Shown here: piece after piece, positions 1 through 64,000 of the stretch
How the letters are laid out: each line of letters opens with the position of its first letter
How positions within the stretch are numbered: the stretch's first letter is position 1
Origin: Heterohyrax brucei
Lineage: Eukaryota; Chordata; Mammalia; Hyracoidea; Procaviidae
DNA: 64,000 bases
Direction of reading: 5' to 3'
Assembly: GCA_028571685.1 (NCBI GenBank)
Contig: CM053166.1
Location: 61,342,111 to 61,406,110 of the forward strand
Translations under genes and position numbers: made by a program
The notes under the pieces: generated by a model
What the model saw: the letters and a program-made list of their open reading frames with translations, nothing else
Told to the model about the DNA's origin: nothing
Database searches by the model: none

Positions 1-14
1 TCTACCTAGAAAAG
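1..14 (+). repeat. Partial monomer at left window edge
   Basis: This is the last 14 bases of a monomer, ending in the CTACCTAGAAAAG motif that precedes the first full anchor at 15. The array therefore extends beyond the left edge. Confidence 0.9.
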
Positions 15-2472
15 TTACAGAGGTTTACACAGAGAATTCCAAGTATAAGTAGAAGAAAATAAGAGAGACTTAGAAAACTGGTAAAACCTACATTGTTGAT
101 AGAGTTGGGAGTAAGTAGCACTGTGAAAACATCACTTTCGTAGAAAGAAATCTACTTCTCTAAGACGGCGAAACAGTGAAAAGAGAATGTATGAGTTTCT
201 CAAGATTGGTAACAGATAGAAACCAGAGAAATTACACAGTGATTCATCTACCTAAAGAGTTACAGAGGTTTACAAAGAGAATTCCAAGTATAAGTACAAG
301 AAAATAAGAGAGACTTAGAAAACTGGTAAAACCTACATTGTTGATAGAGTTGGGAGTACTTAGCACTGTGAAAAGAGAACTTTGGCAGAATGAAATCTAC
401 TTGTCTAAGACCGGGAAACAGTGAAAAGAGAATGTATGAGTTTCTCAAGATTGGTAACAGATGGAAACAAGAGAAGGTACATAGTGATTCATCTACCTAG
501 AGAAGTTACAGAGGTTTACACAGAGAATTCCAAGTATAAGTACAAGAAAATAAGAGAGACTTAGAAAACTGGTAAAACCTACATTGTTGATAGAGTTGGG
601 AATACGTAGCACTGTGAAAACAGCACTTTCGCAGAAACAAAACTACTTGTCTAAGACCAGGAAACAGTGAACAGAGAATGTATGAGTTTCTCAAGATTGG
701 TAACACATAGAAACAAGAGAAAGTACACAGTGATTCATCTACCCAGAGAAGTTACAGGGGTTTACACAGAGAATTCCAAGTATAAGTACAAGAAAATAAG
801 AGAGACTTAGAAAACTGGTAAAACGTACATTGTTGATAGAGTTGGGAGTACTTAGCACAATGAAAACAGCACTTTCGCAGAAATAAATCTACATCTCTAA
901 GACCGCGAAACAGTGAAAAGAGAATGTATGAGTTTCTCAAGATTGGTAACAGATAGAAACAAGAGAAAGTACACAGTGATTCACCTATCTAGAGAAGTTA
1001 CAGAGGTTTACACAGAGAATTCCAAGTATAAGTACAAGAAAATAAGAGAGACTTAGAAAACTGGTAAAACCTACATTGTTGATAGAGTTGGGAGTACTTA
1101 GTACTGTGAAAACAGCACTTTGGCAGAATGAAATCTACTTGCCTAAGACCGGGAAACAGTGAAAAGAGAATGTATGAGTTTCTCAAGATTGGTAACAGAT
1201 GGAAACCAGAGAAAGTACACAGTGATTCATCTACCTAGAAAAGTTACAGAGGTTTACACAGAGAATTCCAAGTATAAGTACAAGAAAATAAGAGAGACTT
1301 AGAAAACTGGTAAAACCTACACTGTTGATAGAGTTGAGAGTACGTAGGACTGTGAAAACAGCACATTCGCAGAAGGAAAACTACTTGTCTAAGACCCGGA
1401 AACAGTGAACAGAGAATGTATGAGTTTCTCAAGATCGGTAACACATAGAAACAAGAGAAAGTACACAGTGATTCATCTACCTAGAGAAGTTACAGAGGTT
1501 TACACAGAGAATTCCAAGTATAAGTAGAAGAAAATAAGAGAGACTTAGAAAACTGGTAAAACGTACATTGTTGATAGAGTTGGGAGTACTTAGCACTGTG
1601 AAAACAGCACTTTCGCAGAAAGAAATCTACTTCTCTAAGACCGCGAAACAGTGAAAAGAGAATGTATGAGTTTCTCAAGATTGGTAACAGATAGAAACAA
1701 GACAAATACACAGTGATTCATCTACCTGGAGAAGTTATAGAGGTTTACACAGGGAATTCCAAGTATAAGTACAAGAAATTAAGAGAGACTTAAGAAACTG
1801 GTAAAACCTACATTGTTGATAGAGTTGGGAGTACTTAGCACGGTGAAAACAGCACTTTGGCAGAATGAAATCTACTTTTCTAGGACCGGGAAACAGTGAA
1901 CAGAGAATGTATGAGTTTCTCAAGATTGGTAACAGACAGAAACAAGAGAAAGTACACAGTCATTCATCTACCTAGAGAAGTTACAGAGGTTTACAAAGAG
2001 AATTCCAAGTATAAGTAGAAGAAAATAAGAGAGACTTAGAAAACTGGTAAAACCTACATTGTTGATAGAATTCGGAGTACTTAGCACTGTGAAAACAGAA
2101 CTTTGGCAGAATGAAATCTACTTGTCTAAGATCGGGAAACAGTGAACAGAGAATATATGAGTTTCTCAAGATTGGTAACAGATAGAAACAAGAGAAAGTA
2201 CACAGTGATTCATGTACCTAGAGAAGTTACAGAGGTTTACAAAGAGAATTCCAAGTATAAGTACAAGAAAATAAGAGAGACTTAGAAAACTGGTAAAACC
2301 TACATTGTTGATAGAGTTGGGAGTACTTAGCACTGTGAAAACTGCACTTTCGCAGAAAGAAATCTACTTCTCTAAGACCGCGAAACAGTGAAAAGAGAAT
2401 GTATGAGTTTCTCAAGATTGGTAAAAGATAGAAACCAGAGAAACTACACAGTGATTCATCTACCTAGAGAAG

Positions 2473-2718
2473 TTACAGAGGTTTACACAGAGAATTCCAA
2501 GTATAAGTACAAGAAAATAAGAGAGACTTAGAAAACTGGTAAAACCTACATTGTTGATAGAGTTGGCAGTACTTAGCACTGTGAAAACAGCACTTTCGCA
2601 GAAAGAAATCTACTTCTCTAAGACCGCGAAACAGTGAAAAGAGAATGTATGAGTTTCTCAAGATTGGTAACAGATAGAAACAAGAGAAAGTACACAGTGA
2701 TTCACCTATCTAGAGAAG
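2473..2718 (+). repeat. Class R monomer exemplar
   Basis: Class R is defined by ACTTTCGCAGAAAG, CTACTTCTCT, AAGACCGCGAAAC and GTGAAAAGAG. It is among the most common classes. The subclass RN (exemplar 10091-10336) differs mainly by CACAATGAAAAC and AAACGTACATTG. Bases 2593-2605 form a short perfect dyad, CTTTC-GCA-GAAAG. Confidence 0.85.
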
Positions 2719-2964
2719 TTACAGAGGTTTACACAGAGAATTCCAAGTATAAGTACAAGAAAATAACAGAGACTTAGAAAACTGGTAAAACCTACATTGT
2801 TGATAGAGTTGGGAGTACTTAGCACTGTGAAAACAGCACTTTGGCAGAATGAAATCTACTTGTCTAAGACCGGAAAACAGTGAAAAGAGAATGTATGAGT
2901 TTCTCAAAATTGGTAACAGATGGAAACCAGAGAAAGCACACAGTGATTCAACTACCTAGAAAAG

Positions 2965-3210
2965 TTACAGAGGTTTACACAGAGAATTCCAAGTATAAGT
3001 ACAAGAAAATAAGAGAGACTTAGAAAACTGGTAAAACCTACATTGTTGATAGAGTTGGGAGTACGTAGCACTGTGAAAACAGCACATTCGCAGAAGGAAA
3101 ACTACTTGTCTAAGACCCGGAAACAGTGAACAGAGAATGTATGAGTTTCTCAAGATTGGTAACAGATAGAAACAAGAGAAAGTACACAGTGATTCATCTA
3201 CCTAGAGAAG
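2965..3210 (+). repeat. Class V monomer exemplar
   Basis: Class V is defined by GTACGTAGCAC, ACATTCGCAGAAGG, AAAACTACTTG and AAGACCCGGAAAC. Variants V' (ACTTTCGCAGAAGG, for example 7387) and V'' (AAGACCAGG, for example 9353) are related. Confidence 0.83.
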
Positions 3211-3946
3211 TTACAGAGGTTTACACAGAGAATTCCAAGTATAAGTACAAGAAAATAAGAGAGACTTAGAAAACTGGTAAAACGTACATTGTTGATAGAG
3301 TGGGAGTACTTAGCACAATGAAAACAGCACTTTCGCAGAAAGAAATCTACTTCTCTAAGACCGCGAAACAGTGAAAAGAGAATGTATGAGTTTCTCAAGA
3401 TTGGTAACAGATAGAAACAAGAGAAAGTACACAGTGATTCACCTGTCTAGAGAAGTTACAGAGGTTTACACAGAGAATTCCAAGTATAAGTACAAGAAAA
3501 TAAGAGAGACTTAGAAAACTGGTAAAACCTACATTGTCGATAGAGTTGGGAGTACTTAGCACTGTGAAAACAGCACTTTGGCAGAATGAAATCTACTTGT
3601 CTAAGACCGGGAAACACTGAACAGAGAATGTATGAGTTTCTCAAGATTGGTAACAGATAGATACAAGACAAATACACAGTGATTCATCTACGTGGAGAAG
3701 TTATAGAGGTTTACACAGGGAATTCCAAGTATAAGTACAAGAAATTAAGAGAGACTTAAGAAACTGGTAAAACCTACATTGTTGATAGAGTTGGGAGTAC
3801 TTAGCACGGTGAAAACAGCACTTTGGCAGAATGAAATCTACTTGTCTAGGACCGGGAAACAGTGAACAGAGAATGTATGAGTTTCTCAAGATTGGTAACA
3901 GATAGAAACAAGAGAAAGTACACAGTGATTCAACTACCTACAGAAT

Positions 3947-4192
3947 TTGCAGAGGTTTACACAGAGAATTCCAAGTATAAGTACAAGAAAATAAGAGAGA
4001 CTTAGAAAACTGGTAAAATCTACATTGTTGATAGAGTTGGGAGTACTTAGCACTGTGAAAACAGCACTTTGGGAGAATGAAATCTACTTGTCTAAGATCG
4101 GGAAACAGTCAACAGAGAATATATGAGTTTCTCAAGATTGGTAACAGATAGAAACAAGAGAAAGTACACAGTGATTCATGTACCTAGAGAAG
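3947..4192 (+). repeat. Class D monomer exemplar
   Basis: Class D has a Q-like lead (CTACAGAATTTGCAGAGG), then ACTTTGGGAGAATG, AAGATCGGGAAAC and GAATATATGAG. It is usually followed by an R monomer carrying GACAACTGG or CATGTACC. Confidence 0.8.
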
Positions 4193-4438
4193 TTACAGAG
4201 GTTTACAAAGACAATTCCAAGTATAAGTAGAAGAAAATAAGAGAGACTTAGACAACTGGTAAAACCTACATTGTTGATAGAGTTGGGAGTACTTAGCACT
4301 GCGAAAACAGTAATTTCGCAGAAAGAAATCTACATCTCTAAGACCGCGAAACAGTGAAAAGAGAATGTATGAGTTTCTCAAGATTGGTAACAGATAGAAA
4401 CAAGAGAAAGTATACAGTGATTCATCTACCTAGAGAAG

Positions 4439-4684
4439 TTACAGATGTTTACACAGAGAATTCCAAGTATAAGTACAAGAAAATAAGAGAGACTTAGAAA
4501 ACTGGTAAAACCTACATTGTTGATAGAGTTGGGAGTACTTAGCACTGTGAAAACAGCACTTTGGCAGAATGAAATCTACTTGTCTAAGACCGGGAAACAG
4601 TGAAAAGAGAATGTATGAGTTTCTCAAAATTGGTAACAGATGGAAACCAGAGAAAGTACACAGTGATTCAACTACCTAGAAAAG
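4439..4684 (+). repeat. Class G monomer exemplar
   Basis: Class G is defined by ACTTTGGCAGAATG, CTACTTGTCT and AAGACCGGGAAAC. It usually ends CTCAAAATTGGTAACAG followed by GATGGAAACCAG. It is normally followed by a V monomer. Confidence 0.85.
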
Positions 4685-4930
4685 TTACAGAGGTTTACAC
4701 AGAGAATTCCAAGTATAAGTACAAGAAAATAAGAGAGACTTAGAAAACTGGTAAAACCTACGTTGTTGATAGAGTTGGGAGTACGTAGCACTGTGAAAAC
4801 AGCACATTCGCAGAAGGAATACTACTTGTCTAAGACCCGGAAACAGTGAACAGAGAATGTATGAGTTTCTCAAGATTGGTAACAGATAGAAACAAGAGAA
4901 AGTACACAGTGATTCATCTACCTAGAGAAG

Positions 4931-5175
4931 TTACAGAGGTTTACACAGAGAATTCCAAGTATAAGTACAACAAAATAAGAGAGACTTAGAAAACTGGTAA
5001 AACCTACATTGTTGATACAGTTGGGAGTACTTAGCACTGTGAAAACAGCACTTTCGCAGAAAGAATCTACTTGTCTAAGACCGGAAAACAGTGAACAGAG
5101 AATGTGTGAGTTTCTCAAGACTGGTAACAGATAGAAACAAGAGAAAGTACACAGTGATTCAACTACCTACAGAAG
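4931..5175 (+). repeat. Class S monomer exemplar (245 bp)
   Basis: Class S is defined by TACAACAAAATAAG, GATACAGTTGGG, a one-base loss giving AGAAAGAATCTAC, and AAGACCGGAAAAC, ending CAAGACTGG. The one-base loss is present in every S monomer examined, so it predates the amplifications. Confidence 0.85.
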
Positions 5176-5421
5176 TTACAGAGGTTTACACAGAGAATTC
5201 CAAGTATAAGTACAGGAAAATAGGAGAGACTTAGAACACTGGTAAAATCTACATTGTTGATAGAGTTGGGAGTACTTAGCACTGTGAAAACTGCACTTTC
5301 GCAGAAAGAAATCTACTTCTCTAAGACGGGGAAGCAGTGAAAAGAGAATGTATGAGTTTCTCAAGATTGGTAACAGATAGAAACCAGAGAAAGTACACAG
5401 TGATTCATCTACCTGGAGAGG
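5176..5421 (+). repeat. Class Q monomer exemplar
   Basis: Class Q is defined by CTACCTACAGAAG before the anchor, TACAGGAAAATAGGAG, GGTAAAATCTAC, AAAACTGCACTTTC and ACCGGGAAGCAG. It almost always follows an S monomer. Confidence 0.85.
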
Positions 5422-5667
5422 TTATAGAGGTTGACACAGGGAATTCCAAGTATAAGTACAAGAAATTAAGAGAGACTTAAGAAACTGGTAAAACCTACAT
5501 TGTTGATAGAGTTGGAAGTACTTAGCACGGTGAAAACAGAACTTTGGCAGAATGAAATCTACTTGTCTAAGACCGGGAAACAGTGAAAAGAGAATGTATG
5601 AGTTTCTCAAGATTGGTAACAGATGGAAACCAGAGAAAGCACACAGTGATTCAACTACCTAGAAAAG

Positions 5668-5913
5668 TTACAGAGGTTTACACAGAGAATTCCAAGTATA
5701 AGTACAAGAAAATAAGAGAGACTTAGAAAACTGGTAAAACCTACATTGTTGATAGAGTAGGGAGTACTTAGCACTGCGAAAACGTCACTTTCGTAGAAAG
5801 AAATCTACTTCTCTAAGACCGCGAAACAGTGAAAAGAGAATTTATGAGTTTCTCAAGATTGGTAACAGATAGAAACCAGAGAAAGTACACAGTCATTCAT
5901 CTACCTAGAGAAG
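5668..5913 (+). repeat. Class H monomer exemplar
   Basis: Class H is defined by GATAGAGTAGGGAG, CTGCGAAAAC, ATCACTTTCGTAGAAAG or the related GTCACTTTCGTAG, and ACCGCGAAAC. It has an R-type tail. Other copies lie at 8862, 10337, 14270 and 46693. Confidence 0.8.
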
Positions 5914-6894
5914 TTACAGAGGTTTACACAGAGAATTCCAAGTATAAGTACAACAAAATAAGAGAGACTTAGAAAACTGGTAAAACCTACATTGTTGATA
6001 GAGTTGGGAGTACTTAGCACTGTGAAAACAGCACTTTGGCAGAATGAAATCTACTTGTCTAAGACCGGGAAACAGTGAAAAGAGAATGTATGAGTTTCTC
6101 AAAATTGGTAACAGATGGAAACCAGAGAAATTACACAGTGATTCATCTACCTAGAAAAGTTACAGAGGTTTACACAGAGAATTCCAAGTATAAGTACAAG
6201 AAAATAAGAGAGATTTAGAAAACTGGTAAAACCTACATTGCTGATACAGTTGGGAGTACTTAGCACTGTGAAAACAGCAATTTCGCAGAAAGAATCTACT
6301 TGTCTAAGACCGGAAAACAGTGAACAGAGAATGTATGGGTTTCTCAAGATTGGTAACAGATACAAACAAGAGAAAGTACACAGTGATTCAACTACCTACA
6401 GAAGTTGCAGAGGTTTACACAGAGAATTCCAAGTATAAGTACAGGAAAGTAGGAGAGACGTAGAAAACTGGTAAAATCTACATTGTTGATAGAGTTGGGA
6501 GTACTTAGCACTGTGAAAACTGCACTTTCGCAGAAAGAAATCTACTTCTCTAAGACCGGGAAGCATTGAAAAGAGAATGTATGAGTTTCTCAAGATTGGT
6601 AACAGATAGAAACCAGAGAAAGTACACAGTGATTCATCTACCTAGAGAAGTTACAGAGGTTTACACAGAGAATTCCAAGTATAAGTACTAGAAAATAAGA
6701 GAGACTTAGAAAACTGGTAAAACCTACATTGTTGATAGAGTTGGGATTACTTAGCACCGTGAAAAGAGCACTTGGCAGAATGAAATCTACTTCTCTAAGA
6801 CCGCGAAACAGTGAAAAGAGAATGTATGAGTTTCTCAAGATTGGTAACAGATAGATACAAGACGAATAGACAGTGATTCATCTCCCTGGAGAAG

Positions 6895-7140
6895 TTATAG
6901 AGGTTTACACAGGGAATTCCAAGTATAAGTACAAGAAATTAAGAGAGACTTAAGAAACTGGTAAAACCTACATTGTTGATAGAGTTGGGAGTACTTAGCA
7001 CGGTGAAAACAGCACTTTGGCAGAATGAAATCTACTTGTCTAGGACCGGGAAACAGTAAACAGAGAATGTATGAGTTTCTCAAGATTGGTAACAGATAGA
7101 AACAAGAGAAAGTACACAGTGATTCAACTACCTAGAGAAG
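6895..7140 (+). repeat. Class P monomer exemplar
   Basis: Class P has the most distinctive first third: TTATAGAGG, CACAGGGAATTCC, AAGAAATTAAGAGAG and CTTAAGAAACTGG. It is mostly preceded by the shortened linker GATACAAGACAAATAC and CTACCTGGAG. The same front is joined to G, V or R cores in different monomers (12058 P/G, 13040 P/V, 18937 P/R). Confidence 0.85.
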
Positions 7141-8924
7141 TTACAGAGGTTTACACAGAGAATTCCAAGTATAAGTACAAGAAAATAAGAGAGACTTAGA
7201 AAACTGGTAAAACCTACATTGTTGATAGAGTTGGGAGTACTTAGCACTGTGAAAACAGCACTTTGGCAGAATGAAATCTACTTGTCTAAGACCGGGAAAC
7301 ACTGAACAGAGAATGTATGAGTTTCTCAAGATTGGTAACAGATGGAAACAAGAGAAAGTACACAGTGATTCATCTACCTAGAGAAGTTACAGAGGTTTAC
7401 ACAGAGAATTCCAAGTATAAGTACAAGAAAATAAGAGAGACTTAGAAAACTGGTAAAACCTACATTGTTGATAGAATTGGGAGTACATAGCACTGTGAAA
7501 ACAGCACTTTCGCAGAAGGAAAACTACTTGTCTAAGACCCGGAAACAGTGAACAGAGAATGTATGAGTTTCTCAAGATTGGTAACAGATAGAAACAGGAG
7601 AAAGTACACAGTGATTCATCTACCTAGAGAAGTTCCAGAGGTTTACACAGAGAATTCCAAGTATAAGTACAAGAAAATAAGAGAGACTTAGAAAACTGGT
7701 AAAACGTACATTGTTGATAGAGTTGGGAGTACTTAGCACAATGAAAACAGCACTTTCGCAGAAAGAAATCTACTTCTCTAAGACCGCGAAACAGTGAAAA
7801 GAGAATGTATGAGTTTCTCAAGATTGGTAACAGATAGAAACAAGAGAAAGTACACAGTGATTCACCTATCTAGAGAAGTTACAGAGGTTTACACATAGAA
7901 TTCCAAGTATAAGTACAAGAAAATAAGAGAGACTTAGAAAACTGGTAAAACCTACATTGTTGACAGAGGTGGGATTACTTAGCACTGTGAAAACAGCACT
8001 TTGGCAGAATGAAATCTACTTGTCTAAGACCGGGAAACAGTGAAAATAGAATGTATGAGTTTCTCAAAATTGGTAACAGATGGAAGCCAGAGAAAGTACA
8101 CAGTGATTCATCTACCTAGAAAAGTTACAGAGGTTTAAACAGAGAATTCCAAGTATAAGTACAAGAAAATAAGAGAGACTTAGAAAACTGGTAAAACCTA
8201 CATTGTTGATAGAGTTGGGAGTACGTAGCACTGTGAAAACAGCACATTCGCAGAAGGAAAACTACTTGTCTAAGACCCGGAAACAGTGAACACAGAATGT
8301 ATGAGTTTCTCAAGATTGGTAACAGATAGAAACAAGAGAAAGTACACAGTGATTCATCTACCTAGAGAAGTTACAGAGGTTTACACAGAGAATTCCAAGT
8401 ATAAGTACAACAAAATAAGAGAGACTTAGAAAACTGGTAAAACCTACATTGTTGACAGAGTTGGGAGTACTTAGCACAATGAAAACAGCACTTTCGCAGA
8501 AAGAATCTACTTGTCTAAGACCGGAAAACAGTGAACAGAGAATGTATGAGTTTCGCAAGACTGGTAACAGATAGAAACAAGAGAAAGTACACAGTGATTC
8601 AACTACCTACAGAAGTTGCAGAGGTTTACACAGAGAATTCCAATTATAAGTACAGGATAATAGGAGAGACTTAGAAAACTGGTAAAATCTACATTGTTGA
8701 TAGAGTTGGGAGTACTTAGCACTGTGAAAACTGGACTTTCGCAGAAAGAAATCTACTTCTCTAAGACCGGGAAGCAGTGAAAAGAGAATGTATGAGTTTC
8801 TCAAGGTTGGTAACAGATAGAAACCAGAGAAACTACCCAGTGATTCATCTACCTAGAGAACTTACAGAGGTTTACACAGAGAATTCCAAGTATAATACAA
8901 GAAAATAAGAGAGACTTAGAAAAG

Positions 8925-10400
8925 TGGTAAAACCTACATTGTTGATAGAGTAGGGAGTACTTAGCACTGCGAAAACATCACTTTCGTAGAAAGAAATCTA
9001 CTTCTCTAAGACCGCGAAACAGTGAAAAGAGAATGTATGAGTTTCTCAAGATTGGTAACAGATAGAAACCAGAGAAAGTACACAGTCATTCATCTACCTA
9101 GAGAAGTTACAGAGGTTTACAAAGAGAATTCCAAGTATAAGTAGAAGAAAATAAGAGAGACTTAGAAAACTGGTAAAACCTACATTGTTGATAGAATTGG
9201 GAGTACTTAGCACTGTGAAAACAGAACTTTGGCAGAATGAAATCTACTTGTCTAAGACCGGGAAACAGTGAAAAGAGAATGTATGAGTTTCTCAAGATTG
9301 GTAACAGATGGAAACAAGAGAAAGTACATAGTGATTCATCTACCTAGAGAAGTTACAGAGGTTTACATAGAGAATTCCAAGTATAAGTACAAGAAAATAA
9401 GAGAGACTTAGAAAACTGGTAAAACCTACATTGTTGATAGAGTTGGGAATACGTAGCACTGTGAAAACAGCACTTTCGCAGAAAGAAAACTACTTGTCTA
9501 AGACCAGGAAACAGTGAACAGAGAATGTATGAGTTTCTCAAGATTGGTAACAGATAGAAACAAGAGAAAGTACACAGTGATTCATCTACCTAGAGAAGTT
9601 ACAGAGGTTTACACAGAGAATTCCAAGTATAAGTACAAGAAAATAAGAGAGACTTAGAAAACTGGTAAAACCTACATTGTTGACAGAGTTGGGAGTACTT
9701 AGCACAATGAAAACAGCACTTTCGCAGAAAGAAATCTACTTCTCTAAGACGGCGAAACAGTGAAAAGAGAATGTATGAGTTTCTCAAGATTGGTAACAGA
9801 TAGAAACAAGAGAAAGTACACAGTGATTCACCTATCTAGAGAAGTTACAGAGGTTTACACAGAGAATTCCAAGTATAAGTACATGAAAATAAGAGAGACT
9901 TAGAAAACTGGTAAAACCTACATTGTTGATAGAGTTGGGAATACGTAGCACTGTGAAAACAGCACTTTCGCAGAAAGAAAACTACTTGTCTAAGACCAGG
10001 AAACAGTGAACAGAGAATGTATGAGTTTCTCAAGATTGGTAACAGATAGAAAGAAGAGAAAGTACACAGTGATTCAGCTACCTAGAGAAGTTACAGAGGT
10101 TTACACAGAGAATTCCAAGTATAAGTACAAGAAAATAAGAGAGACTTAGAAAACTGGTAAAACGTACATTGTTGATAGAGTTGGGAGTACTTAGCACAAT
10201 GAAAACAGCACTTTCGCAGAAAGAAATCTACTTCTCTAAGACCGCGAAACAGTGAAAAGAGAATGTATGAGTTTCTCAAGATTGGTAACAGATAGAAACC
10301 AGAGAAAGTACACAGTGATTCATCTACCTAGAGAAGTTACAGAGGTTTACACAGAGAATTCCAAGTATAAGTACAAGAAAATAAGAGAGACTTAGAAAAC
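8925..10400 (+). repeat. 6-mer higher-order repeat (1476 bp), copy 1
   Basis: Monomers H (tail), G, V'', RN, V'', RN, H (front) repeat at a constant offset of 1476 bp, exactly six 246-bp units. The match begins at 8925; base 8924 is G whereas its counterpart 10400 is C. V'' is marked by AAGACCAGGAAAC and RN by CACAATGAAAAC. The neighbouring copy follows directly. Confidence 0.9.
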
Positions 10401-11783
10401 TGGTAAAACCTACATTGTTGATAGAGTAGGGAGTACTTAGCCCTGCGAAAACATCACTTTCGTAGAAAGAAATCTACTTCTCTAAGACCGCGAAACAGTG
10501 AAAAGAGAATGTATGAGTTTCTCAAGATTGGTAACAGATAGAAACCAGAGAAAGTACACAGTCATTCATCTACCTAGAGAAGTTACAGAGGTTTACAAAG
10601 AGAATTCCAAGTATAAGTAGAAGAAAATAAGAGAGACTTAGAAAACTGGTAAAACCTACATTGTTGATAGAATTGGGAGTACTTAGCACTGTGAAAACAG
10701 AACTTTGGCAGAATGAAATCTACTTGTCTAAGACCGGGAAACAGTGAAAAGAGAATGTATGAGTTTCTCAAGATTGGTAACAGATGGAAACAAGAGAAAG
10801 TACATAGTGATTCATCTACCTAGAGAAGTTACAGAGGTTTACATAGAGAATTCCAAGTATAAGTACAAGAAAATAAGAGAGACTTAGAAAACTGGTAAAA
10901 CCTACATTGTTGATAGAGTTGGGAATACGTAGCACTGTGAAAACAGCACTTTCGCAGAAAGAAAACTACTTGTCTAAGACCAGGAAACAGTGAACAGAGA
11001 ATGTATGAGTTTCTCAAGATTGGTAACAGATAGAAACAAGAGAAAGTACACAGTGATTCATCTACCTAGAGAAGTTACAGAGGTTTACACAGAGAATTCC
11101 AAGTATAAGTACAAGAAAATAAGAGAGACTTAGAAAACTGGTAAAACCTACATTGTTGACAGAGTTGGGAGTACTTAGCACAATGAAAACAGCACTTTCG
11201 CAGAAAGAAATCTACTTCTCTAAGACGGCGAAACAGTGAAAAGAGAATGTATGAGTTTCTCAAGATTGGTAACAGATAGAAACAAGAGAAAGTACACAGT
11301 GATTCACCTATCTAGAGAAGTTACAGAGGTTTACACAGAGAATTCCAAGTATAAGTACATGAAAATAAGAGAGACTTAGAAAACTGGTAAAACCTACATT
11401 GTTGATAGAGTTGGGAATACGTAGCACTGTGAAAACAGCACTTTCGCAGAAAGAAAACTACTTGTCTAAGACGAGGAAACAGTGAACAGAGAATGTATGA
11501 GTTTCTCAAGATTGGTAACAGATAGAAAGAAGAGAAAGTACACAGTGATTCAGCTACCTAGAGAAGTTACAGAGGTTTACACAGAGAATTACAAGTATAA
11601 GTACAAGAAAATAAGAGAGACTTAGAAAACTGGTAAAACGTACATTGTTGATAGAGTTGGGAGTACTTAGCACAATGAAAACAGCACTTTCGCAGAAAGA
11701 AATCTACTTCTCTAAGACCGCGAAACAGTGAACAGAGAATGTATGAGTTTCTCAAGATTGGTAACAGATAGAAACCAGAGAAA
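10401..11783 (+). repeat. 6-mer higher-order repeat (1476 bp), copy 2, partial
   Basis: This matches 8925-10307 at +1476 with only a handful of substitutions (seen at 10442, 11473, 11591 and 11733). It ends at 11784, where GAGAAACTAC replaces GAGAAAGTAC and an R monomer takes over. The change at 11591 destroys the EcoRI site of that monomer. Confidence 0.88.
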
Positions 11784-12117
11784 CTACACAGTGATTCATC
11801 TACCTAGAGAAGTTACAGAGGTTTACACAGAGAATTCCAAGTATAAGTACAAGAAAATAAGAGAGACTTAGAAAACTGGTAAAACCTACATTGTTGATAG
11901 AGTTGGGAGTACTTAGCACTGTGAAAACAGCACTTTCGCAGAATGAAATCTACTTCTCTAAGACCGCGAAACAGTGAAAAGAGAATGTATGAGTTTCTCA
12001 AGATTGGTAACAGATAGATACAAGACAAATACACAGTGATTCATCTACCTGGAGAAGTTATAGAGGTTTACACAGGGAATTCCAAGTATAAGTACAAGAA
12101 ATTAAGAGAGACTTAAG

Positions 12118-15100
12118 AAACTGGTAAAACCTACATTGTTGATAGAGTTGGGAGTACTTAGCACTGTGAAAACAGCACTTTGGCAGAATGAAATCTACTT
12201 GTCTAAGACCGGGAAACACTGAACAGAGAATGTATGAGTTTCTCAAGATTGGTAACAGATGGAAACAAGAGAAAGTACACAGTGATTCATCTACCTAGAG
12301 AAGTTACAGAGATTTACACAGAGAATTCCAAGTATAACTACAACAAAATAAGAGAGACTTAGAAAACTGGTAAAACCTACATTGTTGATACAGTTGGGAG
12401 TACTTAGCACTGTGAAAACAGCACTTTCGCAGAACGAATCTACTTGTCTAAGACCGGAAAACAGTGAACAGAGAATGTATGAGTTTCTCAAGACTGGTAA
12501 CAGATAGAAACAAGAGAAAGTACACAGTGATTCAACTACCTACAGAAGTTGCAGAGGTTTACACGGAGAATTCCAAGTATAACTGCAGGAAAATAGGAGA
12601 GACTTAGAAAACTGGTAAAATCTACATTGTTGATAGAGTTGGGAGTACTTAGCACTGTGAAAACTGCACTTTCGCAGAAAGAAATCTACTTCTCTAAGAC
12701 CGGGAAGCAGTGAAAAGAGAATGTATGAGTTTCTCAAGATTGGTAACAGATAGAAACCAGAGAAAGTACACAGTGATTCATCTACTTAGAGAAGTTACAG
12801 AGGATTACACAGAGAATTCCAAGTATAAGTACAAGAAAATAAGAGAGACTTAGAAAACTGGTAAAATGTACATTGTTGATAGAGTTGGGAGTACTTAGCA
12901 CTGTGAAAACAGCACTTTCGCAGAAAGAAATCTACTTCTCTAAGACCGCGAAACAGTGAAAAGAGAATGTATGAGTTTCTGAAGATTGGTAACAGACAGA
13001 TACAAGACAAATCCACAGTGATTCATCTACCTGGAGAAGTTATAGAGGTTTACACAGGGAATTCCAAGTATAAGTACAAGAAATTAAGAGAGACTTAAGA
13101 AACTGGTAAAACCTACATTGTTGATAGAGTTGGGAGTACTTAGCACTGTGAAAACAGCACATTCGCAGAAGGAAAACTACTTGTCTAAGACCCGGAAACA
13201 GTGAACAGAAAATGTATGAGTTTCTCAAGACTGGTAACAGATAGAAACAAGAGAAAGTACACAGTGATTCATGTACCTAGAGAAGTTACAGGGGTTTACA
13301 AAGAGAATTCCAAGTATAAGTACAAGAAAATAAGAGAGACTTAGAAAACTGGTAAAACCTACATTATTGATAGAGTTGGGAGTACTTAGCACTGCGAAAA
13401 CAGCACTTTCGCAGAAAGAAATCTACTTCTCTAAGACCGCGAAACAGTGAAAAGAGAATGTATGAGTTTCTCAAGATTGGTAACAGATAGAAATAAGAGA
13501 AAGTACACAGTGATTCAACTACCTAGAGAAGTTACAGAGGTTTACACAGAGAATTCCAAGTATAAGTACAAGAAAATAAGAGAGACTTAGAAAACTGGTA
13601 AAACCTACATTGTTGATAGAGTTGGGAGTACTTAGCACTGTGAAAACAGCACTTTGGCAGAATGAAATCTACTTGTCTAAGACCGGGAAACACTGAACAG
13701 AGAATGTATGAGTTTCTCAAGATTGGTAACAGATGGAAACAAGAGAAAGTACACAGTGATTCATCTACCTAGAGAAGTTACAGAGGTTTACACAGAGAAT
13801 TCCAAGTATAAGTACAAGAAAATAAGAGAGACTTAGAAAACTGGTAAAACCTACATTGTTGATAGAATTGGGAGTACGTAGCACTGTGAAAACAGCACTT
13901 TCGCAGAAGGAAAACTACTTGTCTAAGACCCGGAAACAGTGAACAGAGAATGTATGAGTTTCTCAAGATTGGTAACAGATAGAAACAAGAGAAAGTACAC
14001 AGTGATTCATCTACCTAGAGAAGTTACAGAGGTTTACACAGAGAATTCCAAGTATAAGTACAAGAAAATAAGAGAGACTTAGAAAACTGGTAAAACGTAC
14101 ATTGTTGATAGAGTTGGGAGTACTTAGCACTGTGAAAACAGCACTTTCGCAGAAAGAAATCTACTTCTCTAAGACCGCGAAACAGTGAAAAGAGAATGTA
14201 TGAGTTTCTCAAGATTGGTAACAGATAGAAACAAGAGAAAGTACACAGTGATTCACCTATCTAGAGAAGTTACAGAGGTTTACACAGAGAATTCCAAATA
14301 TAAGTACAAGAAAATAAGAGAGACTTAGAAAACTGGTAAAACCTACATTGTTGATAGAGTAGGGAGTACTTAGCACTGCGAAAACATCACTTTCGTAGAA
14401 AGAAATCTACTTCTCTAAGACCGCGAAACAGTGAAAAGAGAATGTATGAGTTTCTCAAGATTGGTAACAGATAGAAACAAGAGAAAGTACACAGTGATTC
14501 AACTACCTACAGAATTTGCAGAGGTTTACACAGAGAATTCCACGTATAAGTACCAGAAAATAGGAGAGACTTAAAAAACTGGTAAAATCTAAATTGTTGA
14601 TAGAGTTGGGAGTACTTAGCACTGTGAAAACAGCACTTTGGGAGAATGAAATCTACTTGTGTAAGATCGGGAAACAGTGAACAGAGAATATATGAGTTTC
14701 TCAAGATTGGTAACAGATAGAAACAAGAGAAAGTACACAGTGATTCATGTACCTAGAGAACTTACAGAGGTTTACAAAGAGAATTCCAAGTATAAGTACA
14801 AGAAAATAAGAGAGACTTAGACAACTGGTAAAACCTACATTTTTGATAGAGTTGGGAGTACTTAGCACTGCGAAAACAGTACTGTCGCAGAAAGAAAAAT
14901 ACTTCTCTAAGACCGCGAAACAGTGAAAAGAGAATGTATGAGTTTCTCAAGATTGGTAACAGATAGAAACAAGAGAAAGTACACAGTGATTCATCTACCT
15001 AGAGAAGTTACAGAGGTTTACACAGAGAATTCCAAGTATAAGTACAAGAAAATAAGAGAGACTTAGAAAACTGGTAAAACGTACATTGTTGATAGAGTTG

Positions 15101-15731
15101 GGAGTACTTAGCACAATGAAAACAGCACTTTCGCAGAAAGAAATCTACTTCTCTAAGACCGCGAAACAGTGAAAAGAGAATGTATGAGTTTCTCAAGATT
15201 GGTAACAGATAGAAAGAAGAGAAAGTACACAGTGATACACCTATCTAGAGAACTTACAGAGGTTTACACAGAGAATTCCAAGTATAAGTACAAGTAAATA
15301 AGAGAGACTTAGAAAACTGGTAAAACCTACATTGTTGATAGAGTTGGGAGTACTTAGCACTGTGAAAACAGCACTTTGGCAGAATGAAATCTACTTGTCT
15401 AAGACCGGGAAACAGTGAAAAGAGAATGTATGAGTTTCTCAAAATTGGTAACAGATGGAAACCAGAGAAAGTACACAGTGATTCATCTACCTAGAAAAGT
15501 TACAGAGGTTTACACAGAGAATTCCAAGTATAAGTACAAGAAAATAAGAGAGACTTAGAAAACTGGGAAAACCTACATTGTTGATAGAGTTGGCAGTACG
15601 TAGCACTGTGAAAACAGCACATTCGCAGAAGGAAAACTACTTCTCTAAGACCCGGAAACAGTGAACAGAGAATGTATGAGTTTCTCAAGATTGGTAACAG
15701 ATAGAAACAAGAGAAAGTACACAGTGATTCA
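12118..15731 (+). repeat. 3.6-kb internal block, occurrence 1 of 4
   Basis: This stretch matches 21209-24822 at +9091. The left limit is where ACTTAAGAAACTGG (P-type) meets ACTTAGAAAACTGG; the right limit is T at 15732 against G at 24823. The block holds S, Q, R, P/V, R, G, V', R, H, D, R, RN, G and V monomers. One difference seen is GAAAATG here against GAGAATG in the partner. Confidence 0.87.
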
Positions 15732-18700
15732 TCTACCTAGAGAAGTTACAGAGGTTTACACAGAGAATTCCAAGTATAAGTACAACAAAATAAGAGAGAC
15801 TTAGAAAACTGGTAAAACCTAAATTGTTGATACAGTTGGGAGTACTTAGCACTGTGAAAACAGCACTTTCGCAGAAAGAATCTACTTGTCTAAGACCGGA
15901 AAACAGTGAACAGAGAATGTATGAGTTTCTCAAGACTGGTAACAGATAGAAACAAGAGAAAGTACACAGTGATTCAACTACCTACAGAAGTTGCAGAGGT
16001 TTACACAGAGAATTCCAAGTATAAGTACATGAAAATAGGAGAGACTTAGAAAACTGGTAAAATCTACATTGTTGATAGAGTTGGGAGTACTTAGCACTGT
16101 GAAAACTGGACTTTCGCAGAAAGAAATCTACTTCTCTAAGACCGGGAAGCAGTGAAAAGAGAATGTATGAGTTTCTCAAGGTTGGTAACAGATAGAAACC
16201 AGAGAAAGTACACAGTGATTCATCTACCTAGAGAAGTTACAGAGGTTTACACAGAGAATTCCAAGTATAAGTACAAGAAAATAAGAGAGACTTAGAAAAC
16301 TGGTAAAACCTACATTGTTGATAGAGTTGGGAGTACTTAGCACTGTGAAAACAGCACTTTCGCAGAATGAAATCTACTTCTCTAAGACCGCGAAACAGTG
16401 AAAAGAGAATGTATGAGTTTCTCAAGATTGGTAACAGATAGATACAAGACAAATACACAGTGATTCATCTACCTGGAGAAGTTATAGAGGTTTACACAGG
16501 GAATTCCAAGTATAAGTACAAGAAATTAAGAGAGACTTAAGAAACTGGTAAAACCTACATTGTTGATAGAGTTGGGAGTACTTAGCACTGTGAAAACAGC
16601 ACTTTGGCAGAATGAAATCTACTTGTCTAAGACCGGGAAACAGTGAAAGGAGAATGTATGAGTTTCTCAAAATTGGTAACAGACGGAAACCAGAGAAAGT
16701 ACGCAGTGATTCATCTACCTAGAAAAGTTACAGAGGTTTACACAGAGAATTCCAAGTATAAGTACGAGAAAATAAGAGAGACTTAGAAAACTGGTAAAAC
16801 CTACATTGTTGATACAGTTGGGAGTAATTAGCACTGTGAAAACACCACTTTCGCAGAAAGAATCTACTTGTCTAAGACCGGAAAACAGTGAACAGAGAAT
16901 GTATGAGTTTCTCAAGACTGGTAACAGATAGAAACAAGAGAAAGTACACAGTGATTCACCTATCTAGAGAAGTTACAGAGGTTTACACAGAGAATTCCAA
17001 GTATAAGTACAAGAAAATAAAAGAGACTTAGAAAACTGGTAAAACCTACATTGTTGATAGAGTTGGGAGTACTTAGCACTGTGAAAACAGCACTTTGGCA
17101 GAATGAAATCTACTTGTCTAAGACCGGGAAACAGTGAAAAGAGAATGTATGAGTTTCTCAAAATTGGTAACAGATGGAAACCAGAGAAAGTACACAGTGA
17201 TTCATCTACCTAGAAAAGTTACAGAGGTTTACACAGAGAATTCCAAGTATAAGTACAAGAAAATAAGAGAGATTTAGAAAACTGGTAAAACCTACATTGT
17301 TGATAGAGTTGGCAGTACTTAGCACTGTGAAAACAGCACTTTGGGAGAATGAAATCTACTTGTCTAAGATCGGGAAACAGTGAACAGAGAATATATGAGT
17401 TTCTCAAGATTGGTAACAGATAGAAACAAGAGAAAGTACACAGTGATTCATGTACCTAGAGAAGTTACAGAGGTTTACAAAGAGAATTCCAAGTATAAGT
17501 ACAAGAAAATAAGAGAGACTTAGAAAACTGGTAAAACGTACATTGTTGATAGAGTTGGGAGTACTTAGCACTGTGAAAACTGCACTTTCGCAGAAAGAAA
17601 TCTACTTCTCTAAGACCGCGAAACAGTGAAAAGAGAATGTATGAGTTTCTCAAGATTGGTAACAGATAGAAACCAGAGAAACTACACAGTGATTCATCTA
17701 CCTAGAGAAGTTACAGAGGTTTACACAGAGAATTCCAAGTATAAGTACAAGAAAATAAGAGAGACTTAGAAAACTAGTAAAACCTACATTGTTGATAGAG
17801 TTGGGAGTACTTAGCACTGTGAAAACAGCACTTTGGCAGAATGAAATCTACTTGTCTAAGACCGGGAAACAGTGAAAAGAGAATGTATGAGTTTCTCAAA
17901 ATTGGTAACAGATGGAAACCAGAGAAAGTACGCAGTGATTCATCTACCTAGAAAAGTTACAGAGGTTTACACAGAGAATTCCAAGTATAAGTACAAGAAA
18001 ATAAGAGAGACTTAGAAAACTGGGAAAACCTACATTGTTGATAGAGTTGGGAGTACGTAGCAATGTGACAACAGCACATTCGCAGAAGGAAAACTACTTG
18101 TCTAAGACCCGGAAACAGTGAACAGAGAATGTATGAGTTTCTCAAGATTGGTTACAGATAGAAACAAGAGAAAGTACACAGTGATTCATCTACCTAGAGA
18201 AGTTACAGAGGTTTACACAGAGAATTCCAAGTATAAGTACAACAAAATAAGAGAGACTTAGAAAACTGGTAAAACCTACATTGTTGATACAGTTGGGAGT
18301 AATTAGCACTGTGAAAACAGCACTTTCGCAGAAAGAATCTACTTGTCTAAGACCGGAAAACAGTGAACAGAGAATGTATGAGTTTCTCAAGACTGGTAAC
18401 AGATAGAAACAAGAGAAAGTACACAGTGATTCAAGTACCTACAGAATTTACAGAGGTTTACACAGAGAATTCCAAGTATAAGTACAGGAAAATAGGAGAG
18501 ACTTAGAAAACTGGTAAAATCTACATTGTTGATAGAGTTGGAAGTACTTAGCACTGTGAAAACTGCACTTTCGCAGAAAGAAATCTACTTCTCTAAGACC
18601 GGGAAGCAGTGAAAAGAGAATGTATGAGTTTCTCAAGATTGGTAACAGATAGAAACCAGAGAAAGTACACAGTGGTTCATCTACCTAGAGAAGTTACAGA

Positions 18701-19878
18701 GGTTTACACAGAGAATTCCAAGTATAAGTACAAGAAAATAAGAGAGACTTAGAAAACTGGTAAAATGTACATTGTTGATAGAGTTGGGAGTACTTAGCAC
18801 TGTGAAAACAGCACTTTCGCAGAAAGAAATCTACTTCTCTAAGACCGCGAAACAGTGAAGAGAATGTATGAGTTTCTCAAGATTGGTAACAGATAGATAC
18901 AAGACAAATACACAGTGATTCATCTACCTCGAGAAGTTATAGAGGTTTACACAGGGAATTCCAAGTATAAGTACAAGAAATTAAGAGAGACTTAATAAAC
19001 TGGTAAAACCTACATTGTTGACAGAGTTGGGAGTACTTAGCACTGCGAAAACAGTACTTTCGCAGAAAGAAATCTACTTCTCTAAGACCGCGAAACAGTG
19101 AAAAGAGAATGTATGAGTTTCTCAAGATTGGTAACAGATAGAAACAAGAGAAAGTACACAGTGATTCATCTACCTAGAGAAGTTACAGAGGTTTACACAG
19201 AGAATTCCAAGTATAAGTACAAGAAAATAAGAGAGACTTAGAAAACTGGTAAAACGTACATTTTTGATAGAGTTGGGAGTACTTAGCACAATGAAAACAG
19301 CACTTTCGCAGAAAGAAATCTACTTCTCTAAGACCGCGAAACAGTGAAAAGAGAATGTATGAGTTTCTCAAGATTGGTAACAGATAGAAACAAGAGAAAG
19401 TACACAGTGATTCACCTATCTAGAGAAGTTACAGAGGTTTACACAGAGAATTCCAAGTATAAGTACAAGAAAATAAGAGAGACTTAGAAAACTGGTAAAA
19501 CCTATATTGTTGATAGAGTTGGGAGTACTTAGCACTGTGAAAACAGTACTTTGGCAGAATGAAATCTACTTGTCTAAGACCGGGAAACAGTGAAAAGAGA
19601 ATGTATGAGTTTCTCAAAATTGGTAACAGATGGAAACAAGGGAAAGTACACAGTGATTCATCTACCGAGAAAAGTTACAGAGGTTTACACAGAGAATTCC
19701 AAGTATAAGTACAAGAAAATAAGAGAGACTTAGAAAACTGGTAAAACCTACATTGTTGATAGAGTTGGCAGTACGTAGCACTGTGAAAACAGCACATTCG
19801 CAGAAGGAAAACTACTTGTCTAAGACCCGGAAACAGTGAACAGAGAATGTATGAGTTTCTCAAGATTGGTAACAGATA

Positions 19879-21352
19879 GAAACAAGAGAAAGTACACAGT
19901 GATTCATCTACCTAGAGAAGTTACAGAGATTTACACAGAGAATTCCAAGTATAACTACAACAAAATAAGAGAGACTTAGAAAACTGGTAAAACCTACATT
20001 GTTGATACAGTTGGGAGTACTTAGCACTGTGAAAACAGCACTTTCGCAGAACGAATCTACTTGTCTAACACCGGAAAACAGTGAACAGAGAATGTATGAG
20101 TTTCTCAAGACTGGTAACAGATAGAAACAAGAGAAAGTACACAGTGATTCAACTACCTACAGAAGTTGCAGAGGTTTACACGGAGAATTCCAAGTATAAC
20201 TGCAGGAAAATAGGAGAGACTTAGAAAACTGGTAAAATCTACATTGTTGATAGAGTTGGGAGTACTTAGCACTGTGAAAACTTCACTTTCGCAGAAAGAA
20301 ATCTACTTCTCTAAGACCGGGAAGCAGTGAAAAGAGAATGTATGAGTTTCTCAAGATTGGTAACAGATAGAATCCAGAGAAAGTACACAGTGATTCATCT
20401 ACTTAGAGAAGTTACAGAGGATTACACAGAGAATTCCAAGTATAAGTACAAGAAAATAAGAGAGACTTAGAAAACTGGTAAAATGTACATTGTTGATAGA
20501 GTTGGGAGTACTTAGCACTGTGAAAACAGCACTTTCGCAGAAAGAAATCTACTTCTCTAAGACCGCGAAACAGTGAAAAGAGAATGTATGAGTTTCTGAA
20601 GATTGGTAACAGACAGATACAAGACAAATCCACAGTGATTCATCTACCTGGAGAAGTTATAGAGGTTTACACAGGGAATTCCAAGTATAAGTACAAGAAA
20701 TTAAGAGAGACTTAAGAAACTGGTAAAACCTACATTGTTGATAGAGTTGGGAGTACTTAGCACTGTGAAAACAGCACATTCGCAGAAGGAAAACTACTTG
20801 TCTAAGACCCGGAAACAGTGAACAGAGAATGTATGAGTTTCTCAAGACTGGTAACAGATAGAAACAAGAGAAAGTACACAGTGATTCATGTACCTAGAGA
20901 AGTTACAGGGGTTTACAAAGAGAATTCCAAGTATAAGTACAAGAAAATAAGAGAGACTTAGAAAACTGGTAAAACCTACATTATTGATAGAGTTGGGAGT
21001 ACTTAGCACTGCGAAAACAGCACTTTCGCAGAAAGAAATCTACTTCTCTAAGACCGCGAAACAGTGAAAAGAGAATGTATGAGTTTCTCAAGATTGGTAA
21101 CAGATAGAAATAAGAGAAAGTACACAGTGATTCAACTACCTAGAGAAGTTACAGAGGTTTACACAGAGAATTCCAAGTATAAGTACAAGAAAATAAGAGA
21201 GACTTAGAAAACTGGTAAAACCTACATTGTTGATAGAGTTGGGAGTACTTAGCACTGTGAAAACAGCACTTTGGCAGAATGAAATCTACTTGTCTAAGAC
21301 CGGGAAACACTGAACAGAGAATGTATGAGTTTCTCAAGATTGGTAACAGATG
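19879..21352 (+). repeat. 6-mer repeat S-Q-R-P-R-G (1474 bp), copy 1
   Basis: Six monomers repeat at +1474. The left limit is A at 19878 against G at 21352 (GATAG versus GATGG). A few differences separate the copies: CACCGG/GACCGG near 20.07 kb, CTTCAC/CTGCAC near 20.28 kb, AATCCAG/AAACCAG near 20.37 kb. The order is the seven-monomer phrase with its V member missing. An equivalent pair starts at 37071 in the second 70-mer. Confidence 0.86.
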
Positions 21353-24300
21353 GAAACAAGAGAAAGTACACAGTGATTCATCTACCTAGAGAAGTTACAG
21401 AGATTTACACAGAGAATTCCAAGTATAACTACAACAAAATAAGAGAGACTTAGAAAACTGGTAAAACCTACATTGTTGATACAGTTGGGAGTACTTAGCA
21501 CTGTGAAAACAGCACTTTCGCAGAACGAATCTACTTGTCTAAGACCGGAAAACAGTGAACAGAGAATGTATGAGTTTCTCAAGACTGGTAACAGATAGAA
21601 ACAAGAGAAAGTACACAGTGATTCAACTACCTACAGAAGTTGCAGAGGTTTACACGGAGAATTCCAAGTATAACTGCAGGAAAATAGGAGAGACTTAGAA
21701 AACTGGTAAAATCTACATTGTTGATAGAGTTGGGAGTACTTAGCACTGTGAAAACTGCACTTTCGCAGAAAGAAATCTACTTCTCTAAGACCGGGAAGCA
21801 GTGAAAAGAGAATGTATGAGTTTCTCAAGATTGGTAACAGATAGAAACCAGAGAAAGTACACAGTGATTCATCTACTTAGAGAAGTTACAGAGGATTACA
21901 CAGAGAATTCCAAGTATAAGTACAAGAAAATAAGAGAGACTTAGAAAACTGGTAAAATGTACATTGTTGATAGAGTTGGGAGTACTTAGCACTGTGAAAA
22001 CAGCACTTTCGCAGAAAGAAATCTACTTCTCTAAGACCGCGAAACAGTGAAAAGAGAATGTATGAGTTTCTGAAGATTGGTAACAGACAGATACAAGACA
22101 AATCCACAGTGATTCATCTACCTGGAGAAGTTATAGAGGTTTACACAGGGAATTCCAAGTATAAGTACAAGAAATTAAGAGAGACTTAAGAAACTGGTAA
22201 AACCTACATTGTTGATAGAGTTGGGAGTACTTAGCACTGTGAAAACAGCACATTCGCAGAAGGAAAACTACTTGTCTAAGACCCGGAAACAGTGAACAGA
22301 GAATGTATGAGTTTCTCAAGACTGGTAACAGATAGAAACAAGAGAAAGTACACTGTGATTCATGTACCTAGAGAAGTTACAGGGGTTTACAAAGAGAATT
22401 CCAAGTATAAGTACAAGAAAATAAGAGAGACTTAGAAAACTGGTAAAACCTACATTATTGATAGAGTTGGGAGTACTTAGCACTGCGAAAACAGCACTTT
22501 CGCAGAAAGAAATCTACTTCTCTAAGACCGCGAAACAGTGAAAACAGAATGTATGAGTTTCTCAAGATTGGTAACAGATAGAAATAAGAGAAAGTACACA
22601 GTGATTCAACTACCTAGAGAAGTTACAGAGGTTTACACAGAGAATTCCAAGTATAAGTACAAGAAAATAAGAGAGACTTAGAAAACTGGTAAAACCTACA
22701 TTGTTGATAGAGTTGGGAGTACTTAGCACTGTGAAAACAGCACTTTGGCAGAATGAAATCTACTTGTCTAAGACCGGGAAACACTGAACAGAGAATGTAT
22801 GAGTTTCTCAAGATTGGTAACAGATGGAAACAAGAGAAAGTACACAGTGATTCATCTACCTAGAGAAGTTACAGAGGTTTACACAGAGAATTCCAAGTAT
22901 AAGTACAAGAAAATAAGAGAGACTTAGAAAACTGGTAAAACCTACATTGTTGATAGAATTGGGAGTACGTAGCACTGTGAAAACAGCACTTTCGCAGAAG
23001 GAAAACTACTTGTCTAAGACCCGGAAACAGTGAACAGAGAATGTATGAGTTTCTCAAGATTGGTAACAGATAGAAACAAGAGAAAGTACACAGTGATTCA
23101 TCTACCTAGAGAAGTTACAGAGGTTTACACAGAGAATTCCAAGTATAAGTACAAGAAAATAAGAGAGACTTAGAAAACTGGTAAAACGTACATTGTTGAT
23201 AGAGTTGGGAGTACTTAGCACTGTGAAAACAGCACTTTCGCAGAAAGAAATCTACTTCTCTAAGACCGCGAAACAGTGAAAAGAGAATGTATGAGTTTCT
23301 CAAGATTGGTAACAGATAGAAACAAGAGAAAGTACACAGTGATTCACCTATCTAGAGAAGTTACAGAGGTTTACACAGAGAATTCCAAATATAAGTACAA
23401 GAAAATAAGAGAGACTTAGAAAACTGGTAAAACCTACATTGTTGATAGAGTAGGGAGTACTTAGCACTGCGAAAACATCACTTTCGTAGAAAGAAATCTA
23501 CTTCTCTAAGACCGCGAAACAGTGAAAAGAGAATGTATGAGTTTCTCAAGATTGGTAACAGATAGAAACAAGAGAAAGTACACAGTGATTCAACTACCTA
23601 CAGAATTTGCAGAGGTTTACACAGAGAATTCCACGTATAAGTACCAGAAAATAGGAGAGACTTAAAAAACTGGTAAAATCTAAATTGTTGATAGAGTTGG
23701 GAGTACTTAGCACTGTGAAAACAGCACTTTGGGAGAATGAAATCTACTTGTGTAAGATCGGGAAACAGTGAACAGAGAATATATGAGTTTCTCAAGATTG
23801 GTAACAGATAGAAACAAGAGAAAGTACACAGTGATTCATGTACCTAGAGAACTTACAGAGGTTTACAAAGAGAATTCCAAGTATAAGTACAAGAAAATAA
23901 GAGAGACTTAGACAACTGGTAAAACCTACATTTTTGATAGAGTTGGGAGTACTTAGCACTGCGAAAACAGTACTGTCGCAGAAAGAAATCTACTTCTCTA
24001 AGACCGCGAAACAGTGAAAAGAGAATGTATGAGTTTCTCAAGATTGGTAACAGATAGAAACAAGAGAAAGTACACAGTGATTCATCTACCTAGAGAAGTT
24101 ACAGAGGTTTACACAGAGAATTCCAAGTATAAGTACAAGAAAATAAGAGAGACTTAGAAAACTGGTAAAACGTACATTGTTGATAGAGTTGGGAGTACTT
24201 AGCACAATGAAAACAGCACTTTCGCAGAAAGAAATCTACTTCTCTAAGACCGCGAAACAGTGAAAAGAGAATGTATGAGTTTCTCAAGATTGGTAACAGA

Positions 24301-24822
24301 TAGAAAGAAGAGAAAGTACACAGTGATACACCTATCTAGAGAACTTACAGAGGTTTACACAGAGAATTCCAAGTATAAGTACAAGTAAATAAGAGAGACT
24401 TAGAAAACTGGTAAAACCTACATTGTTGATAGAGTTGGGAGTACTTAGCACTGTGAAAACAGCACTTTGGCAGAATGAAATCTACTTGTCTAAGACCGGG
24501 AAACAGTGAAAAGAGAATGTATGAGTTTCTCAAAATTGGTAACAGATGGAAACCAGAGAAAGTACACAGTGATTCATCTACCTAGAAAAGTTACAGAGGT
24601 TTACACAGAGAATTCCAAGTATAAGTACAAGAAAATAAGAGAGACTTAGAAAACTGGGAAAACCTACATTGTTGATAGAGTTGGCAGTACGTAGCACTGT
24701 GAAAACAGCACATTCGCAGAAGGAAAACTACTTCTCTAAGACCCGGAAAAAGTGAACAGAGAATGTATGAGTTTCTCAAGATTGGTAACAGATAGAAACA
24801 AGAGAAAGTACACAGTGATTCA
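21209..24822 (+). repeat. 3.6-kb internal block, occurrence 2 of 4
   Basis: Partner of 12118-15731 at +9091 (37 monomers). Private changes include CACTGTGATT near 22.36 kb, AAAACAGAATG near 22.54 kb, and GGAAAAAGTG for GGAAACAGTG near 24750. Confidence 0.87.
21353..22826 (+). repeat. 6-mer repeat S-Q-R-P-R-G (1474 bp), copy 2
   Basis: Second copy of the 19879 unit. The match runs on to about 22876, where GAGGTTTAC replaces GAGATTTAC and a V' monomer follows. Confidence 0.86.
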
Positions 24823-27800
24823 GCTACCTAGAGAAGTTACAGAGGTTTACACAGAGAATTCCAAGTATAAGTACAAGAAAATAAGAGAGACTTAGAAAAC
24901 TGGTAAAACGTACATTGTTGATAGAGTTGGGAGTACTTAGCACAATGAAAACAGCACTTTCGCAGAAAGAAATCTACTTCTCTAAGACCGCGAAACAGTG
25001 AAAAGAGAACGTATGAGTTTCTCAAGATTGGTAACAGATAGATACAAGACAAATAAACAGTGATTCATCTACCTGGAGAAGTTATAGAGGTTTACACAGG
25101 GAATTCCAAGTATAAGTACAAGAAATTAAGAGAGACTTAAGAAACTGGTAAAACCTACATTGTTGATAGAGTTGGGAGTACTTAGCACGGTGGAAAGAGC
25201 ACTTTGACAGAATGAAATCTACTTGTCTAGGACCGGGAAACAGTGAACAGAGAATGTATGAGTTTCTCAAGATTGGTAACAGATAGAAACAAGAGAAGGT
25301 ACACAGTGATTCAACTACCTACAGAATTTGCAGAGGTTTACACAGAGAATTCCAAGTATAAGTACAAGAAAATATGAGAGACTTAGAAAACTGGTAAAAT
25401 CTACATTGTTGATAGAGTTGGGAGTACTTAGCACTGTGAAAACAGCACTTTGGGAGAATGAAATCTACTTGTCTAAGATCGGGAAACAGTGAACAGAGAA
25501 TATATGAGTTTCTCAAGATTGGTAACAGATAGAAACAAGAGAAAGTACACAGTGATTCATGTACCTAGAGAAGTTACAGAGGTTTACAAAGAGAATTCCA
25601 AGTATAAGTACAAGAAAATAAGAGAGACTTAGACAACTGGTAAAACCTACATTGTTGATAGAGTTGGGAGTACTTAGCACTGCGAAAACAGTACTTTCGC
25701 AGAAAGAAATCTACTTCTCTAAGACCGCGAAACAGTGAAAATAGAATGTATGAGTTTCTCAAGATTGGTAACAGATAGAAACAAGAGAAAGTACACAGTG
25801 ATTCAACTATCTAGAGAAGTTACAGAGGTTTACACAGAGAATTCCAAGTATAAGTACAAGAAAATAAGAGAGACTTAGAAAACTGGTAAAACCTACATTG
25901 TTGATAGAGTTGGGAGTACTTAGCACTGTGAAAACAGCACTTTGGCAGAATGAAATCTACTTGTCTAAGACCGGGAAACAGTGAAAAGAGAATGTATGAG
26001 TTTCTCAAAATTCGTAACAGATGGAAACCAGAGAAAGTACGCAGTGATTCATCTACCTAGAAAAGTTACAGAGGTTTAGACAGAGAATTCCAAGTATAAG
26101 TACAAGAAAATAAGAGACACTTAGAAAACTGGGAAAACCTACATTGTTGATAGAGTTGGGAGTACATAGCACTGTGAAAACAGCACATTCGCAGAAGGAA
26201 AACTACTTGTCAAAGACCCGGAAACAGTGAACAGAGAATGTATGAGTTTCTCAAGATTGGTTACAGATAGAAACAAGAGAAAGTACACAGTGATTCATCT
26301 ACCTAGAGAAGTTACAGAGGTTTACACAGAGAATTCCAAGTATAAGTACAACAAAATGAGAGACTTAGAAAACTGGTAAAACCTACATTTTTGATACAGT
26401 TGGGAGTAATTAGCACTGTGAAAACAGCACTTTCGCAGAAAGAATCTACTTGTCTAAGACCGGAAAACAGTGAACAGAGAATGTATGAGTTTCTCAAGAC
26501 TGGTAACAGATAGAAACAAGAGAAAGTACACAGTGATTCAACTACCTACAGAATTTACAGAGGTTTACACAGAGAATTCCAAGTATAAGTACAGGAAAAT
26601 AGGAGAGACTTAGAAAACTGGTAAAATCTATATTGTTGATAGAGTTGGGAGTACTTAGCACTGTGAAAACTGCACTTTCGCAGAAAGAAATCTACTTCTC
26701 TAAGACCGGGAAGCAGTGAAAAGAGAATGTATGAGTTTCTCAAGATTGGTAACAGATAGAAACCAGAGAAAGTACACAGTGATTCATCTACCTAGAGAAG
26801 TTACAGAGGTTTACACAGAGAATTCCAAGTATAAGTACAAGAAAATAAGAGAGACTTAGAAAACTGGTAAAACCTACATTGTTCATAGAGTTGGGAGTAC
26901 TTAGCACTGTGAAAACAGAACTTTGGCAGAATGAAATCTACTTGTCTAAGACCGGGAAACAGTGAAAAGAGAATGTATGAGTTTCTCAAGATTGGTAACA
27001 GATAGATACAAGACAAATACACAGTGATTCATCTACCTGGAGAAGTAATAGAGGTTTACACAGGGAATTCCAAGTATAAGTACAAGAAATTAAGAGAGAC
27101 TTAAGAAACTGGTAAAACCTACATTGTTGATAGAGTTGGGAGTACTTAGCACTGTGAAAACAGCACATTCGCAGAAGGAAAACTACTTGTCTAAGACCCG
27201 GAAACAGTGAACAGAGAATGTATGAGTTTCTCAAGATTGGTAACAGATAGAAACAAGAGAAAGTACACAGTGATTCATGTACCTAGAGAAGTTACAGAGG
27301 TTTACAAAGAGAATTCCAAGTATAAGTACAAGAAAATAAGAGAGACTTAGAAAACTGGTAAAACCTACATTGTTGATAGAGTTGGGAGTACTTAGCACTG
27401 TGAAAACAGCACTTTCGCAGAAAGAAATCTACTTCTCTAAGACCGCGAAACAGTGAAAAGAGAATGTATGAGTTTCTCAAGATTGGTAACAGATAGAAAT
27501 AAGAGAAAGTACACAGTGATTCAACTACCTAGAGAAGTTACAGAGGTTTACACAGAGAATTCCAAGTATAAGTACAAGAAAATAAGAGAGACTTAGAAAA
27601 CTGGTAAAACCTACATTGTTGATAGAGTTGGGAGTACTTAGCACTGTGAAAACAGCACTTTGGCAGAATGAAATCTACTTGTCTAAGACCGGGAAACAGT
27701 GAAAAGAGAATGTATGAGTTTCTCAAAATTGGTAACAGATGGAAACCAGAGAAAGTACGCAGTGATTCATCTACCTAGAAAAGTTACAGAGGTTTAGACA

Positions 27801-29201
27801 GAGAATTCCAAGTATAAGTACAAGAAAATAAGAGAGACTTAGAAAACTGCTAAAACCTACATTGTTCATAGAATTGGGAGTACGTAGCACTGTGAAAACA
27901 GCACTTTCGCAGAAGGAAAACTACTTGTCTAAGACCCGGAAACAGTGAACAGAGAATGTATGAGTTTCTCAAGATTGGTAACAGATAGAAACAAGAGAAA
28001 CTACACAGTGATTCATCTACCTAAAAAGTTACAGAGGTTTACACAGAGAATTCCAAGTATAAGTACAAGAAAATAAGAGAGACTTAGAAAACTGGTAAAA
28101 CGTACATTGTTGATAGAGTTGGGAGTACTTAGCACTGTGAAAACAGCACTTTCGCAGAAAGAAATCTACTTCTCTAAGACCGCGAAGCAGTGAAAAGAGA
28201 ATGTATGAGTTTCTCAAGATTGGTAACAGATAGAAACAAGAGAAAGTACACAGTGATTCACCTATCTAGAGAAGTTACAGAGGTTTACACAGAGAATTCC
28301 AAATATAAGTACAAGAAAATAAGAGAGACGTAGAAAACTAGTAAAACCTACATTGTTGATAGCGTAGGGAGTACTTAGCACTGCGAAAACATCACTTTCG
28401 TAGAAAGAAATCTACTTCTCTAAGACCGCGACACAGTGAAAAGAGAATGTATGAGTTTCTCAAGATTGGTAACAGATAGAAACCAGAGAAAGTACACAGT
28501 CATTCATCTACCTAGAGAAGTTACAGAGGTTTACAAAGAGAATTCCAAGTATAAGTAGAAGAAAATAAGAGAGACTTAGAAAACTGGTAAAACCTACATT
28601 GTTGATAGAGTTGGGAATACGTAGCACTGTGAAAACAGAACTTTGGCAGAATGAAATCTACTTGTCTAAGACCGGGAAACAGTGAAAAGAGAATGTATGA
28701 GTTTCTCAAGATTGGTAACAGATAGATACAAGACAAATACACAGTGATTCATCTACCTGGAGAAGTTATAGAGGTTTACACAGGGAATTCCAATTATAAG
28801 TACAAGAAATTAAGAGAGACTTAAGAAACTGGTAAAACCTACATTGTTGATAGAGTTGGGAGTACTTAGCACGGTGAAAACAGCACTTTGGCAGAATGAA
28901 ATCTACTTGTCTAGGATCGGGAAACAGTGAACAGAGAATGTATGAGTTTCTCAAGATTGGTAACAGACAGAAACAAGAGAAAGTACACAGTGATTCAACT
29001 ACCTACAGAAGTTGCAGAGGTTTACACAGAGAATTCCAAGTATAAGTACAGGAAAATAGGAGAGACTTAGAAAACTGGTAAAATCTACATTGTTGATAGA
29101 GTTGGGAGTACTTAGCACTGTGAAAACTGCACTTTCGCAGAAAGAAATCTACTTCTTTAACACCGCGAAACAGTGAAGAGAATGTATGAGTTTCTCAAGA
29201 C

Positions 29202-29247
29202 TGGTAACAGATAGATACAAGACAAATACACAGTGATTCATCTACCT
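29202..29247 (+). other. Junction tract between the two 70-mer copies
   Basis: The left flank here (C at 29201, GACTGG) matches 46393, the far end of copy 2. The right flank (CCTGGAGAAG) matches 12051 onward, the start of copy 1. At 46440 the sequence instead reads CCTCGAGAAG. The crossover that made the tandem copies therefore lies inside the 46 bases shared by all three sites. This is the expected footprint of unequal homologous exchange between monomers preceding P-type units. Confidence 0.75.
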
Positions 29248-29314
29248 GGAGAAGTTATAGAGGTTTACACAGGGAATTCCAAGTATAAGTACAAGAAATT
29301 AAGAGAGACTTAAG

Positions 29315-32300
29315 AAACTGGTAAAACCTACATTGTTGATAGAGTTGGGAGTACTTAGCACTGTGAAAACAGCACTTTGGCAGAATGAAATCTACTTGTC
29401 TAAGACCGGGAAACACTGAACAGAGAATGTATGAGTTTCTCAAGATTGGTAACAGATGGAAACAAGAGAAAGTACACAGTGATTCATCTACCTAGAGAAG
29501 TTACAGAGATTTACACAGAGAATTCCAAGTATAACTACAACAAAATAAGAGAGACTTAGAAAACTGGTAAAACCTACATTGTTGATACAGTTGGGAGTAC
29601 TTAGCACTGTGAAAACAGCACTTTCGCAGAACGAATCTACTTGTCTAAGACCGGAAAACAGTGAACAGAGAATGTATGAGTTTCTCAAGACTGGTAACAG
29701 ATAGAAACAAGAGAAAGTACACAGTGATTCAACTACCTACAGAAGTTGCAGAGGTTTACACGGAGAATTCCAAGTATAACTGCAGGAAAATAGGAGAGAC
29801 TTAGAAAACTGGTAAAATCTACATTGTTGATAGAGTTGGGAGTACTTAGCACTGTGAAAACTGCACTTTCGCAGAAAGAAATCTACTTCTCTAAGACCGG
29901 GAAGCAGTGAAAAGAGAATGTATGAGTTTCTCAAGATTGGTAACAGATAGAAACCAGAGAAAGTACACAGTGATTCATCTACTTAGAGAAGTTACAGAGG
30001 ATTACACAGAGAATTCCAAGTATAAGTACAAGAAAATAAGAGAGACTTAGAAAACTGGTAAAATGTACATTGTTGATAGAGTTGGGAGTACTTAGCACTG
30101 TGAAAACAGCACTTTCGCAGAAAGAAATCTACTTCTCTAAGACCGCGAAACAGTGAAAAGAGAATGTATGAGTTTCTGAAGATTGGTAACAGACAGATAC
30201 AAGACAAATCCACAGTGATTCATCTACCTGGAGAAGTTATAGAGGTTTACACAGGGAATTCCAAGTATAAGTACAAGAAATTAAGAGAGACTTAAGAAAC
30301 TGGTAAAACCTACATTGTTGATAGAGTTGGGAGTACTTAGCACTGTGAAAACAGCACATTCGCAGAAGGAAAACTACTTGTCTAAGACCCGGAAACAGTG
30401 AACAGAAAATGTATGAGTTTCTCAAGACTGGTAACAGATAGAAACAAGAGAAAGTACACAGTGATTCATGTACCTAGAGAAGTTACAGGGGTTTACAAAG
30501 AGAATTCCAAGTATAAGTACAAGAAAATAAGAGAGACTTAGAAAACTGGTAAAACCTACATTATTGATAGAGTTGGGAGTACTTAGCACTGCGAAAACAG
30601 CACTTTCGCAGAAAGAAATCTACTTCTCTAAGACCGCGAAACAGTGAAAAGAGAATGTATGAGTTTCTCAAGATTGGTAACAGATAGAAATAAGAGAAAG
30701 TACACAGTGATTCAACTACCTAGAGAAGTTACAGAGGTTTACACAGAGAATTCCAAGTATAAGTACAAGAAAATAAGAGAGACTTAGAAAACTGGTAAAA
30801 CCTACATTGTTGATAGAGTTGGGAGTACTTAGCACTGTGAAAACAGCACTTTGGCAGAATGAAATCTACTTGTCTAAGACCGGGAAACACTGAACAGAGA
30901 ATGTATGAGTTTCTCAAGATTGGTAACAGATGGAAACAAGAGAAAGTACACAGTGATTCATCTACCTAGAGAAGTTACAGAGGTTTACACAGAGAATTCC
31001 AAGTATAAGTACAAGAAAATAAGAGAGACTTAGAAAACTGGTAAAACCTACATTGTTGATAGAATTGGGAGTACGTAGCACTGTGAAAACAGCACTTTCG
31101 CAGAAGGAAAACTACTTGTCTAAGACCCGGAAACAGTGAACAGAGAATGTATGAGTTTCTCAAGATTGGTAACAGATAGAAACAAGAGAAAGTACACAGT
31201 GATTCATCTACCTAGAGAAGTTACAGAGGTTTACACAGAGAATTCCAAGTATAAGTACAAGAAAATAAGAGAGACTTAGAAAACTGGTAAAACGTACATT
31301 GTTGATAGAGTTGGGAGTACTTAGCACTGTGAAAACAGCACTTTCGCAGAAAGAAATCTACTTCTCTAAGACCGCGAAACAGTGAAAAGAGAATGTATGA
31401 GTTTCTCAAGATTGGTAACAGATAGAAACAAGAGAAAGTACACAGTGATTCACCTATCTAGAGAAGTTACAGAGGTTTACACAGAGAATTCCAAATATAA
31501 GTACAAGAAAATAAGAGAGACTTAGAAAACTGGTAAAACCTACATTGTTGATAGAGTAGGGAGTACTTAGCACTGCGAAAACATCACTTTCGTAGAAAGA
31601 AATCTACTTCTCTAAGACCGCGAAACAGTGAAAAGAGAATGTATGAGTTTCTCAAGATTGGTAACAGATAGAAACAAGAGAAAGTACACAGTGATTCAAC
31701 TACCTACAGAATTTGCAGAGGTTTACACAGAGAATTCCACGTATAAGTACCAGAAAATAGGAGAGACTTAAAAAACTGGTAAAATCTAAATTGTTGATAG
31801 AGTTGGGAGTACTTAGCACTGTGAAAACAGCACTTTGGGAGAATGAAATCTACTTGTGTAAGATCGGGAAACAGTGAACAGAGAATATATGAGTTTCTCA
31901 AGATTGGTAACAGATAGAAACAAGAGAAAGTACACAGTGATTCATGTACCTAGAGAACTTACAGAGGTTTACAAAGAGAATTCCAAGTATAAGTACAAGA
32001 AAATAAGAGAGACTTAGACAACTGGTAAAACCTACATTTTTGATAGAGTTGGGAGTACTTAGCACTGCGAAAACAGTACTGTCGCAGAAAGAAAAATACT
32101 TCTCTAAGACCGCGAAACAGTGAAAAGAGAATGTATGAGTTTCTCAAGATTGGTAACAGATAGAAACAAGAGAAAGTACACAGTGATTCATCTACCTAGA
32201 GAAGTTACAGAGGTTTACACAGAGAATTCCAAGTATAAGTACAAGAAAATAAGAGAGACTTAGAAAACTGGTAAAACGTACATTGTTGATAGAGTTGGGA

Positions 32301-32928
32301 GTACTTAGCACAATGAAAACAGCACTTTCGCAGAAAGAAATCTACTTCTCTAAGACCGCGAAACAGTGAAAAGAGAATGTATGAGTTTCTCAAGATTGGT
32401 AACAGATAGAAAGAAGAGAAAGTACACAGTGATACACCTATCTAGAGAACTTACAGAGGTTTACACAGAGAATTCCAAGTATAAGTACAAGTAAATAAGA
32501 GAGACTTAGAAAACTGGTAAAACCTACATTGTTGATAGAGTTGGGAGTACTTAGCACTGTGAAAACAGCACTTTGGCAGAATGAAATCTACTTGTCTAAG
32601 ACCGGGAAACAGTGAAAAGAGAATGTATGAGTTTCTCAAAATTGGTAACAGATGGAAACCAGAGAAAGTACACAGTGATTCATCTACCTAGAAAAGTTAC
32701 AGAGGTTTACACAGAGAATTCCAAGTATAAGTACAAGAAAATAAGAGAGACTTAGAAAACTGGGAAAACCTACATTGTTGATAGAGTTGGCAGTACGTAG
32801 CACTGTGAAAACAGCACATTCGCAGAAGGAAAACTACTTCTCTAAGACCCGGAAACAGTGAACAGAGAATGTATGAGTTTCTCAAGATTGGTAACAGATA
32901 GAAACAAGAGAAAGTACACAGTGATTCA
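29315..32928 (+). repeat. 3.6-kb internal block, occurrence 3 of 4
   Basis: Same block inside the second 70-mer, at +17197 from occurrence 1, and sharing that copy's private variants. Confidence 0.87.
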
Positions 32929-35219
32929 TCTACCTAGAGAAGTTACAGAGGTTTACACAGAGAATTCCAAGTATAAGTACAACAAAATAAGAGAGACTTA
33001 GAAAACTGGTAAAACCTAAATTGTTGATACAGTTGGGAGTACTTAGCACTGTGAAAACAGCACTTTCGCAGAAAGAATCTACTTGTCTAAGACCGGAAAA
33101 CAGTGAACAGAGAATGTATGAGTTTCTCAAGACTGGTAACAGATAGAAACAAGAGAAAGTACACAGTGATTCAACTACCTACAGAAGTTGCAGAGGTTTA
33201 CACAGAGAATTCCAAGTATAAGTACATGAAAATAGGAGAGACTTAGAAAACTGGTAAAATCTACATTGTTGATAGAGTTGGGAGTACTTAGCACTGTGAA
33301 AACTGGACTTTCGCAGAAAGAAATCTACTTCTCTAAGACCGGGAAGCAGTGAAAAGAGAATGTATGAGTTTCTCAAGGTTGGTAACAGATAGAAACCAGA
33401 GAAAGTACACAGTGATTCATCTACCTAGAGAAGTTACAGAGGTTTACACAGAGAATTCCAAGTATAAGTACAAGAAAATAAGAGAGACTTAGAAAACTGG
33501 TAAAACCTACATTGTTGATAGAGTTGGGAGTACTTAGCACTGTGAAAACAGCACTTTCGCAGAATGAAATCTACTTCTCTAAGACCGCGAAACAGTGAAA
33601 AGAGAATGTATGAGTTTCTCAAGATTGGTAACAGATAGATACAAGACAAATACACAGTGATTCATCTACCTGGAGAAGTTATAGAGGTTTACACAGGGAA
33701 TTCCAAGTATAAGTACAAGAAATTAAGAGAGACTTAAGAAACTGGTAAAACCTACATTGTTGATAGAGTTGGGAGTACTTAGCACTGTGAAAACAGCACT
33801 TTGGCAGAATGAAATCTACTTGTCTAAGACCGGGAAACAGTGAAAGGAGAATGTATGAGTTTCTCAAAATTGGTAACAGACGGAAACCAGAGAAAGTACG
33901 CAGTGATTCATCTACCTAGAAAAGTTACAGAGGTTTACACAGAGAATTCCAAGTATAAGTACGAGAAAATAAGAGAGACTTAGAAAACTGGTAAAACCTA
34001 CATTGTTGATACAGTTGGGAGTAATTAGCACTGTGAAAACACCACTTTCGCAGAAAGAATCTACTTGTCTAAGACCGGAAAACAGTGAACAGAGAATGTA
34101 TGAGTTTCTCAAGACTGGTAACAGATAGAAACAAGAGAAAGTACACAGTGATTCACCTATCTAGAGAAGTTACAGAGGTTTACACAGAGAATTCCAAGTA
34201 TAAGTACAAGAAAATAAAAGAGACTTAGAAAACTGGTAAAACCTACATTGTTGATAGAGTTGGGAGTACTTAGCACTGTGAAAACAGCACTTTGGCAGAA
34301 TGAAATCTACTTGTCTAAGACCGGGAAACAGTGAAAAGAGAATGTATGAGTTTCTCAAAATTGGTAACAGATGGAAACCAGAGAAAGTACACAGTGATTC
34401 ATCTACCTAGAAAAGTTACAGAGGTTTACACAGAGAATTCCAAGTATAAGTACAAGAAAATAAGAGAGATTTAGAAAACTGGTAAAACCTACATTGTTGA
34501 TAGAGTTGGCAGTACTTAGCACTGTGAAAACAGCACTTTGGGAGAATGAAATCTACTTGTCTAAGATCGGGAAACAGTGAACAGAGAATATATGAGTTTC
34601 TCAAGATTGGTAACAGATAGAAACAAGAGAAAGTACACAGTGATTCATGTACCTAGAGAAGTTACAGAGGTTTACAAAGAGAATTCCAAGTATAAGTACA
34701 AGAAAATAAGAGAGACTTAGAAAACTGGTAAAACGTACATTGTTGATAGAGTTGGGAGTACTTAGCACTGTGAAAACTGCACTTTCGCAGAAAGAAATCT
34801 ACTTCTCTAAGACCGCGAAACAGTGAAAAGAGAATGTATGAGTTTCTCAAGATTGGTAACAGATAGAAACCAGAGAAACTACACAGTGATTCATCTACCT
34901 AGAGAAGTTACAGAGGTTTACACAGAGAATTCCAAGTATAAGTACAAGAAAATAAGAGAGACTTAGAAAACTAGTAAAACCTACATTGTTGATAGAGTTG
35001 GGAGTACTTAGCACTGTGAAAACAGCACTTTGGCAGAATGAAATCTACTTGTCTAAGACCGGGAAACAGTGAAAAGAGAATGTATGAGTTTCTCAAAATT
35101 GGTAACAGATGGAAACCAGAGAAAGTACGCAGTGATTCATCTACCTAGAAAAGTTACAGAGGTTTACACAGAGAATTCCAAGTATAAGTACAAGAAAATA
35201 AGAGAGACTTAGAAAACTG

Positions 35220-37173
35220 GAAAACCTACATTGTTGATAGAGTTGGGAGTAGCTAGCAATGTGACAACAGCACATTCGCAGAAGGAAAACTACTTGTCTA
35301 AGACCCGGAAACAGTGAACAGAGAATGTATGAGTTTCTCAAGATTGGTTACAGATAGAAACAAGAGAAAGTACACAGTGATTCATCTACCTAGAGAAGTT
35401 ACAGAGGTTTACACAGAGAATTCCAAGTATAAGTACAACAAAATAAGAGAGACTTAGAAAACTGGTAAAACCTACATTGTTGATACAGTTGGGAGTAATT
35501 AGCACTGTGAAAACAGCACTTTCGCAGAAAGAATCTACTTGTCTAAGACCGGAAAACAGTGAACAGAGAATGTATGAGTTTCTCAAGACTGGTAACAGAT
35601 AGAAACAAGAGAAAGTACACAGTGATTCAAGTACCTACAGAATTTACAGAGGTTTACACAGAGAATTCCAAGTATAAGTACAGGAAAATAGGAGAGACTT
35701 AGAAAACTGGTAAAATCTACATTGTTGATAGAGTGGAAGTACTTAGCACTGTGAAAACTGCACTTTCGCAGAAAGAAATCTACTTCTCTAAGACCGGGAA
35801 GCAGTGAAAAGAGAATGTATGAGTTTCTCAAGATTGGTAACAGATAGAAACCAGAGAAAGTACACAGTGGTTCATCTACCTAGAGAAGTTACAGAGGTTT
35901 ACACAGAGAATTCCAAGTATAAGTACAAGAAAATAAGAGAGACTTAGAAAACTGGTAAAATGTACATTGTTGATAGAGTTGGGAGTACTTAGCACTGTGA
36001 AAACAGCACTTTCGCAGAAAGAAATCTACTTCTCTAAGACCGCGAAACAGTGAAGAGAATGTATGAGTTTCTCAAGATTGGTAACAGATAGATACAAGAC
36101 AAATACACAGTGATTCATCTACCTCGAGAAGTTATAGAGGTTTACACAGGAATTCCAAGTATAAGTACAAGAAATTAAGAGAGACTTAATAAACTGGTAA
36201 AACCTACATTGTTGACAGAGTTGGGAGTACTTAGCACTGCGAAAACAGTACTTTCGCAGAAAGAAATCTACTTCTCTAAGACCGCGAAACAGTGAAAAGA
36301 GAATGTATGAGTTTCTCAAGATTGGTAACAGATAGAAACAAGAGAAAGTACACAGTGATTCATCTACCTAGAGAAGTTACAGAGGTTTACACAGAGAATT
36401 CCAAGTATAAGTACAAGAAAATAAGAGAGACTTAGAAACTGGTAAAACGTACATTTTTGATAGAGTTGGGAGTACTTAGCACAATGAAAACAGCACTTTC
36501 GCAGAAAGAAATCTACTTCTCTAAGACCGCGAAACAGTGAAAAGAGAATGTATGAGTTTCTCAAGATTGGTAACAGATAGAAACAAGAGAAAGTACACAG
36601 TGATTCACCTATCTAGAGAAGTTACAGAGGTTTACACAGAGAATTCCAAGTATAAGTACAAGAAATAAGAGAGACTTAGAAAACTGGTAAAACCTATATT
36701 GTTGATAGAGTTGGGAGTACTTAGCACTGTGAAAACAGTACTTTGGCAGAATGAAATCTACTTGTCTAAGACCGGGAAACAGTGAAAAGAGAATGTATGA
36801 GTTTCTCAAAATTGGTAACAGATGGAAACAAGGGAAAGTACACAGTGATTCATCTACCGAGAAAAGTTACAGAGGTTTACACAGAGAATTCCAAGTATAA
36901 GTACAAGAAAATAAGAGAGACTTAGAAAACTGGTAAAACCTACATTGTTGATAGAGTTGGCAGTACGTAGCACTGTGAAAACAGCACATTCCGCAGAAGG
37001 AAAACTACTTGTCTAAGACCCGGAAACAGTGAACAGAGAATGTATGAGTTTCTCAAGATTGGTAACAGATAGAAACAAGAGAAAGTACACAGTGATTCAT
37101 CTACCTAGAGAAGTTACAGAGATTTACACAGAGAATTCCAAGTATAACTACAACAAATAAGAGAGACTTAGAT
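35220..37173 (+). other. Cluster of seven single-base indels in one 70-mer copy
   Basis: Compared with 18.0-20.0 kb, this stretch has single-base losses near 35220 (GGG to GG), 35733 (TT to T), 36150 (GGG to GG), 36436, 36664 and 37157 (AAAA to AAA). It also has a gain near 36991 (C to CC), a swapped CG/GC pair at 35252-35253 and A to T at 37173. The other 15 kb of the same alignment shows a constant offset. Six of seven events shorten a homopolymer. This is more like a poorly polished consensus than real divergence. Confidence 0.8.
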
Positions 37174-38400
37174 AACTGGTAAAACCTACATTGTTGATAC
37201 AGTTGGGAGTACTTAGCACTGTGAAAACAGCACTTTCGCAGAACGAATCTACTTGTCTAACACCGGAAAACAGTGAACAGAGAATGTATGAGTTTCTCAA
37301 GACTGGTAACAGATAGAAACAAGAGAAAGTACACAGTGATTCAACTACCTACAGAAGTTGCAGAGGTTTACACGGAGAATTCCAAGTATAACTGCAGGAA
37401 AATAGGAGAGACTTAGAAAACTGGTAAAATCTACATTGTTGATAGAGTTGGGAGTACTTAGCACTGTGAAAACTTCACTTTCGCAGAAAGAAATCTACTT
37501 CTCTAAGACCGGGAAGCAGTGAAAAGAGAATGTATGAGTTTCTCAAGATTGGTAACAGATAGAATCCAGAGAAAGTACACAGTGATTCATCTACTTAGAG
37601 AAGTTACAGAGGATTACACAGAGAATTCCAAGTATAAGTACAAGAAAATAAGAGAGACTTAGAAAACTGGTAAAATGTACATTGTTGATAGAGTTGGGAG
37701 TACTTAGCACTGTGAAAACAGCACTTTCGCAGAAAGAAATCTACTTCTCTAAGACCGCGAAACAGTGAAAAGAGAATGTATGAGTTTCTGAAGATTGGTA
37801 ACAGACAGATACAAGACAAATCCACAGTGATTCATCTACCTGGAGAAGTTATAGAGGTTTACACAGGGAATTCCAAGTATAAGTACAAGAAATTAAGAGA
37901 GACTTAAGAAACTGGTAAAACCTACATTGTTGATAGAGTTGGGAGTACTTAGCACTGTGAAAACAGCACATTCGCAGAAGGAAAACTACTTGTCTAAGAC
38001 CCGGAAACAGTGAACAGAGAATGTATGAGTTTCTCAAGACTGGTAACAGATAGAAACAAGAGAAAGTACACAGTGATTCATGTACCTAGAGAAGTTACAG
38101 GGGTTTACAAAGAGAATTCCAAGTATAAGTACAAGAAAATAAGAGAGACTTAGAAAACTGGTAAAACCTACATTATTGATAGAGTTGGGAGTACTTAGCA
38201 CTGCGAAAACAGCACTTTCGCAGAAAGAAATCTACTTCTCTAAGACCGCGAAACAGTGAAAAGAGAATGTATGAGTTTCTCAAGATTGGTAACAGATAGA
38301 AATAAGAGAAAGTACACAGTGATTCAACTACCTAGAGAAGTTACAGAGGTTTACACAGAGAATTCCAAGTATAAGTACAAGAAAATAAGAGAGACTTAGA

Positions 38401-41400
38401 AAACTGGTAAAACCTACATTGTTGATAGAGTTGGGAGTACTTAGCACTGTGAAAACAGCACTTTGGCAGAATGAAATCTACTTGTCTAAGACCGGGAAAC
38501 ACTGAACAGAGAATGTATGAGTTTCTCAAGATTGGTAACAGATGGAAACAAGAGAAAGTACACAGTGATTCATCTACCTAGAGAAGTTACAGAGATTTAC
38601 ACAGAGAATTCCAAGTATAACTACAACAAAATAAGAGAGACTTAGAAAACTGGTAAAACCTACATTGTTGATACAGTTGGGAGTACTTAGCACTGTGAAA
38701 ACAGCACTTTCGCAGAACGAATCTACTTGTCTAAGACCGGAAAACAGTGAACAGAGAATGTATGAGTTTCTCAAGACTGGTAACAGATAGAAACAAGAGA
38801 AAGTACACAGTGATTCAACTACCTACAGAAGTTGCAGAGGTTTACACGGAGAATTCCAAGTATAACTGCAGGAAAATAGGAGAGACTTAGAAAACTGGTA
38901 AAATCTACATTGTTGATAGAGTTGGGAGTACTTAGCACTGTGAAAACTGCACTTTCGCAGAAAGAAATCTACTTCTCTAAGACCGGGAAGCAGTGAAAAG
39001 AGAATGTATGAGTTTCTCAAGATTGGTAACAGATAGAAACCAGAGAAAGTACACAGTGATTCATCTACTTAGAGAAGTTACAGAGGATTACACAGAGAAT
39101 TCCAAGTATAAGTACAAGAAAATAAGAGAGACTTAGAAAACTGGTAAAATGTACATTGTTGATAGAGTTGGGAGTACTTAGCACTGTGAAAACAGCACTT
39201 TCGCAGAAAGAAATCTACTTCTCTAAGACCGCGAAACAGTGAAAAGAGAATGTATGAGTTTCTGAAGATTGGTAACAGACAGATACAAGACAAATCCACA
39301 GTGATTCATCTACCTGGAGAAGTTATAGAGGTTTACACAGGGAATTCCAAGTATAAGTACAAGAAATTAAGAGAGACTTAAGAAACTGGTAAAACCTACA
39401 TTGTTGATAGAGTTGGGAGTACTTAGCACTGTGAAAACAGCACATTCGCAGAAGGAAAACTACTTGTCTAAGACCCGGAAACAGTGAACAGAGAATGTAT
39501 GAGTTTCTCAAGACTGGTAACAGATAGAAACAAGAGAAAGTACACTGTGATTCATGTACCTAGAGAAGTTACAGGGGTTTACAAAGAGAATTCCAAGTAT
39601 AAGTACAAGAAAATAAGAGAGACTTAGAAAACTGGTAAAACCTACATTATTGATAGAGTTGGGAGTACTTAGCACTGCGAAAACAGCACTTTCGCAGAAA
39701 GAAATCTACTTCTCTAAGACCGCGAAACAGTGAAAACAGAATGTATGAGTTTCTCAAGATTGGTAACAGATAGAAATAAGAGAAAGTACACAGTGATTCA
39801 ACTACCTAGAGAAGTTACAGAGGTTTACACAGAGAATTCCAAGTATAAGTACAAGAAAATAAGAGAGACTTAGAAAACTGGTAAAACCTACATTGTTGAT
39901 AGAGTTGGGAGTACTTAGCACTGTGAAAACAGCACTTTGGCAGAATGAAATCTACTTGTCTAAGACCGGGAAACACTGAACAGAGAATGTATGAGTTTCT
40001 CAAGATTGGTAACAGATGGAAACAAGAGAAAGTACACAGTGATTCATCTACCTAGAGAAGTTACAGAGGTTTACACAGAGAATTCCAAGTATAAGTACAA
40101 GAAAATAAGAGAGACTTAGAAAACTGGTAAAACCTACATTGTTGATAGAATTGGGAGTACGTAGCACTGTGAAAACAGCACTTTCGCAGAAGGAAAACTA
40201 CTTGTCTAAGACCCGGAAACAGTGAACAGAGAATGTATGAGTTTCTCAAGATTGGTAACAGATAGAAACAAGAGAAAGTACACAGTGATTCATCTACCTA
40301 GAGAAGTTACAGAGGTTTACACAGAGAATTCCAAGTATAAGTACAAGAAAATAAGAGAGACTTAGAAAACTGGTAAAACGTACATTGTTGATAGAGTTGG
40401 GAGTACTTAGCACTGTGAAAACAGCACTTTCGCAGAAAGAAATCTACTTCTCTAAGACCGCGAAACAGTGAAAAGAGAATGTATGAGTTTCTCAAGATTG
40501 GTAACAGATAGAAACAAGAGAAAGTACACAGTGATTCACCTATCTAGAGAAGTTACAGAGGTTTACACAGAGAATTCCAAATATAAGTACAAGAAAATAA
40601 GAGAGACTTAGAAAACTGGTAAAACCTACATTGTTGATAGAGTAGGGAGTACTTAGCACTGCGAAAACATCACTTTCGTAGAAAGAAATCTACTTCTCTA
40701 AGACCGCGAAACAGTGAAAAGAGAATGTATGAGTTTCTCAAGATTGGTAACAGATAGAAACAAGAGAAAGTACACAGTGATTCAACTACCTACAGAATTT
40801 GCAGAGGTTTACACAGAGAATTCCACGTATAAGTACCAGAAAATAGGAGAGACTTAAAAAACTGGTAAAATCTAAATTGTTGATAGAGTTGGGAGTACTT
40901 AGCACTGTGAAAACAGCACTTTGGGAGAATGAAATCTACTTGTGTAAGATCGGGAAACAGTGAACAGAGAATATATGAGTTTCTCAAGATTGGTAACAGA
41001 TAGAAACAAGAGAAAGTACACAGTGATTCATGTACCTAGAGAACTTACAGAGGTTTACAAAGAGAATTCCAAGTATAAGTACAAGAAAATAAGAGAGACT
41101 TAGACAACTGGTAAAACCTACATTTTTGATAGAGTTGGGAGTACTTAGCACTGCGAAAACAGTACTGTCGCAGAAAGAAATCTACTTCTCTAAGACCGCG
41201 AAACAGTGAAAAGAGAATGTATGAGTTTCTCAAGATTGGTAACAGATAGAAACAAGAGAAAGTACACAGTGATTCATCTACCTAGAGAAGTTACAGAGGT
41301 TTACACAGAGAATTCCAAGTATAAGTACAAGAAAATAAGAGAGACTTAGAAAACTGGTAAAACGTACATTGTTGATAGAGTTGGGAGTACTTAGCACAAT

Positions 41401-42014
41401 GAAAACAGCACTTTCGCAGAAAGAAATCTACTTCTCTAAGACCGCGAAACAGTGAAAAGAGAATGTATGAGTTTCTCAAGATTGGTAACAGATAGAAAGA
41501 AGAGAAAGTACACAGTGATACACCTATCTAGAGAACTTACAGAGGTTTACACAGAGAATTCCAAGTATAAGTACAAGTAAATAAGAGAGACTTAGAAAAC
41601 TGGTAAAACCTACATTGTTGATAGAGTTGGGAGTACTTAGCACTGTGAAAACAGCACTTTGGCAGAATGAAATCTACTTGTCTAAGACCGGGAAACAGTG
41701 AAAAGAGAATGTATGAGTTTCTCAAAATTGGTAACAGATGGAAACCAGAGAAAGTACACAGTGATTCATCTACCTAGAAAAGTTACAGAGGTTTACACAG
41801 AGAATTCCAAGTATAAGTACAAGAAAATAAGAGAGACTTAGAAAACTGGGAAAACCTACATTGTTGATAGAGTTGGCAGTACGTAGCACTGTGAAAACAG
41901 CACATTCGCAGAAGGAAAACTACTTCTCTAAGACCCGGAAAAAGTGAACAGAGAATGTATGAGTTTCTCAAGATTGGTAACAGATAGAAACAAGAGAAAG
42001 TACACAGTGATTCA
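38401..42014 (+). repeat. 3.6-kb internal block, occurrence 4 of 4
   Basis: Same block inside the second 70-mer, at +17192 from occurrence 2, and sharing that copy's private variants, including GGAAAAAGTG near 41942. Confidence 0.87.
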
Positions 42015-45000
42015 GCTACCTAGAGAAGTTACAGAGGTTTACACAGAGAATTCCAAGTATAAGTACAAGAAAATAAGAGAGACTTAGAAAACTGGTAAAA
42101 CGTACATTGTTGATAGAGTTGGGAGTACTTAGCACAATGAAAACAGCACTTTCGCAGAAAGAAATCTACTTCTCTAAGACCGCGAAACAGTGAAAAGAGA
42201 ACGTATGAGTTTCTCAAGATTGGTAACAGATAGATACAAGACAAATAAACAGTGATTCATCTACCTGGAGAAGTTATAGAGGTTTACACAGGGAATTCCA
42301 AGTATAAGTACAAGAAATTAAGAGAGACTTAAGAAACTGGTAAAACCTACATTGTTGATAGAGTTGGGAGTACTTAGCACGGTGGAAAGAGCACTTTGAC
42401 AGAATGAAATCTACTTGTCTAGGACCGGGAAACAGTGAACAGAGAATGTATGAGTTTCTCAAGATTGGTAACAGATAGAAACAAGAGAAGGTACACAGTG
42501 ATTCAACTACCTACAGAATTTGCAGAGGTTTACACAGAGAATTCCAAGTATAAGTACAAGAAAATATGAGAGACTTAGAAAACTGGTAAAATCTACATTG
42601 TTGATAGAGTTGGGAGTACTTAGCACTGTGAAAACAGCACTTTGGGAGAATGAAATCTACTTGTCTAAGATCGGGAAACAGTGAACAGAGAATATATGAG
42701 TTTCTCAAGATTGGTAACAGATAGAAACAAGAGAAAGTACACAGTGATTCATGTACCTAGAGAAGTTACAGAGGTTTACAAAGAGAATTCCAAGTATAAG
42801 TACAAGAAAATAAGAGAGACTTAGACAACTGGTAAAACCTACATTGTTGATAGAGTTGGGAGTACTTAGCACTGCGAAAACAGTACTTTCGCAGAAAGAA
42901 ATCTACTTCTCTAAGACCGCGAAACAGTGAAAATAGAATGTATGAGTTTCTCAAGATTGGTAACAGATAGAAACAAGAGAAAGTACACAGTGATTCAACT
43001 ATCTAGAGAAGTTACAGAGGTTTACACAGAGAATTCCAAGTATAAGTACAAGAAAATAAGAGAGACTTAGAAAACTGGTAAAACCTACATTGTTGATAGA
43101 GTTGGGAGTACTTAGCACTGTGAAAACAGCACTTTGGCAGAATGAAATCTACTTGTCTAAGACCGGGAAACAGTGAAAAGAGAATGTATGAGTTTCTCAA
43201 AATTCGTAACAGATGGAAACCAGAGAAAGTACGCAGTGATTCATCTACCTAGAAAAGTTACAGAGGTTTAGACAGAGAATTCCAAGTATAAGTACAAGAA
43301 AATAAGAGACACTTAGAAAACTGGGAAAACCTACATTGTTGATAGAGTTGGGAGTACATAGCACTGTGAAAACAGCACATTCGCAGAAGGAAAACTACTT
43401 GTCAAAGACCCGGAAACAGTGAACAGAGAATGTATGAGTTTCTCAAGATTGGTTACAGATAGAAACAAGAGAAAGTACACAGTGATTCATCTACCTAGAG
43501 AAGTTACAGAGGTTTACACAGAGAATTCCAAGTATAAGTACAACAAAATGAGAGACTTAGAAAACTGGTAAAACCTACATTTTTGATACAGTTGGGAGTA
43601 ATTAGCACTGTGAAAACAGCACTTTCGCAGAAAGAATCTACTTGTCTAAGACCGGAAAACAGTGAACAGAGAATGTATGAGTTTCTCAAGACTGGTAACA
43701 GATAGAAACAAGAGAAAGTACACAGTGATTCAACTACCTACAGAATTTACAGAGGTTTACACAGAGAATTCCAAGTATAAGTACAGGAAAATAGGAGAGA
43801 CTTAGAAAACTGGTAAAATCTATATTGTTGATAGAGTTGGGAGTACTTAGCACTGTGAAAACTGCACTTTCGCAGAAAGAAATCTACTTCTCTAAGACCG
43901 GGAAGCAGTGAAAAGAGAATGTATGAGTTTCTCAAGATTGGTAACAGATAGAAACCAGAGAAAGTACACAGTGATTCATCTACCTAGAGAAGTTACAGAG
44001 GTTTACACAGAGAATTCCAAGTATAAGTACAAGAAAATAAGAGAGACTTAGAAAACTGGTAAAACCTACATTGTTCATAGAGTTGGGAGTACTTAGCACT
44101 GTGAAAACAGAACTTTGGCAGAATGAAATCTACTTGTCTAAGACCGGGAAACAGTGAAAAGAGAATGTATGAGTTTCTCAAGATTGGTAACAGATAGATA
44201 CAAGACAAATACACAGTGATTCATCTACCTGGAGAAGTAATAGAGGTTTACACAGGGAATTCCAAGTATAAGTACAAGAAATTAAGAGAGACTTAAGAAA
44301 CTGGTAAAACCTACATTGTTGATAGAGTTGGGAGTACTTAGCACTGTGAAAACAGCACATTCGCAGAAGGAAAACTACTTGTCTAAGACCCGGAAACAGT
44401 GAACAGAGAATGTATGAGTTTCTCAAGATTGGTAACAGATAGAAACAAGAGAAAGTACACAGTGATTCATGTACCTAGAGAAGTTACAGAGGTTTACAAA
44501 GAGAATTCCAAGTATAAGTACAAGAAAATAAGAGAGACTTAGAAAACTGGTAAAACCTACATTGTTGATAGAGTTGGGAGTACTTAGCACTGTGAAAACA
44601 GCACTTTCGCAGAAAGAAATCTACTTCTCTAAGACCGCGAAACAGTGAAAAGAGAATGTATGAGTTTCTCAAGATTGGTAACAGATAGAAATAAGAGAAA
44701 GTACACAGTGATTCAACTACCTAGAGAAGTTACAGAGGTTTACACAGAGAATTCCAAGTATAAGTACAAGAAAATAAGAGAGACTTAGAAAACTGGTAAA
44801 ACCTACATTGTTGATAGAGTTGGGAGTACTTAGCACTGTGAAAACAGCACTTTGGCAGAATGAAATCTACTTGTCTAAGACCGGGAAACAGTGAAAAGAG
44901 AATGTATGAGTTTCTCAAAATTGGTAACAGATGGAAACCAGAGAAAGTACGCAGTGATTCATCTACCTAGAAAAGTTACAGAGGTTTAGACAGAGAATTC

Positions 45001-47675
45001 CAAGTATAAGTACAAGAAAATAAGAGAGACTTAGAAAACTGCTAAAACCTACATTGTTCATAGAATTGGGAGTACGTAGCACTGTGAAAACAGCACTTTC
45101 GCAGAAGGAAAACTACTTGTCTAAGACCCGGAAACAGTGAACAGAGAATGTATGAGTTTCTCAAGATTGGTAACAGATAGAAACAAGAGAAACTACACAG
45201 TGATTCATCTACCTAAAAAGTTACAGAGGTTTACACAGAGAATTCCAAGTATAAGTACAAGAAAATAAGAGAGACTTAGAAAACTGGTAAAACGTACATT
45301 GTTGATAGAGTTGGGAGTACTTAGCACTGTGAAAACAGCACTTTCGCAGAAAGAAATCTACTTCTCTAAGACCGCGAAGCAGTGAAAAGAGAATGTATGA
45401 GTTTCTCAAGATTGGTAACAGATAGAAACAAGAGAAAGTACACAGTGATTCACCTATCTAGAGAAGTTACAGAGGTTTACACAGAGAATTCCAAATATAA
45501 GTACAAGAAAATAAGAGAGACGTAGAAAACTAGTAAAACCTACATTGTTGATAGCGTAGGGAGTACTTAGCACTGCGAAAACATCACTTTCGTAGAAAGA
45601 AATCTACTTCTCTAAGACCGCGACACAGTGAAAAGAGAATGTATGAGTTTCTCAAGATTGGTAACAGATAGAAACCAGAGAAAGTACACAGTCATTCATC
45701 TACCTAGAGAAGTTACAGAGGTTTACAAAGAGAATTCCAAGTATAAGTAGAAGAAAATAAGAGAGACTTAGAAAACTGGTAAAACCTACATTGTTGATAG
45801 AGTTGGGAATACGTAGCACTGTGAAAACAGAACTTTGGCAGAATGAAATCTACTTGTCTAAGACCGGGAAACAGTGAAAAGAGAATGTATGAGTTTCTCA
45901 AGATTGGTAACAGATAGATACAAGACAAATACACAGTGATTCATCTACCTGGAGAAGTTATAGAGGTTTACACAGGGAATTCCAATTATAAGTACAAGAA
46001 ATTAAGAGAGACTTAAGAAACTGGTAAAACCTACATTGTTGATAGAGTTGGGAGTACTTAGCACGGTGAAAACAGCACTTTGGCAGAATGAAATCTACTT
46101 GTCTAGGATCGGGAAACAGTGAACAGAGAATGTATGAGTTTCTCAAGATTGGTAACAGACAGAAACAAGAGAAAGTACACAGTGATTCAACTACCTACAG
46201 AAGTTGCAGAGGTTTACACAGAGAATTCCAAGTATAAGTACAGGAAAATAGGAGAGACTTAGAAAACTGGTAAAATCTACATTGTTGATAGAGTTGGGAG
46301 TACTTAGCACTGTGAAAACTGCACTTTCGCAGAAAGAAATCTACTTCTTTAACACCGCGAAACAGTGAAGAGAATGTATGAGTTTCTCAAGACTGGTAAC
46401 AGATAGATACAAGACAAATACACAGTGATTCATCTACCTCGAGAAGTTATAGAGGTTTACACAGGGAATTCCAAGTATAAGTACAAGAAATTAAGAGAGA
46501 CTTAAGAAACTGGTAAAACCTACATTGTTGACAGAGTTGGGAGTACTTAGCACGGTGAAAACAGCACTTTGGCAGAATGAAATCTACTTGTCTAAGACCG
46601 GGAAACAGTGAACAGAGAATGTATGAGTTTCTCAAGATTGGTAACAGATAGAAACAAAAGAAAGTACACAGTGATTCATCTACGTAGAGAAGTTACAGAG
46701 GTTTACACAGAGAATTCCAAGTATAAGTACAAGAAAATAAGAGAGATTTAGAAAACTGGTAAAACCTACATTGTTGATAGAGTAGGGAGTACTTAGCACG
46801 GCGAAAACATCACTTTCGTAGAAAGAAATCTTCTTCTCTAAGACCGCGAAACAGTGAAAAGAGAATGTATGAGTTTCTCAAGATTGGTAACAGATAGAAA
46901 CCAGAGAAAGTACTCAGTCATTCATCTACCTAGAGAAGTTACAGTGGTTTACAAAGAGAATTCCAAGTATAAGTAGAAGAAAATAAGAGAGACTTAGAAA
47001 ACTGGTAAAACCTACATTGTTCATAGAGTTGGGAGTACTTAGCACTGTGAAAACAGAACTTTGGCAGAATGAAATCTACTTGTCTAAGACCGGGAAACAG
47101 TGAAAAGAGAATGTATGAGTTTCTCAAGATTGGTAACAGATAGATACAAGACAAATACACAGTGATTCATCTACCTGGAGAAGTTATAGAGGTTTACACA
47201 GGGAATTCCAAGTATAAGTACAAGAAATTAAGAGAGACTTAAGAAACTGGTAAAACCTACATTGTTGATAGAGTTGGGAGTACTTAGCACTGTGAAAACA
47301 GCACATTCGCAGAAGGAAAACTACTTGTCTAAGACCCGGAAACAGTGAACAGAGAATGTATGAGTTTCTCAAGATTGGTAACAGATAGAAACAAGAGAAA
47401 GTACACAGTGATTCATGTACCTAGAGAAGTTACAGAGGTTTACAAAGAGAATTCCAAGTATAAGTACAAGAAAATAAGAGAGACTTAGAAAACTGGTAAA
47501 ACCTACATTGTTGATAGAGTTGGGAGTACTTAGCACTGCGAAAACAGCACTTTCGCAGAAAGAAATCTACTTCTCTAAGACCGCGAAACAGTGAAAAGAG
47601 AATGTATGAGTTTCTCAAGATTGGTAACAGATAGAAATAAGAGAAAGTACACAGTGATTCAACTACCTAGAGAAG

Positions 47676-49392
47676 TTACAGAGGTTTACACAGAGAATTC
47701 CAAGTATAAGTACAAGAAAATAAGAGAGACTTAGAAAACTGGTAAAACCTACATTGTTGATAGAGTTGGGAGTACTTAGCACTGTGAAAACAGCACTTTG
47801 GCAGAATGAAATCTACTTGTCTAAGACCGGGAAACAGTGAAAAGAGAATGTATGAGTTTCTCAAAATTGGTAACAGATGGAAACCAGAGAAAGTACGCAG
47901 TGATTCATCTACCTAGAAAAGTTACAGAGGTTTAGACAGAGAATTCCAAGTATAAGTACAAGAAAATAAGAGAGACTTAGAAAACTGGTAAAACCTACAT
48001 TGTTGATAGAGTTGGGAGTACGTAGCACTGTGAAAACAGCACATTCGCAGAAGGAAAACTACTTGTCTAAGACCCGGAAACAGTGAACAGAGAATGTATG
48101 AGTTTCTCAAGATTGGTTACAGATAGAAACAAGAGAAAGTACACAGTGATTCATCTACCTAGAGAAGTTACAGAGGTTTACACAGAGAATTCCAAGTATA
48201 AGTACAACAAAATAAAGAGACTTAGAAAACTGGTAAAACCTACATTGTTGATACAGTTGGGAGTAATTAGCACTGTGAAAACAGCACTTTCACAGAAAGA
48301 ATCTACTTGTCTAAGACCGGAAAACAGTGAACAGAGAATGTATGAGTTTCTCAAGACTGGTAACAGATAGAAACAAGAGAAAGTACACAGTGATTCAACT
48401 ACCTACAGAATTTACAGAGGTTTACACAGAGAATTCCAAGTATAAGTACAGGAAAATAGGAGAGACTTAGAAAACTGGTAAAATCTATATTGTTGATAGA
48501 GTTGGGAGTACTTAGCACTGTGAAAACTGCACTTTCGCAGAAAGAAATCTACTTCTCTAAGACCGGGAAGCAGTGAAAAGAGAATGTATGAGTTTCTCAA
48601 GATTGGTAACAGATAGAAACCAGAGAAAGTACACAGTGATTCATCTACCTAGAGAAGTTACAGAGGTTTACACAGAGAATTCCAAGTATAAGTACAACAA
48701 AATAAGAGAGACTTAGAAAACTGGTAAAATGTACATTGTTGATAGAGTTGGGAGTACTTAGCACTGTGAAAACAGCACTTTCGCAGAAAGAAATCTACTT
48801 CTCTAAGACCGCGAAACAGTGAAGAGAATGTATGAGTTTCTCAAGACTGGTAACAGATAGATACAAGACAAATACACAGTGATTCATCTACCTCGAGAAG
48901 TTATAGAGGTTTACACAGGGAATTCCAAGTATAAGTACAAGAAATTAAGAGAGACTTAAGAAACTGGTAAAACCTAAATTGTTGACAGAGTTGGGAGTAC
49001 TTAGCACGGTGAAAACAGCACTTTGGCAGAATGAAATCTACTTGTCTAAGACCGGGAAACAGTGAACAGAGAATGTATGAGTTTCTCAAGATTGGTAACA
49101 GATAGAAACAAGAGAAAGTACACAGTGATTCATCTACCTAGAGAAGTTACAGAGGTTTACACAGAGAATTCCAAGTATAAGTACAAGAAAATAAGAGAGA
49201 CTTAGAAAACTGGTAAAACGTACATTGTTGATAGAGTTGGGAGTACTTAGCACAATGAAAACAGCACTTTCGCAGAAAGAAATCTACTTCTCTAAGACCG
49301 CGAAACAGTGAAAAGAGAATGTATGAGTTTCTCAAGATTGGTAACAGATAGAAAGAAGAGAAAGTACACAGTGATACACCTATCTAGAGAAC
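47676..49392 (+). repeat. Seven-monomer phrase G-V-S-Q-R-P-RN, example 1
   Basis: Monomers start at 47676 G, 47922 V, 48168 S, 48412 Q, 48658 R, 48901 P, 49147 RN. The next seven repeat the order at +1717 to +1720 bp. They differ from it at many bases, so the two phrases are an old pair and not a recent duplication. Confidence 0.8.
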
Positions 49393-51112
49393 TTACAGAG
49401 GTTTACACAGAGAATTCCAAGTATAAGTACAAGTAAATAAGAGAGACTTAGAAAACTGGTAAAACCTACATTGTTGATAGAGTTGGGAGTACTTAGCACT
49501 GTGAAAACAGCACTTTGGCAGAATGAAATCTACTTGTCTAAGACCGGGAAACAGTGAAAAGAGAATGTATGAGTTTCTCAAAATTGGTAACAGATGGAAA
49601 CCAGAGAAAGTACACAGTGATTCATCTACCTAGAAAAGTTACAGAGGTTTACACAGAGAATTCCAAGTATAAGTACAAGAAAATAAGAGAGACTTAGAAA
49701 ACTGGGAAAACCTACATTGTTGATAGAGTTGGCAGTACGTAGCACTGTGAAAACAGCACATTCGCAGAAGGAAAACTACTTCTCTAAGACCCGGAAAAAG
49801 TGAACAGAGAATGTATGAGTTTCTCAAGATTGGTAACAGATAGAAACAAGAGAAAGTACACAGTGATTCATCTACCTAGAGAAGTTACAGAGGTTTACAC
49901 AGAGAATTCCAAGTATAAGTACAACAAAATAAGAGAGACTTAGAAAACTGGTAAAACCTAAATTGTTGATACAGTTGGGAGTACTTAGCACTGTGAAAAC
50001 AGCACTTTCGCAGAAAGAATCTACTTGTCTAAGACCGGAAAACAGTGAACAGAGAATGTATGAGTTTCTCAAGACTGGTAACAGATAGAAACAAGAGAAA
50101 GTACACAGTGATTCAACTACCTACAGAAGTTGCAGAGGTTTACACAGAGAATTCCAAGTATAAGTACATGAAAATAGGAGAGACTTAGAAAACTGGTAAA
50201 ATCTACATTGTTGATAGAGTTGGGAGTACTTAGCACTGTGAAAACTGGACTTTCGCAGAAAGAAATCTACTTCTCTAAGACCGGGAAGCAGTGAAAAGAG
50301 AATGTATGAGTTTCTCAAGGTTGGTAACAGATAGAAACCAGAGAAAGTACACAGTGATTCATCTACCTAGAGAAGTTACAGAGGTTTACACAGAGAATTC
50401 CAAGTATAAGTAAAAGAAAATAAGAGAGACTTAGAAAACTGGTAAAATGTACATTGTTGATAGAGTTGGGAATACTTAGCACTGTGAAAACAGCACTTTC
50501 GCAGAAAGAAATCTACTTCTCTAAGACCGCGAAACAGTGAAAAGAGAATGTATGAGTTTCTCAAGATTGGTAACAGATAGATACAACACAAATACACAGT
50601 GATTCATCTACCTGGAGAAGTTATAGAGGTTTACACAGGGAATTCCAAGTATAAGTACAAGAAATTAAGAGAGACTTAAGAAACTGGTAAAACCTACATT
50701 GTTGATAGAGTTGGGAGTACTTAGCACGGTGAAAACAGCACTTTGGCAGAATGAAATCTACTTGTCTAAGACCGGGAAACAGTGAACAGAGAATGTATGA
50801 CTTTCTCAAGATTGGTAACAGATAGAAACAAGAGAAAGTACACAGTGATTCATCTACCTAGAGAAGTTACAGAGGTTTACACAGAGAATTCCAAGTATAA
50901 GTACAAGAAAATAAGAGAGACTTAGAAAACAGGTAAAACGTACATTGTTGATAGAGTTGGGAGTACTTAGCACAATGAAAACAGCACTTTCGGAGAAAGA
51001 AATCTACTTCTCTAACACCGCGAAACAGTGAAAAGAGAATGTATGAGTTTCTCAAGATTGGTAACAGATAGAAACAAGAGAAAGTACACAGTGATTCACC
51101 TATCTAGAGAAG
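49393..51112 (+). repeat. Seven-monomer phrase G-V-S-Q-R-P-RN, example 2
   Basis: Monomers start at 49393 G, 49639 V, 49885 S, 50130 Q, 50376 R, 50621 P, 50867 RN. The G-V-S-Q part closely matches 15254-16236 of the 70-mer, including the rare TTACTTCTCT variant of V and AACTGGACTTTC of Q. Confidence 0.8.
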
Positions 51113-51270
51113 TTACAGAGGTTTACACAGAGAATTCCAAGTATAAGTACATGAAAATAAGAGAGACTTAGAAAACTGGTAAAACCTACATTGTTGATAG
51201 AGTTGGGAATACGTAGCACTGTGAAAACAGCACTTTCGCAGAAAGAAAACTACTTGTAAGACCAGGAAAC

Positions 51271-54200
51271 AGTGAACAGAGAATGTATGAGTTTCTCAAG
51301 ATTGGTAACAGATAGAAACAAGAGAAAGTACACAGTGATTCAGCTACCTAGAGAAGTTACAGAGGTTTACACAGAGAATTCCAAGTATAAGTACAAGAAA
51401 ATAAGAGAGACTTAGAAAACTGGTAAAACGTACATTGTTGATAGAGTTGGGAGTACTTAGCACAATGAAAACAGCACTTTCGCAGAAAGAAATCTACTTC
51501 TCTAAGACCGCGAAACAGTGAAAAGAGAACGTATGAGTTTCTCAAGATTGGTAACAGATAGATACAAGACAAATAAACAGTGATTCATCTACCTGGAGAA
51601 GTTATAGAGGTTTACACAGGGAATTCCAAGTATAAGTACAAGAAATTAAGAGAGACTTAAGAAACTGGTAAAACCTACATTGTTGATAGAGTTGGGAGTA
51701 CTTAGCACGGTGGAAAGAGCACTTTGACAGAATGAAATCTACTTGTCTAGGACCGGGAAACAGTGAACAGAGAATGTATGAGTTTCTCAAGATTGGTAAC
51801 AGATAGAAACAAGAGAAGGTACACAGTGATTCAACTACCTACAGAATTTGCAGAGGTTTACACAGAGAATTCCAAGTATAAGTACAAGAAAATATGAGAG
51901 ACTTAGAAAACTGGTAAAATCTACATTGTTGATAGAGTTGGGAGTACTTAGCACTGTGAAAACAGCACTTTGGGAGAATGAAATCTACTTGTCTAAGATC
52001 GGGAAACAGTGAACAGAGAATATATGAGTTTCTCAAGATTGGTAACAGATAGAAACAAGAGAAAGTACACAGTGATTCATGTACCTAGAGAAGTTACAGA
52101 GGTTTACAAAGAGAATTCCAAGTATAAGTACAAGAAAATAAGAGAGACTTAGACAACTGGTAAAACCTACATTGTTGATAGAGTTGGGAGTACTTAGCAC
52201 TGCGAAAACAGTACTTTCGCAGAAAGAAATCTACTTCTCTAAGACCGCGAAACAGTGAAAATAGAATGTATGAGTTTCTCAAGATTGGTAACAGATAGAA
52301 ACAAGAGAAAGTACACAGTGATTCAACTATCTAGAGAAGTTACAGAGGTTTACACAGAGAATTCCAAGTATAAGTACAAGAAAATAAGAGAGACTTAGAA
52401 AACTGGTAAAACCTACATTGTTGATAGAGTTGGGAGTACTTAGCACTGTGAAAACAGCACTTTGGCAGAATGAAATCTACTTGTCTAAGACCGGGAAACA
52501 GTGAAAAGAGAATGTATGAGTTTCTCAAAATTCGTAACAGATGGAAACCAGAGAAAGTACGCAGTGATTCATCTACCTAGAAAAGTTACAGAGGTTTAGA
52601 CAGAGAATTCCAAGTATAAGTACAAGAAAATAAGAGACACTTAGAAAACTGGGAAAACCTACATTGTTGATAGAGTTGGGAGTACATAGCACTGTGAAAA
52701 CAGCACATTCGCAGAAGGAAAACTACTTGTCAAAGACCCGGAAACAGTGAACAGAGAATGTATGAGTTTCTCAAGATTGGTTACAGATAGAAACAAGAGA
52801 AAGTACACAGTGATTCATCTACCTAGAGAAGTTACAGAGGTTTACACAGAGAATTCCAAGTATAAGTACAACAAAATGAGAGACTTAGAAAACTGGTAAA
52901 ACCTACATTTTTGATACAGTTGGGAGTAATTAGCACTGTGAAAACAGCACTTTCGCAGAAAGAATCTACTTGTCTAAGACCGGAAAACAGTGAACAGAGA
53001 ATGTATGAGTTTCTCAAGACTGGTAACAGATAGAAACAAGAGAAAGTACACAGTGATTCAACTACCTACAGAATTTACAGAGGTTTACACAGAGAATTCC
53101 AAGTATAAGTACAGGAAAATAGGAGAGACTTAGAAAACTGGTAAAATCTATATTGTTGATAGAGTTGGGAGTACTTAGCACTGTGAAAACTGCACTTTCG
53201 CAGAAAGAAATCTACTTCTCTAAGACCGGGAAGCAGTGAAAAGAGAATGTATGAGTTTCTCAAGATTGGTAACAGATAGAAACCAGAGAAAGTACACAGT
53301 GATTCATCTACCTAGAGAAGTTACAGAGGTTTACACAGAGAATTCCAAGTATAAGTACAAGAAAATAAGAGAGACTTAGAAAACTGGTAAAACCTACATT
53401 GTTCATAGAGTTGGGAGTACTTAGCACTGTGAAAACAGAACTTTGGCAGAATGAAATCTACTTGTCTAAGACCGGGAAACAGTGAAAAGAGAATGTATGA
53501 GTTTCTCAAGATTGGTAACAGATAGATACAAGACAAATACACAGTGATTCATCTACCTGGAGAAGTAATAGAGGTTTACACAGGGAATTCCAAGTATAAG
53601 TACAAGAAATTAAGAGAGACTTAAGAAACTGGTAAAACCTACATTGTTGATAGAGTTGGGAGTACTTAGCACTGTGAAAACAGCACATTCGCAGAAGGAA
53701 AACTACTTGTCTAAGACCCGGAAACAGTGAACAGAGAATGTATGAGTTTCTCAAGATTGGTAACAGATAGAAACAAGAGAAAGTACACAGTGATTCATGT
53801 ACCTAGAGAAGTTACAGAGGTTTACAAAGAGAATTCCAAGTATAAGTACAAGAAAATAAGAGAGACTTAGAAAACTGGTAAAACCTACATTGTTGATAGA
53901 GTTGGGAGTACTTAGCACTGTGAAAACAGCACTTTCGCAGAAAGAAATCTACTTCTCTAAGACCGCGAAACAGTGAAAAGAGAATGTATGAGTTTCTCAA
54001 GATTGGTAACAGATAGAAATAAGAGAAAGTACACAGTGATTCAACTACCTAGAGAAGTTACAGAGGTTTACACAGAGAATTCCAAGTATAAGTACAAGAA
54101 AATAAGAGAGACTTAGAAAACTGGTAAAACCTACATTGTTGATAGAGTTGGGAGTACTTAGCACTGTGAAAACAGCACTTTGGCAGAATGAAATCTACTT

Positions 54201-57200
54201 GTCTAAGACCGGGAAACAGTGAAAAGAGAATGTATGAGTTTCTCAAAATTGGTAACAGATGGAAACCAGAGAAAGTACGCAGTGATTCATCTACCTAGAA
54301 AAGTTACAGAGGTTTAGACAGAGAATTCCAAGTATAAGTACAAGAAAATAAGAGAGACTTAGAAAACTGCTAAAACCTACATTGTTCATAGAATTGGGAG
54401 TACGTAGCACTGTGAAAACAGCACTTTCGCAGAAGGAAAACTACTTGTCTAAGACCCGGAAACAGTGAACAGAGAATGTATGAGTTTCTCAAGATTGGTA
54501 ACAGATAGAAACAAGAGAAACTACACAGTGATTCATCTACCTAAAAAGTTACAGAGGTTTACACAGAGAATTCCAAGTATAAGTACAAGAAAATAAGAGA
54601 GACTTAGAAAACTGGTAAAACGTACATTGTTGATAGAGTTGGGAGTACTTAGCACTGTGAAAACAGCACTTTCGCAGAAAGAAATCTACTTCTCTAAGAC
54701 CGCGAAGCAGTGAAAAGAGAATGTATGAGTTTCTCAAGATTGGTAACAGATAGAAACAAGAGAAAGTACACAGTGATTCACCTATCTAGAGAAGTTACAG
54801 AGGTTTACACAGAGAATTCCAAATATAAGTACAAGAAAATAAGAGAGACGTAGAAAACTAGTAAAACCTACATTGTTGATAGCGTAGGGAGTACTTAGCA
54901 CTGCGAAAACATCACTTTCGTAGAAAGAAATCTACTTCTCTAAGACCGCGACACAGTGAAAAGAGAATGTATGAGTTTCTCAAGATTGGTAACAGATAGA
55001 AACCAGAGAAAGTACACAGTCATTCATCTACCTAGAGAAGTTACAGAGGTTTACAAAGAGAATTCCAAGTATAAGTAGAAGAAAATAAGAGAGACTTAGA
55101 AAACTGGTAAAACCTACATTGTTGATAGAGTTGGGAATACGTAGCACTGTGAAAACAGAACTTTGGCAGAATGAAATCTACTTGTCTAAGACCGGGAAAC
55201 AGTGAAAAGAGAATGTATGAGTTTCTCAAGATTGGTAACAGATAGATACAAGACAAATACACAGTGATTCATCTACCTGGAGAAGTTATAGAGGTTTACA
55301 CAGGGAATTCCAATTATAAGTACAAGAAATTAAGAGAGACTTAAGAAACTGGTAAAACCTACATTGTTGATAGAGTTGGGAGTACTTAGCACGGTGAAAA
55401 CAGCACTTTGGCAGAATGAAATCTACTTGTCTAGGATCGGGAAACAGTGAACAGAGAATGTATGAGTTTCTCAAGATTGGTAACAGACAGAAACAAGAGA
55501 AAGTACACAGTGATTCAACTACCTACAGAAGTTGCAGAGGTTTACACAGAGAATTCCAAGTATAAGTACAGGAAAATAGGAGAGACTTAGAAAACTGGTA
55601 AAATCTACATTGTTGATAGAGTTGGGAGTACTTAGCACTGTGAAAACTGCACTTTCGCAGAAAGAAATCTACTTCTTTAACACCGCGAAACAGTGAAGAG
55701 AATGTATGAGTTTCTCAAGACTGGTAACAGATAGATACAAGACAAATACACAGTGATTCATCTACCTCGAGAAGTTATAGAGGTTTACACAGGGAATTCC
55801 AAGTATAAGTACAAGAAATTAAGAGAGACTTAAGAAACTGGTAAAACCTACATTGTTGACAGAGTTGGGAGTACTTAGCACGGTGAAAACAGCACTTTGG
55901 CAGAATGAAATCTACTTGTCTAAGACCGGGAAACAGTGAACAGAGAATGTATGAGTTTCTCAAGATTGGTAACAGATAGAAACAAAAGAAAGTACACAGT
56001 GATTCATCTACGTAGAGAAGTTACAGAGGTTTACACAGAGAATTCCAAGTATAAGTACAAGAAAATAAGAGAGATTTAGAAAACTGGTAAAACCTACATT
56101 GTTGATAGAGTAGGGAGTACTTAGCACGGCGAAAACATCACTTTCGTAGAAAGAAATCTTCTTCTCTAAGACCGCGAAACAGTGAAAAGAGAATGTATGA
56201 GTTTCTCAAGATTGGTAACAGATAGAAACCAGAGAAAGTACTCAGTCATTCATCTACCTAGAGAAGTTACAGTGGTTTACAAAGAGAATTCCAAGTATAA
56301 GTAGAAGAAAATAAGAGAGACTTAGAAAACTGGTAAAACCTACATTGTTCATAGAGTTGGGAGTACTTAGCACTGTGAAAACAGAACTTTGGCAGAATGA
56401 AATCTACTTGTCTAAGACCGGGAAACAGTGAAAAGAGAATGTATGAGTTTCTCAAGATTGGTAACAGATAGATACAAGACAAATACACAGTGATTCATCT
56501 ACCTGGAGAAGTTATAGAGGTTTACACAGGGAATTCCAAGTATAAGTACAAGAAATTAAGAGAGACTTAAGAAACTGGTAAAACCTACATTGTTGATAGA
56601 GTTGGGAGTACTTAGCACTGTGAAAACAGCACATTCGCAGAAGGAAAACTACTTGTCTAAGACCCGGAAACAGTGAACAGAGAATGTATGAGTTTCTCAA
56701 GATTGGTAACAGATAGAAACAAGAGAAAGTACACAGTGATTCATGTACCTAGAGAAGTTACAGAGGTTTACAAAGAGAATTCCAAGTATAAGTACAAGAA
56801 AATAAGAGAGACTTAGAAAACTGGTAAAACCTACATTGTTGATAGAGTTGGGAGTACTTAGCACTGCGAAAACAGCACTTTCGCAGAAAGAAATCTACTT
56901 CTCTAAGACCGCGAAACAGTGAAAAGAGAATGTATGAGTTTCTCAAGATTGGTAACAGATAGAAATAAGAGAAAGTACACAGTGATTCAACTACCTAGAG
57001 AAGTTACAGAGGTTTACACAGAGAATTCCAAGTATAAGTACAAGAAAATAAGAGAGACTTAGAAAACTGGTAAAACCTACATTGTTGATAGAGTTGGGAG
57101 TACTTAGCACTGTGAAAACAGCACTTTGGCAGAATGAAATCTACTTGTCTAAGACCGGGAAACAGTGAAAAGAGAATGTATGAGTTTCTCAAAATTGGTA

Positions 57201-60200
57201 ACAGATGGAAACCAGAGAAAGTACGCAGTGATTCATCTACCTAGAAAAGTTACAGAGGTTTAGACAGAGAATTCCAAGTATAAGTACAAGAAAATAAGAG
57301 AGACTTAGAAAACTGGTAAAACCTACATTGTTGATAGAGTTGGGAGTACGTAGCACTGTGAAAACAGCACATTCGCAGAAGGAAAACTACTTGTCTAAGA
57401 CCCGGAAACAGTGAACAGAGAATGTATGAGTTTCTCAAGATTGGTTACAGATAGAAACAAGAGAAAGTACACAGTGATTCATCTACCTAGAGAAGTTACA
57501 GAGGTTTACACAGAGAATTCCAAGTATAAGTACAACAAAATAAAGAGACTTAGAAAACTGGTAAAACCTACATTGTTGATACAGTTGGGAGTAATTAGCA
57601 CTGTGAAAACAGCACTTTCACAGAAAGAATCTACTTGTCTAAGACCGGAAAACAGTGAACAGAGAATGTATGAGTTTCTCAAGACTGGTAACAGATAGAA
57701 ACAAGAGAAAGTACACAGTGATTCAACTACCTACAGAATTTACAGAGGTTTACACAGAGAATTCCAAGTATAAGTACAGGAAAATAGGAGAGACTTAGAA
57801 AACTGGTAAAATCTATATTGTTGATAGAGTTGGGAGTACTTAGCACTGTGAAAACTGCACTTTCGCAGAAAGAAATCTACTTCTCTAAGACCGGGAAGCA
57901 GTGAAAAGAGAATGTATGAGTTTCTCAAGATTGGTAACAGATAGAAACCAGAGAAAGTACACAGTGATTCATCTACCTAGAGAAGTTACAGAGGTTTACA
58001 CAGAGAATTCCAAGTATAAGTACAACAAAATAAGAGAGACTTAGAAAACTGGTAAAATGTACATTGTTGATAGAGTTGGGAGTACTTAGCACTGTGAAAA
58101 CAGCACTTTCGCAGAAAGAAATCTACTTCTCTAAGACCGCGAAACAGTGAAGAGAATGTATGAGTTTCTCAAGACTGGTAACAGATAGATACAAGACAAA
58201 TACACAGTGATTCATCTACCTCGAGAAGTTATAGAGGTTTACACAGGGAATTCCAAGTATAAGTACAAGAAATTAAGAGAGACTTAAGAAACTGGTAAAA
58301 CCTAAATTGTTGACAGAGTTGGGAGTACTTAGCACGGTGAAAACAGCACTTTGGCAGAATGAAATCTACTTGTCTAAGACCGGGAAACAGTGAACAGAGA
58401 ATGTATGAGTTTCTCAAGATTGGTAACAGATAGAAACAAGAGAAAGTACACAGTGATTCATCTACCTAGAGAAGTTACAGAGGTTTACACAGAGAATTCC
58501 AAGTATAAGTACAAGAAAATAAGAGAGACTTAGAAAACTGGTAAAACGTACATTGTTGATAGAGTTGGGAGTACTTAGCACAATGAAAACAGCACTTTCG
58601 CAGAAAGAAATCTACTTCTCTAAGACCGCGAAACAGTGAAAAGAGAATGTATGAGTTTCTCAAGATTGGTAACAGATAGAAAGAAGAGAAAGTACACAGT
58701 GATACACCTATCTAGAGAACTTACAGAGGTTTACACAGAGAATTCCAAGTATAAGTACAAGTAAATAAGAGAGACTTAGAAAACTGGTAAAACCTACATT
58801 GTTGATAGAGTTGGGAGTACTTAGCACTGTGAAAACAGCACTTTGGCAGAATGAAATCTACTTGTCTAAGACCGGGAAACAGTGAAAAGAGAATGTATGA
58901 GTTTCTCAAAATTGGTAACAGATGGAAACCAGAGAAAGTACACAGTGATTCATCTACCTAGAAAAGTTACAGAGGTTTACACAGAGAATTCCAAGTATAA
59001 GTACAAGAAAATAAGAGAGACTTAGAAAACTGGGAAAACCTACATTGTTGATAGAGTTGGCAGTACGTAGCACTGTGAAAACAGCACATTCGCAGAAGGA
59101 AAACTACTTCTCTAAGACCCGGAAAAAGTGAACAGAGAATGTATGAGTTTCTCAAGATTGGTAACAGATAGAAACAAGAGAAAGTACACAGTGATTCATC
59201 TACCTAGAGAAGTTACAGAGGTTTACACAGAGAATTCCAAGTATAAGTACAACAAAATAAGAGAGACTTAGAAAACTGGTAAAACCTAAATTGTTGATAC
59301 AGTTGGGAGTACTTAGCACTGTGAAAACAGCACTTTCGCAGAAAGAATCTACTTGTCTAAGACCGGAAAACAGTGAACAGAGAATGTATGAGTTTCTCAA
59401 GACTGGTAACAGATAGAAACAAGAGAAAGTACACAGTGATTCAACTACCTACAGAAGTTGCAGAGGTTTACACAGAGAATTCCAAGTATAAGTACATGAA
59501 AATAGGAGAGACTTAGAAAACTGGTAAAATCTACATTGTTGATAGAGTTGGGAGTACTTAGCACTGTGAAAACTGGACTTTCGCAGAAAGAAATCTACTT
59601 CTCTAAGACCGGGAAGCAGTGAAAAGAGAATGTATGAGTTTCTCAAGGTTGGTAACAGATAGAAACCAGAGAAAGTACACAGTGATTCATCTACCTAGAG
59701 AAGTTACAGAGGTTTACACAGAGAATTCCAAGTATAAGTAAAAGAAAATAAGAGAGACTTAGAAAACTGGTAAAATGTACATTGTTGATAGAGTTGGGAA
59801 TACTTAGCACTGTGAAAACAGCACTTTCGCAGAAAGAAATCTACTTCTCTAAGACCGCGAAACAGTGAAAAGAGAATGTATGAGTTTCTCAAGATTGGTA
59901 ACAGATAGATACAACACAAATACACAGTGATTCATCTACCTGGAGAAGTTATAGAGGTTTACACAGGGAATTCCAAGTATAAGTACAAGAAATTAAGAGA
60001 GACTTAAGAAACTGGTAAAACCTACATTGTTGATAGAGTTGGGAGTACTTAGCACGGTGAAAACAGCACTTTGGCAGAATGAAATCTACTTGTCTAAGAC
60101 CGGGAAACAGTGAACAGAGAATGTATGACTTTCTCAAGATTGGTAACAGATAGAAACAAGAGAAAGTACACAGTGATTCATCTACCTAGAGAAGTTACAG

Positions 60201-60598
60201 AGGTTTACACAGAGAATTCCAAGTATAAGTACAAGAAAATAAGAGAGACTTAGAAAACAGGTAAAACGTACATTGTTGATAGAGTTGGGAGTACTTAGCA
60301 CAATGAAAACAGCACTTTCGGAGAAAGAAATCTACTTCTCTAACACCGCGAAACAGTGAAAAGAGAATGTATGAGTTTCTCAAGATTGGTAACAGATAGA
60401 AACAAGAGAAAGTACACAGTGATTCACCTATCTAGAGAAGTTACAGAGGTTTACACAGAGAATTCCAAGTATAAGTACATGAAAATAAGAGAGACTTAGA
60501 AAACTGGTAAAACCTACATTGTTGATAGAGTTGGGAATACGTAGCACTGTGAAAACAGCACTTTCGCAGAAAGAAAACTACTTGTAAGACCAGGAAAC
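51271..60598 (+). repeat. 38-mer higher-order repeat (9,328 bp), copy 2
   Basis: Tandem second copy; I found no length difference and no frame difference from copy 1. Rare landmarks recur at +9328: CTTGTAAGACCAGG (missing TC, near 51256 and 60584), CTTCTTCTC (near 46829 and 56157), TTACAGTGG (46939 and 56267), and the shortened AATAAAGAGAC (48.2 and 57.5 kb). Confidence 0.93.
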
Positions 60599-62815
60599 AG
60601 TGAACAGAGAATGTATGAGTTTCTCAAGATTGGTAACAGATAGAAACAAGAGAAAGTACACAGTGATTCAGCTACCTAGAGAAGTTACAGAGGTTTACAC
60701 AGAGAATTCCAAGTATAAGTACAAGAAAATAAGAGAGACTTAGAAAACTGGTAAAACGTACATTGTTGATAGAGTTGGGAGTACTTAGCACAATGAAAAC
60801 AGCACTTTCGCAGAAAGAAATCTACTTCTCTAAGACCGCGAAACAGTGAAAAGAGAACGTATGAGTTTCTCAAGATTGGTAACAGATAGATACAAGACAA
60901 ATAAACAGTGATTCATCTACCTGGAGAAGTTATAGAGGTTTACACAGGGAATTCCAAGTATAAGTACAAGAAATTAAGAGAGACTTAAGAAACTGGTAAA
61001 ACCTACATTGTTGATAGAGTTGGGAGTACTTAGCACGGTGGAAAGAGCACTTTGACAGAATGAAATCTACTTGTCTAGGACCGGGAAACAGTGAACAGAG
61101 AATGTATGAGTTTCTCAAGATTGGTAACAGATAGAAACAAGAGAAGGTACACAGTGATTCAACTACCTACAGAATTTGCAGAGGTTTACACAGAGAATTC
61201 CAAGTATAAGTACAAGAAAATATGAGAGACTTAGAAAACTGGTAAAATCTACATTGTTGATAGAGTTGGGAGTACTTAGCACTGTGAAAACAGCACTTTG
61301 GGAGAATGAAATCTACTTGTCTAAGATCGGGAAACAGTGAACAGAGAATATATGAGTTTCTCAAGATTGGTAACAGATAGAAACAAGAGAAAGTACACAG
61401 TGATTCATGTACCTAGAGAAGTTACAGAGGTTTACAAAGAGAATTCCAAGTATAAGTACAAGAAAATAAGAGAGACTTAGACAACTGGTAAAACCTACAT
61501 TGTTGATAGAGTTGGGAGTACTTAGCACTGCGAAAACAGTACTTTCGCAGAAAGAAATCTACTTCTCTAAGACCGCGAAACAGTGAAAATAGAATGTATG
61601 AGTTTCTCAAGATTGGTAACAGATAGAAACAAGAGAAAGTACACAGTGATTCAACTATCTAGAGAAGTTACAGAGGTTTACACAGAGAATTCCAAGTATA
61701 AGTACAAGAAAATAAGAGAGACTTAGAAAACTGGTAAAACCTACATTGTTGATAGAGTTGGGAGTACTTAGCACTGTGAAAACAGCACTTTGGCAGAATG
61801 AAATCTACTTGTCTAAGACCGGGAAACAGTGAAAAGAGAATGTATGAGTTTCTCAAAATTCGTAACAGATGGAAACCAGAGAAAGTACGCAGTGATTCAT
61901 CTACCTAGAAAAGTTACAGAGGTTTAGACAGAGAATTCCAAGTATAAGTACAAGAAAATAAGAGACACTTAGAAAACTGGGAAAACCTACATTGTTGATA
62001 GAGTTGGGAGTACATAGCACTGTGAAAACAGCACATTCGCAGAAGGAAAACTACTTGTCAAAGACCCGGAAACAGTGAACAGAGAATGTATGAGTTTCTC
62101 AAGATTGGTTACAGATAGAAACAAGAGAAAGTACACAGTGATTCATCTACCTAGAGAAGTTACAGAGGTTTACACAGAGAATTCCAAGTATAAGTACAAC
62201 AAAATGAGAGACTTAGAAAACTGGTAAAACCTACATTTTTGATACAGTTGGGAGTAATTAGCACTGTGAAAACAGCACTTTCGCAGAAAGAATCTACTTG
62301 TCTAAGACCGGAAAACAGTGAACAGAGAATGTATGAGTTTCTCAAGACTGGTAACAGATAGAAACAAGAGAAAGTACACAGTGATTCAACTACCTACAGA
62401 ATTTACAGAGGTTTACACAGAGAATTCCAAGTATAAGTACAGGAAAATAGGAGAGACTTAGAAAACTGGTAAAATCTATATTGTTGATAGAGTTGGGAGT
62501 ACTTAGCACTGTGAAAACTGCACTTTCGCAGAAAGAAATCTACTTCTCTAAGACCGGGAAGCAGTGAAAAGAGAATGTATGAGTTTCTCAAGATTGGTAA
62601 CAGATAGAAACCAGAGAAAGTACACAGTGATTCATCTACCTAGAGAAGTTACAGAGGTTTACACAGAGAATTCCAAGTATAAGTACAAGAAAATAAGAGA
62701 GACTTAGAAAACTGGTAAAACCTACATTGTTCATAGAGTTGGGAGTACTTAGCACTGTGAAAACAGAACTTTGGCAGAATGAAATCTACTTGTCTAAGAC
62801 CGGGAAACAGTGAAA

Positions 62816-62854
62816 AGAGAATGTATGAGTTTCTCAAGATTGGTAACAGATAGA
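62816..62854 (+). other. Ten-monomer deletion junction
   Basis: Left of 62816 the sequence follows 53487 and earlier (TGAAAAGAG); right of 62854 it follows 55981 onward (TAGAAACAAAAG). The 39 bases between are identical in both parents, in the part of the monomer that is most conserved. A simple equal-register exchange between monomer 53321 and monomer 55775 explains it. Confidence 0.85.
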
Positions 62855-63618
62855 AACAAAAGAAAGTACACAGTGATTCATCTACGTAGAGAAGTTACAG
62901 AGGTTTACACAGAGAATTCCAAGTATAAGTACAAGAAAATAAGAGAGATTTAGAAAACTGGTAAAACCTACATTGTTGATAGAGTAGGGAGTACTTAGCA
63001 CGGCGAAAACATCACTTTCGTAGAAAGAAATCTACTTCTCTAAGACCGCGAAACAGTGAAAAGAGAATGTATGAGTTTCTCAAGATTGGTAACAGATAGA
63101 AACCAGAGAAAGTACTCAGTCATTCATCTACCTAGAGAAGTTACAGAGGTTTACAAAGAGAATTCCAAGTATAAGTAGAAGAAAATAAGAGAGACTTAGA
63201 AAACTGGTAAAACCTACATTGTTCATAGAGTTGGGAGTACTTAGCACTGTGAAAACAGAACTTTGGCAGAATGAAATCTACTTGTCTAAGACCGGGAAAC
63301 AGTGAAAAGAGAATGTATGAGTTTCTCAAGATTGGTAACAGATAGATACAAGACAAATACACAGTGATTCATCTACCTGGAGAAGTTATAGAGGTTTACA
63401 CAGGGAATTCCAAGTATAAGTACAAGAAATTAAGAGAGACTTAAGAAACTGGTAAAACCTACATTGTTGATAGAGTTGGGAGTACTTAGCACTGTGAAAA
63501 CAGCACATTCGCAGAAGGAAAACTACTTGTCTAAGACCCGGAAACAGTGAACAGAGAATGTATGAGTTTCTCAAGATTGGTAACAGATAGAAACAAGAGA
63601 AAGTACACAGTGATTCAT

Positions 63619-63756
63619 CTACCTAGAGAAGTTACAGAGGTTTACAAAGAGAATTCCAAGTATAAGTAGAAGAAAATAAGAGAGACTTAGAAAACTGGTA
63701 AAACCTACATTGTTCATAGAGTTGGGAGTACTTAGCACTGTGAAAACAGAACTTTG
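63619..63756 (+). other. Conversion-like patch in monomer 63632-63877
   Basis: Both flanks keep the +6874 register with 56.5-57.1 kb, but from 63619 to 63756 the bases match the G-type monomer two units upstream (63132-63265): AAGTAGAAG, TTGTTCATAG, ACAGAACTTTGGC. By 63763 the sequence is R-type again (CAGAAAG, ACCGCG). A tract of at least 138 bp was replaced without a length change. Confidence 0.8.
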
Positions 63757-63877
63757 GCAGAAAGAAATCTACTTCTCTAAGACCGCGAAACAGTGAAAAG
63801 AGAATGTATGAGTTTCTCAAGATTGGTAACAGATAGAAATAAGAGAAAGTACACAGTGATTCAACTACCTAGAGAAG

Positions 63878-64000
63878 TTACAGAGGTTTACACAGAGAAT
63901 TCCAAGTATAAGTACAAGAAAATAAGAGAGACTTAGAAAACTGGTAAAACCTACATTGTTGATAGAGTTGGGAGTACTTAGCACTGTGAAAACAGCACTT
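63878..64000 (+). repeat. Partial monomer at right window edge
   Basis: The first 123 bases of a monomer, in register with 57004 at +6874. The array continues beyond the window. Confidence 0.9.

What the first reader, a model, noticed from the sequence alone, without database searches (positions are those of the whole stretch)
12005..46393. A 70-monomer (17.2 kb) higher-order unit in tandem, nearly identical
Direct comparison shows a constant offset of 17,197 then 17,192 bp, with rare private bases shared by both copies. A 70-mer with no simple internal periodicity is long for a satellite higher-order unit, and the junction can be placed within 46 bases (29202-29247). Either this is a very recent large unequal exchange, or the assembler duplicated one copy.
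Basis: partly seen in the sequence, partly recalled or inferred. Interest (0 to 1): 0.7.

Follow-up and report, generated by a model that had tools for sequence, protein, structure and literature searches.

The report
Recent large duplications within a satellite
A 64-kb stretch of a 246-base satellite repeat carries a 17-kb block of 70 units copied once in tandem and a 9-kb block of 38 units copied more than twice, all practically identical: ordinary satellite turnover on an unusually large scale, unless the assembler made part of it.

Summary
The whole window is one head-to-tail 246-bp, non-coding satellite array (259 full monomers, mean pairwise identity 93.3%). A 70-monomer block at 12005-29201 is repeated at 29202-46393, with a 46-bp junction tract at 29202-29247. 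The copies differ at nine places, all within 1,956 bp of copy 2 (35218-37173). Seven of the nine are one-base homopolymer-length changes. That looks like residual long-read error, so the true divergence may be zero. "No simple internal periodicity" is wrong: the 70-mer holds an older 15-monomer block twice, a 6-monomer tandem and traces of a scrambled 7-monomer order. Best reading: very recent exchange or copying in monomer register, in a satellite already shuffled by the same process. Assembly duplication is not excluded, because the uncorrected patch suggests thin read support inside copy 2. Closest precedents are human 52-mer and orangutan 59-mer alpha-satellite units (0.2% and 0.1% between copies). 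The organism was not identified, no reads were available, and the tool that searches the window's own assembly did not complete.

The parts
1..64000 (+). uninterrupted head-to-tail satellite array, 246-bp monomer (243-247), GC 36% in the consensus, 62% purine on the + strand; no ORF of 100 aa or more, no Rfam match at gathering score
12005..29201 (+). 70-mer unit, copy 1 (the end of m048, then m049 to most of m118), 17,197 bp
29202..46393 (+). 70-mer unit, copy 2, 17,192 bp
29202..29247 (+). junction interval of the 70-mer duplication: 46 bp identical to 12005-12050 and 46394-46439
35218..37173 (+). patch of copy 2 holding all nine differences between the copies: six 1-base homopolymer losses, one 1-base homopolymer gain, one CG>GC, one A>T; each changed 21-mer occurs once in the window
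41943..51270 (+). 38-mer unit (9,328 bp), copy 1; its first part is also the end of 70-mer copy 2
51271..60598 (+). 38-mer unit, copy 2, no difference from copy 1
60599..62854 (+). 38-mer unit, partial copy 3 (2,256 bp), identical to 24751-27006, 41943-44198 and 51271-53526; beyond it the array matches 46566-47798 best among the tracts tested (99.3%, 62768-64000)
12118..15785 (+). older block B (about 15 monomers), first copy inside the 70-mer; also at 29315-32982
21209..24876 (+). older block B', 7 mismatches from B in 3,668 bp, 37 monomers downstream; also at 38401-42068
19879..22876 (+). tandem 6-monomer duplication (19879-21402 against 21353-22876, 5 mismatches), overlap at the junction 50 bp
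24751..24876 (+). 126-bp overlap between the end of block B' and the start of the 38-mer sequence (also 41943-42068): read as a recombination junction
8967..11903 (+). separate 6-monomer tandem duplication in the left flank (8967-10427 against 10443-11903, 4 mismatches)

Best explanation
This is a non-coding, presumably eukaryotic satellite array turning over by homologous exchange or copying in monomer register, between sister chromatids, homologues or nascent strands. SHOWN: a 70-monomer block in tandem, with a 46-bp identity tract at the join, in monomer phase, the monomers on either side of the join being only 94.7% (m048/m118) and 97.6% (m119/m189) alike; an overlapping 38-monomer block in 2.24 exact copies; older blocks of 6 and about 15 monomers at 99.7-99.8%; and traces of a 7-monomer order underneath. 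INFERRED: one unequal exchange, between the sequence now at 12005-12050 on one partner and that now at 46394-46439 on the other, made the 70-mer duplication. The 38-mer tandem probably existed before it, because the 38-mer tract starts where block B' ends (126-bp overlap) and the 70-mer carries that junction in both copies. The nine differences in copy 2 are base-calling errors, so both events are recent enough to have left no other difference. It is probably passive satellite turnover; no function for the 70-mer itself is implied.
For: Sharp edges, and a tract only 46 bp longer than the repeat distance, are what one exchange leaves. Phase was kept: 70 and 38 whole monomers. A graded series of older, smaller duplications shows that the process is habitual here. 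Monomer labels recur at lag 7 (44 matches against 20.9 in 2,000 shuffles, z 6.1), and neighbour order carries 1.21 bits against a shuffle maximum of 0.43. All seven indels vanish after homopolymer compression; two sites remain. Human centromeres show de novo alpha-satellite changes of 680 to 12,228 bp in one transmission (PMC12240836, passages), so 9-17 kb is near a known scale.
Against: No reads, no depth, no second haplotype and no sequence beyond the window could be examined. Zero difference over 11.6 kb, and effectively over 17.2 kb, is also what an assembly artefact gives. The uncorrected patch in copy 2 is awkward: if both copies were real and identical, pooled reads should have corrected it better. 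A single simple exchange does not give 2.24 copies of the 38-mer; at least two events or a multi-pass copying event are needed. Two papers caution against simple unequal crossover: one reads the spread of new human alpha-satellite units as implicating other mechanisms (PMC11062924, passages), the other finds none of 27 euchromatic de novo structural variants at recombination crossovers (PMC12240836, passages).
Confidence: 0.62

Rival explanations
1. Assembly duplication: the genome has one 70-mer block (and perhaps one 38-mer block), and the assembler walked a repeat loop twice, using a poorly corrected read inside copy 2.
For: Copies identical except for the patch. With the patch, the longest exact repeat at this spacing is 9,266 bp; without it the exact repeat would be about 17.2 kb, longer than many accurate reads (general knowledge), so errors in one read could have been taken for a second copy. 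Misestimated homopolymer length is named the primary HiFi error mode (PMC7545148, passages).
Against: The patch begins about 6 kb inside copy 2 and ends about 9 kb before its far end, so it is at neither junction. Printing one unitig twice would give no private patch. The same window shows several smaller duplications with graded divergence, which assembly is not expected to produce. The 38-mer, exact in 2.24 copies, would need its own error.
Confidence: 0.3
2. The nine differences are real: copy 2 was made by error-prone break-induced replication, which leaves frameshift mutations as it copies.
For: Seven of nine events are one-base homopolymer changes, and at eight of nine the copy-1 form recurs elsewhere in the window while the copy-2 form does not. 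Break-induced replication greatly stimulates frameshifts (PMC3039667, abstract).
Against: [quoted passage not shown] The same pattern is the commonest error of accurate long reads. The exact 38-mer copies show no frameshift in 11.6 kb.
Confidence: 0.04
3. The 70-mer is the established higher-order unit of a long homogeneous array, of which the window shows only two copies.
For: Identity between units is far above identity between monomers.
Against: Neither flank within the window continues the 70-monomer period: identity falls to about 93% in the 0.4 kb left and 0.75 kb right that were aligned, and monomer pairs beyond the edges are at 0.91-0.97. The tract length equals one repeat distance plus 46 bp.
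Confidence: 0.04

Closest known systems
Human chromosome 21 alpha-satellite 52-mer HOR (PMC12385485; passages read)
   Same: Very long unit, two complete tandem copies, 0.2% divergence between copies
   Different: Alpha monomers about 17.7% divergent within a unit; here 246-bp monomers about 7% divergent on average, 70 monomers, and no credible divergence between copies
Orangutan chromosome 13 59-mer alpha-satellite HOR, called the largest in primates (PMC11276891; passages read)
   Same: Very long unit with repeated monomer types inside it ('cascading'), 0.1% divergence between copies; a 7-mer HOR array in the same centromere
   Different: Eight copies (six canonical, two 56-mer variants); alpha satellite; divergence within a unit 22.4%
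De novo size changes in human alpha-satellite arrays, 680 to 12,228 bp (PMC12240836; passages read)
   Same: Gains and losses of whole units in one generation, on the scale of the 38-mer
   Different: They involve whole HOR cassettes; here the join lies between monomers that were not HOR partners

Membership tests
Satellite higher-order repeat (HOR) | Multi-monomer unit repeated in tandem with identity between units far above identity between its monomers | tested here: met
   Mean monomer identity between the 70-mer copies 99.9%, between the 38-mer copies 100% over the tract; monomers 93.3% on average
Satellite higher-order repeat (HOR) | Unit homogenised over many copies, as an array (a stricter sense; PMC12385485 calls a two-copy 52-mer a HOR) | tested here: inconclusive
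   Two copies of the 70-mer and 2.24 of the 38-mer within the window, with sharp edges; the array beyond the window could not be seen
Willard-type HOR | All monomers of the unit of different types | tested here: not met
   The 70-mer contains block B twice and the 6-mer tandem
Alpha satellite | About 171-bp monomer | tested here: not met
   Monomer 246 bp
Centromeric satellite with CENP-B box | CENP-B box (motif recalled, nine fixed positions) | tested here: not met
   At most 7 of 9 positions on either strand of the window
Centromeric satellite | Bound by centromeric histone H3, or located at the centromere | not testable with these tools
   No chromatin or map data
Coding tandem repeat or macrosatellite with a gene | Open reading frame through the units | tested here: not met
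   No ORF of 100 aa or more from ATG, GTG or TTG, open ends included

The most novel reading that the evidence does not exclude
Both duplications are real and at most a few thousand generations old, so this locus catches the birth of higher-order units: joins between monomers that were not HOR partners created a 38-monomer and a 70-monomer unit from a decayed 7-mer order, the 70-mer being longer than the largest primate alpha-satellite unit (59-mer) named in the papers seen here. In the boldest form, the nine clustered, mostly frameshift-type changes are real marks of break-induced copying.
Probability: 0.12. Interest if true: 0.5.

Novelty: new member of a known kind. Interest (0 to 1): 0.33.

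Why it matters
If real, it shows that very large higher-order units can arise by joins between monomers of about 95-98% identity, and it gives two overlapping, undiverged duplications that can be ordered and dated. If an artefact, it is a clear example of an error patch helping to separate, or invent, repeat copies in a satellite, and a caution against reading long HOR units from assemblies without reads.

Tried and rejected
Coding repeat (246 is divisible by 3): rejected, no ORF of 100 aa or more. RNA family: none at gathering score. CENP-B box: best 7 of 9.

Relatives in public collections: no match among plasmids or phages with one 746-bp piece of the window, and none in bacterial and archaeal genome contigs or viral contigs with one 20-base pattern. 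These say little about eukaryotes.

Literature on the monomer length or sequence: ('246 bp', satellite, centromere) 0 papers; (any 3 of six terms, two of them '246 bp' and '246-bp') 697 papers, 20 listed, none of the 20 with 246 bp; ('246 bp', satDNA) 0; ('246-bp', satellite) one unrelated paper; (six 16-base strings) 0; (70mer, HOR, satellite, tandem repeat) 0. Only the open papers of that library were searched. PMC4053949 has no '246' in its main text; its supplement was not open to me.

Phase preference of breakpoints within the monomer: a few junction intervals were compared by eye. Edges can only be placed at variable sites and they are too few, so no claim is made.

Misleading outputs: the first homopolymer-compression print-out lost register after a two-base shift and listed thousands of false mismatches; one search repeated it in register (two differing sites). 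In one search one trial at offset 29,965 gave only a short tract and was not used.

The global alignments put small gaps near the ends of the compared stretches (at 11599, 11977, 29633, 29963; 41499, 41925, 53537, 54029). They lie outside the identical tracts and were not counted among the nine differences; nor were the substitutions there.

Full report
What the window is. The 64 kb form one tandem array of a 246-bp unit (Tandem Repeats Finder: 260.6 copies, 92% matches, one row). Cutting at a conserved anchor gives 260 anchors on the + strand, none on the - strand, and 259 full monomers of 243-247 bp. Their mean pairwise identity is 93.3% (range 86.6-100%), and 124 of 259 are distinct. The consensus is 36% GC, and the + strand is 62% purine. 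There is no ORF of 100 aa or more, no Rfam match at gathering score and no CENP-B box (at most 7 of 9 fixed positions, motif recalled). The organism was not identified: ten requests to the tool that searches the window's own assembly did not complete. That it is eukaryotic is inferred from its being a long satellite.

The observation. At offset 17,197 and then 17,192 the array repeats itself. Alignment gives an identical tract from 12005 to 29247 against 29202 to 46439, broken only in one patch. Its edges are sharp: 12004/29201 and 29248/46440 differ, and in the aligned flanks (0.4 kb left, 0.75 kb right) identity falls to about 93%. In monomers, m049-m118 match m119-m188, that is 70.

The differences are not an age signal. 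Within the tract there are nine events: six one-base losses, one one-base gain, one CG>GC and one A>T. All lie in 35218-37173 of copy 2. At each event the copy-2 21-mer is found once in the window. The copy-1 21-mer is found 2 to 180 times at eight of the nine; at the CG>GC site it too is unique, so that site cannot be polarised this way. All seven indels change a run length and disappear after homopolymer compression, leaving two differing sites in about 12,870 compressed positions. Nine random events would fall within such a span with a probability near 2.5e-7 (analytic; none of 2,000,000 simulations).

Outside the patch, indels seen in only one monomer are few: m001, m027 and m036 in the left flank. 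A fourth left-flank monomer, m013, shares its gap column with the patch monomer m145, so that one patch change has a parallel. Other indels in the 70-mer are shared by both copies. [quoted passage not shown] I therefore read the patch as residual sequencing error, and the true divergence as zero or at most two sites. Zero in 17,243 bp gives a 95% upper bound of 1.7e-4 per site. At the human centromere mutation rates in PMC12240836 (3.27e-8 and 1.01e-7; passages) that is about 2,700 or 860 generations. This is only a yardstick, as the species is unknown.

A second duplication overlaps the end of the first: 41943-53526 equals 51271-62854 with no difference in 11,584 bp at a distance of 9,328 bp, 38 monomers. 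That is two full copies and a third of 2,256 bp, after which the array matches 46566-47798 at 99.3%. The 2,256-bp piece occurs four times identically, including inside 70-mer copy 1.

The 70-mer is itself composite. A block of about 15 monomers occurs twice in it, 37 monomers apart, with 7 mismatches in 3,668 bp (12118-15785 and 21209-24876). A 6-monomer tandem (19879-21402 and 21353-22876, 5 mismatches) sits at the start of the second block.

A 7-monomer order underneath. I sorted 138 monomers (m001-m118 and m189-m208) into groups. With eight groups, chosen after looking at six, seven, eight and ten, label matches peak at lag 7 (44 against 20.9 expected, z 6.1), and neighbour order carries 1.21 bits against a maximum of 0.43 in 2,000 shuffles. 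The 138 include both copies of the 15-monomer block and the 6-monomer tandem, which inflates these figures. Plain identity autocorrelation is less clear: lag 7 stands third of the lags in m171-m208 and in m049-m118, and is weak (+0.2 points) in m001-m048. So the order is a relic, uneven along the window, but 'no simple internal periodicity' is not correct.

History. The layers in order of inferred age are: the 7-monomer order; the shuffling and the 6- and 15-monomer blocks; the 38-mer tandem; the 70-mer duplication. That the 38-mer preceded the 70-mer is inferred: the 38-mer tract begins where block B' ends (126-bp overlap, 24751-24876 and again 41943-42068), which fits an existing 38-mer tandem joined to B' and then duplicated with it. 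With no mutations to order them, this remains an inference. In the 70-mer event the partners were ordinary monomers, 94.7% and 97.6% alike on the two sides, so it kept monomer register but did not need HOR register. The 2.24 copies of the 38-mer require two events, or one multi-pass copying event, or an older 38-mer array cut at both ends.

Mechanism. [quoted passage not shown] Exchange between sister chromatids or replication-based copying would leave the same sequence.

Real or assembled? For reality: a graded series of smaller duplications, the monomer phase, and the known tempo of such events (18 de novo structural variants in 150 human centromere transmissions, 13 of them in alpha-satellite HOR arrays, those ranging from 680 to 12,228 bp; PMC12240836). 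For an artefact: no credible divergence in either duplication, and an uncorrected patch in copy 2, which suggests thin read support at a place where two identical copies should have doubled the reads available for correction. The patch also shortens the longest exact repeat from about 17.2 to 9.3 kb, so it could be what let the assembler keep two copies apart, rightly or wrongly. Without reads I put a real duplication at about 0.62 and an assembly error at about 0.30.

Comparison. Very long units are known: a human 52-mer with two copies at 0.2% (PMC12385485, passages) and an orangutan 59-mer with eight copies at 0.1%, called the largest in primates (PMC11276891, passages); a 58-mer is listed for the orangutan Y (PMC12428378, search listing only). 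HORs were found in 76 of 171 species with Sanger data and are called widespread in plants and animals (PMC4053949, passages). The 70-mer is longer than these, in a different satellite, with much more uniform monomers, but it is the same kind of thing. On the evidence of the window it is a large tandem duplication rather than a homogenised HOR array.

Noticed in passing
window 41943-62854: Second, overlapping tandem duplication: 38 monomers, 9,328 bp, 2.24 copies, no difference in 11,584 bp.
   Followed up: yes
window 35218-37173: Cluster of homopolymer-length changes in copy 2 only, likely a poorly polished patch.
   Followed up: yes
window 1-64000: Relic 7-monomer order (about 1.72 kb), uneven along the array.
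   Followed up: partly
window 8967-11903: 6-monomer tandem duplication in the left flank, at a different place from the 6-monomer tandem inside the 70-mer.
   Followed up: partly
window 11798-12042 and 16222-16466: Monomer m048, at the left edge of the 70-mer, is identical to m066 (and m136) inside it.
   Followed up: no
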